Positions 1-64,000 of a DNA stretch of 64,000 bases are shown one piece after another. This stretch comes from Martelella lutilitoris. GTDB taxonomy: Bacteria > Pseudomonadota > Alphaproteobacteria > Rhizobiales > Rhizobiaceae. The notes under the pieces are model-generated. The model was given only the letters and a program-made list of their open reading frames with translations. It ran no database searches and had not been told where the DNA came from. The stretch covers positions 434,001 to 498,000 of the forward strand of contig NZ_VCLB01000001.1 in assembly GCF_005924265.1 (NCBI RefSeq), read 5' to 3'. How positions within the stretch are numbered: the stretch's first letter is position 1; each line of letters starts with the position of its first letter. The translations under genes were made by a program, and so were the position numbers.

Positions 1-329
1 TAGATATAGATCGGGTTGTAATAGCCCATCATCACGATCGGCGTTTCGGCATCCTGCTTGCGGAACTGTCGCGCCAGTTCCAGCGTTTTTTCCAACGTCT
101 GCCCGCCCCTCAGCGCCCTGAGACCCGCCATCTGGATCGCCGGGCCATCGGCCATCGGGTCGGAAAAGGGCATGCCGAGCTCGATCACGTCAGCGCCGGC
201 CTTCGGCAGCGCCTTCATGATCTCAAGCGATGTATCGAAATCGGGATCGCCACCCATGAAATAGGTGATCAGCGCCGGCCGGCCCTCGGCCTTCAGGGCT
301 GCAAAGCGTTTTTCCATGCGTTCGGTCAT
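1..329 (-). CDS. trpA: Tryptophan synthase alpha chain, 3' part outside window
   Basis: Cleaves indole-3-glycerol phosphate to indole and glyceraldehyde-3-phosphate and passes indole to TrpB through the alpha2-beta2 tunnel. Only the N-terminal 109 residues lie in the window; the gene continues left of base 1. The start is the ATG at 329-327. The fragment reads like canonical Trp[11 protein letters not shown] near residue 21, then [16 protein letters not shown], which carries the two catalytic acids (Glu50 and Asp61 here, equivalent to Glu49 and Asp60 of the Salmonella enzyme). It is the last visible gene of the minus-strand trp block, 44 bases after a small unknown gene that separates it from trpB. 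Confidence 0.96.
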
Positions 330-373
330 AGTCTAGCTCCGTGGCATCCTCGATGCGATAGTGTCGGCAGGCG

Positions 374-658
374 TCAGTCGGCGTCGTTCCAGGCCGAGAT
401 CGCCTTGACCAGCGATTTGTGCACCGCCTTCATGTTCAAGACGAGACTGTCCAGTTCGGCTTCGGGCCTGCGGCCTTCAGAAAGAGCCGAGAGGGCGGCC
501 GCCATCTCGATATTGTAGAGATTCTGGTGCGCGAGCGCTTCCACCACGGCGTGGCGGATATCCGGCACGTCCGCATTCTCCTCCTCGATAATGTCGAAAG
601 GGGCCTCCGCCAGTTCCGACATTTCCTCAATGGTTTCCGCGCGCGAACCCGTCGTCAT
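374..658 (-). CDS. Small acidic protein of unknown function between trpB and trpA
   Basis: A 94-residue protein that I cannot assign to a family. I chose the ATG at 658 because a GTGAGGT ribosome-binding site lies just before it; a GTG three codons upstream would overlap the trpB stop. The product is soluble, rich in Glu, Asp and Ala, has no signal peptide or membrane segment, and looks mostly helical (stretches around EALAHQNLYNIEMAAALSAL and LVLNMKAVHKSLVKAI). It lies 5 bases after trpB and 44 bases before trpA, so it is almost certainly co-transcribed with them. The codon use resembles its neighbours. Position suggests a link to tryptophan synthase, but that is inference only. Confidence 0.75.
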   Translation of the reverse strand: MTTGSRAETIEEMSELAEAPFDIIEEENADVPDIRHAVVEALAHQNLYNIEMAAALSALSEGRRPEAELDSLVLNMKAVHKSLVKAISAWNDAD

Positions 659-663
659 GGACC

Positions 664-1896
664 TCACATCTCCATGCCGAGAATCTTGCCGACCGTGTGG
701 ACGTCCTTGTCGCCGCGGCCGGAAAGATTGGCGAGGATGATCTCGTCCTTGCCCATCTTCGGCGCGCGCTTGATGATTTCGGCAATCGCGTGGCTGGCCT
801 CGAGTGCGGGAATGATGCCCTCGAGCCGGGTCATCAGTTGGAAGGCTTCCAGCGCCTCGTTATCAAGGATCGGAACATAATCGACGCGGCCGATATCGTT
901 GAGCCAGGAATGCTCCGGCCCGATGCCCGGATAATCGAGCCCGGCGGAAACCGAATGGCCTTCCTTGATCTGGCCGTCCGCATCCTGCAGCAGATAGGTG
1001 CGGTTGCCGTGGAGCACGCCCGGCGCACCTGCCGTCAGCGAGGCGCAGTGTTCCTCGCCGTCGAGCCCGCGACCGCCGGCTTCCACGCCGACGATCTTCA
1101 CATCCGGATCATCGAGGAAGGGGTGAAAGATGCCGATGGCGTTGGAGCCGCCGCCAACGGCCGCGATCACCAGATCGGGCAACCGGCCTTCGGCTTCCAT
1201 GATCTGCTCGCGCGCTTCCTGGCCGATCACCGCCTGGAAATCGCGCACCATTTCCGGGTAGGGATGCGGGCCTGCGGCCGTGCCGATCAGGTAATAGGTG
1301 TCGTCGACATTGGTGACCCAGTCGCGCAGCGCCTCGTTCATGGCGTCCTTCAGCGTGCCGTGACCGGCGGTCACCGGCTTGACCTCGGCGCCGAGGAGCT
1401 TCATGCGGAAAACGTTGGGCGCCTGACGCTCGACATCGGTCGCACCCATATAGACCACGCAGGGCAGGCCGAAGCGGGCCGCGACGGTGGCCGATGCCAC
1501 GCCGTGCTGTCCGGCGCCGGTCTCGGCGATGATGCGGGTCTTGCCCATGCGCTTTGCCAGAAGGATCTGGCCGAGGCAGTTGTTGATCTTGTGCGAGCCG
1601 GTGTGGTTCAGCTCCTCGCGCTTGAAATAGATCTTGGCGCCGCCGAGATGCTCGCTGAGCCGCTCGGCATGATAAAGCGGGCTCGGACGGCCGGTATAGT
1701 GCTTGCCGAGCGATGTCAGTTCCGCCTTGAATTCGGGATCGGTCTTGGCCTTTTCCCATTCCGCCTGCAGGTCGAGGATCAGCGGCATCAGCGTTTCGGC
1801 GACGAAACGTCCGCCGAAAATGCCGAACAGGCCGCTTTCGTCAGGGCCGGATTTGAAGGAGTTTGGTTTTGGCGTCTCGTTCACGTCAGTCTCCAT
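664..1896 (-). CDS. trpB: Tryptophan synthase beta chain
   Basis: PLP enzyme that condenses indole with L-serine to give tryptophan. The 410-residue length is normal. The PLP lysine is Lys103 in the motif HTGSHKINN, and the phosphate-binding glycine loop GGGSNA follows near residue 246. GAGQHG and the C-terminal LSGRGDKD are also typical. The ATG start overlaps the trpF stop by one base (TGATG), which suggests translational coupling. Alphaproteobacteria often have the order trpF-trpB-trpA, separate from trpE and trpDC. No attenuator or leader peptide is seen here; regulation must lie upstream of trpF or elsewhere. Confidence 0.98.
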
Positions 1897-2558
1897 CAGG
1901 CCGTCCGGCGCATCCGCGCCTCGTCAACGGCATCAAAAAAGGCATCGATCCGGGCCGGATCCTTTATGCCCGGCGCGCTTTCCACACCGGATGATACGTC
2001 AAGGCCCGGCGCGTGGATGTCGGTAAGCGCCGCGCCCACATTTTCCGCATTCAGTCCGCCGGACAGAAACCAAGGGATAGTCGCCTGGTAGCCCTCAAGC
2101 AAGCGCCAATCAAAGGCAATGCCGTTTCCGCCGGGAAGGGCGGCATTTTCAGGCGGCTTGGCGTCGAAGAGGATACGGTCGGCGACATCTTCGTAGTCGC
2201 GCGCAAAGGCAAGGTCTTCCGGCGCGCGGATCGAGAAGGCCTTGATCACCGGCAGCCCGTAAAGCGCCTTGACGGTCACCACCCGGTCGGGGCTTTCCTT
2301 CCCGTGAAGCTGCAGCATGTCGGGCTTTGCCCCGAAGACGATTTCCTCGAGCAGTTCATTATCGGCATTCACGCTCACGGCAACCGTCTTAGCCCGGCCG
2401 CGCACATGCTCGATCAGGCCGGCAGCAACATCGACTTCCACATGGCGCGGGCTCTTCTCGAAGAAGATGAAACCCACATGGCTGGCACCGCGTGCAATCA
2501 CATGGTCAAGCGTTTCCTTCGTGCGGATCCCGCAGATCTTGATGTCCGGTCTTTTCAT
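1896..2558 (-). CDS. trpF: Phosphoribosylanthranilate isomerase
   Basis: Catalyses the Amadori rearrangement of N-(5-phosphoribosyl)anthranilate to CdRP, the third step of tryptophan synthesis. The 220-residue (beta/alpha)8 barrel opens with KICGIR, whose Cys9 is the general base, and has the catalytic aspartate in GLDVSSGVE near the C terminus. PWFLSGGL supplies a phosphate-binding loop. It lies 43 bases after the YgjP-like peptidase gene and overlaps trpB by one base, so the reading order is trpF, trpB, small gene, trpA. Confidence 0.97.
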
Positions 2559-2601
2559 GACGCTTTTCTATCACAAACAGGGGTGAACTGCGAAGGCTTG
2601 A

Positions 2602-3354
2602 TCAGGCAAGGGGCGCATCGAAACGCACGGCGTGCAGGAAGGAGCCTTCGTTCTTCAGCCATTTGCGCGCTTCCGGCGTTCGCGGGCAAAGCCTCTCGCA
2701 CAGCGCCCAGAAGCGCGGGCCATGATTCATCTCGGAGAGGTGCGCCACTTCATGGGCGGCGAGATAATCGACGACGAACAAGGGCGCCATGGCGATGCGC
2801 CAGGAGAAATTGAGATTGCCGACAGACGAGCAGGAGCCCCAGCGCGAGCGGGTGTCCTTGAAGGAGATCGAGACATAGGATTTGCCGCTGGCCGCCGCAT
2901 GCGCCTTCACCCGATCGGTGATTTCGCGCCGCGCTTCCTTCTTCAGGTAATCCGCGACCCTGCGGCCAATGCTCTCGGCCGGGCCGGAGACACGCAGAAC
3001 CATGCCGTCGGGCTCGTTTCGGGCTTCGGTGATGCCGCGCAGATTGCCGCTGTGACGGATCGTATGGGGAACGCCGAAGATTTTCACCGTTCCGCCATCG
3101 GCAATATGGCTCTCGTGGCCTTCAAACCGCGACATCCGCTCCAGCAGCCAGTCATGATGGCGGCGCAGGAAACCCTCGACCTCATGGCGGGCAAGGCCGG
3201 GCGGAACCGTGAGGCTGACGGCATGGCCGCCGGGCTCGATCTTCAGCGTCATCCGCCGGGCGCGCGCATTGGTCTTCAGATTGAGCGGCAACACCCTGCC
3301 GCCGAGATCGATCGTCGTGGGTTTGGCGCGTTTTTCCACGTCAGGGCTCGTCAT
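2602..3354 (-). CDS. YgjP/SprT-like zinc metallopeptidase (DUF45)
   Basis: A 250-residue protein of the YgjP (DUF45) metal-dependent hydrolase family. The zinc motif HEVAH is at residues 201-205 and a third ligand, His211, is in the following NHGPRFW. The family signature RWGSC is at residues 171-175. There is no signal peptide, so it should act in the cytoplasm. The physiological substrate of this family is poorly defined. It lies 43 bases upstream of trpF on the same strand and may be co-transcribed. No strong ribosome-binding site is visible before this ATG, so the start is somewhat uncertain. Confidence 0.88.
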   Translation of the reverse strand: MTSPDVEKRAKPTTIDLGGRVLPLNLKTNARARRMTLKIEPGGHAVSLTVPPGLARHEVEGFLRRHHDWLLERMSRFEGHESHIADGGTVKIFGVPHTIRHSGNLRGITEARNEPDGMVLRVSGPAESIGRRVADYLKKEARREITDRVKAHAAASGKSYVSISFKDTRSRWGSCSSVGNLNFSWRIAMAPLFVVDYLAAHEVAHLSEMNHGPRFWALCERLCPRTPEARKWLKNEGSFLHAVRFDAPLA

Positions 3355-3474
3355 TGAGGATCATTGGCTGAGGCGTAGCGGTTTTCCCGCCCGCGCGCCA
3401 GAAGCGGGCGCAAAAAAACGGCACCACCCTGGGGGAAAGGGCGATGCCGGAAGATATCGGAGGTCATTTTCTCT

Positions 3475-3576
3475 TAGAGCGCCGTGCGTCCATTCGGACG
3501 CACAAAGGACGCTCTAACCTATTTTGTCTACGCATCGTTCTTTCCGAAAATCGATTCCGATTTTCGGGCCGATGCG
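3475..3576. repeat. Tandem palindromes downstream of the DUF2852 gene
   Basis: Two adjacent palindromes. The first runs from TAGAGCG (3475-3481) to CGCTCTA (3510-3516) with an inner perfect stem GTGCGTCC/GGACGCAC (3484-3491 and 3496-3503). The second has outer arms CGCATCG/CGATGCG (3531-3537 and 3570-3576) and inner arms CGAAAATCG/CGATTTTCG (3545-3553 and 3558-3566). It abuts the stop codon of the DUF2852 gene, so it may act as its transcription end. The form is that of interspersed palindromic repeats common in rhizobial genomes. Confidence 0.65.
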
Positions 3577-4008
3577 CTAGGCTTCGGGCGCAGGGTTTGA
3601 CCCGGAAGCATTGAAGTTGCCACCGCGCTCGCGCATGAACCGGTCGAACTCCTCCCGGTCGCGCGCCCGGCGCAGTTCATCGGTATAGCGGTCGAATTCG
3701 GCGCGCATCTCGTCGAGCTTGCGGCGCTCGGCCTCAATCCGCTCCATCTCGCTGCGGCGCCATTCATCGAAGGCAGCGTTGCCGGTCGAATGCATGGCGG
3801 TGTCCGCATTGCGCATGTTGCGCTTGCAGGAGCCAAAGGCCCGTTCGGCAGAGCGTTTCCAATCGCCCTTCGTCATGTTCAGCCGGTCGCCCCAGATGAT
3901 GTAGGCAAGCATGACCAGGCCCAGCGGCCAGAAGACGACAAAGCCGATTACCATCAGGGCAATCGTAAGTGGCGTCCACGCCGGACGCAGCAATGCGGTC
4001 TCGTTCAT
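3577..4008 (-). CDS. DUF2852 membrane-anchored coiled-coil protein
   Basis: A 143-residue protein resembling the DUF2852 family of Rhizobiales. Residues about 10-34 form one hydrophobic membrane segment (LTIALMVIGFVVFWPLGLVM). The rest is a highly charged helix from about residue 70 to 135, rich in Arg and Glu, likely a coiled coil. The start is the ATG at 4008, preceded by a GAGGAAAA ribosome-binding site; the reading frame is open further upstream but without support. The function is unknown. The gene stands alone between the peptidase and the anaerobic reductase genes, and its stop codon abuts the tandem palindromes. Confidence 0.82.
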   Translation of the reverse strand: MNETALLRPAWTPLTIALMVIGFVVFWPLGLVMLAYIIWGDRLNMTKGDWKRSAERAFGSCKRNMRNADTAMHSTGNAAFDEWRRSEMERIEAERRKLDEMRAEFDRYTDELRRARDREEFDRFMRERGGNFNASGSNPAPEA

Positions 4009-4177
4009 CTCAAGTTTTCCTCGCTTTTTTACGGCATAAAATCTGCCGACAGAAGCTATATGGAAATGCTGTTTATGGCGTTCAAGACTTGTTCTTTCGA
4101 TTCTCAGTATTGTTCGCAATCAAGGCAAAAATGGGTCGATGGCGGATTCCGCACCAGGGAAGGGGGTTCCGGTCCGC

Positions 4178-5059
4178 TCAGCCGCGACGCTTTTCAAGCG
4201 CGTCGGCGAGCCGATCCGGATCGACGCCCTCCATGCGGAAGGTCTGGATCTTGTGTTCGCCAATGCCATAATGGGAGAGGTCAGCCTCAAGCTCCGCGAT
4301 CTCGGCCGCGTTCAGAAGTTCAGGATGCACGGTGGTGCGGACCTCGTAATCGATACCGCTCGCCATCACATGCTTAAGGCTTGCGAATGCGCGCTCGCCG
4401 CTTTTCGGCGTACCGGTCATGCGGTCGTAGTCGCGGCGCGAAGCCTTGATATCAAAGCCGATCCAGTCGGCGTGGGGGAGCGCGTCCTTCAGCCTTTCAG
4501 GATAGGGGCCGCCGGAGTGGAGGCCGATTGAAAAGCCCATCGCGCGGACGGTCTTCATCGCCGGCACGAGCGCCTTTTGCAGCGTCGGCTCGCCGCCGGA
4601 AAAGACGACGCCGTCCAGAAGTCCGCGCCGGCTTTCGAGAAAGTCGAGAATGCCGGCAAAGCTGTAGCCGGTTTCGGCCGAAGCAACGATCAGCCCGGGA
4701 TTGTGGCAATAGGGGCAGCGCCACGGGCAGCCCTGCAGAAACAGCGTGGCCACGATCTTGCCCGGCCAGTCGCACAGGGAAAACGGCTCGAAACCGCCGA
4801 TGCGCAGGTCATGTGCAGACGGGGCGTCCGGCGCACCTGACCTGCGTCCTGTGTCATCCTCGGGCTTGACCCGAGGATCCAGGCCATCCGGCACAAGCGT
4901 CGTGGACCCTCGGGTCAAGCCCGAGGGTGACGCGGTGAGGAGTTCGTTTCCAGATGCTGCGCGACATTCCGAGCGCGGGCCACACGCTTCCCGATCTCCC
5001 CCCTCGAGGGGGGAGATTGAAGGGAGCCCGTCCGCTTTCGCCTCGTTATGCCCGCTCAC
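4178..5059 (-). CDS. nrdG: Anaerobic ribonucleotide reductase activase with repeat-encoded N-terminal extension
   Basis: Radical SAM enzyme that installs the glycyl radical on class III ribonucleotide reductase. The [4Fe-4S] motif is Cys111, Cys115, Cys118 in CPWRCPYCHNPG, and SGGEPTL follows. Family homology begins only near residue 85 (LRIGGFEPFSLCDWPGK). The GTG start at 5059 has an AGGGA site and follows the preceding gene by 4 bases. The first roughly 84 residues correspond to two palindromic interspersed elements read in frame: residues 13-24 from 4993-5017 and residues 44-69 from 4853-4931. I found no ATG, GTG or TTG between the second repeat and the core, so the extension is probably translated. 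Usual family length is well below the 293 residues here. Confidence 0.9.
   Translation of the reverse strand: MSGHNEAKADGLPSISPLEGGDREACGPRSECRAASGNELLTASPSGLTRGSTTLVPDGLDPRVKPEDDTGRRSGAPDAPSAHDLRIGGFEPFSLCDWPGKIVATLFLQGCPWRCPYCHNPGLIVASAETGYSFAGILDFLESRRGLLDGVVFSGGEPTLQKALVPAMKTVRAMGFSIGLHSGGPYPERLKDALPHADWIGFDIKASRRDYDRMTGTPKSGERAFASLKHVMASGIDYEVRTTVHPELLNAAEIAELEADLSHYGIGEHKIQTFRMEGVDPDRLADALEKRRG
4853..4931. repeat. Interspersed palindromic element (28-bp-arm family) inside nrdG
   Basis: Two arms of about 28 bp, 4853-4880 and 4904-4931, each itself a palindrome around CTCGGGCTTGACCCGAG and together an imperfect inverted pair, flank a 23-bp centre. The same arm sequence recurs at 33910-33937 and 34030-34056, and in variant form at 8573-8601. 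This copy is inside the nrdG reading frame without breaking it. Confidence 0.85.
4993..5017. repeat. Palindromic CT/GA-rich terminus element inside nrdG
   Basis: A nearly perfect 24-bp palindrome, ATCTCCCCCC-TCGA-GGGGGGAGAT. It matches the end of the larger mosaic elements at 15699-15834, 19657-19794 and 60663-60802. It lies in frame in the first codons of nrdG. Confidence 0.8.
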
Positions 5060-5063
5060 CGCG

Positions 5064-5234
5064 CTATTCCCTGAAATAGCGGCGTTCGGCGAATTCGCCT
5101 TTCTTGCCGCGGTTGAAGGAGGAGACCGGACGGTGATAACCCATCACCCGCGTCCAGATTTCGCAGGGCTGGCGCTCGTCGTCGCAAAGCGTGATCTCGG
5201 TTTCCGCGACAATGTCTTTTTCAATCACAGACAT
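5064..5234 (-). CDS. Stand-alone glycyl-radical domain of class III ribonucleotide reductase
   Basis: A 56-residue protein whose C-terminal half matches the glycyl-radical segment at the end of class III reductases: WTRVMGYHRPVSSFNRGKK, with Gly32 as the expected radical site, preceded by Cys17 and Cys24. In most NrdD proteins this segment follows the zinc site in the same chain; here it is separate. The start is the ATG at 5234 with AAAGGAA before it, 11 bases after the nrdD stop and in a different frame. nrdG follows 4 bases later. Its own ribosome-binding site and clean N terminus argue for a genuine split gene rather than a sequencing error. Function as the radical-carrying part of NrdD is inferred from the motif and position. 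Confidence 0.85.
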   Translation of the reverse strand: MSVIEKDIVAETEITLCDDERQPCEIWTRVMGYHRPVSSFNRGKKGEFAERRYFRE

Positions 5235-5245
5235 GATTTTTCCTT

Positions 5246-7303
5246 TCATTCGGCAGCCATCAGCGTGGCGCGTTTTTTCGATAGACGTTCGGCATCGCAT
5301 TTCGGGCAGAATTCGTGCTCGCCCTCCAGATAGCCATGGGTCGGGCAGATGGAGAAGGTCGGCGTGACGGTGATGTAGGGCAGGCGGAAATTCGTAAGCG
5401 CGCGTTTGACCAGCGCCTTGCAGGCCTCGCCGGAGGAGATGCGGCTACCCATGTAGAGATGCAGCACCGTGCCGCCGGTATATTTCTTCTGCAGCACTTC
5501 CTGGCGCGTCAGCGCCTCGAAGGGATCGTCGGTGAAGCCGACGGGCAACTGGCTGGAATTGGTGTAATAGGCGTTTTCCGGCGTGCCGGCCTGGATGATG
5601 CCGGCAAAGCGCTTGGCGTCCTCGCGGGCAAAGCGATGCGCCGTGCCTTCCGCCGGCGTGGCCTCCAGATTGTAGAGATGGCCGGTCTCCTCCTGGAATG
5701 AGACGATCTTCTCGCGCACATGGTCAAGGAATCTCAGCGCTAAATCATAGCCCCATTCGGTGGTGATATCCTCGCGGTCGCCGGTGAAATTGCGGATCAT
5801 CTCGTTGACGCCGTTGACGCCGAGCGTGGAGAAATGATTGCGCAGCGTACCGAGATAGCGCTTGGTATAGGGGAACAGCCCCTCGTCGATCAGCCGCTGG
5901 ATCACCTTGCGCTTGATCTCGAGGCTGTCGCGGCCAAGCTCGAGCAGTTCGTCAAGGCGTGCCAGAAGTCCTTCCTCGTCGCCCTTGTGGGTAAAACCGA
6001 GGCGGGCGCAGTTGATGGTGACGACGCCGAGCGAGCCAGTCTGTTCGGCCGAGCCGAAAAGCCCGTTGCCGCGCTTCAGGAGTTCCGTCAGGTCAAGCTG
6101 CAGCCGGCAGCACATCGAGCGCACCATGTTGGGCGACAGATCCGAATTCAGGAAATTCTGGAAATAGGGCAGGCCATATTTGGCCGTCATCTCGAAAAGC
6201 CGCGTGGCGTTTTCGCTTTCCCAGGGGAAGTCGGGCGTGATGTTGTAGGTCGGGATCGGGAAGGTGAACACCCGGCCCTTGGCGTCGCCCTTGGTCATGA
6301 TCTCCATATAGGCGCGGTTGATCATGTCCATTTCGATCTGCAGCTCGCCATAGGCGAACGGCATTTCCTCACCGCCGATGATCGGGCGCTGTTCCTTCAG
6401 GTCATCCGGGCAGACCCAGTCGAATGTGAGGTTGGTAAAGGGCGTCTGCGTGCCCCAGCGCGACGGGACGTTCAGATTGTAGATCAGCTCCTGGATCGAC
6501 TGCAGCACGTCTTCATAGGAGAGATTATCCTTGCGGATGAAGGGCGCCATATAGGTGTCGAAGGAGGAAAATGCCTGCGCGCCGGCCCATTCATTCTGCA
6601 GCGTGCCGAGGAAGTTGACGATCTGGCCGACGGCGGACGACATATGTTTCGGCGGATCGGCCTCGACCTTGCCCGGAACGCCGTTCAGTCCCTCGGTGAT
6701 CAGCGTACGGAGCGACCAGCCGGCGCAATAGCCCGACAGCATGTCGAGATCGTGGATATGCAGGTCGCCGGCGCGATGCGCCGCGCCGATCTGCGGATCA
6801 TAGACATGGGAGAGCCAGTAATTGGCGACGACCTTGCCGGAGACATTGAGGATCAGCCCGCCCAGCGAATAGCCTTGATTGGCATTGGCATTGACGCGCC
6901 AGTCGGAGCGGTCGAGATATTCATCGATCGAGGAAATCACGTCGACGGCAACCTTGCCGCTTTCGCGCAGCTTGGCGTGTTTTTCGCGGTAGACGATATA
7001 GGCCCGCGCGGTCTCGAAGAAATTTGCTGAAATCAGCACCTGCTCGACGATGTCCTGGATGCGCTCGATCTCGATGGCATCGTCAAGCGCGCTGTGGCTG
7101 ATCACCTTGACCACCTGGTCTGTGAGCCTGTGCGCCTCGCCGGGCCCGAAGGCCCCTGTCGCCTCGCCTGCCTTCTCGATCGCGCGCGCAATCTTTTCCG
7201 CGGAAAACGGCATGCGCGCGCCGTTTCGTTTGACCGCGAAAGAGGGCAGTCTCTCCTCCGCTGCGGCAGACAGTTTTTCCAACGCGGCAGGCGCTTCAGG
7301 CAT
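5246..7303 (-). CDS. nrdD: Anaerobic (class III) ribonucleoside-triphosphate reductase, catalytic part
   Basis: Reduces ribonucleoside triphosphates to dNTPs under anaerobic conditions. The 685-residue protein begins with an ATP-cone (about residues 20-110, FAVKRNGARMPFSAEKIARA), followed by the ten-stranded glycyl-radical-enzyme barrel with Cys193 in GYCAGWSL, and ends with a zinc site, CPTHGY and CPKC, within the last 40 residues. It stops 15 residues after the zinc site and lacks the usual terminal RVxGY radical loop, which is in the next gene. The ATG at 7303 has GAGGGGAA before it. Followed by the radical-domain gene and nrdG. I looked for a clear Fnr or NrdR box upstream and found none that convinced me. 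Confidence 0.95.
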   Translation of the reverse strand: MPEAPAALEKLSAAAEERLPSFAVKRNGARMPFSAEKIARAIEKAGEATGAFGPGEAHRLTDQVVKVISHSALDDAIEIERIQDIVEQVLISANFFETARAYIVYREKHAKLRESGKVAVDVISSIDEYLDRSDWRVNANANQGYSLGGLILNVSGKVVANYWLSHVYDPQIGAAHRAGDLHIHDLDMLSGYCAGWSLRTLITEGLNGVPGKVEADPPKHMSSAVGQIVNFLGTLQNEWAGAQAFSSFDTYMAPFIRKDNLSYEDVLQSIQELIYNLNVPSRWGTQTPFTNLTFDWVCPDDLKEQRPIIGGEEMPFAYGELQIEMDMINRAYMEIMTKGDAKGRVFTFPIPTYNITPDFPWESENATRLFEMTAKYGLPYFQNFLNSDLSPNMVRSMCCRLQLDLTELLKRGNGLFGSAEQTGSLGVVTINCARLGFTHKGDEEGLLARLDELLELGRDSLEIKRKVIQRLIDEGLFPYTKRYLGTLRNHFSTLGVNGVNEMIRNFTGDREDITTEWGYDLALRFLDHVREKIVSFQEETGHLYNLEATPAEGTAHRFAREDAKRFAGIIQAGTPENAYYTNSSQLPVGFTDDPFEALTRQEVLQKKYTGGTVLHLYMGSRISSGEACKALVKRALTNFRLPYITVTPTFSICPTHGYLEGEHEFCPKCDAERLSKKRATLMAAE

Positions 7304-7489
7304 GATCGGTTCCCCTCGGTTTGAGATCGTGGCCGCACCGCATATGGTATGTCTTGTCGACACAGCCTCAACATGTGGTGGCTACGGCCATGACCATCGA
7401 TGAACCGATTCGCGCCTTCCCGCCTTGCACATCGTCAGGTGGGTTCGATTTTGATGGGGAATGCCGGTGCGACCTGGCGACGCGGGCGC

Positions 7490-8497
7490 TTATCGTCTGC
7501 CGCTGGAATCCCTGACGGTCAGGGTGACGGGGGAAAAGGCCTTTTCCGGCGGGCGCTCGCCGGTCTCAAGCCATGCCAGCATGGTGGCGGCGGCGTTGCG
7601 GCCGAAGGCGCCGATATCGCAATGGACGGAGGAGAGCTGGGGAAAGGCCAGCGCGCATTCCTCGATATCGTCAAAGCCGATCAGCGCGATGTCGCGCCCG
7701 ATGGCGACGCCCGTTTCGGCAAATCCGGAAAGCATGCCGAGCGCCACAAGGTCGTTGAAACAGAGCACGGCATCGAGCCTGCGGGGATCGTGCGAGAGTT
7801 TCAGCGCCGCATCGCGTCCGAAGGCCCGCGTCGGCCGACCGAGCAGGGTGAAGGGCTCCGCGCCGGTCTCGGCGATCACGGCGCGGTAGCCGGCCATGCG
7901 CTCATGGGTGACCGCCCTGTCCGGCAGGCCGCCGACAAAGGCGATATCCTTCGCGCCGATCTCAACCAGGTGACGGGCGGCGGCGATGCTGCCGGCCTCG
8001 TAGTCGAGCGAGGCGAAGGGAAAGCGGCCCGTATCGGCATTGGCCATGCGCAGCACCTGCAGCGCGGGAATGCCGGCGCGCGCGATCCGCTCGAACACCG
8101 CGCCGTCATCGCCATAGGCGGGCGACATGATCAGCGCCGAAACGCCGTGCTCGACCATGGAGGCGATCACCTGGTCCTGGATGGCGGTGTCCTCGTCGGT
8201 ATTGGCAATTACGGTGGCAAAGCCGTGTTCGGCAAAGGCCATCTGGGCGCTGGCCGCAAATTCGGCGAAGAAGGGGTTCCTGAGATCGTTGATGACGAGC
8301 CCGATAAGCCCGGCCTCGGCCCCGCGCAGGTTGGCCGCCGCGCGGTTATAGACATAGTTCAGCGCCTGCATCGATTGCTCGACGCGCTTGCGGGTCTCCT
8401 GCTTGACCAGCGGCGAATTCTGCAGGACGAGCGAGACCGTCGACTTGGAAAGCCCCGCATGGCGGGCTACATCAATGATCGTCGGTCGTTTCGCCAC
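7490..8497 (-). CDS. LacI-family transcriptional regulator of the catabolic cluster
   Basis: A 335-residue LacI-type repressor. The N-terminal helix-turn-helix is TIIDVARHAGLSKSTVSLVL (residues 6-25), followed by the hinge helix around NRAAANLRG and a periplasmic-binding-protein-like effector domain (GLIGLVINDLRNPFFAEF onward). It is the last gene of the minus-strand cluster, 173 bases after the GMC oxidoreductase gene, and probably shares its transcript. Two LacI-type palindromes with a central CG, at 10285-10300 and 22431-22448, are likely its operators. The effector is probably the imported substrate or an early product; the sequence does not say which. Confidence 0.9.
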   Translation of the reverse strand: MAKRPTIIDVARHAGLSKSTVSLVLQNSPLVKQETRKRVEQSMQALNYVYNRAAANLRGAEAGLIGLVINDLRNPFFAEFAASAQMAFAEHGFATVIANTDEDTAIQDQVIASMVEHGVSALIMSPAYGDDGAVFERIARAGIPALQVLRMANADTGRFPFASLDYEAGSIAAARHLVEIGAKDIAFVGGLPDRAVTHERMAGYRAVIAETGAEPFTLLGRPTRAFGRDAALKLSHDPRRLDAVLCFNDLVALGMLSGFAETGVAIGRDIALIGFDDIEECALAFPQLSSVHCDIGAFGRNAAATMLAWLETGERPPEKAFSPVTLTVRDSSGRR

Positions 8498-8572
8498 TTC
8501 CTATTCCCTTTGTCGCGTGCCGGGTTCAGGGGCCGCAGGTGCTTTGATCTCTGCTCGGCGCCTCTATCCAGC

Positions 8573-8601
8573 GTCATGCTCGGGCTTGGCCCGAGGATGA
8601 C
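8573..8601. repeat. Single-arm copy of the 28-bp palindromic element
   Basis: A 29-bp palindrome, GTCATGCTCGGGC-TTG-GCCCGAGGATGAC, between the LacI gene and the GMC oxidoreductase gene. It matches one arm of the elements at 4853-4931 and 33910-34056. On the minus transcript it forms a strong hairpin that could tune LacI expression. Confidence 0.75.
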
Positions 8602-8670
8602 ACAGAGAGCGGGAGGTCCGTCACAGCCAAAGTTTGTTTCTTGCCTCCTCCGCTCATGCTCCGCAAGCCC

Positions 8671-10251
8671 TCAGAGCCCGTATTCGCGGGCAATCATGTC
8701 GGCGGCCTTTTCACCGATCATGATCGCCGCCGCATTGGTGTTCGACGAAATCAGCGTTGGCATGATCGAGGCATCGACGACGCGCAGGCCGTCAAGACCG
8801 TTGAACTTCAGTTCCGGGTCGACAACGGCGCGATCGTCATTGCCCATGCGGCAGGTGCCGGCGGGGTGGTGGTCGGTCTTGGCGTGGCGGCAGGCATAGT
8901 GGAAATAATCATCGTCCGTCTTCACCTCCGGGCCGGGAATCATCTCTCGCTTGATGAAGGGGGCAAGCGCCTTCTGGTGCATGATCTCCTGCGCCAGCTT
9001 CAACCCGCGGATCGACATTTCGCGATCATGCGGGTCGGCCCAGTAGTTGGGGTCGATCAGCGGCGCATCGGCGGGATTGGCGGATTTCAGCCGCACGCTG
9101 CCGCGCGCGCGAGGTCTCAGATAGGCCGAATTCAGCGTCACGCCCGGGTTCTTCATCTTTTCCACGCCGGCCTCGATGCCGGAGCCGAGGCCCAGATGGA
9201 ACTGGATATCCGGCGAGCGCGCGCCCTCTTCCGCATACCAGAAACCGCCGGTCTCAAACAGGCTTGAGGCGACGGGGCCCTTGCGCGTCAGCAGATATTG
9301 CAGGCCTGCGACCGCCGACCACAGGGGCTCGGCATATTTGTCATAGGTGAAATCGCCGGCGCATTCGAGAATGGTGAAGAGGTCGAGATGATCCTGCAGG
9401 TTGGCGCCGACGTCCGGATGGTCGAACACCGCCTCGATGCCGACATCGCCGAGATGCGCCTTCGGACCGATGCCGGAGAGCATCAAAAGCCGCGGCGAGC
9501 CGATGGCGCCGGAGGACAGCAGCACCTCGCGCGCGGCGGTGATCACTTCGCCGGCCGCCGTCTCCACGCCCGTGACCCTTCCGTTTTCAACGCGCAGGCG
9601 CCGCGTCTCGACGCCGGTACGGATGGTGAGGTTCTTGCGGGTGCGGGCCTTCGCCAGATAGGCCTTGGATGTCGAGGAGCGGCGGGCGTGCTTTTGGGTC
9701 AGCTGGTAATAACCGACGCCGTCCTGTTTCTCGCCGGTCATGTCTTCGTTGAAGGGAATGCCGAGTGCGCCGGCCGCCCTGAAATAGGCCTCGCAGATCG
9801 GCAGCGGCGCGGCCGGTTTTGAAACGCCGAGCGGGCCACCTTTGCCGTGGTACTCATTGTCGTAGGTGTCGTTGTCTTCGGCCTTCTTGAAGAAGGGCAG
9901 GACATCGTCATAGCCCCAGCCGGTGCAGCCCATCTGCCGCCACTCGTCATAATCAAGCCGGTTGCCGCGCGTGTAGATCTGGGCGTTGATCGAGGAACCG
10001 CCGCCGATCACCTTGGCCTGGGTGAAGCGGATCGACATGCCGTTCATGTGTTTTTGCGGCACGGTGTGCCAGCCCCAGCTGCCGATTCCCTTGGTCATCT
10101 TCGCGAAACCGGCGGGCAGCGTATAGAACGGGTGGCTGTCACGCGAGCCGGCTTCCAGAAGCAGAACGTTGACCTCCGGGTTTTCCGAAAGCCTCGCCGC
10201 CAGAAGGCAACCGGCCGAACCGCCGCCGACAATGATGAAATCATAGGCCAT
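8671..10251 (-). CDS. GMC-family FAD alcohol dehydrogenase (choline dehydrogenase-like)
   Basis: A 526-residue flavoenzyme of the glucose-methanol-choline family. The FAD-binding Rossmann motif is FIIVGGGSAGCLLAARLSE at residues 5-23, the family signature is VIGGGSSINAQIYTRG near residue 85, and the C terminus has HHPAGTCRMG and NTNAAAIMIGEKAADMI. These proteins oxidise primary or secondary alcohols, often passing electrons to quinones. Although it resembles BetA, the betaine-pathway BetA is encoded separately at 34144, so this copy should have another alcohol substrate. An ATG with GGGAGGAAA before it starts the gene. Upstream lie a TATAGT-like -10 (10300-10305, minus strand) and a LacI-type operator, so it has its own regulated promoter. 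Confidence 0.9.
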   Translation of the reverse strand: MAYDFIIVGGGSAGCLLAARLSENPEVNVLLLEAGSRDSHPFYTLPAGFAKMTKGIGSWGWHTVPQKHMNGMSIRFTQAKVIGGGSSINAQIYTRGNRLDYDEWRQMGCTGWGYDDVLPFFKKAEDNDTYDNEYHGKGGPLGVSKPAAPLPICEAYFRAAGALGIPFNEDMTGEKQDGVGYYQLTQKHARRSSTSKAYLAKARTRKNLTIRTGVETRRLRVENGRVTGVETAAGEVITAAREVLLSSGAIGSPRLLMLSGIGPKAHLGDVGIEAVFDHPDVGANLQDHLDLFTILECAGDFTYDKYAEPLWSAVAGLQYLLTRKGPVASSLFETGGFWYAEEGARSPDIQFHLGLGSGIEAGVEKMKNPGVTLNSAYLRPRARGSVRLKSANPADAPLIDPNYWADPHDREMSIRGLKLAQEIMHQKALAPFIKREMIPGPEVKTDDDYFHYACRHAKTDHHPAGTCRMGNDDRAVVDPELKFNGLDGLRVVDASIMPTLISSNTNAAAIMIGEKAADMIAREYGL

Positions 10252-10284
10252 GCACTTTCCTCCCGAGGGCCTTCTAGCATGAGA

Positions 10285-10300
10285 TTAGGAACGTTCCAAA
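10285..10300 (-). promoter_or_regulatory. LacI-type operator upstream of the GMC oxidoreductase gene
   Basis: TTAGGAACGTTCCAAA, a 16-bp palindrome with a perfect GGAACGTTCC core and central CG, as expected for LacI-family operators. It matches the operator at 22431-22448 in nearly every position and directly follows a TATAGT-like -10 on the minus strand, where a bound repressor would block initiation. Confidence 0.75.
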
Positions 10301-10336
10301 CTATATTTGCGGTCTCCCGCGCCGCACCCTGTTTCC

Positions 10337-10458
10337 GTCACCCCGGCCTTGAGCCGGGGTCCAGGGCCGAATGCGAGGCCATTTTGTCGAGGATCGGCCA
10401 AAGGCTTGGCAAAGGTCCTGCCGAACCGCCCTGGATACCGGATCAAGTCCGGTATGAC
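10337..10458. repeat. Interspersed element with palindromic termini (10.3 kb)
   Basis: Two terminal palindromes, GTCACCCCGGCC-TTGA-... at 10337-10362 and a TACCGGA-TCAAG-TCCGGTA unit at 10432-10458, flank a 69-bp centre. The layout is the same as that of the 33910-34056 element (outer GTCA and TGAC ends), with diverged arm sequences. It separates the SDR gene from the GMC gene's promoter. Confidence 0.7.
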
Positions 10459-10495
10459 GGGATCGAGAATCCTCGGTGCTCTCTGCCCCCAACAC

Positions 10496-11257
10496 TCAAA
10501 GCCGCGCGATCGACAATCCGCCATCGGCGGAAATCACGGTGCCGGTGGCGAAGGCGAAGCGGCCCTCGGCGAGCGGCAGCACCGCCGCGCCGATATCTTC
10601 CGGCGTGCCCCAGCGGGCGGCCGGCACGAGGCCGTCCTTGATGCGGGCGGTGTATTTGTCCTTCACGCCGGCCGTCATGCCGGTCTCGATGATGCCGGGA
10701 CGGACGTCGAAGACGGAAATGCCGTGTGCCGCAAGACGCGCGGCGAAAAGCTGCGCCATCATCGCCGCGCCAGCCTTGGAGATGCAGTATTCGGCCCGCT
10801 CCACCGAAACCATGTCGGCGCTGACGGAGGTGATGAAGATGATCGACCGGGGCGTTTCCGCCTCCCACGCCGCCATGCGCCGGGCCGTCTCCTGCGCCAG
10901 GAAGAAGGCGCCGCGCAGATTGACCGACATGACGAAATCGAAGTTTTCCGGCTTGAGATAGAGCATGTCGCCCCTGACCGGCGCGCCGACGCCGGCATTG
11001 GAGACGAGCGTCGTCACCCGGCCCATCGTCGCCTCGACGTCATCGAGAAGCGCGCCAACCCGGCCGATATCGCGCATGTCATGGCGGAAATAGCAGGCAT
11101 TGCCGCCGAGCTTTTCCAGCGCCCCCGTTACGGCCGGCGCATCGAATGCGGCCTCTGCGGCAATCGCCACCCGAAAGCCCGCCTCGACAAGAGCCGAAGC
11201 GATGCCAAGGCCGATGCCCTGCTGGCCGCCCGTGATCAGCGCCACCTTCCCACTCAT
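10496..11257 (-). CDS. Short-chain dehydrogenase/reductase
   Basis: A 253-residue classical SDR. The NAD(P)-binding motif is TGGQQGIG at residues 9-16, with NAG at 87-89 and the catalytic set Ser144, Tyr157 and Lys161 (YCISK). The C-terminal SADGG is typical of FabG-like enzymes. It would interconvert an alcohol and a ketone on the substrate or a CoA intermediate. The gene overlaps the upstream GMC gene by four bases (ATGA), so it is translated from the same message. With an enoyl-CoA hydratase in the same operon, it might act as a hydroxyacyl dehydrogenase; this is inference. Confidence 0.9.
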   Translation of the reverse strand: MSGKVALITGGQQGIGLGIASALVEAGFRVAIAAEAAFDAPAVTGALEKLGGNACYFRHDMRDIGRVGALLDDVEATMGRVTTLVSNAGVGAPVRGDMLYLKPENFDFVMSVNLRGAFFLAQETARRMAAWEAETPRSIIFITSVSADMVSVERAEYCISKAGAAMMAQLFAARLAAHGISVFDVRPGIIETGMTAGVKDKYTARIKDGLVPAARWGTPEDIGAAVLPLAEGRFAFATGTVISADGGLSIARL

Positions 11258-12738
11258 GCGCCAAGCTCCTTCCTCATTGCATCCGCCGCTTTCATTGCAA
11301 GCGCCGCGACCGTCAGCGCCGGGTTGACGGCGGCCGAGGTCGGCAGGGCCGAGGCATCGGCGACAAACAGATTGTCATGGTCGAAGCTGCGGCAATCGGG
11401 ATCAAGCACCGCCGTTTTCGGATCGCTGCCGATGCGCGCCGTGCCGCATTGATGCGAGGGCACGCGACCATCGAAAAGTCGCGACAGCACGATCGGGAAA
11501 CCAGCAGCCTTCAGCGTCTTCTTCGTCTTTTCGACAAGCCTGTGATGCGCGACCATATTGGAACGACGCCAGATGAGCTGGATATCATCGCCCTTGACGA
11601 CGACCCGGCTTTCAGGATCCGGCAGATCCTCCGATATCGCATAGAGATCGACGGCATGGCGCGAGATATGGCGGCAGGCCGCCATCGGCAGGGACGGCAC
11701 ATTGGCCTTCAGGATTTTCGGCACCACCCGGCCCAGAAGCTGGACATTGCCGAGCGGCGACCCGTTATGCCCGTCGCTCAAATACCAGTCATTGATGCCG
11801 AAGGTCTTCTGGTAGGTGCTGTCATTCACAAAGCGCGGATCATAGGCGATCAGCGCCGAGGCATTGTGGTTCATGAAGTTGCGGCCGACCTGATCGGAGG
11901 AATTGGCGAGCCCGTTCCTGAGCAGCAAGGCCGCGCTCTGCACCGCGCCGGCGGCAAGGGCCACGAAGCGCGGGGTGAGCGTCACGGTCTCGCCGTCCTT
12001 GTCGTAGCTGACGCGGGCAATACGACGCCCGCCGGCTTCGGTTTCGAGCCCGGTGACGCGCGCACCGGTGACAAGCATCACATTGTCATGAGACAATGCC
12101 GCCGCAAGCCCGCAGGTCTCCGCATCCATCTTGCCCGAGCGTATATCGGGATAACCGTCCCAGCCATCGGCTCCATGGGAAAGCCAGGTATCGATATCGA
12201 CGCCGAGCGGCAGGGTGAAGGGGCGCACGCCCGCTTTCACAAGCCTTTCGCGCACGGCGGCGATCGCCGGCTCGTCGGGAACCGGCGGAAAGGGATAGGG
12301 TCCGTCATGGGTGGGCTCGGTGGCGTCGCTCGTCACATCGCCGCGCACCTGGTAGAGCGTCTCCGCTGCGGCGTAATAAGGCGCGAGCGTCTCATAGGGA
12401 AACGGCCATGCGGGCGAGATGCCGCCCTCATGCTCCATCGCCTGGAAATCCTGCCTGCGGTAGCGCAGCAGCACCGCGCCGTAGAATTTGGAGTTGCCGC
12501 CGACATTGTAGTAATTGCCGGGCGAGAACCGCTTGCCTTGCCCGTCGAGCCAGGTCTCGTCGGAGCGGAAGGCGCTGTTCTTGTAGATACGGTCGGGATC
12601 GCGCGCCGGCGCGTCGTCGGGGATCTGCTCGCCGCGCTCGAGAATGACGATCTCGGCTCCCGTCGGGGCGAGCGCGGCGGCAAGCGTCGCGCCCCCCATG
12701 CCGGAACCGATGATTACCACGTCGGGTGACCGGTTCAT
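11254..12738 (-). CDS. GMC-family FAD oxidoreductase, sugar-dehydrogenase-like
   Basis: A 494-residue flavoprotein of the GMC superfamily but of a different branch from the one at 8671. The FAD motif is VVIIGSGMGGATLAAALA (residues 7-24). The C terminus, with CGTARIGSDPKTAVLDPDC, then LFVADASALPTSAAVNPALT, resembles the large subunits of FAD sugar dehydrogenases such as glucoside 3-dehydrogenases and gluconate dehydrogenases. I see no small subunit or cytochrome partner nearby. It starts 4 bases after the ABC ATPase gene and overlaps the SDR gene by 4, so it belongs to the operon. Oxidation of the imported sugar-like substrate is the likely role; the exact position oxidised is unknown. Confidence 0.85.
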   Translation of the reverse strand: MNRSPDVVIIGSGMGGATLAAALAPTGAEIVILERGEQIPDDAPARDPDRIYKNSAFRSDETWLDGQGKRFSPGNYYNVGGNSKFYGAVLLRYRRQDFQAMEHEGGISPAWPFPYETLAPYYAAAETLYQVRGDVTSDATEPTHDGPYPFPPVPDEPAIAAVRERLVKAGVRPFTLPLGVDIDTWLSHGADGWDGYPDIRSGKMDAETCGLAAALSHDNVMLVTGARVTGLETEAGGRRIARVSYDKDGETVTLTPRFVALAAGAVQSAALLLRNGLANSSDQVGRNFMNHNASALIAYDPRFVNDSTYQKTFGINDWYLSDGHNGSPLGNVQLLGRVVPKILKANVPSLPMAACRHISRHAVDLYAISEDLPDPESRVVVKGDDIQLIWRRSNMVAHHRLVEKTKKTLKAAGFPIVLSRLFDGRVPSHQCGTARIGSDPKTAVLDPDCRSFDHDNLFVADASALPTSAAVNPALTVAALAMKAADAMRKELGA

Positions 12739-12741
12739 GGC

Positions 12742-13851
12742 TTACCCGATACGCTCTTCGGTTTCCGGATCAAAGGCGACCGCCTTTTCCATGTTGACGG
12801 CGAACGGGAAGGTATCGCCCGGCTTCGCCTCGACATCGGCGCGGAACCGGGCGGTTACCTCCTTGCCGCCGAGCTGGGTGACGACGAAAAGGTCGGAGCC
12901 CGCCGGCTCGGTCACCTCGACCCTGGCATTGATCGTGTGGACGGCATTGGAGGAGCGGTCGGCGCCGAGCTCGTCGGTGACCGCTTCCGGACGGACGCCC
13001 AGAATGATGTCGCGGCCATCATGCGCGGTCATAGCGTCGCCGGGGAAGGGCAGATGCGCCTTGCCGCCATCGGCGAGCGCGAATTCGGCCGCCGCCGTGC
13101 CGTCCTGGACGACGATCTTCGCCGGAAACAGGTTCATTGACGGCGAGCCCATGAAGCCGGCGACGAACATGTTGGCCGGATTGTCGTAGATCTCCTTCGG
13201 CGTGCCGAGCTGCTGCACATGGCCGCCGAACATCACCGCGATACGGGTCGAGAGCGTCAGCGCCTCGATCTGGTCATGGGTCACATAGACGATCGTGGTG
13301 CCGAGCTTCTGGTGCAGCTTCTTGATCTCGGTGCGCATGTCGACGCGGAGTTTCGCATCGAGGTTCGACAGCGGTTCGTCAAACAGAAAGACGTCGGGAT
13401 CGCGCACCAGCGCCCGGCCCATGGCGACGCGCTGGCGCTGGCCGCCGGAAAGCTGGCCGGGCTTGCGCTTCAGAAGATGCCTGATCTGCAGAAGATCGGC
13501 CACCTGGTCGATCGCCTTGTCGCGCTCGGCCTTGGGCACGCCGTGCATTTCCAGGCCGAAGGAGATGTTCTCGCCGACATTCATGTTCGGATAGAGGGCA
13601 TAGGACTGGAACACCATGGCGATGTTGCGGTCTGCGGGCCTGACGCCGTTCATCGACCGGCCGTTGATGGAGATGTCGCCGCTTGTGGTCGGCTCGAGGC
13701 CGGCAATCATGCTGAGCAGCGTGGACTTGCCGCAGCCGGACGGGCCGACGAGCACCAGGAACTCGCCTTCTTCCACGGCGATATTCGTCTCATGCAGCAC
13801 CGTCAGCGCGCCGAAGCTCTTGGTGACGTGATCGATCTTGAGAAAACCCAT
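12742..13851 (-). CDS. Sugar ABC transporter ATPase (MalK/UgpC type)
   Basis: A 369-residue ATPase that powers the importer encoded just upstream. Walker A is GPSGCGKST (residues 37-45), the signature is LSGGQRQRVAMGRAL, and Walker B is VFLFDEPLSNLDAKLR. The C-terminal 130 residues form a TOBE/MalK-type regulatory domain (ILGVRPEAV). It lies 4 bases after the second permease gene. Proteins of this type often serve several importers, but its position shows it belongs with this one. Confidence 0.95.
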   Translation of the reverse strand: MGFLKIDHVTKSFGALTVLHETNIAVEEGEFLVLVGPSGCGKSTLLSMIAGLEPTTSGDISINGRSMNGVRPADRNIAMVFQSYALYPNMNVGENISFGLEMHGVPKAERDKAIDQVADLLQIRHLLKRKPGQLSGGQRQRVAMGRALVRDPDVFLFDEPLSNLDAKLRVDMRTEIKKLHQKLGTTIVYVTHDQIEALTLSTRIAVMFGGHVQQLGTPKEIYDNPANMFVAGFMGSPSMNLFPAKIVVQDGTAAAEFALADGGKAHLPFPGDAMTAHDGRDIILGVRPEAVTDELGADRSSNAVHTINARVEVTEPAGSDLFVVTQLGGKEVTARFRADVEAKPGDTFPFAVNMEKAVAFDPETEERIG

Positions 13852-13855
13852 GCTT

Positions 13856-14737
13856 TTACCCTTTCACGCTGCCGGCCATCAGGCCGCGCACGAAGTAGCG
13901 ACCGGCGACGATGTAGACGAGAAGCGTCGGCAGCGCCGCCATGATCGCCCCGGCGAAGTGGACATTGTATTCCTTCACGCCGGTGGAGGACTGGACGAGA
14001 TTGTTGAGCGCCACCGTCATCGGCTGGCTGTTGAAATCGGAAAACGACGCACCGAACAGGAAGTCGTTCCAGATATTGGTGAACTGCCAGATGATGCAGA
14101 CCACTGCGATCGGCCCGGACGAGGGCAGCATGATGCGGCGGAAGATGGTGAAGAAGCCCGCGCCGTCGATCTGTGCCGCGCGCACCAGCTCGTCGGGAAA
14201 CTGGGCATAGTAATTGCGGAAATAGAGCGTCGAGAAACCGATGCCATAGACCAGATGCACGAAGATCAGCCCCGGCACGGAGCCGGCAATCCCCATGATG
14301 CCCAGAATCCGCGCCATCGGGATCAGCACGATCTGGAAGGGGATGAAGCAGGCAAACAGCAGAAGGCCGAAGATGATCTTGTGGCCGCGGAACTGCCACT
14401 TGGTCAGCACATAGCCGTTGAGCGCGCCGAGCACGGTGGAGATGGCGACAGCCGGCACCACCATCTGGATCGAGTTCATGAAATAGGGTTTCAGGCCTGT
14501 CGCCTGCACGCCGATCTGCGCCGTCGACCAGGCGCTCTTCCATGGCGCGATGGTCCAGGCCTGCGGCAGGTTCATCATTCCGCCCGCCTGGATTTCGCGC
14601 AAGGGTTTGAGCGAGTTCACCACCATCACATAGAGCGGCAGCAGGTAATAGAGGCAGAAGATCAAAAGGATCGTGTAGATGACGAAGCGCGCGCCGCGGC
14701 CCGTCGAGACGACCTGGGTGGAAGCGTTCGAGCTCAT
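13856..14737 (-). CDS. Sugar ABC transporter permease (MalG/GtsC-like)
   Basis: A 293-residue inner-membrane permease with six predicted membrane segments, the first at about residues 20-42 (FVIYTILLIFCLYYLLPLYV). The EAA loop that contacts the ATPase is LVRAAQIDGAGFFTIFRRIM. I place the start at the ATG at 14737 because it overlaps the stop of the preceding permease as ATGA; an upstream in-frame ATG would lie inside that gene. Pairs with the 14734-15636 permease. Confidence 0.93.
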   Translation of the reverse strand: MSSNASTQVVSTGRGARFVIYTILLIFCLYYLLPLYVMVVNSLKPLREIQAGGMMNLPQAWTIAPWKSAWSTAQIGVQATGLKPYFMNSIQMVVPAVAISTVLGALNGYVLTKWQFRGHKIIFGLLLFACFIPFQIVLIPMARILGIMGIAGSVPGLIFVHLVYGIGFSTLYFRNYYAQFPDELVRAAQIDGAGFFTIFRRIMLPSSGPIAVVCIIWQFTNIWNDFLFGASFSDFNSQPMTVALNNLVQSSTGVKEYNVHFAGAIMAALPTLLVYIVAGRYFVRGLMAGSVKG

Positions 14738-15636
14738 TGGTGCTTCTCCCTCAGTTCCGACCACAGATAGGGCACCATGATCGCGGCAATCGACATCAGC
14801 ATGATCACCGCCGAGGCAGCGCCGATCCCCATCTGGTTGCGGGTGAATGTGTAGGAATACATGAAGGTTGCCGGAAGCTCGGTGGCGCGGCCGGGGCCGC
14901 CGCCGGTGAGCGCAATGACGAGGTCATAGGACTTGATCGCCATATGGGCGAGCACGACGATGGCCGACATGAAGGCCGGGCGCAACTGCGGAATGACGAT
15001 GCGCCGATAGAGCGAAAAGTTCGACGCGCCGTCGATCTGGGCGGCCTTCAGCACCTCGTTGTCGATGCCGCGAAGGCCTGCGAGGAACATCGCCATGACG
15101 AAGCCGGAGGTCTGCCAGACGGCGGCAATGACGATGGTGTAGATCGCCATCTGGTTCGACTTGATCCAGTTGAACTGGAAGCTGGTCCAGCCCCAGGAAT
15201 GCATCACCGCCTCAAGCCCGATGCCGGGGTCGAGAAACCATTTCCACGCCGTGCCGGTGACGATGAAGGACAGCGCCATCGGATAGAGATAGATGGACCG
15301 GATAAAGCCTTCGGCGCGGATCTTCTGGTCGAGAAAGATCGCCAGCATCAGGCCGATCGCGCAGCAGAAGGTGATATAGAGCCCGCCGAAGATGACGACG
15401 TTCTTGACCGCGATCGTCCAGGCCCTCAGCCGGAAGAGGTTGATGTAGTTCTTCCAGCCGACGAGATCATAGCTCGGCAGGATGCGGCTGTCGGTAAACG
15501 ACAGATAGACGGTAAAGGCGATGAAGCCGTAGACGAAGATCAGCACCATCGCCAGCGATGGACTGAGCACGATTTTCGGCAGGGCGTCCCGCAGGAAATC
15601 TCCCGCGCTCCCTCGTCTTGCTGCAGACGAAGCCAT
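14734..15636 (-). CDS. Sugar ABC transporter permease (MalF/GtsB-like)
   Basis: A 300-residue permease with six predicted membrane helices and the EAA loop EVLKAAQIDGASNFSLYRRIVIP. The ATG at 15636 is preceded by a strong GGAGGATAGGA site, so the longer open frame is not used. Together with the 13856 permease, the 12742 ATPase and the 15952 binding protein it forms a CUT1-type carbohydrate importer. A 136-bp mosaic repeat lies between this gene and the binding-protein gene. Confidence 0.93.
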   Translation of the reverse strand: MASSAARRGSAGDFLRDALPKIVLSPSLAMVLIFVYGFIAFTVYLSFTDSRILPSYDLVGWKNYINLFRLRAWTIAVKNVVIFGGLYITFCCAIGLMLAIFLDQKIRAEGFIRSIYLYPMALSFIVTGTAWKWFLDPGIGLEAVMHSWGWTSFQFNWIKSNQMAIYTIVIAAVWQTSGFVMAMFLAGLRGIDNEVLKAAQIDGASNFSLYRRIVIPQLRPAFMSAIVVLAHMAIKSYDLVIALTGGGPGRATELPATFMYSYTFTRNQMGIGAASAVIMLMSIAAIMVPYLWSELREKHQ

Positions 15637-15698
15637 TCCTATCCTCCGGGTTGGCGGCCCTGCCGCCGGTGTTGTTCTGAAGCGGATTACCGCCAATC

Positions 15699-15834
15699 AA
15701 TCTCCCCCCCCCCTTGAGGGGAAATGTCGCAAAAGCGACAGAGGGGGTATGGGGCTTGCCTCAAGCACCGGACGTGCTGCTGGCGGTTTCCCCCCTCTGC
15801 CCTGCCGGGCATCTCCCCCTTAAAGGGGGGAGAT
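15699..15834. repeat. Mosaic interspersed element (CT-rich termini), copy 1
   Basis: About 136 bp lying between the binding-protein and permease genes. It starts with AATCTCCCCCC and ends with GGGGGGAGATC, and has internal stems such as GTCGC-AAAA-GCGAC and GCCCTGCCGGGC. Similar units with the same ends and the same GTCGC/GCGAC box are at 19657-19794 and 60663-60802. On the transcript it could fold into a cruciform that protects the binding-protein message. Confidence 0.85.
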
Positions 15835-15951
15835 CGACAAGCGGCAAGTTCAGTTGGCAAGCCAAGCCGGTGTTGGAGCGACGTGCTCTTCAAACCCGCC
15901 TCATGGTCTGCGAGCGGAGAGGGCCTTGGCCCTCTCCGAAGTGCGTTGTGT

Positions 15952-17208
15952 TTACTGCGCGATCTGTACCGCCGTGACCAGTTCCTCGGTCGCGGTTTCG
16001 CTGTCGTACTCGCCGTTGAACTGGGCGGTGATCACGTCATACATGGCGTTCTTGACGGAGGCCGGGTTGGCGTGGCCATGCGCCATCGAACCGAACAGGT
16101 TGCCGCTTTCCGAGGCTGCGGCCAGATCGGCCATGCCCTTCTTGCCGCAGGCGTCAAACGCCTCGTCCGAGACGTCGGTGCGCGCCGGCACCGAGCCCTT
16201 GACGACGTTGAAGGCCGACTGGAATTCCGGCGACATGATCGCCTTGGCCAGCGCTGCCTGTTCCGGCGTCGGCTCGTCACCCTGCTCGAAGAAGGCGAAC
16301 TGGTCGGAGTTGAAGGTCACCTGGTCCTGCGTGCCGGGGAAGCGGAAGCACAGGAAATCCTCGTCCGGCGTCAGCCCGGCCTTCAGGAATTCGCCCTTGG
16401 CCCAGTCGCCCATGAACTGGAAGGCGGCCTCGTCATTGATGACCATGGCGGAGGCGAGGTTCCAGTCGCGACCGGAGAAGTTGTCGTCCACATAGCCGCG
16501 GATCACGGTCATGCGGTCGAAGACCTCCTTCATCGTGTCGGAACCGAGCGCGTCAGGGTCAAGATCGACCATCGAGGCCTGGTAGAATTCCGGCCCCCCG
16601 GTCGCCATGACCACGGCGTCGAAGATGGTGGCGTCCTGCCAGGCCTGGCCGCCATGGGCGACGGCGGTTTTGCCGGAGGCCTTCACCTTGTCCATCGCGG
16701 CAACAAGCTCGTCCCAGGTCTCGGGCTGTTCGATGCCGAGCTCGTCGAGGATTTTCTTGTTGGCCCAGACCCAGTTGGTGGAGTGGACATTGACCGGGGC
16801 CGCGACCCATTCTCCGTCATATTTAGAGAATTTCTGCAGCGCCGGCGGCACGACGGCATCCCAGTTCTCTTCGGCGGCGATGTCGTTCAGGTTGGCGAGC
16901 GCGCCTTCGGCGGCCCAGTCGGTGATGTCGAAGCCGAGCATCTGCACGGCCGCCGGCGGATTGCCGCCCGTCACGCGGGCACGCAGCACGGTCATGGCCT
17001 GTTCGCCGCCGCCGCCTGCCACCGGCATGTCCTGCCAACCGATGCCCTGGTCCTGCAGGTTCTCCTTCAGGACGTTCAAGGCCGCAGCCTCGCCGCCGGA
17101 TGTCCACCAGTGCAGGACTTCCACGTCCTCGGCCTTGACCGAGGTGGCGGATGCGGAAGCCGCCACGATGGCGAGCATTGCTGCACTTCTTGCAAAATTC
17201 AAACGCAT
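15952..17208 (-). CDS. Carbohydrate ABC transporter substrate-binding protein (GtsA-like)
   Basis: A 418-residue periplasmic binding protein. The N terminus is a typical signal peptide ([17 protein letters not shown], probable cleavage near residues 23-25). The mature protein has [19 protein letters not shown] and [15 protein letters not shown], characteristic of the GtsA glucose/mannose-type branch of family 1 binding proteins. The ATG at 17208 has GAGGAGGAGA before it; a longer frame upstream lacks support. It shares the operon with the two permeases and ATPase downstream. The ligand is probably a monosaccharide or a related polyol or glycoside; specificity cannot be read from the sequence. 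Confidence 0.93.
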
Positions 17209-17304
17209 AGTCTCCTCCTCTTTGCGTTTTGAAACCCCATGGCCGGTTTCGGCCATGATGGTCATTTCCTCTCCCGCAGGCCGCAATCGGCGCGGCCGGC
17301 GATC

Positions 17305-18822
17305 TCACTCGACCCAGGATGCGCGCGTGCGCCCGATGCGCATCGTCACGGTCTTCACCTCCAGGTATTCCTCCAGCCCGTAGCGGCCGAGCTCGCGGCC
17401 GAGGCCCGATTGCTTGACGCCGCCGAACGGCAGTTCGGAAAATCCATCCATCCAGGTATTGGTCCACACGGTGCCGGCCTGAACGCGGCGGGCGAAGGCA
17501 AGGCAGGTGCTGACATCGTTGCTCCAGACCCCTGCAGACAGCCCGTAGGCAGCGCCGTTGGCGAGCGCGATTGCCTCCTCAATCGTTTTAAACGTCAAGA
17601 CCGACAGCACCGGTCCGAAGACCTCCTCCCGTGCGACAGCCATGGTGGAATTGACATTTGTCACGACTGTAGGCGTGTAGAACCGGCCTGACAACCCCGG
17701 CACGGCAAGCGCTCCGCCGCCAAGAGGTATGGCCGCGCCGTCGCTTCTGGCGCCTGAGACATAGCTGTCGATCTTGTCGAAATGCGCATCCGAAATGATC
17801 GCCCCGACCTTGGTGCGCGGATCGAGCGGATCGCCGAAGGGGACTTTTTTCGACAACGCCACCACCCTCTCGGTCAGCGCTTCAGCGATGTCCTCATGCA
17901 CGATGATGCGCGAGCCGGAATTGCAGCATTCGCCGGCGTTGAAATAGACGCCGAAGACGATGGCATCGGTCGCCTCGTCGAGATCGCAATCGGGGAAGAC
18001 CACCTGCGGGTTCTTGCCGCCGAGTTCCAGCGAAACCTTCTTCAGCGTTCCGGCACTTGCCCGGACGATCGCCTTGCCGACGGCGGTCGAGCCCGTGAAC
18101 GACACCATGTCGACGCTTTCGCTCTCGCACATGGTCGTTCCCACCGGATCGCCATAGCCGAGCACGATGTTGACGACGCCGTCGGGAATGCCGGCCTCCA
18201 TCAGCAATTCGCCGAGGATGACGGCCGAGGACGGGGTCAGTTCCGACGGTTTGACGACGGCGGTGCAGCCGGCGGCAAGGGCAAAGGGCAGTTTCTGCGA
18301 GACGATGAGGAAAGGAAAATTCCACGGCGCGATCAGGGCCGCGACCCCGACCGGCTCCTTCAGCACCAGGCCGAGCATGTCGTCGCCGAGCGAATTGTGG
18401 CTGTCGCCGGAAACCGTGCGGGCAAGCGAGGCGGCAAAGCGCCAGATATCGATCGCCCCCCCGATCTCATCACGGGCCTGCGAAATCGGCTTGCCGCTTT
18501 CCAGCGTGTCGCGCATGGCGATGCGATCGAGGTCGCGTTCGATGAATGCGGCAACCTTCAGCAGGATCTCGGCGCGCTCCTTGCCGGAGATGCGCGACCA
18601 GCGTCCGTCATCAAAGGCTTCTCGGGCGGCAGCGATTGCCGCTTCCGTCTCCGCAGCGCCGCCAAGGGCGGCCTCCGTCACCGTCTGCCCGTGAGCGGGC
18701 GATGCGCGCTCAAAGGTTTCGCCGTTTGCGGATGCCTGCCATTTTCCGTTGATCAGGTGGCGGGCGACGAAAACCGGTTCCGGCGTGTGGTTGACAGCGG
18801 GGATGATGGTGAGGTCGGTCAT
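17305..18822 (-). CDS. NAD(P)-dependent aldehyde dehydrogenase
   Basis: A 505-residue aldehyde dehydrogenase. The general base is Glu266 in LELGGK and the nucleophile is Cys300 in GECCNSG; PWNFP and FTGS complete the NAD-binding set. The ATG at 18822 lies two bases after the enoyl-CoA hydratase stop. The frame is open far upstream, but that part is the hydratase gene read in the wrong frame, so this is not a fusion. It would oxidise the aldehyde made by one of the GMC enzymes. It is distinct from BetB at 32359. Confidence 0.93.
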   Translation of the reverse strand: MTDLTIIPAVNHTPEPVFVARHLINGKWQASANGETFERASPAHGQTVTEAALGGAAETEAAIAAAREAFDDGRWSRISGKERAEILLKVAAFIERDLDRIAMRDTLESGKPISQARDEIGGAIDIWRFAASLARTVSGDSHNSLGDDMLGLVLKEPVGVAALIAPWNFPFLIVSQKLPFALAAGCTAVVKPSELTPSSAVILGELLMEAGIPDGVVNIVLGYGDPVGTTMCESESVDMVSFTGSTAVGKAIVRASAGTLKKVSLELGGKNPQVVFPDCDLDEATDAIVFGVYFNAGECCNSGSRIIVHEDIAEALTERVVALSKKVPFGDPLDPRTKVGAIISDAHFDKIDSYVSGARSDGAAIPLGGGALAVPGLSGRFYTPTVVTNVNSTMAVAREEVFGPVLSVLTFKTIEEAIALANGAAYGLSAGVWSNDVSTCLAFARRVQAGTVWTNTWMDGFSELPFGGVKQSGLGRELGRYGLEEYLEVKTVTMRIGRTRASWVE

Positions 18823-18824
18823 GT

Positions 18825-19592
18825 CTAGCAGCCCTTGAATGACGGTTTGCGTTTTTCGCGAAAGGCCGAAACGCCCTCGGCCTTGTCGAAGGAGGCGGCG
18901 ATCATGCCGCTGCCGAGCGTTTCGACCATGGCGGAGCGGTCTTCGCCCACGCCCGCGTGGATCATGTATTTGACGATTTCGGTGGAATAGGCGGAGGTCT
19001 CCAAGCCGGCTTCGGCGATCTCGAAAGCGCGGGCGCGGCAGTCTTCCGCAATCTCCGCGGCAAAGCCCAGCGCGGTTGCGCGTTCCGCCCCGATGCGCCG
19101 GCCAAAGAGCGCCATTTCCTTGACAACGGGTTCCGGCAGAAGCCGCGTCATGCGCTGCGTGCCGGACCAGCCGGGTACGATCCCGATCTTGGGCTCGGGC
19201 AGCGCGATCGTCGCCTTCGGCGCCATCACCCGGATATCGCAGGCAATGGCAAGCTCGAGACCGCCGCCGAACGTATGCGCCGAAAGGGCCGCGATCGTCG
19301 GTTTGGAAAGCCGCGCCAGCCGGTCGAACCGCCGGTGCCCGTCGCGCACCCAGAAGCGGGCGAAATCGCCCGGCGACAGATCGCCCCAGGCATTGATGTC
19401 GGCGCCGGCGCAAAAGGCCCGGTCGCCTTCGGCCGTCAGGATGACAACGCGGATCGCGGGATCGGTCTCGATTGCGGCAATATGAGCCTCGAGGCTGTCG
19501 AGCATCTCCGGCGTGAAGGCATTGAGCTTGGCCGGATTATCCAGTCGAAGCTCGGCGATGGGGCCGTGCGGGATCAGATGAATGGCGCTCAT
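18825..19592 (-). CDS. Enoyl-CoA hydratase/isomerase family protein
   Basis: A 255-residue crotonase-fold protein. The CoA and oxyanion segments AFCAGADINAWG (about 60-71) and HTFGGGLELAIACD are present, and both glutamates expected of a true hydratase are found, Glu113 and Glu133. It would hydrate a 2-enoyl-CoA. Its place between a CoA-transferase and an aldehyde dehydrogenase in a sugar-type import operon is unusual and points to a CoA-linked degradation route. The start is the ATG at 19592 with a weak GGAA site. A mosaic repeat fills the gap to the upstream CoA-transferase gene. Confidence 0.9.
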   Translation of the reverse strand: MSAIHLIPHGPIAELRLDNPAKLNAFTPEMLDSLEAHIAAIETDPAIRVVILTAEGDRAFCAGADINAWGDLSPGDFARFWVRDGHRRFDRLARLSKPTIAALSAHTFGGGLELAIACDIRVMAPKATIALPEPKIGIVPGWSGTQRMTRLLPEPVVKEMALFGRRIGAERATALGFAAEIAEDCRARAFEIAEAGLETSAYSTEIVKYMIHAGVGEDRSAMVETLGSGMIAASFDKAEGVSAFREKRKPSFKGC

Positions 19593-19656
19593 CGGGCAGG
19601 TTCCATTGTCCTTGAAGACGGCATTTTGGCTACGAGCCTTGCGAAGTCCCCCCACC

Positions 19657-19794
19657 GATCTCCCCCCGTGATGAGGAGGTGTCGCGAAAGCGACAGAGGG
19701 GGAGATGAGGCAGAGCCGCTAGCTCCTAACGGGCGGAGAGAATTCACCCCCCTTTGCCCCTGTCGGGGCATCTCCCCCTCACGGGGGGAGATTG
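19657..19794. repeat. Mosaic interspersed element (CT-rich termini), copy 2
   Basis: About 138 bp with GATCTCCCCCC and GGGGGGAGATT termini and the internal hairpin GTCGC-GAAA-GCGAC, like the copies at 15699 and 60663. The right half has GCCCC-TGTC-GGGGC. It lies between the CoA-transferase and hydratase genes on the operon message. Confidence 0.85.
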
Positions 19795-19836
19795 TTGGGT
19801 CAGGGGTGACGGCAAAGTGGGCGGATACGAAGCTAC

Positions 19837-21411
19837 TCATATCGTGAGCCCCATCTTCCGTTCCGACAGCAGCGACAGCGGCATGCTGGTCGCATTCTCG
19901 GCGACGGAGACCCGTCCGCCGGAAGCGGCGATGATGTCGCGTTCGGGATCGATGCCGGGCATGATCTCGGTGGCGACAAGGCCGTTTTCGCCGATGCGCA
20001 TGACGCAGCGTTCCGTGACATAGAGCACGTCCTGGCCGTTCTCCCGGGCGCGGCTCCCTGAGAAGGTGACGTGTTCGACGGCCTCGACCATCTTCGAAAA
20101 CTTGCCCGGCTTTTCGACGAACAGGCCTTCGCTGGTCAGGTTGAGACCGGCCGCCGCCTCGAAAAGACCTGCAAAGACGATCTTGCGGGCATTGGCCGTG
20201 ATATCGACGAAACCGCCGCAGCCGGCCGTCAGATAAGGCTTCTTGCCGAGCTTGGAGACGTTGACATTGCCCTTGCGGTCCACCTCGAGGAAGGAAAGGA
20301 AGGTCACGTCGAAGCCGCCGCCCTGAAAATAGGTGAACTGGTTGGGCGAAGGCATGAAGGCATCGGCATTCGAGGCGCAGCCAAAGGCAAAGCCGGTGAG
20401 CGGCATGCCGCCGACGGCGCCCTGCTCGATGGCCCATGTGACATCGCCGGCCCGGCCTTCCTCCAGCAGGATGCGCGGCACCAGCGCGCAGATGCCGAAG
20501 CCGAGATTGGCCGCCTGACCGGCGGAAAGCTCCATCGCGGCGCGGCGCGCAATCACTTTTTCGACACCGTATTCGGCCAGCTCGAAATCGGCCAGTGGGT
20601 GGATGATTTCGCCGGAAATCGCAGGATCGTAAAGCGTCTCGGTGGTCTGGTATTGGTCGGGATCGACCACGATGCAGTCCACCAGATGGCCGGGAACGCG
20701 CACATCATGCGGACGCAGCGAACCGGCCGCCGTCACCCGCTTGACCTGGGCGATGACGAGGCCGCGATTGTTGCGCGCGGCAATCGCCTGATCGAGGCCG
20801 CCGAGATAGGCGCCCTCGTGCTCATAGGTGAGATTGCCGTGTTCATCGGCCGTCGTTGCTCTGAGGATCGTCACGTCGGGGGCAAAATTGTCGAAATGCA
20901 GCCAGGTGTCGCCGGCGAAGTCGACACGTTTGACGATTGGCGCGGCGGCGGCCTTGTCGTTCATGGCGCAGCCCTGAAGCTCAGGATCGACAAAGGTGTC
21001 GATGCCGACCTGGGTGAGCACCCCCGGGCGCTTTGCCGCCACATCGCGATGCATGTCGAACATGATACCGGAGGGCACGTTGTAGGCCGCGATCCGGTTT
21101 TCAACGATCATTTTCCAGATTTCCGGCATCGGCAGCGACGAGGCGCCGCTCGGGTAGGAGCCGGCGATCACCCTGTCGAGAAGCCCGTCGCGGGCAATGT
21201 GGTCAATGCCCTTGATGCCGTACATGTCGCCGGCGGCAATCGGATGCAGCGTGGTCAGCCTCCGGGGGTGGCCGGTGGCCTCAAACCGCGCGCCCAGCGC
21301 TTCCAGCACCTTGTCCGGGCAGCCGAGACCGGAGGAGGACGAGACCGAAACCACGGCGTTGTCTGCGATCCGGCTGACGGCGGCTTCCGCGCTGACGACC
21401 TTGCTCTTCAT
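19837..21411 (-). CDS. YdiF/propionate CoA-transferase-like acyl-CoA transferase
   Basis: A 524-residue single-chain family I CoA-transferase, the usual length for YdiF and propionate CoA-transferases with alpha and beta halves fused. The catalytic glutamate that forms the glutamyl-CoA thioester is Glu329 in AIEQGAVGGMPLTG. GAYLGGLDQ and PDVTILRATTADEHGN fit the family. It would activate a carboxylic acid using acetyl-CoA or another donor, feeding the hydratase. It is the second gene of the operon, 3 bases after the Gfo/Idh gene. Confidence 0.9.
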   Translation of the reverse strand: MKSKVVSAEAAVSRIADNAVVSVSSSSGLGCPDKVLEALGARFEATGHPRRLTTLHPIAAGDMYGIKGIDHIARDGLLDRVIAGSYPSGASSLPMPEIWKMIVENRIAAYNVPSGIMFDMHRDVAAKRPGVLTQVGIDTFVDPELQGCAMNDKAAAAPIVKRVDFAGDTWLHFDNFAPDVTILRATTADEHGNLTYEHEGAYLGGLDQAIAARNNRGLVIAQVKRVTAAGSLRPHDVRVPGHLVDCIVVDPDQYQTTETLYDPAISGEIIHPLADFELAEYGVEKVIARRAAMELSAGQAANLGFGICALVPRILLEEGRAGDVTWAIEQGAVGGMPLTGFAFGCASNADAFMPSPNQFTYFQGGGFDVTFLSFLEVDRKGNVNVSKLGKKPYLTAGCGGFVDITANARKIVFAGLFEAAAGLNLTSEGLFVEKPGKFSKMVEAVEHVTFSGSRARENGQDVLYVTERCVMRIGENGLVATEIMPGIDPERDIIAASGGRVSVAENATSMPLSLLSERKMGLTI

Positions 21412-21414
21412 TTC

Positions 21415-22416
21415 TCAATATCCCTTGTAGTCCACGTCGACGGCCCGTCCCTCGTGCGCCGATCGGGCGACAGCCATCGCTACCGCCAGCGACTTCAGTC
21501 CGTCGACACCGTCAGCAGCCGGGCGGCCGTGGCCGGCAACGGCACGGTTGAAGGCCTTCAGGCCGTAGCCGTAGACGTCGTGGCGTTCATAGTTGAGTTG
21601 TACGGTGCCGTCCTTGTCGGTCATCGTGATCGTGCCGGTCGGTCGCTGGGTCATGACGCCCTGGGCAAAAAGCGAACCCTCCGTGCCGTGAACCTCGATG
21701 CCGGAACCGGCATAGGGATGGGTAAAGCTCTCATGGCTCTGCACCATGATACCGGACGGCATGGTCCAGACCGACATGACGCTGTCTTCCACGCCCTCGC
21801 CAAGCCCCGAGGAGACCGCCTGCGCGACGACGGTCTTCGGATCCTCGCCGAGATGAAAGCGCACCGTGTCGGCGTCATGGACGGTAATGTCGGCGATGAC
21901 GCCGCCGCCGGCGTCCCGGTTGTCGATGCGCCAGCCGCGCAGATGCTCCGGCAAGCTGACGGCATGGAATACCCGCATCGACAGGATACGTCCGAGCCGG
22001 CCCTCTGCTATGAGCTGCCGGATAGCAAGATGCGCACCGGCGCAGCGCAGGTGATGATTGGCGGCGAAGACGAGACCGGCGCTTCTGGCCGCTTCGACCA
22101 TTTTCGCCGCGTCATCAACGCTGAGCGCCAGCGGCTTTTCGCACAGTACATGCTTGCCGGCGGCAAAGGCGGCCATGGCTTGAGAGAAATGCTTCTCGTT
22201 GGTGGTCGAGATGTAGACGGCGCCGATCTCGGGGCGCGCCAGAAGGGCGTCGAGATCGGTGAAGGCGTGCGGAATGCCATTGCGGGTCGCAAAGGCCCGG
22301 CCGCGCTCCGCGCTCGACGACAGGACCGCCTCGACCGTGTGGCCGGACTGCGCCCTGATTGCCCCGATCATGTGCTCGGACGCGATCGTACTGGCCCCGA
22401 CAAGACCCCACTTCAT
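21415..22416 (-). CDS. Gfo/Idh/MocA-family sugar dehydrogenase, first gene of the catabolic operon
   Basis: A 333-residue NAD(P)-dependent oxidoreductase. The N-terminal Rossmann fold is GLVGASTIASEHMIGAIR, and the family EKP motif lies in HVLCEKPLALS; WRIDNRDAGGGVIADITVHD supplies the C-terminal catalytic lobe. Members oxidise hydroxyls of sugars, inositols and anhydrosugars. The ATG at 22416 has GGGAGGAGA before it; the frame extends 10 codons upstream through the operator but is not used. This is the promoter-proximal gene, with a clear promoter and a LacI-type operator directly upstream. Confidence 0.92.
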   Translation of the reverse strand: MKWGLVGASTIASEHMIGAIRAQSGHTVEAVLSSSAERGRAFATRNGIPHAFTDLDALLARPEIGAVYISTTNEKHFSQAMAAFAAGKHVLCEKPLALSVDDAAKMVEAARSAGLVFAANHHLRCAGAHLAIRQLIAEGRLGRILSMRVFHAVSLPEHLRGWRIDNRDAGGGVIADITVHDADTVRFHLGEDPKTVVAQAVSSGLGEGVEDSVMSVWTMPSGIMVQSHESFTHPYAGSGIEVHGTEGSLFAQGVMTQRPTGTITMTDKDGTVQLNYERHDVYGYGLKAFNRAVAGHGRPAADGVDGLKSLAVAMAVARSAHEGRAVDVDYKGY

Positions 22417-22430
22417 ACAGTCTCCTCCCA

Positions 22431-22448
22431 ATTTGGCACGTTCCAAAT
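22431..22448 (-). promoter_or_regulatory. LacI-type operator of the catabolic operon
   Basis: ATTTGGCACGTTCCAAAT, an 18-bp palindrome with one mismatched pair and a central CG. It starts just after the predicted transcription start and ends next to the ribosome-binding site of the Gfo/Idh gene. It shares the core TTnGGmACGTkCCnAA with the site at 10285-10300. Confidence 0.8.
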
Positions 22449-22457
22449 TCTGGATGA

Positions 22458-22486
22458 TGTTTAGGCGATGATCTGCCGTTCGTCAA
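22458..22486 (-). promoter_or_regulatory. Probable sigma-70 promoter of the catabolic operon
   Basis: On the minus strand, TTGACG (22486-22481) is followed after exactly 17 bases by TAAACA (22463-22458). The expected start of transcription falls about 7 bases downstream, at the edge of the operator, which gives a simple repression geometry. Confidence 0.65.
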
Positions 22487-22670
22487 TCGGCATGCTGACA
22501 ATTTCCGATCATGGCGGAAAAAGTCCGCCTTTGCCGCGGCGTCATGTTGTCGGCGACGAGCGCTTCGGCTACCACGTAAAACTGCGGGCTGCAGCGGGAT
22601 GCGGCGGGTCCGAGGGGACTTGGCGCATGAAAAAACTTGTAAACAATGTTGAAAAGGCAGGACGGATTAG

Positions 22671-22688
22671 TCTGCTATAATGGCGCGG
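22671..22688 (+). promoter_or_regulatory. Possible extended -10 promoter of the polysaccharide cassette
   Basis: TGCTATAAT (TATAAT at 22676-22681) has an extended -10 and lies about 50 bases before the GTG of the first cassette gene. A TTGAAA at 22649-22654 is 21 bases upstream, too far for a good -35, so recognition would depend on the extended -10. Confidence 0.4.
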
Positions 22689-22733
22689 CCTGAAGCGGAC
22701 GAACCGCGGCAATGTGACGGGAAGTGAGTTGAC

Positions 22734-23477
22734 GTGCTGAATATTGTTGTTCCGATGGCCGGCCGGGGGAGCCGGTTTGCCGATGCCGGTTACACGGATC
22801 CCAAGCCGCTGATACCGGTGCATGGCAAGCCGATGATCCAGGTCGTGGTCGAAAACCTCACCCCCTCCGTACCCCATCGCTTCATCTTCATCTGCCAGAA
22901 TGGCCATATCCGGGACTACGGACTTGAGGAAAAACTCAAGGGACTGGCCGAACATGTCGAGATCATCGGCATCGATCGCGTCACCGAGGGGCAGGCCTCG
23001 ACCGTGCTTCTGGCCGAAGCGCTGATCGACAATGACGAGCCTGTGATGACGGTCAATTCCGACCAGTATATCGATGCCGACATCGATGCCTATCTCGGTT
23101 TGATGGAGGATGGCGGCTATGACGGTCTGATCATGACCATGAAGGCCGACGATCCGAAATGGTCCTTCGTGCGCGAGCAAGAGGGACGCGTTGTCGAAAC
23201 CGCCGAAAAGAAGGTGATCTCAGACAATGCCGCCGTCGGCATCTTCAATTTCAGAAAAGGCCGCGATCTGGTCCGCGCGTCGAAAAAAATGATCAATGAC
23301 AATGTGCGGATCAACGGAGAGTTTTATGTCTGTCCGGTCTACAATTACCTGATTCGCGACGGCCTGAAGATCGGGCACTATTCCATCGGGAAGGAGTATG
23401 ACGGCATGTACGGGCTGGGCATACCGGGGGATCTCGACTTCTTTCTGAAACATCCGGTTTCCGAAAGGGTGAAGTAG
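22734..23477 (+). CDS. Sugar nucleotidyltransferase, BcbE-like
   Basis: A 247-residue GT-A fold nucleotidyltransferase. The N terminus VVPMAGRGSRFADAGY carries the G-x-G-x-R nucleotide loop, followed by KPLIPVHGKPMI, and NSDQYID supplies the metal-binding aspartate. This branch includes BcbE-like proteins encoded in capsule loci. It should activate a sugar or polyol phosphate with an NTP. The start is a GTG after GGGAAGTGAG. It opens a cassette of five genes that overlap by one to four bases, so they are co-translated. Confidence 0.85.
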   Translation: MLNIVVPMAGRGSRFADAGYTDPKPLIPVHGKPMIQVVVENLTPSVPHRFIFICQNGHIRDYGLEEKLKGLAEHVEIIGIDRVTEGQASTVLLAEALIDNDEPVMTVNSDQYIDADIDAYLGLMEDGGYDGLIMTMKADDPKWSFVREQEGRVVETAEKKVISDNAAVGIFNFRKGRDLVRASKKMINDNVRINGEFYVCPVYNYLIRDGLKIGHYSIGKEYDGMYGLGIPGDLDFFLKHPVSERVK

Positions 23478-24106
23478 TGGAGATTCTTTCACATCGCGGC
23501 CTTTGGGAGACGGCTGCGGAAAAGAATACCGAGGCGGCCTTTCGCCGCTCCTTCGATCGCGGCTTTGGCACCGAGACCGACCTCAGGGACCACAACGGCG
23601 AGATCGTCATCGCCCATGACATGGCAAAGGGCGGCGAGATGCCGTTTTCGACCTTTCTCGAGATCATGGACGGACGCAACCTCACTCTGGCGCTCAACAT
23701 CAAGGCCGACGGGCTGAGCAGTGAGATCAAGGCGATCCTCGAGGATTTCGGCCACAGCAACTACTTCGTCTTCGACATGTCGCTGCCGGATCTGGTGCGC
23801 CAGCTTGACGACGGACTGACGGTCTTTACCGGCCTCTCCGATCTGCAACCGCATCCGCCGCTCCTTGAGGCTGCGGACGGGGTCTGGCTCGACTGTTTCC
23901 GCTCCGACTGGTACGGTCCCGGGCTGATCGACGGGCTCATCGGGCAGGAAAAGCGCGTCTGCGTCGTATCCGCCGACCTGCACCGGCGAGATGTCGGCAT
24001 TCAGTGGTCGATCATAAAATCGGCCCAATCACGCAGTAGTGACGCGCTCCTTTTGTGCACCGACATGCCGGAAAAGGCGAAAGACGCGTTCGAGGAGGCA
24101 CGATAA
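23477..24106 (+). CDS. Glycerophosphodiester phosphodiesterase-like protein
   Basis: A 209-residue protein with the GDPD catalytic set: His6-Arg7 in SHRGLW, the substrate-loop equivalent EKNTEAAF, Glu33 and Asp35 in ETDLRD, and His47 in IAHD. GDPDs cut a phosphodiester to free an alcohol such as glycerol. There is no signal peptide, so it acts in the cytoplasm. The GTG start overlaps the previous stop by one base (TAGTG). In this setting it may release or trim a phosphodiester-linked precursor for the nucleotidyltransferases rather than salvage lipid headgroups; this is inference. Confidence 0.83.
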   Translation: MEILSHRGLWETAAEKNTEAAFRRSFDRGFGTETDLRDHNGEIVIAHDMAKGGEMPFSTFLEIMDGRNLTLALNIKADGLSSEIKAILEDFGHSNYFVFDMSLPDLVRQLDDGLTVFTGLSDLQPHPPLLEAADGVWLDCFRSDWYGPGLIDGLIGQEKRVCVVSADLHRRDVGIQWSIIKSAQSRSSDALLLCTDMPEKAKDAFEEAR

Positions 24107-24756
24107 TGGCAATAAAGGCCGTCATTTTCGACATGGACGGGGTGCTGATCGAGGCCAAGGAATGGCACTACGACGCGCTCAACCGGGCGCTCGGCCTGTT
24201 CGGTTATACGATCGAGCGCCATGAGCACGCCACCGTCTACGACGGGTTGCCGACCAAGGTGAAGCTGCAGCGCCTGTCCATCGACAAGAACCTTCCGACC
24301 TATCTCCATGGCTTCATCAACGAGATGAAGCAGCGCTATACGCTGGAGATCATCGTCGAGCGCTGTCGGCCGCGCTTTGATCACGAATACGCCCTGTCAC
24401 GGCTCAAGATGGAAGGCTACCGGCTGGCCGTCGCCTCCAATTCGACGCGCGATACCGTTGAGCAGATGATGCAGAAGGCAAGCCTGACGCCCTATCTCGA
24501 TTTCATGCTTTCCAACCAGGATGTGAAGCGGGCAAAGCCCGATCCGGAGATCTATCTGAAGGCGATCGAGATGCTCAAGCTCCATCCGAAGGAATGCCTC
24601 ATCGTCGAGGACAATCCCAACGGGCTGAAGGCGGCGGAAGCCTCCGGCGCCCACGTGATGCCGGTCAAGGATGTCGACGAAGTTAATTACAACGGCCTCA
24701 AGCGGCGCATCGCCGATATCGAGGCGGCCGGCAAATCCGTGGGGTCTGCAGCATGA
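24106..24756 (+). CDS. HAD-superfamily phosphatase/phosphomutase
   Basis: A 216-residue HAD hydrolase of the beta-phosphoglucomutase-like branch. Motif I is FDMDGVLIEAK (Asp10 nucleophile, Asp12), motif II is VASNST, the motif III lysine is in KRAKPDPEIY, and motif IV is IVEDNPNGLKAA. A helical cap follows motif I. The ATG overlaps the previous stop (TAATG). A phosphatase here would dephosphorylate an intermediate of the activated building block. Confidence 0.88.
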   Translation: MAIKAVIFDMDGVLIEAKEWHYDALNRALGLFGYTIERHEHATVYDGLPTKVKLQRLSIDKNLPTYLHGFINEMKQRYTLEIIVERCRPRFDHEYALSRLKMEGYRLAVASNSTRDTVEQMMQKASLTPYLDFMLSNQDVKRAKPDPEIYLKAIEMLKLHPKECLIVEDNPNGLKAAEASGAHVMPVKDVDEVNYNGLKRRIADIEAAGKSVGSAA

Positions 24757-25493
24757 AGATCGTGGTTCTGATGGGCGGCGAAAACCTCGACATCAAGGGT
24801 GAACGCTACCCGCTCTATATGACCGAATTCAACGAGGAACTCATCCTCGAACGCCAGATCGCCGCTTTGCAGACGCTTGATCCGAGCGCCATCATCTTCT
24901 GCGTCAGACGTTCCGACATCTACGATTTCAACGTCGATGACGTGATCGCCCAGAGCGCGGAAAACGGCGCCTGCGTCGAGGTATCCGGGCCGACGGCCGG
25001 CTCGGTGTGCACGGCGCTCTTGGCGGCCGAGCAGATCGACAAGGACGAGGAGATCATCCTTGTTGCGGTCGACGAGTTGATCGACGCCGACCTTACACAG
25101 ATCGTCAGGGCGTTTCGCGACAGGAAGGCCGATGCCGGCGTCGTCTCCTTCCGTTCGGTCCATCCGCGTTATTCCTTCGCGCTGCTGGACGATGACGGCT
25201 TCGTCTGCGAGGTCGCGGAGAAGCGCCCGATCAGCAAGCATGCACTGGCGAGTTTTTATTATTTTCGCAAGGGCAGCGACTTCGTCCTCTGCGCCCAGAG
25301 CGTGGTGCGCAAGGACCGCAAGATCAAGGACGCCTTCTTTATCAGCCAAACCATCAACGAGATGGTGCTGCGCCACAAGACCGTCGCGATCGAGTTCATC
25401 GATAACGATCAGTTCCACCCGGTGAAGACGGAAATGCAGCTCGCCCAGTATATCTCGCAGCTGCACGAACACAGGGAGGGGTTCCTGCATTGA
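24753..25493 (+). CDS. Second nucleotidyltransferase-like protein with a degenerate nucleotide loop
   Basis: A 246-residue protein that resembles the 22734 enzyme in overall plan (IVVLMGGENLDIKGERYPLY at the start, then AVDELIDADLTQIVRAF in place of the NSDQ region), but the G-x-G-x-R loop is replaced by GGENLDIKGER. It may be a paralog with altered substrate, or a non-catalytic partner. The ATG overlaps the HAD stop by four bases (ATGA). Confidence 0.75.
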   Translation: MKIVVLMGGENLDIKGERYPLYMTEFNEELILERQIAALQTLDPSAIIFCVRRSDIYDFNVDDVIAQSAENGACVEVSGPTAGSVCTALLAAEQIDKDEEIILVAVDELIDADLTQIVRAFRDRKADAGVVSFRSVHPRYSFALLDDDGFVCEVAEKRPISKHALASFYYFRKGSDFVLCAQSVVRKDRKIKDAFFISQTINEMVLRHKTVAIEFIDNDQFHPVKTEMQLAQYISQLHEHREGFLH

Positions 25494-25822
25494 GGACGGC
25501 GAAGCTGGAAGACATGGTCAAGGGCTGGTTCATCGGCGATTTCGAGCCGAGCCTGTGCCGGACCGAAGACGTCGAGGTCGCCGTCAAGCGCTATCGGCGC
25601 GGCGACAGCGAGGCGCTGCATCACCACAAGATCGCCACGGAATATACGGTCATCATTGCCGGCCGCGTCGCCATGAACGGCGTCGAATATGCGGCGGGTG
25701 ATATCGTCGTGATGGAGCCGGGCGAGGCGACCGACTTTGCTTGCCTCGAGGACGGCACCGTCAATGTGGTGGTGAAGCTTCCCGGCGCCAGCGATGACAA
25801 ATATCCGGGCAGTCCGCCTTGA
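25490..25822 (+). CDS. Small cupin-domain protein
   Basis: A 110-residue single-domain cupin. The metal-binding motifs are EALHHHKIATEYTVIIAG (first cupin motif) and GDIVVMEPGEATDF (second). It could isomerise or epimerise a sugar derivative, or bind a small effector. The start is a TTG within the previous stop region (TTGA overlap). It ends the tightly overlapped part of the cassette; 173 bases separate it from the WavE-like gene. Confidence 0.8.
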   Translation: MRTAKLEDMVKGWFIGDFEPSLCRTEDVEVAVKRYRRGDSEALHHHKIATEYTVIIAGRVAMNGVEYAAGDIVVMEPGEATDFACLEDGTVNVVVKLPGASDDKYPGSPP

Positions 25823-25995
25823 GCGGGCGGGCAGGACGAGGGCGGCCCCGGCGGCAGTGAGAAAACCTGCTCGACATGCCCCATTTTGGGGGGCGCATAT
25901 TGCATGTGAAGGGGGCAAAGGTGGCCTCAGGCGGCGCAAACGGCGGAACGGAACGAGGGGCGTTTGCGTTTGATGGGCACACGGGTCATTCGGTG

Positions 25996-26988
25996 ATGGA
26001 CACGAAAGAGATTACATTTCTGTTTCAGGGCGTCGTAGACAAGCCGCTTGTTCGCGACAGCTTTGCTGCCGTCAGGCGCTTCTTTCCGGGATCGAAGATC
26101 ATTCTGTCGACCTGGCAGAAAGCCGATGTCGACGGACTTGATTACGACGAACTGGTGCTCGCGGACGATCCCGGCTTCTTCTACTATTCCGACCAGCCGG
26201 GCGAGAAGGCCAACAATGTCAACCGTCAGATCGTCGGCAACCGCGCCGGGCTGGAGCGGGTCGAGACGCCCTATTGCTTCCGCATCCGCACGGACTTCCG
26301 GTTGACCGGCAATGGCTTCCTGCAGTTCTTTGACGCCTTTCCCAAGCGCGACGAGGCCTATGCGCTTTTTTCGCACAAGCTTCTCGCCTGCAGCTATTTC
26401 TCGCGCAATCCGCGTTCGCGGCTGCGTTTTCCCTTCCACCCGTCCGATCTCGCCTTCTTCGGTCTGACCGAGGACATCAGAAAGCTCTACAACGTACCGC
26501 TGATGACGGAGGAGGAGGCGCTCTGGGACACGGGCAGCAAGCGCTATAACCGCTACACGCCCGAGCAGCATATCTTCGTCAACGCCCTTCGCAATGCCGG
26601 GCGCGAGGTGCCGTGCGCGCACTACAATGACGGAAACGAAGCCTCCGTGGAGGCAACCGAGAGATATTTCGCCTCCAATTTCGTCTTCCTGTCCTTCAGC
26701 CAGTTCAATCTCGAACCATCGAAACCGACCTTCTTCATGAAGGTCCATCCCAATTCGTTCAAGACCTGCTACACGCATAATGAATGGATCGGATTATACC
26801 AAAAGCATGTCGACCCGAAGGCGGTCGTGCCGGAGCATGACGGCGAGCGGGAGATGATCGATCGCTACTATCGCCCCTACAAGATCTGCCGCCTCATCGG
26901 AAACATGATCTCGCTACCCTTCAAGAGCAAGGTCAAGCGCCGCAAGATCCGCACCGGCGTGCTGGAATTCTTCCTCATGCCGCGGTGA
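25996..26988 (+). CDS. WavE-family LPS/capsule biosynthesis protein
   Basis: A 330-residue protein of the WavE lipopolysaccharide-synthesis family (first described in Vibrio cholerae core biosynthesis). ITFLFQGVVD and YCFRIRTDFRLTG match the family start, and FHPSDLAFFGLTED lies mid-protein. I chose the ATG at 25996, where homology begins; the frame is open 120 bases further upstream. It is probably a glycosyltransferase or transfer enzyme for the activated unit made by the upstream genes. A bidirectional terminator follows. Confidence 0.82.
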   Translation: MDTKEITFLFQGVVDKPLVRDSFAAVRRFFPGSKIILSTWQKADVDGLDYDELVLADDPGFFYYSDQPGEKANNVNRQIVGNRAGLERVETPYCFRIRTDFRLTGNGFLQFFDAFPKRDEAYALFSHKLLACSYFSRNPRSRLRFPFHPSDLAFFGLTEDIRKLYNVPLMTEEEALWDTGSKRYNRYTPEQHIFVNALRNAGREVPCAHYNDGNEASVEATERYFASNFVFLSFSQFNLEPSKPTFFMKVHPNSFKTCYTHNEWIGLYQKHVDPKAVVPEHDGEREMIDRYYRPYKICRLIGNMISLPFKSKVKRRKIRTGVLEFFLMPR

Positions 26989-27001
26989 TCTTCACGCCGT
27001 G

Positions 27002-27030
27002 AAAAAGGCGCCCCGAAGGAGCGCCTTTTT
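27002..27030. terminator. Bidirectional intrinsic terminator
   Basis: AAAAAGGCGC (27002-27011) pairs with GCGCCTTTTT (27021-27030) around a 9-base loop, giving a T-run on both strands. It lies between the convergent WavE and choV genes. Confidence 0.88.
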
Positions 27031-27058
27031 CCTGTCTGAACAAAAAACCACCAGAACT

Positions 27059-28093
27059 TTATCCGAGCGGTATCGCCGGATTGAGCGCGGTCACCACGTT
27101 GGAGGGGCGGACCGAACCGACGGTCCTGCCGTCACCGTCGACCACGCTCAGGGTCGCGCCCTTGCCGAGAGCCTCCATCATATCTGCCAGCTTGGTGTTG
27201 ATGTCGATGGGATGGGCGCCGTCCGGGGCTTGATCATCGCTCATCACATCGGCGGCCCGCAGCACGCCGAGCGGATTCACATTGGCGACAAAGTCAGCGA
27301 CATAAGCGTCGGCCGGCTGGCGCACGATCTCCGACGGCGTGCCGCACTGGACGATGCGTCCGCCTTCCATGATCGCGATCCGGTCGCCGATCTTGAAGGC
27401 CTCGTCGAGGTCATGGCTGACGAAGATGATGGTGCGCTTCAGATTGCGCTGCAATTCGATCAGTTCGTCCTGAAGACGGGTGCGGATCAGCGGGTCGAGC
27501 GCCGAAAACGGTTCGTCCATCAGCAGGATCGGCGCTTCGGTGGCAAAGGCGCGGGCCAGGCCGACGCGCTGCTGCATGCCGCCGGAAAGCTCGCTGACGA
27601 GCTTGTCGCCCCAGTCCTTCAGCCCGACGAGCTCAAGCTGGGCCTCGGCCTTTTCCAGCCGCTCCTTCTTGCTCAAGCCTGCAAATTCGAGGCCGAGGGC
27701 GACATTGTCGCGGACATTGCGCCAGGGCAAGAGACCGAACTGCTGGAACACCATGGAGACCCGTTGAAGCCGGATATGGCGCAGCGTCTTGTTGTCGGCC
27801 GAGGTCACGTCGGTCATCTGCGTACCGTCATTGACCAGAACGCGGCCGCGGCAGACCGGGTTGAGGCGGTTGACGGCCCTCAGAAGCGTCGACTTGCCCG
27901 AGCCCGAAAGCCCCATCAGCACCAGAAGCTCGCCTTCCCCGACGGTGAGCGAGCAATTGTGGACGCCGAGAACCTGACCGGTCTCCTGCTGCACCTCGGC
28001 GCGGTCCTTGCCGGCATCCATCAGCGGCAGGGCGCTTTGCGGCTTGTCGCCGAACACGATATTCACATCTTCAAAGACGACCGCATCAGCCAT
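27059..28093 (-). CDS. choV: Choline/glycine betaine ABC transporter ATPase
   Basis: A 344-residue ProV-type ATPase that energises choline uptake. Walker A is GLSGSGKST, the signature is ELSGGMQQRVGLARA, and Walker B is LLMDEPFSALDPLIR. The C-terminal 70 residues resemble a partial CBS region (RAADVMSDDQ... TVGSVRPSNV). The ATG overlaps the choW stop by 8 bases. The cluster order choX-choW-choV is that of the rhizobial Cho system, and the neighbouring bet genes support choline over other betaines. Confidence 0.92.
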   Translation of the reverse strand: MADAVVFEDVNIVFGDKPQSALPLMDAGKDRAEVQQETGQVLGVHNCSLTVGEGELLVLMGLSGSGKSTLLRAVNRLNPVCRGRVLVNDGTQMTDVTSADNKTLRHIRLQRVSMVFQQFGLLPWRNVRDNVALGLEFAGLSKKERLEKAEAQLELVGLKDWGDKLVSELSGGMQQRVGLARAFATEAPILLMDEPFSALDPLIRTRLQDELIELQRNLKRTIIFVSHDLDEAFKIGDRIAIMEGGRIVQCGTPSEIVRQPADAYVADFVANVNPLGVLRAADVMSDDQAPDGAHPIDINTKLADMMEALGKGATLSVVDGDGRTVGSVRPSNVVTALNPAIPLG

Positions 28094-28928
28094 TATTGCG
28101 TCCTCCGATCTTCAGAACCCGGTCGAGAATGATGGCGACGACAACGATGACGAAGCCGCTTTCGAAACCGAGCGCGGGATTGACCTGGTTGAGCGCGCGC
28201 ACCACCGGCACGCCGAGACCGTCGGCGCCGACGAGGGCCGCGACGACGACCATCGACAGCGACAGCATGATGGTCTGGTTGAGGCCGGCCATGATCTGCG
28301 GCAGCGCGTGGTAGAGCTCGACCTTGGTCAGCTTCTGCCAGGGCGTGCCGCCGAAGGCATCTGCCGCTTCCAGAAGCGGCTTCGGCACCGAGGATACGCC
28401 GAGATGGGTGAGGCGAATGGAGGCGGGGATGACGAAGATGACGGTCGCCAGCAGGCCCGGCACCATGCCGATGCCGAAGAAGATGATCGCCGGAATGAGA
28501 TAGACGAAGGGCGGCAGCGTCTGCATCAGGTCGAGAACGGGTTGCAGCACCTGATAAAAACGAGGCCGGTGGGCGGTGAAGATGCCGATCGGAACGCCGA
28601 TCGCCATGCAGATGATGCAGGAGGAAATCACCAGCGCCAGGCTCTCGGTGGTCTCTTCCCAATAGCCCTGGTTGATGATGAACAGGAAGCCGAGAAAGAC
28701 GAAAAGCGAAACCTTCCAGTTGCGCTGCAGCCAGTAGGCAAAGGCTGTGACGACCACGGCCACGACGATCGGCCCGGGCGCCTGCAAGAGCCACAGAAGC
28801 CTGTCGATGAGCCAGCCCATGATTTCGGCGAGCCCGTCGAAAAACCAGCCGCCATGGATCTGCAGCCAGTCGAAGATATCCTGGGCGAAGCGCCCGAGCG
28901 GGATCTTGTAGTCTGTCAGCCAGTGCAA
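28086..28928 (-). CDS. choW: Choline/glycine betaine ABC transporter permease
   Basis: A 280-residue ProW-type permease with about seven membrane helices and the EAA-like loop PLLEAADAFGGTPWQKLTKVEL. I place the start at the TTG at 28928 because AAGGAG lies 8 bases upstream and the protein then begins LHWLTDYKIPLG, like rhizobial ChoW; the frame extends 15 codons upstream without a site. An attenuator-like hairpin separates it from choX. Confidence 0.88.
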   Translation of the reverse strand: MHWLTDYKIPLGRFAQDIFDWLQIHGGWFFDGLAEIMGWLIDRLLWLLQAPGPIVVAVVVTAFAYWLQRNWKVSLFVFLGFLFIINQGYWEETTESLALVISSCIICMAIGVPIGIFTAHRPRFYQVLQPVLDLMQTLPPFVYLIPAIIFFGIGMVPGLLATVIFVIPASIRLTHLGVSSVPKPLLEAADAFGGTPWQKLTKVELYHALPQIMAGLNQTIMLSLSMVVVAALVGADGLGVPVVRALNQVNPALGFESGFVIVVVAIILDRVLKIGGRNNG

Positions 28929-29032
28929 GAGGTTGCTCCTTCTTTGTCCCCCTATGGCCACGGTCTTGACCATGGCCGCACCGCCGCCTTTGCCGGGCGA
29001 CGGATCGCATCATTGATGAAGAGATAAGGAAA

Positions 29033-29063
29033 GGCCCGGAAACGCCTTCCGCCGTTCCGGGCC
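29033..29063 (-). terminator. Attenuator-type hairpin between choX and choW
   Basis: GGCCCGGAA (29033-29041) pairs with TTCCGGGCC (29055-29063). On the minus transcript it comes 11 bases after the choX stop, without a long U-run, so it probably stabilises or partly terminates the message, giving more ChoX than ChoWV. Confidence 0.6.
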
Positions 29064-29073
29064 CTTTGTGCCT

Positions 29074-30012
29074 TTAAAGGCCGAGAGAGGCCTTGACCGC
29101 CGGCAGTCCCGGCTCGCCGGACGTAGTGGTCACGCCCTCCAGCCAGGCGTCGAGCGCATCGGGATTGGCCTTGATCCATTCTGCGGTGGCATCGCCCTCG
29201 TTTTCACCCTCATCAAGGATCTTGCCCATGATCTCGTTTTCCATGGCCAAGGAGAATTTCAGGTTTTCGAGAAGCTTACCGACATTCGGGCATTCGTCGG
29301 CAAAGCCCTTGCGGGTGACAGTGCGCACGATGCCTTCGCCACCGAAGAAATCCTCGCCGCCGGTGAGATATTCCAGCGAATAATTGGCGTTCATCGGATG
29401 CGGTTCCCAGCCGAGGAAGACGATCGGCTGTTCCTGGCGATACTTGCGGCCGACCATGGCCAGCATGCCCTGTTCGGAGCTTTCGACAACCTCGAAATCC
29501 TTCAGTCCGAACTTGTTCGCCTCGATCAGCGAAACGAGATAGGCATTGCCCTCATTACCCGGCTCGATGCCGTAGATCTTGTCGTCGAGTTCGTCGCCGA
29601 ACTTGGCGATGTCGGCATAGGTCTTCAGACCCTTCTCATAGGTATAGGTCGGCACGGCGAGCGTGTATTTGGTGCCTTCCAGATTGGTGGCGACGACATC
29701 GATCTCGCCTTCGTCGGTGTAGGGGGTAATGGCGCTTGTCTGCGCCGGCATCCAGTTGCCGAGGAAGACATCGACATCGTCACTCTTCAGCGATGCGAAG
29801 GTGACCGGAACGGAGAGAACCTTGACGTCGACCTTGTAACCGAGACCTTCCAGCAGATGCTTCGCCGTCGCCGTGGTGGTGGTAATGTCCGTCCAGCCGA
29901 CATCGGAGAAGCTTACGCTGTCGCAGGCCGTTTCCTGGGCTGCCGCGGCGCCGGCGGAAAGGGTTGTCGCGGCGGCGAGCGCGGCGAGGATCATTCGGAA
30001 GTTATCAGACAT
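29074..30012 (-). CDS. choX: Choline/betaine periplasmic binding protein
   Basis: A 312-residue binding protein with a signal peptide (residues 1-25, ending AGAAAA-QE). Aromatic residues placed as in ChoX-type cages are visible: FSDVGWTDI, FLGNWMPAQ and FLGWEPHPMN, each with a tryptophan that can stack on a trimethylammonium group. It delivers choline to ChoWV. The promoter region is shared with divergent betI and contains a BetI-type operator. Confidence 0.93.
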   Translation of the reverse strand: MSDNFRMILAALAAATTLSAGAAAAQETACDSVSFSDVGWTDITTTTATAKHLLEGLGYKVDVKVLSVPVTFASLKSDDVDVFLGNWMPAQTSAITPYTDEGEIDVVATNLEGTKYTLAVPTYTYEKGLKTYADIAKFGDELDDKIYGIEPGNEGNAYLVSLIEANKFGLKDFEVVESSEQGMLAMVGRKYRQEQPIVFLGWEPHPMNANYSLEYLTGGEDFFGGEGIVRTVTRKGFADECPNVGKLLENLKFSLAMENEIMGKILDEGENEGDATAEWIKANPDALDAWLEGVTTTSGEPGLPAVKASLGL

Positions 30013-30087
30013 GTCAGCGTTCCTTTCGGGTCCGTTGCAAGATTGCCATTGCGCCTTGACCGGCGCGGCGAAAAACTGTTGGCTTCT

Positions 30088-30107
30088 TTGATTGATCAGT
30101 CAATCAA
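30088..30107. promoter_or_regulatory. BetI-type operator in the choX-betI intergenic region
   Basis: TTGATTGATCAGTCAATCAA, a 20-bp inverted repeat (8-bp arms, 4-bp centre). It lies 75 bases before choX and 98 before betI, in the only upstream region of the two divergent transcripts. This is the form expected for BetI, which is released by choline. Confidence 0.8.
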
Positions 30108-30205
30108 TATAACATATGTTAATTCCTGTAAACGGCGAAGCAGGCAAAGTTGCATATTTCTTCGCCACCAAACGTCTCTGAGCATTTTTTCAGCGGGTTG
30201 AGCCG

Positions 30206-30796
30206 ATGCCGAAAACCGGAATGGAAACGATCCGTCGCGATGCCCTTGTCCGGGCCGCGATCGAGGAAGTCGGCAAGGTCGGCATGGTCGAGGTCACAGT
30301 CGCGAAGATCGCGAAGCGGGCGGGCGTCTCGCCTGCGCTCGCGCACCATTACTTCGGCTCCAAGGACAAGATATTGTTCGCGGCCATGCGGCGCATCCTT
30401 GATGAGTTCGGAGCCTCGGTCAAGGCCCGCTACAAAAGCGCGCGCACGCCGGAGGAACGGCTTGCCGCCATCATCGAAGCAAGCTTCGGCCCCGACCAGT
30501 TCGATCCCGCCGTCGTTGCCGCCTGGCTCGCCTTCTATGTCCAGGCCCAGCGCAAGGGCGATGCCAGCCGGCTTCTCGCGATCTATGAAGCGCGGCTGCG
30601 CTCCAATCTTGTCTTCGCGCTGAGAAAGCGCGTCAGTCGGGACGCGGCACACCGCATCGCCACCGGTCTGGGCTCGATGATCGACGGGTTCTATCTGCGC
30701 GCGGCGCTGAAGGACTTCGGCAGCACCCGTCAGGGCGCCGTCGAGATGACCAGGGAATATCTCGAACTCACCCTTGCCAAGGAGATGTCCAAATGA
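30206..30796 (+). CDS. betI: TetR-family repressor BetI
   Basis: A 196-residue TetR-type regulator. The helix-turn-helix is VTVAKIAKRAGVSPALAHHYFGSKDKIL (about residues 31-58), and the C-terminal ligand domain contains VAAWLAFYVQAQR, typical of BetI. It represses the bet genes in the absence of choline. It is the first gene of betI-betC-betB-betA and overlaps betC by four bases. Confidence 0.95.
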   Translation: MPKTGMETIRRDALVRAAIEEVGKVGMVEVTVAKIAKRAGVSPALAHHYFGSKDKILFAAMRRILDEFGASVKARYKSARTPEERLAAIIEASFGPDQFDPAVVAAWLAFYVQAQRKGDASRLLAIYEARLRSNLVFALRKRVSRDAAHRIATGLGSMIDGFYLRAALKDFGSTRQGAVEMTREYLELTLAKEMSK

Positions 30797-32310
30797 CCGC
30801 GCGGCCGAACATTCTCGTTCTCATGGTCGACCAGCTTGTCGGAACGCTGTTTCCGGACGGCCCGGCCGATTTCCTGCATACGCCGAACCTGAAGAAGCTT
30901 GCCGCGCGTTCGACGCGGTTCCAAAACGCCTATACCGGCTCGCCGCTCTGCGCGCCGGCGCGCGCCTCCTTCATGAGCGGGCAGCTGCCGCGCCGCACTC
31001 GCGTCTATGACAACGCGGCGGAATTCTCGCCGGATATCCCGACCTATGCCCATCATCTGCGCCGTGCCGGCTACCAGACATCGCTTGCCGGCAAGATGCA
31101 TTTCGTCGGTCCCGACCAGCTCCACGGTTTCGAGGAGCGGCTGACCACCGATGTCTACCCGGCCGATTACGGCTGGACGCCGGACTACGGCAAGCCGGGC
31201 GAACGCATCGACTGGTGGTATCACAATATGGGCTCGGTCACCGGCGCCGGCGTTGGCGAGATCACCAACCAGCTCGAATATGACGACGAGGTCGCCTATG
31301 AGGCGGTGCGCAAGGTCTATGATCTCGGCCGCCGCAAGGATGACCGGCCCTTCATGCTGACCGTCTCCTTCACCCATCCGCACGATCCTTACGTGGCCCG
31401 CAGGAAATACTGGGATCTCTACGAGGATTGCGACCATCTGGAACCCGAAGTCGGCGCGATCGACTACGAGGCGCAGGACGGCCATTCGAAGCGGATTTTC
31501 GATGCCAATGATTTTCGTAATTTCGATATCACGAAGGAGGACATCCGCCGGGCGCGCCGCGCCTATTTCGCCAACGTCTCCTATATCGACGACAAGATCG
31601 GCGAGATCCTCGAGGCGCTCGAGGGCGTCGGGCTTTCCGAGGACACGGTGATCGTCTTCCTCTCCGACCATGGCGACATGCTGGGCGAGCGCGGCCTCTG
31701 GTTCAAGATGAGTTTTTACGAGGGCTCGTCGCGCGTGCCACTGATGGTGTCCGCCCCGGGTATGGAACCGGGTCTCGTCAGGACGCCGGCCTCGACCGTC
31801 GATATCGCCGCGACGCTGGCCGATCTCGCGGGTGTCGACATGGCAAGCGTCGCCCCATGGACCGACGGAGAAAGTCTTGTTCCCGTAGCAGCCGGACAGG
31901 CGCGAAAAATGCCGGTGCGCATGGAATATACGGCCGAAGCCTCGGAAGCGCCGCTGGTTTCCATCCGTGAGGGCCGGTTCAAGTATAATCACTGCGAGCT
32001 CGACGCGCCGCAACTCTTCGATCTTGAGGCTGACCCGCACGAGCTGACCAACCTGGCCGATGACCCTGCCCATGCCGAAACCGCTGCCGCCTTCGCGGCG
32101 AAGGTGCGCGAATACTGGGACATGGCCGCTTACGACGCGGAAATCCGCGAAAGCCAGGCGCGCCGTCACGTTGTCTACGAGGCGCTGCGTCAGGGCGACT
32201 ATCACCCCTGGGACCATCAGCCGATGAAGGACGCTTCGGAGCGTTTCATGCGCAACCATATGGACCTCAACATTCTGGAGGCCAGCCAGCGCTGGCCGCG
32301 CGGCGAATAG
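30793..32310 (+). CDS. betC: Choline sulfatase
   Basis: Hydrolyses choline-O-sulfate to choline and sulfate in the cytoplasm. The 505-residue protein has the sulfatase motif PLCAPARASF with Cys53, the residue converted to formylglycine, and the metal-binding segments NILVLMVDQ and FLSDHGDMLG. There is no signal peptide. The ATG overlaps the betI stop by four bases. Presence of betC is typical of rhizobia. Confidence 0.95.
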   Translation: MTARPNILVLMVDQLVGTLFPDGPADFLHTPNLKKLAARSTRFQNAYTGSPLCAPARASFMSGQLPRRTRVYDNAAEFSPDIPTYAHHLRRAGYQTSLAGKMHFVGPDQLHGFEERLTTDVYPADYGWTPDYGKPGERIDWWYHNMGSVTGAGVGEITNQLEYDDEVAYEAVRKVYDLGRRKDDRPFMLTVSFTHPHDPYVARRKYWDLYEDCDHLEPEVGAIDYEAQDGHSKRIFDANDFRNFDITKEDIRRARRAYFANVSYIDDKIGEILEALEGVGLSEDTVIVFLSDHGDMLGERGLWFKMSFYEGSSRVPLMVSAPGMEPGLVRTPASTVDIAATLADLAGVDMASVAPWTDGESLVPVAAGQARKMPVRMEYTAEASEAPLVSIREGRFKYNHCELDAPQLFDLEADPHELTNLADDPAHAETAAAFAAKVREYWDMAAYDAEIRESQARRHVVYEALRQGDYHPWDHQPMKDASERFMRNHMDLNILEASQRWPRGE

Positions 32311-32358
32311 GGCGTTTTCGTCCTCAAAACCAACGAACGCGAAAAGCGGAGATCAACA

Positions 32359-33816
32359 ATGCATGTACAAGCCAGCCATTTCATCGACGGCGACTATGTC
32401 GAGGATACCGACGGCCGGGCCTTTGACAGCATCAACCCGGCAACCGGCGAGGTCATCGCGACGCTGCATGCGGCAACGCCCGCGATCATTGAGCGCGCCA
32501 TGGCCGCTGCCGAACGCGGCCAGCGCGAATGGGCTTCATGGCTGCCGGTCGAGCGCGCCCGCGTGCTGCGACGGGCGTCCGACCTGATGCGCGAGCGCAA
32601 TGACGCACTGGCGAAGCTCGAGACGCTCGACACCGGCAAGGCCATTCAGGAAACGCTGGTCGCCGATCCGGCTTCGGGTGCTGATGCGCTCGAATGGTTT
32701 TCGGCCCAGGCCGCCGGTCTTTCCGGCGAAAGCGTGCCGCTTGCCGAGGGCTTTGCCTATACCAAGCGCGAGCCGCTCGGCATCTGCGTCGGCATCGGCG
32801 CGTGGAACTATCCGATCCAGATTGCCGCATGGAAGGCCGCGCCCGCGCTTGCCTGCGGCAATGCCATGGTGTTCAAGCCGTCAGAAATGACGCCGCTTTC
32901 GGCCCTGAAACTTGCCGAAATCCTGATGGAGGCCGGCGCGCCGAAGGGGCTTTTCAACGTGGTGCAGGGCTTTGGCGATGTGGGTGCTGCCCTTTCAACC
33001 CACGCAAAGACCGCAAAGGTTTCGCTCACCGGTTCGGTTCCGACGGGCGGCAAGGTCTATGCGGCAGCGGCCTCCGGCATGCGCCACGCGACGATGGAGC
33101 TTGGCGGCAAGTCGCCGATGGTCGTGTTCGAGGATGCCGATCTGGAGGATGCCATCGGCGGCGCGATGCTCGGCAATTTCTATTCCACCGGTCAGATCTG
33201 CTCCAACGGCACCCGCGTCTTCGTGCAGAAATCCATTCTGGAAGCGTTTCTTGCCCGGCTTGTCGAGCGCACGAAGACGATCCGCCTCGGCGATCCGCTG
33301 GATCCGGTAACCCATCTCGGCCCGCTGATTTCCGAGGAGCAACGCCGCAAGGTGCTGTTCTATATCGAGGCGGGAAAGAGCGAGGGCGCACGGCTTGTGA
33401 CCGGCGGCGGCGTTCCCGAAGGCGAGGCCTTTGCCAGGGGCGCCTATATCGAACCCACGGTCTTTGCCGATGTCACGGACGATATGACGATCGCGCGCGA
33501 GGAGATTTTCGGGCCGGTGATGAGCGTGCTGACGTTTGACACCGAAGATGAGGTGATCGCCCGCGCCAATGACACGCCCTTCGGTCTCGCCGCCGGCGTC
33601 TTCACCCGCGATCTCGCACGCGGCCACCGCGTGGCAGGCGCGCTTGAAGCCGGCATCTGCTGGATCAACACCTATAATCTGACGCCGGTCGAGATCCCCT
33701 TCGGCGGCGTCAAGCAGTCGGGCTTCGGCCGGGAGAACGGGCGCGCGGCGATGGAATTCTATTCGCAGCTGAAGACGGTTCAGGTGGCGCTGGGCAAGGT
33801 CGACAGTCCGTATTGA
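32359..33816 (+). CDS. betB: Betaine aldehyde dehydrogenase
   Basis: Oxidises betaine aldehyde to glycine betaine with NAD(P)+. The 485-residue protein has Glu247 in MELGGK, catalytic Cys281 in TGQICSNG and the NAD-binding AWNYP. It lies 48 bases after betC, and a repeat-filled gap of more than 300 bases separates it from betA. Confidence 0.96.
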
Positions 33817-33839
33817 GGAGGGTGGTGCCTGAGCGCCAC

Positions 33840-33876
33840 CGATTCCCCCCCTTGAGAGGGAGAGGTGGAAGGGGGC
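33840..33876. repeat. Partial CT-rich mosaic terminus
   Basis: GATTCCCCCC-CTTGAGAGGGAGAGG resembles one terminus of the mosaic elements at 15699, 19657 and 60663, but the rest is missing. It precedes the full 28-bp-arm element at 33910. Confidence 0.55.
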
Positions 33877-33909
33877 TTTTTTCACGACGGGCCCTCCTTC
33901 TCATTCGGC

Positions 33910-34056
33910 GTCATCCTCGGGCTTGACCCGAGGATCCAGCCAGGTCTGTCGCGAGCGGAGTAGGCAGTTTTTTGCTGTGAAATACCCTAGCGGGACAGCC
34001 GGTACGCGTCTCGTATGGAACGGTGATTAGATCCTCGGGTCAAGCCCGAGGATGAC
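33910..34056. repeat. Interspersed element (28-bp-arm family) between betB and betA
   Basis: Two self-complementary arms, 33910-33937 and 34030-34056, contain CTCGGGCTTGACCCGAG and its reverse complement and enclose a 92-bp centre. This is the longest copy of this family in the window. The 327-base gap between betB and betA holds this element, a partial mosaic terminus and no gene. Confidence 0.85.
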
Positions 34057-34143
34057 GCAGAGAAGGGGGAGAGGGTGTCAGGTAGCGAGGGGGCGGTTAA
34101 ACGCCGCAAGCGGCGCCTCGTAAAACATTTGCCCGCCGCGGCA

Positions 34144-35823
34144 ATGAAAGGTTCGAAATTGACTGAAGCAGATTTTGTCATTGTTGGTTCCGGTTCGGCA
34201 GGTTCCGCCATGGCCGCACGGCTGTCGGAAGACGGCAGGCACTCCGTGCTGGTGCTGGAATTCGGCGGGACCGATATCGGCCCCTTCATCCAGATGCCGG
34301 CAGCCCTTTCCTACCCGATGAACATGAAGCGTTACGACTGGGGTTTTGTCTCCGAACCCGAGCCGTATCTGGGCAACCGCCGGCTGGTGACCCCGCGCGG
34401 CAAGGTGATCGGCGGCTCGTCATCGATCAACGGCATGGTCTATGTGCGGGGACATGCGCGCGACTATGACCACTGGGCGGAATCGGGGGCTGCCGGCTGG
34501 GGCTATGCGGACGTGCTGCCCTATTTCAAGCGCATGGAGCACTGGCACGAGGGCGGCCATGGCGGCGATCCGTCCTGGCGCGGCAAGGACGGCCCGCTGC
34601 ATGTGACGCGCGGCCCGCGCAGGAACCCGCTGTTTCATGCCTTTGTCGAGGCGGGCAGACAGGCGGGCTTCGAGACGACCGGGGATTACAACGGCGAGAA
34701 GCAGGAAGGCTTCGGCCCGATGGAGCAGACGGTGTGGAAGGGCAGGCGCTGGTCGGCGGCCAATGCCTATCTGAAGCCGGCGCTCAAGCGACAGAATCTC
34801 GATCTGATCCGCTGCTTCGCCCGCAAGGTGATCATCGAGGATGGCCGCGCCGTCGGCGTCGAGGTGGAGCGCGGCGGCCGTGTCGAGACAATCCGCGCGC
34901 GCCGCGAGGTCATTCTGGCGGCGTCCTCGATCAACACGCCGAAAATGCTGCTTCTTTCCGGCATCGGCCCGGCAGCCGAGCTCGCCGAGCACGGCATTCC
35001 GCTTGTCGCCGACCGCCCCGGCGTGGGCAAGAACCTGCAGGACCATCTGGAAGTCTATATCCAGCAGGCCAGCACCCAGCCGATCACGCTCTACAAGCAC
35101 TGGAACATCTTCGGCAAGGGGCTTGCCGGCGCGCAATGGCTGTTCTTCAAGACCGGCATCGGCGCCTCGAACCAGTTCGAGAGCGCCGCCTTCGTGCGCT
35201 CGCGCGCCGGAGTCGACTATCCGGATATCCAGTATCATTTCCTGCCGATGGCGGTGCGCTATGACGGCACGGCACCCGCCGAAGGCCACGGCTTCCAGGC
35301 CCATGTCGGGCCGATGCGCTCGCCATCGCGCGGCGCGGTGACGCTGAAAAGCGCCGATCCAAGGGACGCGCCGAAGATCGCCTTCAACTATATGAGCCAC
35401 GAACAGGACTGGGCGGACTTTCGCCGCTGCGTGCGCCTGACGCGTGAAATCTTCGCGCAGCCCGCCTTCGACCCCTATCGCGGCAAGGAGATCCAGCCGG
35501 GCGGCGATGTTCAAAGCGATGACGAGATCGATGGCTTCATCCGCGAACACGCCGAAAGCGCCTACCACCCCTGCGGCACAGCGAAGATAGGCCGCGCCGA
35601 TGACAAGATGGCGGTGGTCGATCCCGAATGCCGGGTGATTGGCGTCGAGGGCTTGCGGGTTGCCGACAGCTCGGTCTTTCCGCGCATCACCAATGGCAAT
35701 CTCAACGCGCCGTCGATCATGGTCGGGGAAAAGGCGAGCGACCATATCCTGGGTCGCCAGCCGCTCGCGCCGGAAAACGCCGCGCCCTGGCTCAATCCGC
35801 GCTGGGAGACGTCAGACCGCTGA
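34144..35823 (+). CDS. betA: Choline dehydrogenase
   Basis: Membrane-associated GMC flavoenzyme that oxidises choline to betaine aldehyde. About 559 residues: the FAD motif [20 protein letters not shown] is near the N terminus, the GMC signature is [19 protein letters not shown], and the C terminus has [11 protein letters not shown] and [19 protein letters not shown]. The start is uncertain: the ATG at 34144 has no clear ribosome-binding site, whereas a TTG at 34159 has AAAGG upstream and would give [12 protein letters not shown], like other BetA proteins. A repeat element lies just upstream, so betA may be partly decoupled from betB. Confidence 0.94.
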
Positions 35824-35838
35824 TATTCGCCGGCAATA

Positions 35839-36684
35839 TCAGTTGCCGGCAGCCATTTTCGCCTGTTTGGCGGCAAGGCGCGCGCGGATGCTTTCGACAT
35901 CGGCGCGCGGCGTCGCCTTGAACAGGGTCTGGGTATATGCGTGCTGCGGATCGGTGAACACCTGATCGCGCGAGCCGCGCTCCACGACCTCGCCGAAATA
36001 CATCACCATGATTTCGTCGCAGATATAACGCACCACGGAAAGATCGTGGCTGACGAAGATATAGGTGAGGTTGAACTCGTCCTGCAGGTCGGCAAGCAGA
36101 TTGAGGATCTGGGCCTGGACCGACAGGTCGAGCGCGGAAACCGGTTCGTCCAGCACCAGAAGAGACGGGTTGAGGATCAGCGCGCGGGCAATGGCGATGC
36201 GCTGGCGCTGACCGCCGGAAAACATGTGTGGATAGCGGTCGAAATGCTCCGGTCCGAGACCGACCTTTTTCAGGAGATCATGGGCCCTGTCGCGCCGGTC
36301 CGTTGCCGAATAATCGGTGTTGAGCAGAAGCGGCTCCATCAGAACGTCGCCCACCTTCTGGCGCGGATTCAGCGAGCCATAGGGGTTCTGGAACACGATC
36401 TGCACCTTGCGGCGCTGCTCCGGCGTCGGCCGCGTGCCGGAAATGTCGACCTTCTGGCCTTCGATCGTCAGTTCGCCGTCCGTCTGCGCATCGATCATGG
36501 TGATGATGCGGGCAAGGGTGGACTTGCCGCAGCCCGATTCCCCCACGAGCGCCAGCGTCTTGCCGCGCTCGACGGAGAAATCGACGCCCTTCAGCGCCCG
36601 CACCGTGCGGGCCTTGTGGAACATGCCGCCCGGCACGATGTAGTCGCGGACGATGTTCTTTCCCTCTGCGACGATCTCGCTCAC
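35839..36684 (-). CDS. dppF: Peptide ABC transporter ATPase (DppF-like)
   Basis: A 281-residue ATPase of the oligopeptide/dipeptide class. Walker A is GESGCGKST, the Q-loop FQNPYGSLNPR is typical of OppF/DppF, the signature is FSGGQRQRIAIARAL and Walker B is LLVLDEPVSALD. It is the last gene of the operon, overlaps dppD by four bases, and converges with betA, leaving only 15 bases between the stops. Confidence 0.9.
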   Translation of the reverse strand: MSEIVAEGKNIVRDYIVPGGMFHKARTVRALKGVDFSVERGKTLALVGESGCGKSTLARIITMIDAQTDGELTIEGQKVDISGTRPTPEQRRKVQIVFQNPYGSLNPRQKVGDVLMEPLLLNTDYSATDRRDRAHDLLKKVGLGPEHFDRYPHMFSGGQRQRIAIARALILNPSLLVLDEPVSALDLSVQAQILNLLADLQDEFNLTYIFVSHDLSVVRYICDEIMVMYFGEVVERGSRDQVFTDPQHAYTQTLFKATPRADVESIRARLAAKQAKMAAGN

Positions 36685-37526
36685 AGCGTCTCTCCCGTAA
36701 AGTCGGCCGAATAGTCGATGGTCGGCAACCGGTCGCCGGTGGCGTTTTCCGGCAGGGCGGACAGCAGCGCCCGGGTATAGGCGTGCTTCGGCTTTTCAAA
36801 CAGCGACAGCACGTCCGCCTCTTCCATCTTGCGGCCCTTGTATTGCACTACCACCCGGTCGGCGGTCTCGGCGACGACGCCCATGTCGTGGGTGATCATG
36901 ATCATCGCCATGCCGGTTTCCGCCTGCAGGCGGGCGAGCAGTTCGAGGATCTGTTTTTGGATCGTCACGTCGAGCGCCGTGGTCGGCTCGTCGGCAATCA
37001 GCAATTTCGGCGAGCAGGCCATGGCGATCGCGATCATGATGCGCTGGCACTGGCCGCCCGACATCTGGTGCGGATAGGCCTTCAGCCGGTCTTCCGGGTT
37101 CGGCAGACCGACGGCTTCCAGCAGTTCGACGGCGCGCTTGTGACGCGCCTTCTTGTCGAGATCGGTATGCTGTTTCAGCACTTCCTCGATCTGGAAGCCG
37201 GCGGTGAAGCACGGGTTGAGGCTGGCGATCGGCTCCTGGAAGATCATCGAGATGTCTCGGCCGATGATCTTGCGTCGTTCCTTCGCCGGCATGTCGACGA
37301 TGTCGCGGCCCTCGAAGGCGATGCGGTCGGCCGTCACCCGCGCTGTCGTCGGCAAAAGCCCCATGACCGCGAGCATGGCAACCGACTTGCCGGAGCCGCT
37401 CTCGCCGACAATGGCGAGCACCTCGCCGCGATCGATGCGGTAGGAGGCGTTGTGCAGCACCGTGGTTTCGCCGTTTGCGGTCGGAAAGCTGACGGAAAGG
37501 TTCTGAACGTCGAGTAGCGGTTCCAT
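36681..37526 (-). CDS. dppD: Peptide ABC transporter ATPase (DppD-like)
   Basis: A 281-residue partner ATPase. Walker A is GESGSGKS, the Q-loop is [13 protein letters not shown], the signature is [15 protein letters not shown] and Walker B is [14 protein letters not shown]. The conserved [20 protein letters not shown] follows. It lies 4 bases after dppC. Ligand type cannot be told from the ATPases. Confidence 0.9.
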
Positions 37527-37530
37527 GTCT

Positions 37531-38439
37531 CTAGCTCCGCTTCAGCTTGGGATCGAGTGCATCGCGCAACCCGTCGCCCACAAGATTGATCGCCAGCACG
37601 GTGATCAGGATGGCAAGGCCGGGGAAGGTGACGACCCACCAGGCGCGCAGGATGAATTCGCGCGCTTCGGCCAGCATCGTGCCCCATTCCGGCGTCGGCG
37701 GCTGGGCGCCCATGCCGAGAAAGCCAAGCGCTGCGGCCTCCAGGATGGCGTTGGAGAAGGAGAGTGTCGCCTGCACGATCAGCGGCGCAAGGCAGTTCGG
37801 CAGAATGGTCTTGAACATCAGCCGAAAATTGCGGGCGCCGGCAACGCGGGCGGAGACGACATATTCACGCTTTGCTTCCGCCATCACCGCCGCGCGGGTC
37901 AGTCGGGCGAAATGCGGCTGCAACACGAGCGCGATCGCGATCATGGCGTTGAACAGGCCGGGGCCAAGGACGGCGACCAGCACCAGCGCCAGCAAAAGCG
38001 GCGGGAAGGCGAGGATCACGTCCATGACGCGCATGATCGCGACATCGACCCAGCCCCGGAAAAAACCGGCGACAACGCCAAGCGTGATGCCGAGGAGAAG
38101 CGCGATCGAGACGACGATCAGGCCGATCGCCAGCGAATAGCGCGAACCATAGATGAGGCGCGAGAGAATATCGCGACCGACCGCATCCGTTCCAAGCGGG
38201 AAGTTGAGCGTCCCGCCCTCCTGCCAGAAGGGCGGCGTCAGAAACATGTCGCGATATTGCTCAATGGGGTTATGCGGCGCGAGCAGCGGCGCAAAGACTG
38301 CCACCAGCACCAGAAGAATGATGATGACAAGGCCGACGACGGCGCCCTTGTTCTGGCTGAAATAGTGCCAGAACTCGGAAAGCATCTGCAGGCGGATATT
38401 TCGTTTTTGGACCGGCTGGCCCAGCGTGCTGTCTGACAT
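37531..38439 (-). CDS. dppC: Peptide ABC transporter permease (DppC-like)
   Basis: A 302-residue permease. A short cytoplasmic N terminus leads into a first helix at about residues 35-55 (VVGLVIIILLVLVAVFAPLLAP), and GTDAVGRDILSRLIYGSR is the family hallmark. Five further helices follow, with the EAA loop in REYVVSARVAGARNFRLMFK. The ATG is preceded by AGGAG. Confidence 0.92.
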   Translation of the reverse strand: MSDSTLGQPVQKRNIRLQMLSEFWHYFSQNKGAVVGLVIIILLVLVAVFAPLLAPHNPIEQYRDMFLTPPFWQEGGTLNFPLGTDAVGRDILSRLIYGSRYSLAIGLIVVSIALLLGITLGVVAGFFRGWVDVAIMRVMDVILAFPPLLLALVLVAVLGPGLFNAMIAIALVLQPHFARLTRAAVMAEAKREYVVSARVAGARNFRLMFKTILPNCLAPLIVQATLSFSNAILEAAALGFLGMGAQPPTPEWGTMLAEAREFILRAWWVVTFPGLAILITVLAINLVGDGLRDALDPKLKRS

Positions 38440-38449
38440 GGCTGAGCTC

Positions 38450-39457
38450 CTACTGGTGGCGGATACGGGGGTTGATCAGACCGTAGAGCAGGTCGACCAC
38501 GAGATTGACGAACATGACGAGGGCGGCAATCAGCACCAGCCCGCCTTGCACGACCGGATAGTCGCGCCGGGAAATCGAATCGATCATCCACTTGCCGATG
38601 CCCGGCCAGGAGAAGATCGTCTCCGTCAGGATCGCCCCGGCCATCAGCATGCCGACCTGCAGGCCGATCGTGGTGATGACGGGGATCATCGCATTCCTGA
38701 GCGCATGGACGCCGATGACGCGTTTTGCCGAAAGCCCCTTGGCGCGCGCCGTGCGCACATAGTCCTCGCCCAGGACTTCAAGCATGGCTGATCGCGTCTG
38801 CCGCGCGATGACGGCGAGCGGGATCGTGGCCAGCACGATGGACGGCAGGATAAGGTGGGAAAGCGCGGAGGTAAACGCGCCTTTTTCGCCCGAAAGCAGC
38901 GAGTCGATCGTCATGAAACCGGTGACGGAAGGGAAATAGTAGAGCAGCGAGATCCGGCCCGAGACCGGCGTCCAGCCGAGGATGCCGGAAAACAGGATGA
39001 TCAGCAGCAGGCCCCACCAGAAGATCGGCATGGAATAGCCGGTGAGCGCGATCCCCATGGTCGCCTGATCGAAGACCGAGCCGCGCTTGACGGCCGACAG
39101 GATGCCGGCGGGGATGCCGATGATGATCGCCAGCAACATGGCGCAGATCGCCAGTTCGGCGGTCGCCGGAAACAGGTTCAGGAATTCCTGAAACACCGGC
39201 TGCTTGGTCGAGATCGAGATGCCGAAATCGCCGTGCAGCAGACCCCAGACATAGTCAAGATACTGCACCACGATCGGGCGATCATAGCCGAACTGATGGA
39301 GAAGCGCCTGATAACGGTCGGGATCCATGCCGCGTTCGCCGGCCAGAAGCAGGACGGGATCGCCGGGCAGGACACGCACAAAACCGAAGGCAACAATGGT
39401 GATCCCGATAAAGGTCGGGACGATCAGCAGCAGCTTGCTGAAGAGAAATCTGAGCAT
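38450..39457 (-). CDS. dppB: Peptide ABC transporter permease (DppB-like)
   Basis: A 335-residue permease beginning MLRFLFSKLLLIVPTFIGIT, with FVRVLPGDPVLLLAGE and six membrane helices. The EAA loop is MLEVLGEDYVRTARAKGLS. It lies 68 bases after dppA, and a hairpin fills most of that gap. Confidence 0.93.
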   Translation of the reverse strand: MLRFLFSKLLLIVPTFIGITIVAFGFVRVLPGDPVLLLAGERGMDPDRYQALLHQFGYDRPIVVQYLDYVWGLLHGDFGISISTKQPVFQEFLNLFPATAELAICAMLLAIIIGIPAGILSAVKRGSVFDQATMGIALTGYSMPIFWWGLLLIILFSGILGWTPVSGRISLLYYFPSVTGFMTIDSLLSGEKGAFTSALSHLILPSIVLATIPLAVIARQTRSAMLEVLGEDYVRTARAKGLSAKRVIGVHALRNAMIPVITTIGLQVGMLMAGAILTETIFSWPGIGKWMIDSISRRDYPVVQGGLVLIAALVMFVNLVVDLLYGLINPRIRHQ

Positions 39458-39483
39458 AATGCGTCTTACGCCTTGATTGCGAA

Positions 39484-39505
39484 GGGGCCGGGTTGGACCG
39501 GCCCC
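39484..39505 (-). terminator. Hairpin between dppA and dppB
   Basis: GGGGCCGG (39484-39491) pairs with CCGGCCCC (39498-39505). It follows the dppA stop on the minus transcript, has no strong U-run, and probably stabilises the dppA message or partly terminates, as often seen after binding-protein genes. Confidence 0.6.
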
Positions 39506-39525
39506 AAAGCTTTTAAAGTCTGTTC

Positions 39526-41121
39526 TTATTCGTTGATGGTCACATCATCGAAGCGGTGGTAACCCAGCGGATCCATGACGAAGCCTTCGACCGAAGTCGA
39601 CATCGGCATGAACACCTTCGAGTGGGCAATCGTATTCCACGGCGCCTGTTCCTTGAAAACGACCTGAGCCTGCTTGTAAAGCTCGGTACGTTCTTCGGTA
39701 TCGGACGTGACCTTGGCCTTCTGGATCAGATCCTCGAAGGGCTGGTAGCACCACTGGGCGCGGTTGGAACCGCCAACGGCATCGCAGCCGAGCAGAACGG
39801 CGAGGAAGTTGTCCGGGTCGCCATTGTCGCCGGTCCAGCCCAGAAGCACGGCGCCGTCGCGGTCTTCAGCCGACGAACGGGCCAGATATTCGCCCCATTC
39901 ATAGGAGACGACTTCGGCGTCGACGCCGACTTCCGCCAGGTCGGCCTGCATCAGCTCGGCCATACGACGGGCGTTCGGGTTATAGGGACGCTGCACCGGC
40001 ATAGCCCAGATCTTCATGGAAAGATCGGTCACGCCTTCTTCTTCCAGCATGGCCTTTGCGGCTTCCGGATCGTAGGGGTCGTCCTGCACCTCGTCATTAT
40101 ACGACCACATGGTCGGCGGGATCGGGTTCTTGGCCACTTCGCCGGCGCCCTGGAACACCGATTCCAGAATGGCCTGCTTGTCGATCGCCATGTTCAGCGC
40201 CTTGCGAACCTTCGGATTGTCGAAGGGGGCCATCTTGGTGTTGTAGGCGAGGTAGCCGACGTTCAGACCTTCCTTTTCCATAACGGTCAGGTCGTCATTG
40301 GCTTCCAGCGCTTCCAGATCGGCAGGCGACGGATAAGGCATGATGTGGCATTCGCCGGCTTCCAGCTTCTGGCGGCGCACGGCGGCATCGGTGGTGATCG
40401 CGAAGATCAGATTGTCGAGTTCTTCCTTACCCTTGAAATAGTCCGGGTTTGCCTTGTAGCGGATGACGGCGTCCTGCTGGTAGTTCACGAAGGTGAACGG
40501 ACCCGTGCCGACCGGCTTCTGGTTGAACTGCTCCATCGTGCCGGCTTCTTCGAGCTGATCGGCATATTCCTTGGAAACGATCGAGGCGAAGTCCATGGCG
40601 AGGTTGGCGATCATCGGCGCTTCCGGCCGGTTGAGCACGAACTTGACCGTCATGTCATCGACCTTGTCGATGCTCTTGATCAGGTCCGGCATCGACATGC
40701 CGTTGAAATATTCCCAGGAAATGCCCGGTGCATACTGGTACCAGGGGCTCTCTTCATCCATCTGACGCTCGAAGGAGAAGATGACGTCGTCGGCGTTCAT
40801 CTCGCGCGTGGGGGTGAAATAGTCAGTGGTCTGGAACTTGACGCCCGGACGCAGGTGGAAGGTGTATTCCAGCCCGTCATCGGACACATCCCAGCTTTCG
40901 GCAAGACCCGGCTCGACTTCGGTGGAGCCGTGCTTGAATTCCGCAAGGCGATTGAATACCGCACGCGAAGAAGCGTCGAAGGTCGTGCCGGACGTATAGG
41001 GCGCCGGGTCGAAACCTTCCGGCGAACCTTCCGAGCAATAGACAAGAGTCTTTGCGCTGGCCGCACCGCCAAGCGCTACGAAGAAGCTCGTGGCGAGCGC
41101 CAAAGCCTTCAGTTTTTTCAT
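39526..41121 (-). CDS. dppA: Peptide ABC transporter substrate-binding protein (DppA-like)
   Basis: A 531-residue family 5 binding protein. The signal peptide (MKKLKALALATSFFVALGGAA, cleavage near SA-KTLV) leads into LVYCSEGSPEGFDPAPYTSG, typical of DppA. Likely ligands are dipeptides; related proteins also bind heme or delta-aminolevulinate. Two adjacent ATG codons (41124 and 41121) follow AAGGGGAAA; the second gives better spacing. First gene of dppABCDF. Confidence 0.92.
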   Translation of the reverse strand: MKKLKALALATSFFVALGGAASAKTLVYCSEGSPEGFDPAPYTSGTTFDASSRAVFNRLAEFKHGSTEVEPGLAESWDVSDDGLEYTFHLRPGVKFQTTDYFTPTREMNADDVIFSFERQMDEESPWYQYAPGISWEYFNGMSMPDLIKSIDKVDDMTVKFVLNRPEAPMIANLAMDFASIVSKEYADQLEEAGTMEQFNQKPVGTGPFTFVNYQQDAVIRYKANPDYFKGKEELDNLIFAITTDAAVRRQKLEAGECHIMPYPSPADLEALEANDDLTVMEKEGLNVGYLAYNTKMAPFDNPKVRKALNMAIDKQAILESVFQGAGEVAKNPIPPTMWSYNDEVQDDPYDPEAAKAMLEEEGVTDLSMKIWAMPVQRPYNPNARRMAELMQADLAEVGVDAEVVSYEWGEYLARSSAEDRDGAVLLGWTGDNGDPDNFLAVLLGCDAVGGSNRAQWCYQPFEDLIQKAKVTSDTEERTELYKQAQVVFKEQAPWNTIAHSKVFMPMSTSVEGFVMDPLGYHRFDDVTINE

Positions 41122-41849
41122 CATTTTCCCCTTGTTGGTCATCGGACCGGTTTTCAAGACACCGGATCCTCCGTGAAACCCGCACGACCATAAAGAACAT
41201 GTCAGCCGCAACGGATCAAAGCCGCATCTGCGCCAGCCGGCATCGTTACAGTTGCCCTGGCGCGCACGAAAGTCATGCGCATGGCCCCGTTCCCAACCAC
41301 GGCCGCCACACTGATGGCGAGACTATCGTTTTTTTTTGACCATGCAATCAAAAAGCTTGTGCCCCGGCGATTTGAACAATCCGCAAGCGCCTGAAATAGC
41401 TTTCGAATTCACCAATTTCACGTTTTCGTAAAAATAAGGCTGTTTCGGCGCAATTCTATTTCCGCTGCACGGCTTTACTCTTTAGGATGATTGCTTTCCA
41501 CAGTGGCGGCAAAAACCGATCCTGACGTGCAACAAATTGACGATATTCATCCTCAAGGACCGCGAACGCGACCCGCAATAAGCAACTCATCCGTCGATCG
41601 GCCGGTAGACGCGCAATAGCGGACGCTTTACTCCGATTTTACCAGAGGACCGCGCGAATATTCAAGGCGCGATCCCTTTCCCGGGCCCGGATGAAGTTCA
41701 TGCCGCCGGAAGGTTTCCGGCAGAAGCGATGTTTGCGATCGATGAACGCATCCGTCCGCGCCTTGGGTCACGCTTCGTCTGATGTCATGCTTGGCGTTCC
41801 CGCCATTCGGTGTTACGCCCATGGGCAAAGCCCAACCAGCGGAGCGCCC
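41122..41849. other. Gene-free region between divergent dppA and nadQ
   Basis: About 730 bases without a convincing gene. It is less GC-rich than its surroundings between about 41330 and 41500, with a run of eight T at 41329-41336 and AT-rich blocks that may hold dpp promoter elements. The plus-strand frame upstream of nadQ is open but has no coding character before the GTG at 41850. I could not assign a specific site. Confidence 0.5.
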
Positions 41850-42752
41850 GTGACCGAGGCCCTTGCCCGTCCAGAATTGATTGCAGTCTTGACCGCGCTG
41901 ACGGATGACGCGCCGCGGGTGATGACCGTTGCGATGGGGAAGGCGCTGCCTTCCGGGCCGCTCGAAAGTGCGCACAGCAGCCTGCAGGCCGGGCTTCGTG
42001 CGTGGGTGGAAAACCAGACGGGTCATCCGGTCGGCTATCTCGAGCAGCTTTATACCTTCGCCGATCGCGATCGCGGTTTCGAGCCCGGCGCGCACCGGAC
42101 GATCTCGATCAGCTATCTGGGCCTGGTGCGCGAACAGCCGCCGCCGGGAAGCGGCGGTCCGCTGTGGAAGGACTGGTACAGCTATTTCCCCTGGGAGGAT
42201 CTGCGCGCCGGTCGCCCTGAAATCCTTGAACAGATAACGGACATGCTCAGCCAGTGGGCCGCGAGCGAACGGCCCGGCCGCGCGGCGCGCCGCCACCGGC
42301 TGGATTTTGCCTTTGGGCTCAACGGCATGGCCTGGAACGAGGAACTGGTGCTGCAGCGCTACGAGTTGATGTATGAGGCCGGGCTGATCGCCGAGGCAGG
42401 TCTTGCGCCGGCCTTCTGGTTCGGAAGGCCGATGGCCGCCGACCACCGGCGCATCCTTGCCACCGGCATTGCCCGCCTGCGCGCCAAGATCAAATACCGG
42501 CCGGTGATCTTCGAGCTCATGCCTGAATGCTTCACGCTGCTTCAATTGCAGAAGGGCGTCGAGGCGCTCGCGGGGCTAACGCTGCACAAGCCGAATTTCC
42601 GCCGCCAGATCGACCAGCAGCAGCTGATCGAAGAAACCGGCGAGACGACGAGCGGGACCGGCGGCCGCCCGGCCAAACTCTTCCGCTACCGCCATGCGGT
42701 GCGCGAGGAACGCGCCCTTTCCGGCTCGAGGCTGCCCGTCGCGCGGATGTGA
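41850..42752 (+). CDS. nadQ: NadQ-type NAD biosynthesis regulator (Nudix-related)
   Basis: A 300-residue regulator of the COG4111 type found next to nadABC in alphaproteobacteria. The first part (about residues 1-200) resembles a Nudix-like ligand domain without an evident intact Nudix box, and the last 100 residues include a winged-helix-like region (EVLTLHKPNFRR is similar in register; here LAGLTLHKPNFRRQI followed by GRPAKLFRYR). I chose the GTG at 41850, with GGAG 6 bases upstream; the frame upstream lacks homology. Its probable target is the palindrome upstream of nadA, 90 bases beyond its stop. It probably represses NAD synthesis when NAD or a related metabolite is abundant. Confidence 0.8.
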   Translation: MTEALARPELIAVLTALTDDAPRVMTVAMGKALPSGPLESAHSSLQAGLRAWVENQTGHPVGYLEQLYTFADRDRGFEPGAHRTISISYLGLVREQPPPGSGGPLWKDWYSYFPWEDLRAGRPEILEQITDMLSQWAASERPGRAARRHRLDFAFGLNGMAWNEELVLQRYELMYEAGLIAEAGLAPAFWFGRPMAADHRRILATGIARLRAKIKYRPVIFELMPECFTLLQLQKGVEALAGLTLHKPNFRRQIDQQQLIEETGETTSGTGGRPAKLFRYRHAVREERALSGSRLPVARM

Positions 42753-42800
42753 CGGGCGCGAAAGCCGCCGCTCTGCCCCCGCCGAGCAAAAAGCCCCCAA

Positions 42801-42829
42801 TTGACAGCGCAAAGACAAGGGTCTATGAC
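42801..42829 (+). promoter_or_regulatory. Promoter of nadABC
   Basis: TTGACA at 42801-42806 and TATGAC at 42824-42829, separated by 17 bases. The predicted start lies about 42836, a few bases before the palindromic operator. This is one of the best-formed sigma-70 promoters in the window. Confidence 0.7.
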
Positions 42830-42842
42830 TCGCCTCCACGAT

Positions 42843-42859
42843 ATACTCTAATTGAGTAT
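42843..42859 (+). promoter_or_regulatory. Probable NadQ operator upstream of nadA
   Basis: ATACTCTAATTGAGTAT, a 17-bp palindrome (ATACTC/GAGTAT arms around TAATT), placed just downstream of the predicted transcription start and 44 bases before nadA. Position next to nadQ and nadABC supports the assignment; binding itself is inferred. Confidence 0.7.
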
Positions 42860-42903
42860 TAACCGGCGTGGGAAACCTCGCCTGCCGTAAGGAGGACGTG
42901 CCG

Positions 42904-43875
42904 ATGAATGCCCCCCTCTCCGCCGCCGCGCTTTATGACCGCGTTGCCCATGTGGTGCCCAGGGCCGAATGGCTTTCCTTCGAGGATGACATCGACGCCA
43001 TCCTGCGCCTGAAGCGGGAAAGGAACGCCGTCATCCTGGCGCATAACTACCAGACGCCGGAGATCTTCCACGGCGTTGCCGATATCGTCGGCGACAGCCT
43101 GGCGCTGGCCCGCGAGGCGACCAAGGTGGAAGCGGATGTGATCGTGCTGGCCGGCGTTCATTTCATGGCCGAGACCGCGAAACTCCTGAACCCGGAAAAG
43201 ACCGTGCTGATCCCCGATATGGGCGCCGGCTGCTCGCTTGCCGACTCCATCACGCCGGAGGACATCGCGCTTCTGCGCCAGGCCCATCCCGGCGTGCCGG
43301 TGGTCACCTATGTGAATACGTCCGCCGCCGTCAAAGCCGCGTCCGACATCTGCTGCACCTCGGGAAATGCGAAACGCGTGGTGGAGTCGCTCGGCGTACC
43401 CAAGGTGCTAATGCTGCCGGATGAGTATCTGGCCAAGAACATCGCCCGCGAGACCGATGTCGAGCTGATTGCCTGGCATGGCCACTGCGAGGTGCATGAG
43501 CTTTTCACCGCGGACGATGTGCGCGAAATGCGCGCCGCCTGGCCGGGGGTGACCATCATCGCCCATCCCGAATGCCCGCCGGACGTGGTTGCCGAGGCCG
43601 ATTTCTCCGGCTCCACCGCCGGCATGTCCGATTATGTCGGCACGGCAAAGCCCGGACGGGTCGTGCTTCTGACGGAATGCTCGATGAGCGACAATGTCTC
43701 GGTTCAGCACCCGGATGTCGATTTCGTCCGGCCCTGCAATCTCTGTCCGCACATGAAGCGCATCTCGCTTGCCAATATCCGCGCTGCCCTGGAAGAAAAC
43801 CGCCACGAAGTCACCGTCGACCCGGCGATCGCCGCCGATGCACGACGCGCTGTCGAACGGATGCTCGCGGTATGA
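42904..43875 (+). CDS. nadA: Quinolinate synthase
   Basis: [4Fe-4S] enzyme that condenses iminoaspartate with dihydroxyacetone phosphate to quinolinate. 323 residues from the ATG at 42904, which has TAAGGAGGA before it. [11 protein letters not shown] and [20 protein letters not shown] are diagnostic; cysteines in [16 protein letters not shown] and [10 protein letters not shown] provide the cluster ligands. First gene of nadABC, overlapping nadB by four bases. Confidence 0.97.
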
Positions 43876-45392
43876 GCGCGCCCGTCGTCGTCATCGGTTC
43901 GGGCATTGGCGGGCTGGTGACGGCGCTGGCCCTGGCACCGCGTCCGGTGGCCCTGGTGACGAAGGCGGCGCCCGGCGGCGAAACTTCCACCGGCTGGGCC
44001 CAGGGCGGCATTGCCGCAGCCCTTGGCGACGATGACGGCGCCGCGCTTCATCTTGAGGACACGCTTGCAGCCGGCGACGGGCTTTGCGACCGGGAGGCGG
44101 CTCACGCGATCCTTACCGCTGCGCCCGAGGCCATCGGCTTTCTTGAACGCCATGGCGTTGTCTTCGACCGTGATGCCAATGGCCGGCTCGCCTTCGGCCT
44201 GGAAGCGGCCCATGCGCGTCGGCGCATCCTGCATGCCGGCGGCGATGCGACGGGCGCCGCGGTCATTGCCGCGCTGACCAAGGCCGTTGCGGCAACGCCC
44301 TCCATCACCGTCATGGCCGATACCGAGGTGAGGCGGCTGGTGGTTGCCGATGGCGCGGTCTGCGGCCTCGTCGCTGCGCGCAACGGCGAACCGCTGACCA
44401 TCCCGACCAGCCGCGTGGTGATTGCGACCGGCGGCATTGGCGGGCTCTACGACATTTCCACCAATCCGTCCGGCAATTTCGGCCAGGGCGTGATGCTGGC
44501 CGCCCGCGCCGGCGCGCTCGTTGCCGATATGGAATTCGTCCAGTTCCACCCGACGGCGCTTGCCACCGATCTGCGCCCGCTGCCGCTCATCAGCGAGGCG
44601 GTGCGCGGCGAGGGCGCTGTGCTGGTCAACGAGAAGGGCGAGCGCTTTCTCGCAGCAACCCCCGGCGCCGAACTTGCGCCGCGCGACGTGGTCGCCCGCG
44701 CCATCGCCGCCGAGATCGGGCGCGGCGGCCGGGTGTATCTTGACGCCAGACAGGCGCTCGGACGCGGCTTTGCCGTCCGGTTTCCGGCGATTTCGGCAAT
44801 CTGCGCCAAAGCCGGCATCAATCCGGCTGAAGAGCTCATCCCCGTGCGCCCGGCCGAGCACTATGCCATGGGCGGTATCGCCGTCGATCACCGCGCACGC
44901 TCGAGCATGACCGGCCTCTGGGCCGTCGGCGAATGCGCTGCCACCGGGCTTCACGGGGCCAACCGGCTTGCCAGCAACTCGCTGTTGGAAGCCGCCGTCT
45001 GCGGCCTCGCCGCCGCCCGCGATATCGCCGGCCTGCCGGATGCATCGGGCCGGCCGCTGCCTTCGGCCTGCCTTCCCATGCCGGCCGAGATCGGCGTCGT
45101 GCGGGAGATCGTCTCGCAGACGCTCGGCGTGTTGCGCACGGGAGAGGGACTCGCCCGGGCCATCGAAGCCCTGCTGCCGCTGGTCGAGGCGGAAGAGGCC
45201 GAAGCCGATCCGGCGCTGGTCGCGCTTTCGGTTGCCGTCTTCGCCCATCGGCGGGAGGAATCGCGCGGCGGCCATGCCCGCAGCGATTTCCCGCTGAAGA
45301 CGCCGCAACCCGAACGGCAGGTCATGACGCTGCCGGAAATCCTCGACGCGGCGCACGCGCTTTCCCATACCCCTTACAGAAGGAGCGCCTGA
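43872..45392 (+). CDS. nadB: L-aspartate oxidase
   Basis: FAD enzyme that converts L-aspartate to iminoaspartate, the substrate of NadA. 506 residues: the FAD motif is [17 protein letters not shown], and [22 protein letters not shown] and [21 protein letters not shown] place it in the fumarate-reductase flavoprotein family. The C-terminal helical domain is short for the family. The ATG overlaps nadA (ATGA). Confidence 0.96.
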
Positions 45393-45393
45393 C

Positions 45394-46251
45394 ATGCCGG
45401 CACCGCTTCCCCGCCTGATCATCGAACCCGCCGTGCGCCGCGCGCTTGAGGAAGATCTCGGCCTTGCCGGCGATGTCACCGCGAATGCGGTCATTCCGGC
45501 CGACCATCGCTCAACGGTGGTGATGGCCGTGCGCAAGGAGGGCGTGATTGCCGGGCTCGATGCCGCGGCACTCGCCTTTGCCCTCATCGACCCGGAAATC
45601 CGCATGGCGCGCCATGTGGAAGACGGCGAGACGGTAGCGGCGGGCGCCACGATCGCAACCGTGACCGGACCGTCGCGGGCGCTTTTGACCGGCGAGCGCA
45701 CGGCGCTCAATTTTCTCGGCCATCTTTCCGGCATCGCCACCGTCACGCGCAGCATTGTCGATGCCGTTGCCGGCACCGGCGCCAGCATTGTCTGCACCCG
45801 CAAGACGACGCCGGGGCTGAGGGCGCTGGAGAAATACGCGGTCAAGGCAGGCGGCGGCGGCAATCACCGCTTCTCGCTGGCCGATGCCGTGCTGATCAAG
45901 GACAATCACATCGCCATTGCCGGCGACATCCAGACCGCCATTCTCCGCGCCAAGGAAAACGCCGGCCATATGGTGAAGATCGAGGTGGAGGTCGATACGC
46001 TCGAACAGCTGGAGCAGGCGATGGCGGTGGGCGTCGATGCCGTTCTGCTCGACAACATGACGCCTGAAACGCTCAGGCGGGCGGTCGCAATCGTCGGCGG
46101 TCGGGCGGTGACCGAAGCCTCCGGCGGCATTACGCCGGAAACGGCGCGCGCTGTCGCCGAAGCCGGCGTCGACCTCATTTCGATCGGCTGGCTCACCCAT
46201 TCAGCGCCGGTTCTCGACATCGGCCTTGACTATAAAAACGCGGGCGACTGA
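45394..46251 (+). CDS. nadC: Nicotinate-nucleotide pyrophosphorylase (carboxylating)
   Basis: Converts quinolinate and PRPP to nicotinate mononucleotide. The 285-residue protein has the type II PRTase features EDLGLAGDVT, NFLGHLSGIAT, CTRKTTPGLRALEKYAV, and GGGGNHRFSLADAVLIKDNH, with the phosphate-binding SGGIT near the C terminus. It starts one base after the nadB stop and completes the operon. Confidence 0.97.
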   Translation: MPAPLPRLIIEPAVRRALEEDLGLAGDVTANAVIPADHRSTVVMAVRKEGVIAGLDAAALAFALIDPEIRMARHVEDGETVAAGATIATVTGPSRALLTGERTALNFLGHLSGIATVTRSIVDAVAGTGASIVCTRKTTPGLRALEKYAVKAGGGGNHRFSLADAVLIKDNHIAIAGDIQTAILRAKENAGHMVKIEVEVDTLEQLEQAMAVGVDAVLLDNMTPETLRRAVAIVGGRAVTEASGGITPETARAVAEAGVDLISIGWLTHSAPVLDIGLDYKNAGD

Positions 46252-46306
46252 ACCAATCCGCCCGCTCTTGCGTATCTCTTCATGTCGTTATGTGAGGAGA
46301 ACGAAA

Positions 46307-46681
46307 GTGACCAGCAGAACCGGACTATTGTTTGCCCTTCCGATGGCGGCTTTGCCCTGTCTTGCCGAAGCGTCCGAGCTCACGGGCGTCTGGGCGCGCG
46401 GCGACGGCAAGGCGCAGGTGCGCGTTGACCGCTGCGGCGATGATCTCTGCGCCACCAACATCTGGGTCAAGCCCGGAACGCGCCATGAGAGGGTCGGCGA
46501 CAAGCTGATCATGGATGTCGAGCCGGTGTCGCAATCGCGCTATGAGGGCAAGGCGCGCGATGTCCGGCGCGGCATGACCTATTCCATGGAAATCTCGCTC
46601 GAGGGCGCGGCCATGCGCACGCGCGGCTGCGTGCTCGGCAAGCTGATCTGCAAATCCGCCGACTGGACGAGCATGAACTGA
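46307..46681 (+). CDS. Secreted DUF2147 protein
   Basis: A 124-residue exported protein of the DUF2147 family. Residues 1-21 form a signal peptide (LLFALPMAALPCLAEA), followed by LTGVWARGDGKAQVRVDRCGDDLCATNIWVK and a C-terminal CVLGKLICKSADW with paired cysteines. The GTG at 46307 has GTGAGGAGAA upstream. It lies 55 bases after nadC and may be read through from it. The function of the family is unknown; it may bind a small ligand in the periplasm. Confidence 0.83.
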   Translation: MTSRTGLLFALPMAALPCLAEASELTGVWARGDGKAQVRVDRCGDDLCATNIWVKPGTRHERVGDKLIMDVEPVSQSRYEGKARDVRRGMTYSMEISLEGAAMRTRGCVLGKLICKSADWTSMN

Positions 46682-46693
46682 GGCCGTCGATTT

Positions 46694-48520
46694 TCAAAGC
46701 CCGTAATACCAGGGCGCCAGAAGCGAAAAGGCGACGGTGATGACGGCGATCAGCGGCAGGCCCGCGCGCAGGAAATCGCCGAAGCCGTAATGGCCCGGGC
46801 CCATGACCATGAGATTGGTCTGATAGGCGATCGGTGTCGCGAAGGAGCAGTTCGCCGCATAGATGACGGCGGCGGCAAACACTTCCGGCGGCGCGCCGAT
46901 GCGGTTTGCCATGTCGAGCGCAATGGGAATGAACAGCGCGGCAGCCGCATTGTTCGAAAGAACGTTGGTCAGGAATGCGACGCCGACGAAAAGCAGCGCC
47001 AGGATGACCGGTGCGGAAGACCCGCCGCCAAGGCCGATAATGCCTTCAGCGATCATGCGCGCCCCGCCCGTCGCCTCAAGCGCGGTGGCCATGGCGATCG
47101 AGGCGCCGACGAGCAGAAAGATCTGCCGGTCGAAGGCGCGGGCGGCCTGTTGGAAGGTGAGGCAGCCGAAGACGATCATCAGCAGCGCGCCGGCCACCGC
47201 GTTGACGACCATGGGCGAAAGGCCCGTGGCCGAGAAGAGGACGATGGCGGCAAACAGGAAGCTTGCGATCAGCGCCTTGTCGCGCGGCGGCACGCTTTCG
47301 GCCGAATGTTCCAGCAAGAGCAGGTCATGATTGCCGCGCATCGACATCACATCGTCCTCATTGCCGCCGATCAGAAGCGTATCGCCGGCCTCGAACCTCA
47401 GCTGCGCCAGCGGCGCGCGGGCCATGCGGCTCTTGCGGCGGACGCCGAAGACGGTGACGTCGAAGCGTTGCTGGATGCCGCTGAAGCGTACCGTGCGCCC
47501 TTCGAACAGGGAGCCCGGCGCGATCACCGCCTCTGCCAGGTGATAATGTGGCCCGACCTTTCTTTCCGCGGCGGGTATCGTTCCGTCCGGCGGTTCGGAA
47601 AGGCTGATCTCGCCCTTGGCCAGCATGTCCATGAAGGCCTTGCGGGTCCCGGTCATCTGCAGCCGGTCGCCCTCGCGCAGCGAAAGTCCGTCATCATAGG
47701 GCGGCAGCAGCACCGTGCCTTCGCGGATGACCGCATGCAGCGACATCGGCGTCAGATTGGGAAAGAAGCCCGAACGCGGACTGTCGCCGACAAAGCGGCT
47801 GGACGATTGCAGCACGATTTCGCCAAGGAACTGCGTGCCGGAGCTTTCCAGACCCGACTTCTGCTCCGAGCGCTCGCTGCCGAGAATGCGGGGCAGGACG
47901 AACAGCACATAGAGATAGCCGATGCCCGCAAGGATCATGCCCATGCCGGTGATCTCGAAGAAACCGATCTCAAGCCCCTCATTCGCGGCCATGCCGGCGG
48001 CGATCAGGTTTGTCGACGAACCGATCATCGTCGTCATGCCGCCGAGAATGGTGATGAAGGAGAGCGGCATGAAGATCTGATAGGCCGGCAGGCGAAACCG
48101 GGCGGCAAGCGAAGTCAGCACCGGAATGAAGATGACCACCACCGGCGTATTGTTCAAAAAAGCCGAGGTGACGCCGGCAACCACGAGAATGATGGCAATG
48201 GAAAGCCGCGGATTGCCGCCGTAGATCCGGCCGATCCGGTTTGTAACGCCTTCGAGCGCATCCGTGGCAAACAGTCCCTTGCCGACAATCAGCAGCGCCA
48301 GGACCGTGATCAGGGCCGGTGAGGCGAAGCCGGAAAGGAGCGCCTCCACGGAGACGGTGTCGCCGCCTTCCGGCGTGAAGGGGAAGGTGCCGAACAGGAC
48401 AAGAAGAAGGGTTATCGTACCGAGCGAAATGCTCTCCACCGGGAACCGGTCGAGCGCGTAGAGGAGAATCGTTCCGGCGATAATTGCCAGCGTGGCGTAG
48501 AGATGAAAATTCTCAACCAA
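46694..48520 (-). CDS. SLC13/CitM-type anion permease with two TrkA-C (RCK_C) domains
   Basis: A 608-residue membrane transporter. Some 11 helices are visible in two halves, the first with NNTPVVVIFIPVL and the second with NVLSNNAAAALFIPIAL, the repeated Asn-rich motifs of DASS/SLC13 carriers. Between them, roughly residues 210-390, are two regulatory RCK_C-like modules (GTVLLPPYDDGLSLREGDRL and VIAPGSLFEGRTVRF). I place the start at the TTG at 48520 because GAGG precedes it and the first helix follows; the long upstream frame looks non-coding. Substrates of this class are sulfate or dicarboxylates. Convergent with the DUF2147 gene. Confidence 0.85.
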   Translation of the reverse strand: MVENFHLYATLAIIAGTILLYALDRFPVESISLGTITLLLVLFGTFPFTPEGGDTVSVEALLSGFASPALITVLALLIVGKGLFATDALEGVTNRIGRIYGGNPRLSIAIILVVAGVTSAFLNNTPVVVIFIPVLTSLAARFRLPAYQIFMPLSFITILGGMTTMIGSSTNLIAAGMAANEGLEIGFFEITGMGMILAGIGYLYVLFVLPRILGSERSEQKSGLESSGTQFLGEIVLQSSSRFVGDSPRSGFFPNLTPMSLHAVIREGTVLLPPYDDGLSLREGDRLQMTGTRKAFMDMLAKGEISLSEPPDGTIPAAERKVGPHYHLAEAVIAPGSLFEGRTVRFSGIQQRFDVTVFGVRRKSRMARAPLAQLRFEAGDTLLIGGNEDDVMSMRGNHDLLLLEHSAESVPPRDKALIASFLFAAIVLFSATGLSPMVVNAVAGALLMIVFGCLTFQQAARAFDRQIFLLVGASIAMATALEATGGARMIAEGIIGLGGGSSAPVILALLFVGVAFLTNVLSNNAAAALFIPIALDMANRIGAPPEVFAAAVIYAANCSFATPIAYQTNLMVMGPGHYGFGDFLRAGLPLIAVITVAFSLLAPWYYGL

Positions 48521-49083
48521 GTCGGGGCCTCGTGGCCGAATATCGATAAATGCGCTGCCCACCGGCGGAAGACAGGCCGAACTTGTCAAATAGGTCCGCA
48601 GTTTGTTATTCAAAGAGCGGTCTGAAATTGGCCGGCGTGAAGCCGGTCGGGCGGATATTGAACGGAAACGGAGGCCGCCGCAAGCCTTGGCGTGCCTCAG
48701 ACAGATTGATCGGCCGGCGTTTCCGGCTTCTCTTCCGCTGTTGTCCGGGCCGCGGCTCATTTTCTGCTGCGGCCGTATTTTGCCCCTTTTTTGCAAATAC
48801 CGGCAAGGTTGGACGAAAACTGACGCGAACGTTAGCGTCCAAAGCGACCAATCGGATAACGAAAGGCAACTGCATGAGAGCGGATTTTCTCACGGCGTCT
48901 TTGCCCTTGACAGCCAGACAATCTCCGAACGCGTTCTGCGGCAAAAAGGTTCCGGGGCAAGGCGTGACGGGCCTTAACGAAAGAGCTTCGGGCCCGCGTA
49001 ATAAAAAATTTACCCTGCGCGCAGTATTTTGCCGGCTGAAAACAGACACACCGTTTTTGAGTAATGCGTAGGAAGTGTGCCTC
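48521..49083. other. Gene-free region between divergent SLC13 and DUF2778 genes
   Basis: About 560 bases. An ATG at 48874 with AAAGG upstream opens a 65-codon frame to 49071, but the translation has no coding character I recognise and long antisense frames overlap it. The region must hold the promoters of both neighbours. GGACG-...-CGTCC-like inverted repeats near 48811-48841 and GGGCC/GGCCC near 48970-48995 could form structured leader RNA. Confidence 0.4.
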
Positions 49084-50196
49084 GTGACGTCGAAGAAGCA
49101 TCGAAATTCGTCCATTCGCAGCGGCGGCAAAAGCCGCATGACCCGGCTTGCAACGGCGGCCGCCTTCCTGCTCGTGACAGGCGGTGCGATCGCGGTGATC
49201 GCCGCCTCGCCGATCATCTCGGCAACGGTCGCCAAGCCGCAGCTTTCCTCAACAGCCGGACTCGGCCTGACGCTGAACCCGGCCTTCAGGACGCCCGAAC
49301 GCGCGCAGAGCGCCAAGGCATCGCGGCTTCTCGCCGCCCGCGAAGGCCAGGCCCGTGCCAAGGGGCTGAAAGCCGAGGATGTGCGCCTGTCCTATCTGAA
49401 GCCGAAGCTTGAACTGAGCGGCCAGACGGCGCTCACTGTCCTGCAGCGCAAAATGGTTGCCGAACAGATTGCCGATAATGCCGGAAACGAGCTCGCTCTT
49501 GCCGGCGTTCCACCGGAACTGATGCCGAAGGCGCCTGCAAGAGCGCCGGGCCCGGCCACGATCGCGCCAAGCACGGCGCTTGCCGCCGTCTCTCCAAGTG
49601 GCCCGGCGGACGACAGTGCGGGCGGCGCTTTCAAGCTCGTGTTGCAGGGAGCCGATGATTCGCGTCTGGCGCCCGGCGAGGTTCCCACGCCGGAGAAACG
49701 CCCGGCGGGACTGACGCTGGCCTATGCCGATTTCGGCCATGACGGGCTCGACGGCATTTTCGGCGAAGTGCCGGAACGCACATCGAAGGTGGCGGTCTAT
49801 GATATTGCCGCCGGCAAGGTCTACATGCCCGACGGCGAGGTGATGGAGGCCCATTCCGGCAAGGGCAAATATCGCGACGACCCGAACCACACCCATGTGA
49901 AGATGGCGGGCGCCGTTCCGGCAGCCACCTACAGGCTGTCGATGCGGGAATCGTTGTTCCACGGTGTCCCGGCGTTGCGAATGACCTCGGTCGACGGCAC
50001 CAACCCGCTCGGACGCACCGGCCTTCTCGCCCATACCTACATGCTGCGCACGCCGGGCGATTCCCACGGGTGCCTGGTATTCAAGGACTATTACAAGTTC
50101 CTGAAAGCCTATCGTGACAATGAGGTGGACTATATCGTCGCCGTGCCGAGCCTGAAGAAGGGGCTCAGCACCCAGCTCGCCAGCCGCACCAGCTAG
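49084..50196 (+). CDS. DUF2778 (Tlde1-like) L,D-transpeptidase family protein
   Basis: A 370-residue envelope protein. One membrane segment near the N terminus (LATAAAFLLVTGGAIAVIAA, about residues 20-40) anchors it; a Pro/Ala-rich linker (about 95-200) follows, and the C-terminal 150 residues form a DUF2778 domain: AHSGKGKYRDDPNHTHVK, GLLAHTYMLR and the catalytic SHGCLVFKDY with its histidine and cysteine. DUF2778 includes Tlde1 peptidoglycan-acting effectors of type VI secretion, but rhizobial membrane-anchored forms occur without a secretion locus, and none is seen here. It probably edits the bacterium's own peptidoglycan. The GTG at 49084 has AGGA upstream; an earlier GTG at 49075 is too close to it. 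Confidence 0.82.
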   Translation: MTSKKHRNSSIRSGGKSRMTRLATAAAFLLVTGGAIAVIAASPIISATVAKPQLSSTAGLGLTLNPAFRTPERAQSAKASRLLAAREGQARAKGLKAEDVRLSYLKPKLELSGQTALTVLQRKMVAEQIADNAGNELALAGVPPELMPKAPARAPGPATIAPSTALAAVSPSGPADDSAGGAFKLVLQGADDSRLAPGEVPTPEKRPAGLTLAYADFGHDGLDGIFGEVPERTSKVAVYDIAAGKVYMPDGEVMEAHSGKGKYRDDPNHTHVKMAGAVPAATYRLSMRESLFHGVPALRMTSVDGTNPLGRTGLLAHTYMLRTPGDSHGCLVFKDYYKFLKAYRDNEVDYIVAVPSLKKGLSTQLASRTS

Positions 50197-50232
50197 GGTC
50201 CGCGCGGACGCGGGCGCCCCGGAGAAAGCGGA

Positions 50233-50257
50233 AAGGCCGGCACCAAGTGCCGGCCTT
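50233..50257. terminator. Bidirectional hairpin terminator
   Basis: AAGGCCGGCAC (50233-50243) pairs perfectly with GTGCCGGCCTT (50247-50257) across a 3-base loop. It lies between the convergent DUF2778 and hslU genes. Confidence 0.85.
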
Positions 50258-50260
50258 CAT

Positions 50261-50276
50261 TGTTTCACGTGAAAAA
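50261..50276. other. parS-like ParB-binding site
   Basis: TGTTTCACGTGAAAAA matches the widely conserved parS consensus TGTTTCACGTGAAACA at 15 of 16 positions and keeps the central TTTCACGTGAAA palindrome intact. It is intergenic, directly after a terminator hairpin and 18 bases before the hslU stop. parS sites cluster near chromosomal origins. Confidence 0.75.
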
Positions 50277-50293
50277 AGAGGGCTAACGAAACC

Positions 50294-51601
50294 CTAGAGA
50301 ATGTAGCGCGACAGGTCCGTGTCATTGGCCAGATCGCCGACATGCTCGCGCACGTAATCGGAATCGATCATGATTTCCTGGCCGGACTGGTCGGGCGCGG
50401 TGAACGAGATCTCGTCCAGAACCCGTTCCATCACCGTCTGAAGCCGGCGCGCGCCGATATTTTCCACCGTGGCATTCAGATGCACCGCGACGTCGGCGAG
50501 CGCGTCGATCGCGTCCTCGGTGAAGTCGAGCTTCAGTTCTTCCGTTTCCATCAGCGCGCGATACTGACGGATAAGGCTGGCCTCGGTTTCCGTCAGGATG
50601 CGGCGGAAGTCTTCCTTGGTCAGCGCCTGCAGCTCGACGCGGATCGGCAGGCGACCCTGCAGTTCCGGCAGAAGATCGGATGGCTTGGAAACGTGGAAGG
50701 CGCCGGACGCGATGAACAGGATATGGTCCGTCTTGATCGGCCCGTATTTGGTGGCAACCGTCGTGCCCTCGACCAGCGGCAGCAGGTCGCGCTGCACGCC
50801 CTCGCGGGAGACGCCGGCCCCCATGCGCCCGTCACCGGCGGCGATCTTGTCGATCTCGTCGAGGAAGACGATGCCGTCTTCCTGCACCAGCCGCAGCGCC
50901 TCGCGCTGGATCACCTCGTCATCGAGCAGCTTGTCGCTCTCGTCGCGGATCAGGTCCTCATAGGAGGCCTTGACCGTGGTGCGGACCTTCTTGGTCTTTC
51001 CGCCCATGCCCTTGCCGAACATTTCCGACAGGTTCAGAACGCCGATATTGGCGCCCGGCATGCCCGGTATTTCCAGCCCCGGCATGCCCGAAGCGGTATC
51101 GGCGATCTCGATGTCGATTTCCTTTTCGTCCAGCTCGCCGGCGCGCAGCTTCTTGCGGAAACTGTCGCGGGTCGCGGGCGAGGCCGTCTTGCCGACCAGC
51201 GCCTCGAGCACGCGCTCCTCGGCATTGGCATGAGCCTTGGCTTGGACTTCCTGGCGCTTCTTCTCGCGCACCAGAACAAGGCCGAGCTCGACGAGGTCGC
51301 GAATAATCTGCTCGACATCGCGGCCGACATAGCCAACCTCGGTGAACTTCGTGGCCTCGACCTTGATGAAGGGGGCGCCGGCCAGTTTGGCTAGGCGGCG
51401 TGAGATCTCGGTCTTGCCGACGCCGGTCGGGCCGATCATCAGGATGTTCTTCGGCATCACCTCGTCGCGCAGATCGTCGGGGAGCTGCTGGCGGCGCCAG
51501 CGGTTTCGAAGCGCGATTGCGACGGCGCGCTTTGCATCATGTTGGCCGATGATGTGACGGTCGAGCTCGGAGACGATCTCGCGGGGGGAAAAATTGGTCA
51601 T
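50294..51601 (-). CDS. hslU: ATP-dependent protease ATPase subunit HslU
   Basis: AAA+ unfoldase that feeds substrates to the HslV peptidase. 435 residues: Walker A GPTGVGKT at 57-64, the pore-loop context EVGYVGRD, an I-domain of about 130 residues with a Met/Gly-rich segment, Walker [11 protein letters not shown], and the conserved C-terminal end [10 protein letters not shown] that docks into HslV. It follows the acetyltransferase gene by 13 bases in an hslV-GNAT-hslU order. Confidence 0.97.
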
Positions 51602-51614
51602 ATGTTACTGCTCC

Positions 51615-52115
51615 TCAAGGGTCGCGGGCCATCAGCAGCGCCGGACCGCTTGTCATGCTGAAGGTACCGAGCCGGACAAAGCCGGCCTTCTCATAGGCGC
51701 GGATCGCCGCCGCATTGTCGGGATGCGGATCGACGAGGACGCGCTTGGCGTCTTTCTTCAGTGCCCGCTCCGCCATGGCGGAGACGAGCCTCGTGCCGAG
51801 CCCCTTGCCGATCATCCCGGCCGGGCCGATAAACTGGTCGATCCCGAACGTGCCGGCGGGCTGGTCGGCAAGGGCGGGCTCCTTTTCGCGCTCGCCGTCG
51901 AGATCGCAAAGCTGGATATAGCCGATCGGCTCTTCGTCCAGCAAAACGACAAAAGGGGAGACCGTCGGATCATCAAGGTGCGAACGCATCTGCTCGACCT
52001 GTCTCTCCGCCCGTTCCCACCAGGCCGCGACATGCGGCGCGGCAAGCCAGCGGGCCATCAGTTCAAGATCGCATTCGCGAAGCGGCCTGAAACCTATGGT
52101 CCCGTCAGGCGGCAT
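51615..52115 (-). CDS. GNAT acetyltransferase embedded between hslV and hslU
   Basis: A 166-residue GNAT-fold protein resembling the AAC(6')-type/Acetyltransf_8 branch: [20 protein letters not shown] at the start, [33 protein letters not shown] (acetyl-CoA loop) and [13 protein letters not shown]. The ATG at 52115 lies within the 3' end of hslV, overlapping it by 11 bases, so translation is coupled. Annotation as an aminoglycoside acetyltransferase is common for such proteins but the substrate is not known. Confidence 0.86.
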
Positions 52116-52662
52116 CCAGCGTTTCCACGATGATATTGCCGTTGGTGTAGACGCAGATTTCCGAGGCGATCTCCATGGCGCGGCGGGCGACGACATCGGC
52201 GGGCTTGTCGCTGTCCATCAGCGCCCAGGCCGCCGCATAGGCATAATTGCCGCCCGAGCCGATGGCCATGACGCCGTGTTCGGGTTCCAGCACATCGCCA
52301 TTGCCGGTGACAGCCAGCGTAATGTCCTTGTCGGCGACCAGCATCATGGCTTCGAGATTGCGCAGATATTTGTCCGTGCGCCAGTCCTTGGCAAGCTCGA
52401 CGCAGGCACGCATCAACTGGTCGGGATATTGCTCCAGCTTGCGTTCCAGCCGTTCCAGAAGGGTGAAGGCATCGGCCGTCGCGCCGGCAAAACCGGCAAT
52501 GACATTGCCCTTGCCGATGCGGCGGACCTTGCGGGCATTGCCCTTCATCACCGTTTGGCCGAGCGAGACCTGACCGTCACCGGCCATCACCACCTTGCCG
52601 TCCTTGCGCACGGTGATGATCGTGGTGGCGTGCATGGTGCCGAAGGGATTGTGTTCGCTCAT
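52105..52662 (-). CDS. hslV: ATP-dependent protease peptidase subunit HslV
   Basis: Proteasome-like peptidase. 185 residues from the ATG at 52662. The nucleophile is the first threonine of [10 protein letters not shown] (after a short propeptide [12 protein letters not shown]), and [22 protein letters not shown] and [14 protein letters not shown] are diagnostic. The gene forms an operon with the acetyltransferase and hslU. Confidence 0.96.
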
Positions 52663-52761
52663 GATAGTCACCTCATTTGCGGGCCTCGCCAAAGCGCACG
52701 AAGCCCTGTCCGGCTTCCTATGTAGGCAGCCGCGCCACATTTGCAATCCGTGAGGGTTCGC

Positions 52762-53202
52762 TCAGGCGGTCACTTGCGGTTTCTTGCGGCTCTGCGCGAT
52801 GATCATGCCGACGAGAATGAGCGCCAGTCCGGCAAGCCTCAGAAGCGGCTGGCCCTCGACGCCTTCGACCACATCCATGACCGCGCTCATGAACATCTGG
52901 CCGCCAATGATCAGCACGGCCGTATTGACCGCGCCGATTTTCGGGATGACCCAGGAGCCGGCGGCCACAAAGATGACGCCGACGGGTCCGGCGAGATAGC
53001 CGTAGAGCGGGACCTCGGACACGGTCGGCGGGATCAGCCCGCCGATGATGACGGCGACCACGCTGACGGTGATGAAGCCGACAATGTGATTGTAGAAGGA
53101 GGACACCATCGGCGAGGTGGAGACGCTGAGACGCCCGTTGACCTGGCGGCTGATGCCGACGAGAACGCCGGCGGCAACGGCAAAGAGGATCGGAAAGATC
53201 AT
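52762..53202 (-). CDS. DUF606 (YdcZ) DMT-type membrane protein, second of a tandem pair
   Basis: A 146-residue inner-membrane protein with five predicted helices, beginning MIFPILFAVAAGVLVGISRQVNG. It belongs to the YdcZ half-size drug/metabolite transporters, which pair as heterodimers. The ATG overlaps the upstream paralog's stop by four bases (ATGA); a longer upstream frame is the paralog gene in another register. Confidence 0.85.
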   Translation of the reverse strand: MIFPILFAVAAGVLVGISRQVNGRLSVSTSPMVSSFYNHIVGFITVSVVAVIIGGLIPPTVSEVPLYGYLAGPVGVIFVAAGSWVIPKIGAVNTAVLIIGGQMFMSAVMDVVEGVEGQPLLRLAGLALILVGMIIAQSRKKPQVTA

Positions 53203-53693
53203 GCCTGCGCTCCCCCTGACATGATGACGAGAATGCTGCCCGCCAGAATGAAGACGACCGCAGCAAGGTCCCTGAGGTCGAGGCGGCGCGCGGGAAGGCC
53301 GAACAGGCCCCACTGGTCGGCGGCGAGCGAAAACAGAACCTGGCCGCCAAGGCCGAGCGCGATCGCGCCCGACAGCGCCAGAGGCGAATTGACCGCGAGC
53401 GATGCGGCGACAACGGTGGCCGCGCCCGAGACGCCGCCGAGATAGCCCCACCAGGGCACGCGGATTTTTTCGACCTTCGGGTCGCTCTCTTCGGCTCCGG
53501 ATTTACGGAAATGAAGGAAGACGAGAATGGCGACGGCGGCGATCGTGCCGCAGCCATGGCCGGCCCAGGAGGCATACATGGGCGAGCCGTAAAGCGCGAC
53601 GACCGCATTCAGGTGGGTCATGACGGCCATGATGCAGCCGGCCGCAAAGGCGGCAAGGAAATAGATCAGCGAAGGACGAAGGGTGGACGGCAT
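53199..53693 (-). CDS. DUF606 (YdcZ) DMT-type membrane protein, first of a tandem pair
   Basis: A 164-residue protein with five helices (PSLIYFLAAFAAGCIMAVMT; then AAVAILVFLHF; WGYLGGVSGAATVVAAS; ALSGAIALGLGGQVLFSLA; AAVVFILAGSILVIM). NAVVALYGSPMYASWAGHGCG is a typical DUF606 first loop. Together with the following gene it probably forms a two-subunit exporter; substrate unknown. Divergent from hisB with about 230 bases between. Confidence 0.85.
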   Translation of the reverse strand: MPSTLRPSLIYFLAAFAAGCIMAVMTHLNAVVALYGSPMYASWAGHGCGTIAAVAILVFLHFRKSGAEESDPKVEKIRVPWWGYLGGVSGAATVVAASLAVNSPLALSGAIALGLGGQVLFSLAADQWGLFGLPARRLDLRDLAAVVFILAGSILVIMSGGAQA

Positions 53694-53925
53694 TTGAGGG
53701 ACTTTCGGGGAGGATAATCAGCACTGAGGCTGTAAACGAGAACGGACCCCGATGAAAGCCGCAAGACACCGCGAATTCTGCTCCGAAGCGAAATTTCGAC
53801 AGGCAACATCACAATTGTCAAGATGGCCCGGCAGACCGCGCGCCGTTCCCGCTTTTCTTTTGCGCTTGCCGGGCCTGCCTGTTAAGAAACGGCTGCACCG
53901 CATGTCATGGAGAGAGAAGACAAGA

Positions 53926-54534
53926 ATGGCAGCCGAAAGCGAAGCCCGCCGCGCGGAAATTGCGCGCAAGACCAAGGAAACCGCCATTTCCGTAACCGTC
54001 AATGTCGACGGCACGGGCGAGGCGCGGATTTCGACGGGGATCGGCTTTTTCGACCATATGCTCGACCAGCTTTCCCGCCATTCGCTGATCGACATGACGA
54101 TCGAGGCGAGGGGCGACCTGCACATCGATGATCATCATACGGTAGAAGACGTCGGCATCGCCATCGGCCAGGCGCTGGCAAAGGCGCTTGGCGACCGCGC
54201 CGGCGTGACCCGCTATGCCTCGATCGACCTTGCCATGGACGAGACCATGACCAAGGCCGCGCTCGACCTCTCCGGCCGACCGTTTCTCGTCTGGAACGTG
54301 ACGTTCCCGTCGGAAAAGATCGGCACGTTCGACACCGAGCTGGTGCGCGAATTCTTCCATGCTCTGGCCCAGAACGCCGGCATCACGCTGCATGTGCTCA
54401 ATCATTACGGCGCCAACAGCCACCATATCGCCGAGACCTGCTTCAAGGCCGTGGCTCGCGCGCTGCGCGCCGCCGCCGAGATCGATCCGCGCCAACAGGG
54501 CCGCGTGCCATCAACAAAGGGCATGCTCGCCTGA
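53926..54534 (+). CDS. hisB: Imidazoleglycerol-phosphate dehydratase
   Basis: Dehydrates IGP to imidazole-acetol phosphate. The 202-residue monofunctional enzyme has the metal-binding motifs [27 protein letters not shown] and [22 protein letters not shown] chose the ATG at 53926, with GGAGAG upstream; the frame extends 58 codons further but is non-homologous. First gene of the his cluster. Confidence 0.96.
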
Positions 54535-54544
54535 AGGAGGCCCG

Positions 54545-55003
54545 ATGGGAAGTTACCTCGTTCTGATCCCGCCCGGCGATAATGATCCGGAGAAAATCCG
54601 CTTCATCCGCGACCGCTTCGCCTGGCTTGCCTTTCTGTTCGGCCCGTTCTGGCTTCTGGCGAACCGGGCCTGGCTGGCGGGCTTCATCACGCTGGCGCTT
54701 TCGATCGCGCTGGCCGTTGCCGGTTATTTCGAGCCGCTTTCGCTTGGCGCAAGCGCCGCCTCGCTCGCGCTCAACCTGCTGATCGGGTTCGAGGGGCGCG
54801 AATGGAAGGCGCTCGCCATGGAACGGCGCGGTTTCATGGCTGATGGCGTTGTGGTTGCGCCCGATATCGAGACGGCGGAAGCGATCTATTTTGCCGGCCG
54901 GACAGACCGCCCGATATTCGCCGATTTCACCTCCGGCCCTGCCGGCAATCGCGCTGCGATGCCTTCCGGCATCGGCCTGATGGACACCTATTCTGCAAGA
55001 TGA
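54545..55003 (+). CDS. DUF2628 membrane protein within the his operon
   Basis: A 152-residue protein of the DUF2628 type: [20 protein letters not shown] near residues 19-38, followed by two further hydrophobic segments up to about residue 84, and a soluble C-terminal half. It lies 10 bases after hisB, with an AAGGAGG site, and overlaps hisH by four bases, so it is translated with the histidine genes. Its function is unknown. The same arrangement occurs in other Rhizobiales. Confidence 0.85.
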
Positions 55004-55659
55004 CGATGATGAAAGTTGCGATAATCGATTACGGCTCCGGCAATCTGCGCTCGGCCACCAAGGCCTTCGAGCGGGCCGCGCGCGAAGCGGGCCTCGACGC
55101 CGAGATCATCCTCACCGACAAGGCCGAGATCGTGGCAGCCGCCGATCGCGTCGTTCTGCCGGGCGTTGGCGCCTATGCCGACTGCCGCGCCGGACTTGAC
55201 ACCGTTCCGGGCATGGTCGAGGCGATCCGCGAGGTGGCCGAGGACAAGGCCCGACCCTTCCTCGGCATCTGCGTCGGCATGCAGCTCATGTCCGAGCGCG
55301 GCCAGGAAAAGACCGTCTCGGAAGGTTTTGGCTGGATTGCCGGCGACGTGACCGAAATCACGCCCGCCGATCCCGACCTCAAGATCCCGCAGATCGGCTG
55401 GAACACGCTGACGCTGAACACGCCGCATCCGCTCTTCGACGGCATCCCGACGGGCGAAGACGGGTTGCACGCCTATTTCGTCCACTCCTATCACCTGGCC
55501 GCAAAAAAGCCGGAACAGGTGATCGCCACCACCGATTACGGCGGCCCCGTCACCGCCTTCGTCGCAGACGGCAACAAGGCCGGCTCGCAATTCCACCCGG
55601 AAAAGAGCCAGACGCTCGGCCTGAAGCTGATCGCCAATTTTCTGACGTGGACGCCTTAG
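55000..55659 (+). CDS. hisH: Imidazole glycerol phosphate synthase, glutamine amidotransferase subunit
   Basis: Releases ammonia from glutamine for HisF. 219 residues with a class I amidotransferase triad: Cys91 in GICVGMQLM and the His-Glu pair in SQFHPEKSQ. The first ATG (55000) overlaps the DUF2628 stop; two further ATGs at 55006 and 55009 are possible starts. Confidence 0.96.
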
Positions 55660-55695
55660 GGCTGCCGCACTTCCAATTCGAGAGACTGAAGCCAG

Positions 55696-56430
55696 ATGAT
55701 CCTATTTCCAGCCATCGACCTGAAAGACGGCCAGTGCGTGCGCCTCAAGCTCGGCGACATGGAGCAGGCGACGATCTACAATCCCGATCCCGCCGCCCAG
55801 GCGAAAGCCTTTGAAGACCAGGGCTTTACCCATCTGCATGTGGTGGATCTGAATGGCGCCTTTGCCGGCGAAAGCGTCAACGGCGAGGCGGTTGACGCCA
55901 TCCTGAAGGCGACGAAAAATCCGGTACAGCTCGGCGGCGGCATCCGCTCGCTCGACCATATCGAAAACTGGCTCACAAAGGGTTTGGCCCGCGTCATTCT
56001 CGGCACCGTTGCCGTGCGCGATCCGGAACTGGTGAAGGCCGCCTGCAAGGCTTTTCCCGGAAAGATCGCCGTCGGCATCGATGCGCGCGGCGGCAAGGTG
56101 GCGGTCGAGGGCTGGGCGGAAGCGTCCGAGCTTGAGGTGGTCGAACTGGCAAAGCGTTTCGAGGGCGCCGGCGTTGCCGCGATCATCTACACCGATATTG
56201 ACCGCGACGGGGTGCTGACCGGCATCAACTGGGACTCAACGCTCGCGCTCGCCGCCGCCGTCAACATCCCGGTCATCGCCTCAGGCGGCCTCGCCTCGAT
56301 GGACGATATCGCTCGCATGACAAGGCCCGACGCCCAGATCCTGGAAGGCGCAATCTCCGGCCGCGCGCTATATGATGGACGGATCGATCCGGCCGAGGCG
56401 CTTGAGATGCTGAAAGGTCTGCCGTCATGA
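55696..56430 (+). CDS. hisA: ProFAR isomerase
   Basis: Phosphoribosylformimino-5-aminoimidazole carboxamide ribotide isomerase. 244-residue (beta/alpha)8 barrel with Asp8 in FPAIDLKDG and Asp in TDIDRDGVL as catalytic acids, plus phosphate loops GGGIRS and SGGLAS. It overlaps hisF by four bases. Confidence 0.96.
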
Positions 56431-57209
56431 CACTCAAAGCCCGCGTCATTCCCTGTCTCGACGTCAAGGACGGACGCGTCGTCAAGGGCGTGAACTTTGT
56501 CGATCTGATCGATGCCGGCGATCCGGTGGAGGCCGCACGTGCCTATGACGCGGCGGGCGCCGACGAGCTCTGCTTTCTCGACATCACCGCCACCTCCGAC
56601 AATCGCGAGACGATCTTCGATGTCGTGACCCGCACGGCCGAACACTGCTTCATGCCGCTGACCGTTGGCGGCGGGGTGCGGACCGTTGCCGATATCCGCA
56701 AGCTTCTGCTGTGTGGCGCAGACAAGGTGTCGATCAATTCGGCGGCGGTGAAGAACCCGGATTTCGTCGCCGAAGCGGCCGACAAGTTCGGCAATCAGTG
56801 CATCGTGGTGGCGATCGACGCCAAGCGCCGGACCGAAGCCCCGAAAGAGGGCGAAAGCGCCTGGGAAATCTATACCCATGGCGGACGCCAGCCGACCGGC
56901 ATCGACGCCGTGGCGTTTGCGAAAAAGGTCGTTGCGCGCGGCGCGGGCGAAATCCTGCTGACCTCGATGGACCGTGACGGCACCAAGGCCGGCTTCGATC
57001 TGGAGCTGACGCGGGCAATCGCCGATGCCGTTTCGGTTCCGGTCATCGCATCCGGCGGCGTCGGCAATCTCGACCACATGGTCGAAGGCATTCGCGAGGG
57101 CCATGCCACGGCCGTGCTCGCCGCCTCGATCTTCCACTTTGGTACCTATTCCATCGGGGAAGCAAAACAGTATATGGCTGATCACGGCATCGCCATGCGT
57201 CTCGACTGA
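56427..57209 (+). CDS. hisF: Imidazole glycerol phosphate synthase, cyclase subunit
   Basis: Makes IGP and AICAR from PRFAR and the ammonia delivered by HisH. 260 residues, (beta/alpha)8 barrel, with Asp11 in [14 protein letters not shown] and the second catalytic Asp in [17 protein letters not shown] and ASIFHFG bind phosphate. Confidence 0.97.
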
Positions 57210-57225
57210 GGCGGGGAGGAAGGAT

Positions 57226-57549
57226 ATGTCGGAATTCACACTCGCCGATCTCGAGGCGATCGTCGCCGAGCGCGCCAAGGCCTCGCCGGAGGAAAGCTGG
57301 ACGGCGAAGCTCGTTTCCAAGGGGCAGACGAAAGCCGCCAAGAAGCTGGGTGAGGAAGCGGTTGAGACCGTGATCGCGGCCATCGCCGAGGACCGGGAGA
57401 ACCTGACCAGCGAGACCGCCGACCTGCTCTATCACCTCCTGGTGGTGCTGAAAATCGCCGATATACCGCTTTCCGCGGTGATGGACGAGCTGGCAAGGCG
57501 CACCGGCCAGTCGGGCCTTGCCGAAAAGGCGGGGCGCGCGCCTTCATGA
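57226..57549 (+). CDS. hisE: Phosphoribosyl-ATP pyrophosphatase
   Basis: Hydrolyses PR-ATP to PR-AMP. A 107-residue all-alpha protein with the metal-binding helix [18 protein letters not shown] and [24 protein letters not shown] lies upstream of the ATG at 57226. It overlaps coaA by four bases. Confidence 0.95.
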
Positions 57550-58544
57550 TCCAGGAGTTCGAGGACACGTTTCTGCAGGAAAATGCCGGCGAGGCGCTGG
57601 CCGATCCGGTCTCGCCCTATCGTTTCTTTTCCGCCGAGGAGTGGTCACGCTTTCGCGCCGACACGCCACTGACGCTGACGGCGGAAGAGGTCCGCAAGCT
57701 GCGGTCGCTGAACGACCCGATCGAGCTCGAGGAAGTGCGGCGCATCTATCTGTCGCTGTCGCGGCTCCTCTCCACCCATGTGGAAAGCTCGCAGATGCTG
57801 TTTCGTCAGCGCAGCCGGTTTTTAAGCTTCGGCAAGCAAGACAGCAAGACGCCCTTCATCATCGGCGTTGCCGGCCCGGTCGCCGTCGGCAAATCGACAA
57901 CCGCGCGTCTTCTGAAACAGCTTCTTGCCCGCTGGCCATCGAGCCCCAAGGTCGATCTTGTTACCTCCGACGGCTTTCTGTTTCCCAATGCGGTTCTGGA
58001 AATGGAAGGGCTGATGCGCCGCAAGGGCTTTCCCGAAAGCTTCGATACGGCGGCGATCCTCAGGTTTCTTTCCGCCATCAAGGCCGGCATGCCGAATGTG
58101 AAGGCGCCGCTTTATTCACACCTGACCTATGACGTGCTGCCCGATCACTTCACCACGGTCGATCGCCCCGATATCCTGATCTTCGAGGGCATCAACGTGC
58201 TGCAGGCCCGCAGCCTGCCCGCCGGCGGGCGCATGGTGCCGATGGTGTCGGACTTCTTCGACTTCTCGATCTATATCGACGCCGATGTCTCGCTGATCCA
58301 CCACTGGTATATCGAGCGCTTCAAGAAGCTGCGCAACACCGCCTTCCAGGACCCCGCCTCCTATTTCCACCGCTATGCCCTGCTTTCGGAAAAGGACGCG
58401 CTGTCAACGGCGGAAGACCTGTGGAACAATATCAACCTCAAGAATCTCGAGGACAACATCCTCCCCACCCGCCCCCGCGCCGACCTGATCCTGCGCAAGG
58501 GGCAGGATCACCTGGTCGAAACGGTGGCGCTGAGGAAGCTGTAA
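57546..58544 (+). CDS. coaA: Pantothenate kinase, type I
   Basis: First committed step of coenzyme A synthesis. 332 residues with the P-loop [11 protein letters not shown] at 107-117 and family segments [42 protein letters not shown] and [17 protein letters not shown]. It ends the his transcription unit, as is common in Rhizobiales. Confidence 0.96.
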
Positions 58545-58623
58545 GCGGGAATGGGCCCAATCGAGGCGGGGCCTCTTCACATTGAAACAGGGCTGCTGCC
58601 GGGCATCGAAGTCCTGTACGGCT

Positions 58624-59577
58624 TCACTCTTCCAACAGGAACCGCGCCGCATCCTCATCCGTGATCAGCGCATTGATCAGGCCGCCCCGCAAGGCGCCGC
58701 GAATGGCGCGGTGCTTGGGCTTGCCGCGGGCCATGCCGAAGATGATCGTGTCTTCGGCGGACGGCAGGGGGATGCTGGCGACGCGCTGGTTGATCGGGTG
58801 ATCGAGAAGCCTTCCGTCATCATTGAACAGCCAGCCGCAAATCTCGCCGGCCGCGCCGGCCGCCACAAGCTCTTCCATCTCGTCCGCGGTGAGAAAGCCG
58901 TCCAGCAGCAGCGGACCCCTCTGGCCAAGCTCGCCGATGCCGACAAAGGTGACGTCGGCCTTGCCGCCGAGCTCCAGCGTCGGCTTCACCAGCGGCTGGG
59001 CGTGGAAAAGGGCGCGCTCCTCCGGCGTCGACACAAGAACAGGCAGCGGCATGGGGAAGTGCCGCGCCTGAATGGCGTCGGCCATCAGGAAGATGACGTT
59101 GTAATAGGCGGCCGAACCGTCGGGGCTGATATTGCCGGTGAGCGAGACGATGCGGTGTTGCGGACAGGCCATCGGCGGCAATTGCTCCACCGCCGATCGC
59201 AGCGTGCGGCCCGTGCCCATGGCAAGCACGGTCGGCTCGTTCCGCTTCAGCCAGCGCTCGATCTCCGCCGCTCCCTCCTCGGCAATGCCGGTCGGCGCCG
59301 TATCGGTGTTCGGATCGCTCGGCACGACCTGCACCTGTTTGAGGCCGTAGCGCTCCTCAAGTGCCGCCGACAGCGCCATGCATTCGGCGATCGGGTGGTC
59401 GAGGCGCACCTTGATCAGCCGTTCGGACATGGCAAGCGAAACAAGGCGCTGCGCGCTCTGGCGGGAAATGCCCATGGCAGCGGCGATCTCGTCCTGGGTG
59501 CGGCCGGCGACATAATAGAGCCAGCCGGCCCTTGCCGCCTCGTCAAGCCGTGACGCGCTGCCGGATTTTCTCGCCAT
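58624..59577 (-). CDS. SorC-family sugar-binding transcriptional regulator
   Basis: A 317-residue regulator. The N-terminal helix-turn-helix is TQDEIAAAMGISRQSAQRLVS (about residues 27-47), followed by the SorC-type phosphosugar-binding domain (GTGRTLRSAVEQLP, and PERALFHAQP). It would sense a sugar phosphate. The ATG at 59577 has GGGGTGA upstream. It is divergent from the epimerase gene, and a palindrome lies between them, so it probably controls that gene and itself. Confidence 0.9.
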   Translation of the reverse strand: MARKSGSASRLDEAARAGWLYYVAGRTQDEIAAAMGISRQSAQRLVSLAMSERLIKVRLDHPIAECMALSAALEERYGLKQVQVVPSDPNTDTAPTGIAEEGAAEIERWLKRNEPTVLAMGTGRTLRSAVEQLPPMACPQHRIVSLTGNISPDGSAAYYNVIFLMADAIQARHFPMPLPVLVSTPEERALFHAQPLVKPTLELGGKADVTFVGIGELGQRGPLLLDGFLTADEMEELVAAGAAGEICGWLFNDDGRLLDHPINQRVASIPLPSAEDTIIFGMARGKPKHRAIRGALRGGLINALITDEDAARFLLEE

Positions 59578-59684
59578 GGTCTCGTTCACCCCGCCTGGTT
59601 GACCCCTCGTCAATATCGCGGGCCAGAATAGCCATGTCATTGCGGCCCTGCCAAGCCGGTCCTGTAAAAGCCGGTAAAATCGAT

Positions 59685-59714
59685 TTGACGCCCGGGTCCG
59701 ATCGTTGCACGATC
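59685..59714 (+). promoter_or_regulatory. Probable promoter and operator of the epimerase gene
   Basis: TTGACG (59685-59690) could serve as a -35, with a weak -10 at about 59708-59713. The -10 overlaps a perfect inverted repeat GATCGT-TGC-ACGATC (59700-59714), a likely site for the divergent SorC regulator. Confidence 0.5.
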
Positions 59715-59751
59715 CCGCCCGTTCGAGGAGCATGCCAATAGCGAGGAAAAA

Positions 59752-60642
59752 ATGACAAAACGCATCGTTTTCACCGGCGGCAGCGGCAAGGCCGGCCGCG
59801 ACGTGATTCCCTATCTTCTCGACAGGGGCCACGACGTTCTCAATCTCGATCTGGTCGCGCTCGATCATCCCGGGGTCAACACGCTGATCACCGACCTGAC
59901 CGACAGCGGCCAGGTGTTCAACGCCATGTCCATGCATTTCGGCATGGACCGCTACGAGGATGGCAAACTGCCGGAGGCCCCTGACGCTGTTGTCCACTTC
60001 GCCGCCATTCCGCGCGTCATGATCACGCCCGACAACGTCACCTACCAGACCAATGTGATCTCGACCTACAACGTCATCGAGGCGGCGATGAAGCTCGGCG
60101 TGCGCAAGGTCATCATTGCCTCCAGCGAGACCACCTATGGGGTCTGCTTTGCCGAAGGCGACCGGGATTTCCACGCCTTTCCGCTGGAAGAGGATTACGA
60201 CGTCGATCCGCTCGACAGCTACGGGCTTTCCAAGGTCTGCAACGAGAAGACCGCGCGCGCCTTCGCGCTGCGCTTCGGCGCCGATATTTATGCGCTCAGG
60301 ATCGGCAATGTCATCTCGCCGGACGACTATGCCAAGTTCCCGGCCTTCCTCGCCGATCCTCCCTCGCGCAAGCGCAATGCCTGGAGCTATATCGACGCGC
60401 GCGACCTCGGCCAGATCGTCGATCTGTGTCTCAAGAAGGACGGGCTCGGCTTCGAGGTGTTCAACGCCACCAACGACACGATCACGGCCAACGAGAAGAC
60501 GGTCGATTTTCTGAAGAAATATGCGCCAAACACACCGATCACGCGGGAGATGGGCGATTACGAAGCGCCGCTTTCCAACCGCAAGATCCGCGAGGTTCTA
60601 GGGTTCGAGGAACAGCACGACTGGCGCAAATATGTGAAGTGA
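59752..60642 (+). CDS. NAD-dependent epimerase/dehydratase-type extended SDR
   Basis: A 296-residue extended SDR. The NAD-binding motif is FTGGSGKAGRDVIPYLLDRG, HFAAIPR follows, and the catalytic Tyr/Lys pair is in YGLSK (about residue 163-167). SSETTYG supplies the serine. Similar proteins act as sugar-nucleotide epimerases, uronate dehydrogenases or tetronate dehydrogenases; which one is not clear. It pairs with the divergent SorC regulator, which favours a sugar-acid or sugar-phosphate catabolic role. Confidence 0.82.
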   Translation: MTKRIVFTGGSGKAGRDVIPYLLDRGHDVLNLDLVALDHPGVNTLITDLTDSGQVFNAMSMHFGMDRYEDGKLPEAPDAVVHFAAIPRVMITPDNVTYQTNVISTYNVIEAAMKLGVRKVIIASSETTYGVCFAEGDRDFHAFPLEEDYDVDPLDSYGLSKVCNEKTARAFALRFGADIYALRIGNVISPDDYAKFPAFLADPPSRKRNAWSYIDARDLGQIVDLCLKKDGLGFEVFNATNDTITANEKTVDFLKKYAPNTPITREMGDYEAPLSNRKIREVLGFEEQHDWRKYVK

Positions 60643-60662
60643 GGGCGGGGCGCTTGCCCTAA

Positions 60663-60802
60663 CAATCTCTCCCCTTGAGGGAGAGATGCCCCCAAAAGGG
60701 GCAGAGAAGGGTGAACCCTTTGAACGAACGCAGCTTATGCGGCTCATGCCCTTTACCCCCCCTCTGTCGCTTTCGCGACATCTCCCCCTCAAGGGGGGAG
60801 AT
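60663..60802. repeat. Mosaic interspersed element (CT-rich termini), copy 3
   Basis: About 140 bp with AATCTCTCCCC and GGGGGGAGATC ends and the internal GTCGC-TTTC-GCGAC hairpin, in the opposite orientation to the copies at 15699 and 19657. CCCC-AAAA-GGGG is a further stem. It sits after the epimerase gene and marks the border of the AT-rich islet. Confidence 0.85.
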
Positions 60803-61203
60803 CAGTGGGCGGCCAGGCAGCCAATTTGCTTTTTTATACAGTCGGTTCGGAGGCAGAAACCGACTTTCTGACAATCACACTTCTTTAAGAAGAAAATTCT
60901 ATCAGGCAGTTGTGACAAACGTCTCTTCTTTGTTCATTTTTTCCTACAAATGTACTTTTTTCACTTTTCGGCCAAAGAAAATAAGATTTTCAGCATAAAT
61001 AAGTACATGGATAGATACATATCGATAATCCATAATAAAATTATAAAAATTACGATATGATGGAAAAATAAATGAATAGTAATAAATTAGAGTTTACAGC
61101 ATATAGTTTCAATTTTCAGGCAGAGGGAAGATTTGCAATATTTTTTGCGTTTTTATTATCGGTGTTTGTCGCATCACTTCCACTCCTAATGATTCTTATT
61201 TAA
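60803..61203. other. AT-rich islet between the epimerase gene and dnaQ
   Basis: About 400 bases whose base composition is strikingly AT-rich compared with the flanking sequence, most markedly from about 60890 to 61203. It contains one short plausible gene (61072-61203). No IS ends, tRNA fragment or long direct repeats are visible. Imported DNA, a silenced or regulatory region, or a decayed element are all possible. Confidence 0.7.
61072..61203 (+). CDS. Small (43-residue) single-pass membrane protein in AT-rich DNA
   Basis: ATG at 61072 (GGAAAA upstream) to TAA at 61201-61203. The N-terminal 20 residues are polar (MNSNKLEFTAYSFNFQAEGR), and the rest is one hydrophobic helix (FAIFFAFLLSVFVASLPLLM) to the end. 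Amphipathic start plus terminal membrane helix is the layout of bacterial small membrane proteins, including some toxins and complex-associated peptides. Codons are A/T-ending, unlike every neighbour. Coding is plausible but unproven at this size. Confidence 0.5.
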   Translation: MNSNKLEFTAYSFNFQAEGRFAIFFAFLLSVFVASLPLLMILI

Positions 61204-61232
61204 GAACAATAAAATCGGCTCCTGAAAACGCC

Positions 61233-61946
61233 TCACGTCCCCGAAACGCTGTGCCACAGCGCCTTGTCGCCGATCTCGGCGAGCATTTTCGCGTGCGCCT
61301 CGGCCTCTTCCGCGTGGACGCGCGAGGGGAGCGGGCGGGGGCGGACGAGGGGCGGCAGTTTGCGCAAATTGCCGTCGCTGTCATATTCATCCGCCGAGCC
61401 GGCATTGACGAGGCGGAAGGCCGCCTGACGCCCGCCGGACATCTCGATATAGACCTCCGCCAGCAATTCCGCATCGAGCAGAGCGCCGTGCTTGGTGCGG
61501 TGGGCATTGTCGATCGAATAGCGCTTGCAGAGCGCGTCGAGGCTGTTGGGACCCATCGGGTGCTTGCGCCGCGCCAAGGCCAGCGTGTCGACCACCATCT
61601 CCTGGTCGATCGGCGGCTTGCCGAGCCGGCCGAGTTCGGCATTGATGAAGCCCATGTCGAAGGCAGCGTTGTGGGCGATCCAGCGGGCGCCGTCGAAAAA
61701 GGCGAGGAGATCGTCGACCACATCGGCAAAGACCGGCTTGTCCTTCAGGAACTCGTCCGAAATGCCATGCACCTGCAGAGCTTCCGGATGCACCGTCTTG
61801 CCGTCCGGATTGACATAGACATGGAAGGTCTTGCCAGTCGGGAAATGGTCGATCAGCTCGACGCCGCCGATCTCGATCAGCCGGTCGTCATTCTTGTCCA
61901 TGCCCGTTGTTTCGGTATCGAAGATGATATCGCGCGTGACCTTCAT
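61233..61946 (-). CDS. dnaQ: DNA polymerase III epsilon subunit
   Basis: Proofreading 3'-5' exonuclease. 237 residues from the ATG at 61946, with AAGGAG upstream. The DEDDh motifs are visible: Exo I IFDTETTG (Asp10, Glu12), Exo II WIAHNAAFDMGFINAEL, and Exo III HGALLDAELLAEVY. The C-terminal tail, after about residue 190, is the polymerase-binding segment. Last gene of the maf-aroE-coaE-dnaQ unit. Confidence 0.96.
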   Translation of the reverse strand: MKVTRDIIFDTETTGMDKNDDRLIEIGGVELIDHFPTGKTFHVYVNPDGKTVHPEALQVHGISDEFLKDKPVFADVVDDLLAFFDGARWIAHNAAFDMGFINAELGRLGKPPIDQEMVVDTLALARRKHPMGPNSLDALCKRYSIDNAHRTKHGALLDAELLAEVYIEMSGGRQAAFRLVNAGSADEYDSDGNLRKLPPLVRPRPLPSRVHAEEAEAHAKMLAEIGDKALWHSVSGT

Positions 61947-61955
61947 CACCGCTCC

Positions 61956-62567
61956 TTAATCTTTTTGCGCCGCGCCGTCCGCCGCCTTGTCCTTCAGCTC
62001 GGCAATGATGCGACCGACCGCCGTCCGCGCCTTGTCAATGCCGTGTCCCGTGTCGACAATATAGTCGGCCCGCGCGCGTTTTTCGCCATCGGGAAGCTGA
62101 CGTTTGAGCACGGTTTCGAACTTTTCCACTGTCATATCCGGTCGCGCCAGCACGCGTTCGCGCTGGATTGCCGGATCGCAGGTGACGACCAGAACATAAT
62201 CGACGGCACGATCGGCCCCGGTCTCGAACAGGAGCGGAATGTCGAGCACGGCGATCGGCGCTTCGTCGGCGCGAGCCTTTTCCAGGAAGCGATCGCGTTC
62301 CTCGCGCACCAGCGGATGAACGATTGCCTCAAGCTTCTCGAAATTCTCCGCCTTGCCGGCAAGCGCCTTGCTGAGGCGCGCACGATTGATCACGCCATCT
62401 TCGGCAACGCCCGGAAAGGCAGCCTCGACCGGGGCCACGGCCCGGCCGCGATAAAGCGCATGCACCACCTCGTCGGCATTTTGCACCGGTATGCCGGCCT
62501 CGGTGAAAAAGCCCGCCGTGGTGGACTTTCCCATGCCGATCGATCCGGTGAGGCCGAGAATGATCAT
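61956..62567 (-). CDS. coaE: Dephospho-CoA kinase
   Basis: Last step of CoA synthesis. 203 residues: P-loop GLTGSIGMGKST at 5-16, DADE-equivalent NADEVVHALY, and VLDIPLLFETG. The ATG overlaps the aroE stop by four bases (ATGA). Confidence 0.95.
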   Translation of the reverse strand: MIILGLTGSIGMGKSTTAGFFTEAGIPVQNADEVVHALYRGRAVAPVEAAFPGVAEDGVINRARLSKALAGKAENFEKLEAIVHPLVREERDRFLEKARADEAPIAVLDIPLLFETGADRAVDYVLVVTCDPAIQRERVLARPDMTVEKFETVLKRQLPDGEKRARADYIVDTGHGIDKARTAVGRIIAELKDKAADGAAQKD

Positions 62568-63424
62568 CCGTTTGCCACAAGATCGGCGATGATCTCGTCC
62601 CTGAGCGCGGCGTCCACCTCGGGCGTCCTGCCAAACCATTTCTCGAAACCCGGCACGGCCTGGTGCAGCAGCATGCCGAGCCCGTCCGCCGTCTTCAGCC
62701 CGTGCGCCTTCGCCTGTTTCAGGATCGGCGTTTCGAGCGGTACATAGACAATATCGGCAACAATGGCATTTTCGGACAGCAGGCCGAAGTCAAAGTCCGG
62801 CACGGCGCCGCCCTTCATACCGAGCGAGGTCGTGTTGACGAAAAGGCCGGCGCCCTTCATCACCTCGGCGAGCCGGTCCATGTCATGGGCGTCGACCCGC
62901 TCGCCAAGCCGTGCGGCAAGTTCGGAGGCCCGCGCCAGCGTGCGGTTGACGATGTGGATGTGGGAAATGCCGCGCTGTTTCAACGCCATGGCGATCGAGC
63001 GCGCGCTGCCGCCTGCGCCCAGCACCACGGCCTTTTCCGCATAATCCCATCCGGGATGCGCCGCATCCAGATTGCCGGTGAAGCCGAGACCGTCCGTATT
63101 GGCGGCATGAACGCGTCCGTTTTCGACCCACAGCGTGTTGGCCGCGCCCAGAAGCGTGGCATTTTCATCGGCTTCATCGGCAAGTTCGAAAGCGGCCATC
63201 TTGTGGGGGATGGTGACATTGCAGCCGACGAAGCCGGCTTCACCGGAGCGCAGCCGGTCGACAAAGCCCGCAATCTCTCCCGGGGCCACGTCTTCGCGCA
63301 CATAATCCCCGGAAATTCCGTATTTCTTCAGCCAGTAGCCATGAACCAGCGGCGAGCGGGACTGGGAAACGGGATGGCCGATGACACAGGCCCGCCGCAG
63401 ATGGGTTTCACGTGAATCAGTCAT
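62564..63424 (-). CDS. aroE: Shikimate dehydrogenase
   Basis: Reduces 3-dehydroshikimate to shikimate with NADPH. 286 residues: GHPVSQSRSPLVHGYW, the catalytic lysine in CNVTIPHK, NTDGLGF, the NADP loop GAGGSARSIA and the C-terminal DGLGMLLHQA. The ATG at 63424 lies inside the end of maf (8-base overlap). A parS-like palindrome covers the first codons. Confidence 0.96.
   Translation of the reverse strand: MTDSRETHLRRACVIGHPVSQSRSPLVHGYWLKKYGISGDYVREDVAPGEIAGFVDRLRSGEAGFVGCNVTIPHKMAAFELADEADENATLLGAANTLWVENGRVHAANTDGLGFTGNLDAAHPGWDYAEKAVVLGAGGSARSIAMALKQRGISHIHIVNRTLARASELAARLGERVDAHDMDRLAEVMKGAGLFVNTTSLGMKGGAVPDFDFGLLSENAIVADIVYVPLETPILKQAKAHGLKTADGLGMLLHQAVPGFEKWFGRTPEVDAALRDEIIADLVANG
63404..63419. 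other. parS-like palindrome at the aroE/maf junction
   Basis: GGTTTCACGTGAATCA matches the parS consensus at 14 of 16 positions, with the core GTTTCACGTGAA intact. It lies in the first codons of aroE and at the edge of the maf 3' end. With the site at 50261 it makes two in 13 kb. Confidence 0.6.
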
Positions 63425-64000
63425 GCAGTGCTCCGAGTTTGCGCAGGGCCGCCAGAAGTTGCAGCATCGGCATGCCCAATATCGTGAAGAAATCGCCGTC
63501 GATCCGCTCGAACAGTCGCACGCCCAGGCCTTCCAGCTGGTAAACGCCCGAGGAAAACAGCGCCTCGTCGGAAAGGCGCGCCAGATAGCGATCGATCTCC
63601 GCCTCGTCGAGCCGGCGCATGTGCAAGGCCGCCGTCTCGCAGGCCTCGAACAGGATCGCGCCATCACGGGCTATCGCGAAGGCGCTCATCAGGTAGTGCG
63701 TCTTGCCGGAAAGGTGCTTCAGATGCGCGCGCGCTTCCTCCCGGTTTTCCGGCTTGGAATAGGGGCGACCCTCAAACGCCATCACCTGATCGCCGCCGAT
63801 GACGAAGGCGCCCGGCGTGCGGCCCGCGACATCGAGGGCCTTTGCCCGCGACAGCAGGCCGGCAAGGAAATCAGGCGTCGCGCCGGTCTTGAGGAAGGGC
63901 GCTTCCGTTGCCCGTTCGTCCACATGCGGGCGCATGCTGGAAAAGGCGATCCCTGCATTGGCGAGCAGCGCCCGCCGTGACGGACTGGTGGAGGCCAGGA
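63417..64000 (-). CDS. maf: Maf-family nucleotide pyrophosphatase, 5' end outside window
   Basis: House-cleaning nucleoside triphosphate pyrophosphatase. The visible 193 codons open with LASTSPSRRALLANAGIAF, the conserved Maf N-terminal loop, then SMRPHVDERA, FVIGGDQVMAFEGRPYSKP with the catalytic aspartate, and the C-terminal GDFFTILGMPMLQLLAALR. The start codon lies beyond base 64000. It overlaps aroE by 8 bases. Confidence 0.93.
   Translation of the reverse strand, partial: LASTSPSRRALLANAGIAFSSMRPHVDERATEAPFLKTGATPDFLAGLLSRAKALDVAGRTPGAFVIGGDQVMAFEGRPYSKPENREEARAHLKHLSGKTHYLMSAFAIARDGAILFEACETAALHMRRLDEAEIDRYLARLSDEALFSSGVYQLEGLGVRLFERIDGDFFTILGMPMLQLLAALRKLGALHD

Follow-up and report, generated by a model that had tools for sequence, protein, structure and literature searches.

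A conserved CoA-linked operon with a glucose-type importer in Martelella lutilitoris: a candidate route for aerobic use of 1,5-anhydrohexitols

Introduction

What compound is taken up and degraded by a gene cluster that pairs a glucose-type sugar importer with a CoA-transferase and a crotonase? The question is raised by a 64,000-nucleotide stretch of the Martelella lutilitoris genome (contig NZ_VCLB01000001.1; hereafter the window, in whose numbering positions are given), where a sequence-only reading had pointed to such a minus-strand cluster and named its gene families. All of the named genes are present on that strand and belong to the families given. That reading could name no pathway for them, and in the open papers searched no characterised pathway matches the cluster gene for gene.

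Gene content and conservation of the cluster

Open reading frames and family profile assignments place twelve genes, all on the minus strand, between positions 7,490 and 22,416. The first, encoding a Gfo/Idh/MocA oxidoreductase (21,415–22,416; 333 aa, starting at the ATG at 22,416 and not at 22,446), is followed by a YdiF-type CoA-transferase (19,837–21,411; 524 aa), a crotonase/enoyl-CoA hydratase (18,825–19,592; 255 aa) and an aldehyde dehydrogenase, ALDH (17,305–18,822; Pfam Aldedh, 2e-166), of 505 aa, the 702-aa open reading frame there being over-extended; the revised starts in the cluster are our choice. The importer comprises a sugar-binding protein (15,952–17,208; 418-aa precursor), two BPD_transp_1 permeases, one GlcT/UgpA-like (14,734–15,696) and one GlcU/UgpE-like (13,856–14,764), and a UgpC/MalK-type ATPase (12,742–13,851; NF008653, 448 bits against a cut-off of 432). 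Next come GMC2, a GMC flavoenzyme of the FAD-glucose/fructose dehydrogenase large-subunit type (11,254–12,738; 494 aa) that matches 6a2u (E 4.7e-37) and 7w2j (1.5e-27) in the solved-structure search, and an SDR oxidoreductase of the PRK12745 family (10,496–11,257; NF009386, 325 bits, cut-off 250). Family profiles assign the remaining two genes to GMC1, a GMC flavoenzyme of the choline/alcohol dehydrogenase type (8,671–10,251), and to a LacI-family regulator, the last of the cluster (7,490–8,497). The S. meliloti counterpart of GMC1 is listed as L-sorbose dehydrogenase (PMC12542648).

Relatives were gathered through the CoA-transferase, which gave at least 80 named loci, 60 of them with about 10 kb on either side; gene counts take only plus-strand matches above set identity limits. 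All 60 full-flank loci are colinear with the window, and the genes are not scattered independently. The crotonase is present in 60, GMC2 in 59, ALDH and each importer gene in 56, Gfo in 54 and the SDR in 51; GMC1 (30/60) and LacI (5/60) lie mostly at or past the end of the fetched stretch. The SDR is truly absent from 10 of the 34 loci that show both GMC genes, so it is not essential everywhere. Comparison thus establishes gene set and order, and on this basis the genes make up a single conserved, CoA-linked catabolic operon together with a glucose-type importer, the unit that the sequence-only reading had described.

The catalytic residues claimed for the two CoA enzymes also hold up. Among 103 loci given, with matches below 55% identity (CoA-transferase) or 38% (crotonase) dropped, Glu329 of the CoA-transferase is found in 102/102 aligned homologues, as are both Glu113 and Glu133 of the crotonase. 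The former protein has the catalytic Glu and fused two-domain length of the YdiF type and matches 2ahu over residues 5–495 (E 2.4e-94); the latter has the two catalytic Glu of an enoyl-CoA hydratase.

The Gfo/Idh protein and the operator

The Gfo/Idh protein had been taken for an anonymous dehydrogenase, and here the earlier description has to be replaced: homology establishes its relationship to 1,5-anhydro-D-fructose reductase (AFR). Its best solved relatives are 2glx (E 4.6e-111), which we take to be the AFR of S. morelense, and 4koa (7.6e-109), the crystallised S. meliloti AFR, with a clear family gap to the next match at 1.3e-26, and it is 53–54% identical to authentic AFRs over nearly the whole length. 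The EKP lysine and the Asp and His of the DxxxH motif, presumably the catalytic residues of AFR, are kept in 83/83 homologues above the identity limit. The 4koa gene lies at 12,994–13,995 of the S. meliloti locus (L143; 328 of 329 aligned residues agree), after LacI and before the CoA-transferase, in the same operon place as the window gene. The window protein is an AFR homologue, with a predicted NADPH-dependent activity that converts 1,5-anhydro-D-fructose (AF) to 1,5-anhydro-D-mannitol (AM), the reaction of AFR in aerobic Rhizobiaceae (PMC12441222). It resembles 2glx and 4koa in whole-length alignment, catalytic residues and, in S. meliloti, operon place, whereas the CoA pathway around it lies outside the published AFR route. 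Unrelated gene contexts (genomes G042 and G147) also contain AFR-like proteins with 53% identity to that of the window.

Comparison likewise reveals a palindromic predicted operator, TTGGAACGTTCCAA, as the signature of the regulon. Among 249 genomes, 5 contain exact copies, at six places in all and every one at this cluster, and the reversed control pattern has matches in two of the 249. The window's own sites differ from TTGGAACGTTCCAA by mismatches: operator 1 (22,431–22,448), the palindrome ATTTGGCACGTTCCAAAT upstream of the AFR-like gene, matches ATTTGGNACGTNCCAAAT with none, and operator 2 (10,284–10,301), upstream of GMC1-LacI, has 2. At up to three mismatches the window holds 3 matches against 0.14 expected, and operators 1 and 2 are the sole sites in their genome at up to two. 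Of the 60 named loci that span at least 21 kb, 54 have a site ahead of Gfo (up to two mismatches to the 14-mer), LacI genes adjoin the same operator in relatives, and the window shares both operator and gene order with the AFR operon of S. meliloti. The shared operator ties the CoA-transferase, crotonase, ALDH and GMC enzymes to AFR.

A candidate pathway for 1,5-anhydrohexitols

GtsABC is a glucose/mannose importer, and importers of this type carry glucose itself. The window's binding protein, by name of the GtsA type as we take it, matches 4r2b (E 2e-180), with other sugar-binding proteins at 4e-111 and the glucose-binding protein 2b3b at 1e-36. The two systems are alike in binding protein, two permeases and UgpC-type ATPase, but the window importer is linked to AFR and CoA enzymes and not to glucose kinase or Entner-Doudoroff genes. 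SMc04396, the binding protein of S. meliloti by its tag, is reported to be induced by dextrin.

The explanation that we favour, at about an even chance, is that the operon serves aerobic growth on 1,5-anhydrohexitols (AF, AM and perhaps 1,5-anhydro-D-glucitol, AG) by way of CoA, with a LacI repressor of its own. Support for the substrate class is fairly good, and since 1,5-anhydrohexitols are cyclic polyol ethers, one of the three kinds of substrate named earlier, a polyol ether, fits. Going from alcohol to acid to CoA ester and then to the crotonase, as that reading also proposed, is the most economical order of steps. The importer would take up the glucose-like anhydro-sugar, GMC2 would oxidise AG at C2 to AF, and AFR would reduce AF to AM, whose C6 primary alcohol (CH2OH) GMC1 and ALDH would convert to 2,6-anhydro-D-mannonate, the substrate of the CoA-transferase. 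From the resulting CoA ester the crotonase would remove the 3-OH, as from an L-3-hydroxyacyl-CoA, to leave an enol-ether enoyl-CoA, and hydration at C2 would open the ring to 2-keto-3-deoxy-D-gluconyl-CoA (KDG-CoA), the CoA being handed to the next acid. The SDR, only tentatively placed here, and in relatives DUF993 or an FAH-family protein would split the 2-keto-3-deoxy acid into pyruvate and a C3 unit, which the glycerate kinase of relatives would phosphorylate.

The ring-opening chemistry is what we infer for the CoA-transferase and crotonase. Of AG and AM, only AM gives the KDG configuration at C4/C5, and the 3-OH of the AM-derived acid is L. We suggest, tentatively and with clearly less confidence than for the pathway as a whole, that the pyranose ring opens with no need for oxygen, radicals or phosphorylation, through acid, CoA ester and crotonase elimination to an enol ether and on to KDG-CoA, and that AFR's manno-selectivity exists because AM, with the symmetry of mannitol, gives KDG and AG would not. 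Hydration by the crotonase at C2 of the enol ether is unproven here, and is proposed by analogy with the furoate and tetrahydrofurfuryl alcohol precedents.

Relatives and variant clusters

The absence of kinase and aldolase genes noted earlier stands for the window cluster and not for all relatives, some of which add a glycerate kinase and DUF993, a DHDPS-fold protein, to the cluster or regulon. DUF993 occurs in 31 of the 32 genomes having the CoA-transferase (at least 57% identity) and in 71 of 249 overall; in the window's genome it and glycerate kinase lie away from the cluster (at C12 and C11, respectively) without the operator. In one genome (G203) the cluster is split, with LacI-AFR-crotonase on one contig and CoA-transferase-ALDH-GMC2-SDR-GMC1-glycerate kinase, DUF993 divergent, on a second; both pieces carry the operator, and no importer was seen in the stretches read.

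The DUF993 model has a Foldseek match to 3flu (E 8.7e-10, target TM 0.82), and its Lys229, invariant in 16/16, lies on strand 6 (225–231), as in a DHDPS/NAL-fold TIM barrel with a strand-6 Lys by predicted structure. DHDPS/NAL class I aldolases have a catalytic Tyr on strand 5 and a GTTGE-type motif; DUF993 shows neither that strand-5 Tyr nor such a motif, and has His188-Trp189 on that strand. Its identity to DHDPS enzymes is 10–17% among the matches listed. KDG had been proposed as the product when neither DUF993 nor glycerate kinase had yet been found, and both are in annotated clusters too. The partners foreseen were a KDG kinase and a KDPG aldolase, and that a DHDPS-fold protein and a glycerate kinase turned up instead counts against the proposal, as do the places where AFR is missing beside the CoA-transferase (15/36) and DUF993 within 20 kb (9/36).

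A variant at two loci (L115, L147) consists of a tripartite carboxylate importer (TctC, TctA), CoA-transferase, crotonase, SDR, LacI and FAH, with the operator; AFR, both GMC enzymes and a close ALDH are absent from it, as expected if those enzymes make the acid.

A second cluster type was also observed, to which a xylose-isomerase-like protein and an acyl-CoA dehydrogenase belong (the latter in L128, L130, L134, L136 and L144), and in which the SDR adjoins DUF993 (L127, L128, L129, L130, L131 and L144). No operator at up to two mismatches was found in L127, L128, L130, L134, L136, L140 or L144, and L129 and L131 have a single weak match each. With the operator absent or weak in this type, these two proteins were left out as members.

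Alternative explanations

The operon might act on another glucose-like compound (a glycoside, an osone or a different anhydro-sugar), the Gfo having drifted from AFR towards a related 2-keto sugar. AFR reportedly reduces 2-keto-aldoses too, the window protein is only 53–54% identical to AFRs of known structure, AFR-like proteins with 53% identity to it lie in unrelated contexts, and such importers carry glucose itself; as the window has order and operator in common with the AFR operon of S. meliloti, and the catalytic Lys, Asp and His are conserved throughout the homologues, we consider this unlikely. Least probable to us is that AFR makes AM for an oxygenase encoded elsewhere, whose hydroxylation of C1 would yield mannose, with the other operon genes serving a side product or second substrate. 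That this is the published route (Kuhn et al. 2006, in the summary given by PMC12441222) counts against a CoA pathway; yet the hydroxylase is still unidentified according to the same summary, no oxygenase gene accompanies AFR in the clusters of the window, S. meliloti (L143) and Peteryoungia (L145), these clusters being the extent of the comparison, and the shared operator binds the CoA and oxidation enzymes to AFR.

Substrate and acid could also be right and the later steps resemble beta-oxidation, with the SDR oxidising the 3-hydroxyacyl-CoA to a 3-keto ester, DUF993 cleaving it and the crotonase acting earlier. This is distinctly improbable in our view: a polyhydroxy acid already has its 3-OH, which would leave the crotonase idle, there is no obvious way from the 3-keto ester to glycerate, and the SDR is absent from 10 of the 34 loci mentioned above, even if it is of a FabG-like family and adjoins DUF993 in the second cluster type, some loci of which also have an acyl-CoA dehydrogenase.

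Several known routes were rejected. The phenylpropanoid side-chain route (feruloyl-CoA hydratase/lyase and vanillin dehydrogenase) does not agree with a crotonase that has both hydratase Glu and an AFR-like Gfo, nor the HMF/furoate pathway with a cluster from which the molybdenum dehydrogenase is absent. The deoxyribonate/beta-keto-acid-cleavage route was set aside on the DHDPS fold of DUF993, and the levoglucosan and C-glycoside 3-keto routes because the Gfo is far closer to AFR than to DgpA or sugar 3-ketoreductases.

Relation to known systems and significance

In the furoate and tetrahydrofurfuryl alcohol pathways a ring ether acid becomes a CoA ester and is opened as a 2-oxoacyl-CoA, as would happen in the 1,5-anhydrohexitol pathway proposed here; the window cluster, in contrast, has neither molybdenum dehydrogenase nor acyl-CoA dehydrogenase, and dehydration would supply the double bond. 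The 2-keto-3-deoxy-rhamnonate diketo-hydrolase pathway and KDG aldolases have an SDR and an FAH-family or DHDPS-fold enzyme last and yield pyruvate and a C3 compound. Such proteins likewise occur in the clusters described here, with pyruvate and a C3 unit as the proposed end, although DUF993 is distant from the DHDPS enzymes and without their Tyr. Anaerobic degradation of AG and AM, by a PTS and the glycyl-radical enzymes YbiW/PflD (Ma et al., cited in PMC12441222), has the same substrates; it proceeds through phosphorylation and a radical enzyme sensitive to oxygen, whereas the window cluster is without these and has flavoenzymes and CoA. The part of the LacI-regulon paper available makes no mention of 'anhydro', and no description of a CoA pathway for anhydro-sugars was found among the entries listed for the open PMC papers searched.

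The candidate pathway matters because the steps after AFR are still unexplained. To our knowledge, AFR is the only enzyme of the cluster to have been characterised and the only one with activity data. In humans 1,5-anhydroglucitol ranks among the main polyols, and its 6-phosphate is at the root of two inherited neutropenias. According to a 2025 review, the aerobic enzyme that acts after AM has yet to be identified, no oxidative 1,5-AG pathway has been described, and an enzyme that works aerobically would be required for a probiotic (PMC12441222). The operon offers eleven structural genes as candidates for this aerobic gap after AM and suggests a role for the uncharacterised family DUF993 (PDB 4dnh), and the proposed pathway would offer an explanation of AFR's stereochemistry.

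Gene content and conservation of the cluster

Twelve cluster genes lie on the minus strand of the window (G000:C1:434001-498000, in a 4.45-Mb genome). A Gfo/Idh protein resembling 1,5-anhydro-D-fructose reductase (AFR) comes first in gene order (21415-22416, minus strand), followed by a CoA-transferase, crotonase, aldehyde dehydrogenase (ALDH), binding protein, two permeases, ATPase, the flavoenzyme GMC2, an SDR, the flavoenzyme GMC1 and, last, LacI (7490-8497, minus strand). The sequence-only reading had described a CoA-linked catabolic operon attached to a sugar importer; its gene calls and catalytic residues were borne out, and four of its start codons were corrected. The CoA-transferase shares 99% identity with its Martelella radicis counterpart. 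Palindromic repeats (CATCTCCCCC...GGGGGAGATG), which we take to be RIME-like, occur at 19651-19799, 15810-15835 and 4993-5018; one separates the CoA-transferase and crotonase genes, which abut or overlap in many other loci and are about 190-250 bases apart in the named Martelella loci. Directly past the LacI gene, outside the conserved cluster, lie an anaerobic ribonucleotide reductase and a radical-SAM protein (4178-7363).

Scanning named genomes for the CoA-transferase yielded at least 579 confirmed relatives; the best 80 loci were kept, 60 of them with about 10 kb on each side. All 60 fully flanked loci, among these best 80 of at least 579, are colinear with the window, and 50 hold the complete nine-gene run from Gfo to GMC2. 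Counted as plus-strand matches above set identity limits, crotonase is present in 60, GMC2 in 59, ALDH and each importer gene in 56, Gfo in 54 and SDR in 51. Record titles are mainly of Rhodobacterales, Roseibium, Amaricoccus and other Alphaproteobacteria. Most ORF families found in at least 15 of the 80 loci overlap the cluster genes, on either strand. The remaining ones fall between ALDH and the binding protein: short ORFs (16 of 80 loci) and an opposite-strand LacI-like gene (33 of 80, for example L064:13871-14920; 28 of the 33 ORFs labelled LacI), so that many relatives have LacI there instead of, or besides, at the cluster end. Five named loci extend at least 400 bases past GMC1, which is followed by DUF993 in four of them and directly by LacI, as it is in the window, in the remaining one. 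Glycerate kinase and DUF993 were seen in only 2 and 4 of the 60 named loci, respectively, because the fetched stretches mostly stop at GMC1.

The Gfo protein is an AFR homologue

The best solved relatives of the window's Gfo protein are two AFRs, 2glx (54% identity) and 4koa (53%); the next solved relative trails them by over 80 orders of magnitude in E-value. In S. meliloti (L143) the gene at the corresponding operon place, which its depositors annotate as AFR, matches the 4koa sequence at 328 of 329 aligned residues, and we take SMc04400 to be AFR. For the window's binding protein, glucose is presumably the ligand of the solved relative 4r2b. The S. meliloti order is a divergent DHDPS-family protein, LacI, AFR, CoA-transferase, crotonase, ALDH, importer (four genes), GMC, SDR, GMC and glycerate kinase, with which the products given for SMc04390-04392 in a 2025 table (L-sorbose dehydrogenase, SDR and dehydrogenase; PMC12542648) agree. 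The 3.7-Mb S. meliloti record carrying the cluster (CP090106.1) is labelled plasmid pSymB, a label that may be wrong, since a listing for strain 1021 puts the cluster's regulator, SMc04401, on the chromosome. In Peteryoungia (L145) the order is Gfo, CoA-transferase, crotonase, ALDH, importer, GMC, SDR, GMC, Dabb protein, DHDPS-family protein, LacI and glycerate kinase, the small Dabb (A/B barrel) gene (L145:25996-26325) lying between GMC1 and DUF993.

A shared operator

A palindrome, ATTTGGCACGTTCCAAAT, lies upstream of the AFR gene in the window. Another copy, which has two mismatches, is found upstream of GMC1-LacI, and the window's genome holds no further site at up to two mismatches. A third window match, at 29667, has three. 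Of the 60 named loci of at least 21 kb, 54 have the core TTGGAACGTTCCAA, at up to two mismatches, in the interval preceding Gfo (8600-9060); the 60 hold 142 core sites, 93 of them in that interval. Simple shuffling of the bases in all loci left 3 matches in 2.49 Mb. Among 249 whole genomes of the order, exact copies occur at six places in five genomes, all inside or beside the cluster when compared with the fetched loci, while the control, the pattern read backwards, matched in two of the 249; an exact 14-mer is lacking in the window's own genome. Loci with divergent DUF993 and LacI (e.g., L117, L121, L123, L124, L139 and L143) have one site before each. In genome G203 the cluster is in two pieces, LacI-AFR-crotonase on contig 5 and CoA-transferase-ALDH-GMC2-SDR-GMC1-glycerate kinase with divergent DUF993 on contig 23; both carry the operator, and no importer was found in the stretches read. 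The partial locus L141 (G026) has DUF993 beside the CoA-transferase but no operator site at two mismatches.

Genes added by relatives

CoA-transferase matches of at least 57% identity occupy 36 places in 32 genomes of the 249-genome sample (best eight AFR and best five CoA-transferase candidates scored per genome, so misses are possible). DUF993 lies within 20 kb at 27 of the 36 places and AFR within 105 bases at 21. Of the 32 CoA-transferase genomes, 31 have a DUF993 gene, versus 71 of 249 overall (hypergeometric 1e-18, relatedness ignored). Of 24 AFR matches of at least 51% identity, 21 adjoin the CoA-transferase; the others are in G203, with its split cluster, and in G042 and G147 (L148, L149), where a 53%-identity AFR-like protein lies near a crotonase in another setting; family assignments, made for L148, add genes of the biotin carboxylase, carboxyl transferase and acyl-CoA ligase types there. 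Glycerate kinase stands beside the cluster in L047, L093, L120, L143 and L145.

DUF993 is not mentioned in the open papers searched. Its predicted model (16 sequences, pLDDT 86) matches first 4dnh, a S. meliloti protein that is uncharacterised, and after it dihydrodipicolinate synthases, with E-values of 8.7e-10 at best. The invariant Lys229 is on strand 6 of the model, the place of the Schiff-base lysine in those synthases, and strand 5 has a histidine at the position of what we take to be their tyrosine. The only DUF993 of the window's genome (G000:C12:289282-292446; L133:8283-11447) is outside the regulon, between another Gfo/Idh and a xylose-isomerase-like gene; an adenine-deaminase-like gene is near this separate locus. 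Also outside the regulon are glycerate kinase (C11) and KDPG aldolase (C1:270595).

A proposed pathway

We propose that AFR would reduce 1,5-anhydro-D-fructose to 1,5-anhydro-D-mannitol (AM), whose CH2OH would be oxidized to give 2,6-anhydro-D-mannonate, because D-mannitol is C2-symmetric. Its CoA ester would have the 3-OH in the L configuration, which crotonases use. Loss of the 3-OH would leave an enol ether conjugated to the thioester, and water at C2 would give the hemiketal of 2-keto-3-deoxy-gluconyl-CoA. By Fischer bookkeeping AM, but not 1,5-anhydro-D-glucitol, gives the configuration of 2-keto-3-deoxygluconate (KDG) at C4 and C5. KDG was predicted before DUF993 and glycerate kinase were found, and the test genes named were KDG kinase and KDPG aldolase; the support is thus by enzyme kind, not by name. 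DUF993 might split KDG directly; alternatively, in a diketo variant, the SDR might oxidize KDG at C4 and DUF993 split the product, which would yield glycerate at once and would agree with SDR and DUF993 being neighbours in a second, paralogous cluster type.

This second type (L144, L128, L130, L134, L136, L131, L127, L129 and L140; S. meliloti 1021 pSymA and others) comprises, with varying completeness, ALDH, GMC1, CoA-transferase, crotonase, SDR, DUF993 and a xylose-isomerase-like protein, with acyl-CoA dehydrogenase in L128, L130, L134, L136 and L144 and glycerate kinase in L144. Its loci have no GMC2 and no AFR adjoining the CoA-transferase, and its substrate is perhaps a related cyclic-ether or deoxy compound. 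Since some clusters that are otherwise normal (G209, G023) also lack AFR, the epimerisation module is not present throughout; nor is the SDR, truly missing in 10 of the 34 loci where both GMC genes are visible.

A reduced set in G040 (L115, L147) comprises CoA-transferase (70% identity), crotonase (56%), SDR (55%), LacI (57%), an FAH-family protein and a tripartite carboxylate importer, of which TctA and TctC were identified, the operator preceding TctC. The approximately 28 kb read contain no AFR, neither of the GMCs and no GtsABC-type importer, and a genome search gave no AFR match; a 34% ALDH and a more distant ABC importer (25-48%, opposite strand) lie several kb off, and a DUF993 gene elsewhere. 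If AFR, the GMCs and ALDH make a carboxylic acid, an acid-importing strain would need just this remainder.

Relation to known routes

According to a 2025 review (PMC12441222), Kuhn et al. (2006) concluded that AM is converted to mannose by C1 oxygenation, and the review calls the AM-oxygenating enzyme unidentified. The operon has no oxygenase gene, which leaves two readings: the published step is mistaken or incomplete, or there are two routes. In the window's genome DUF993, glycerate kinase and KDPG aldolase are outside the regulon, so the route there may end with ordinary Entner-Doudoroff enzymes. The operon resembles an aerobic anhydro-sugar pathway and holds one characterised enzyme kind, AFR; the open papers searched held no gene-for-gene match to a known pathway. 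We therefore regard it as a new form of sugar catabolic operon, in which the ring-opening step is possibly new.
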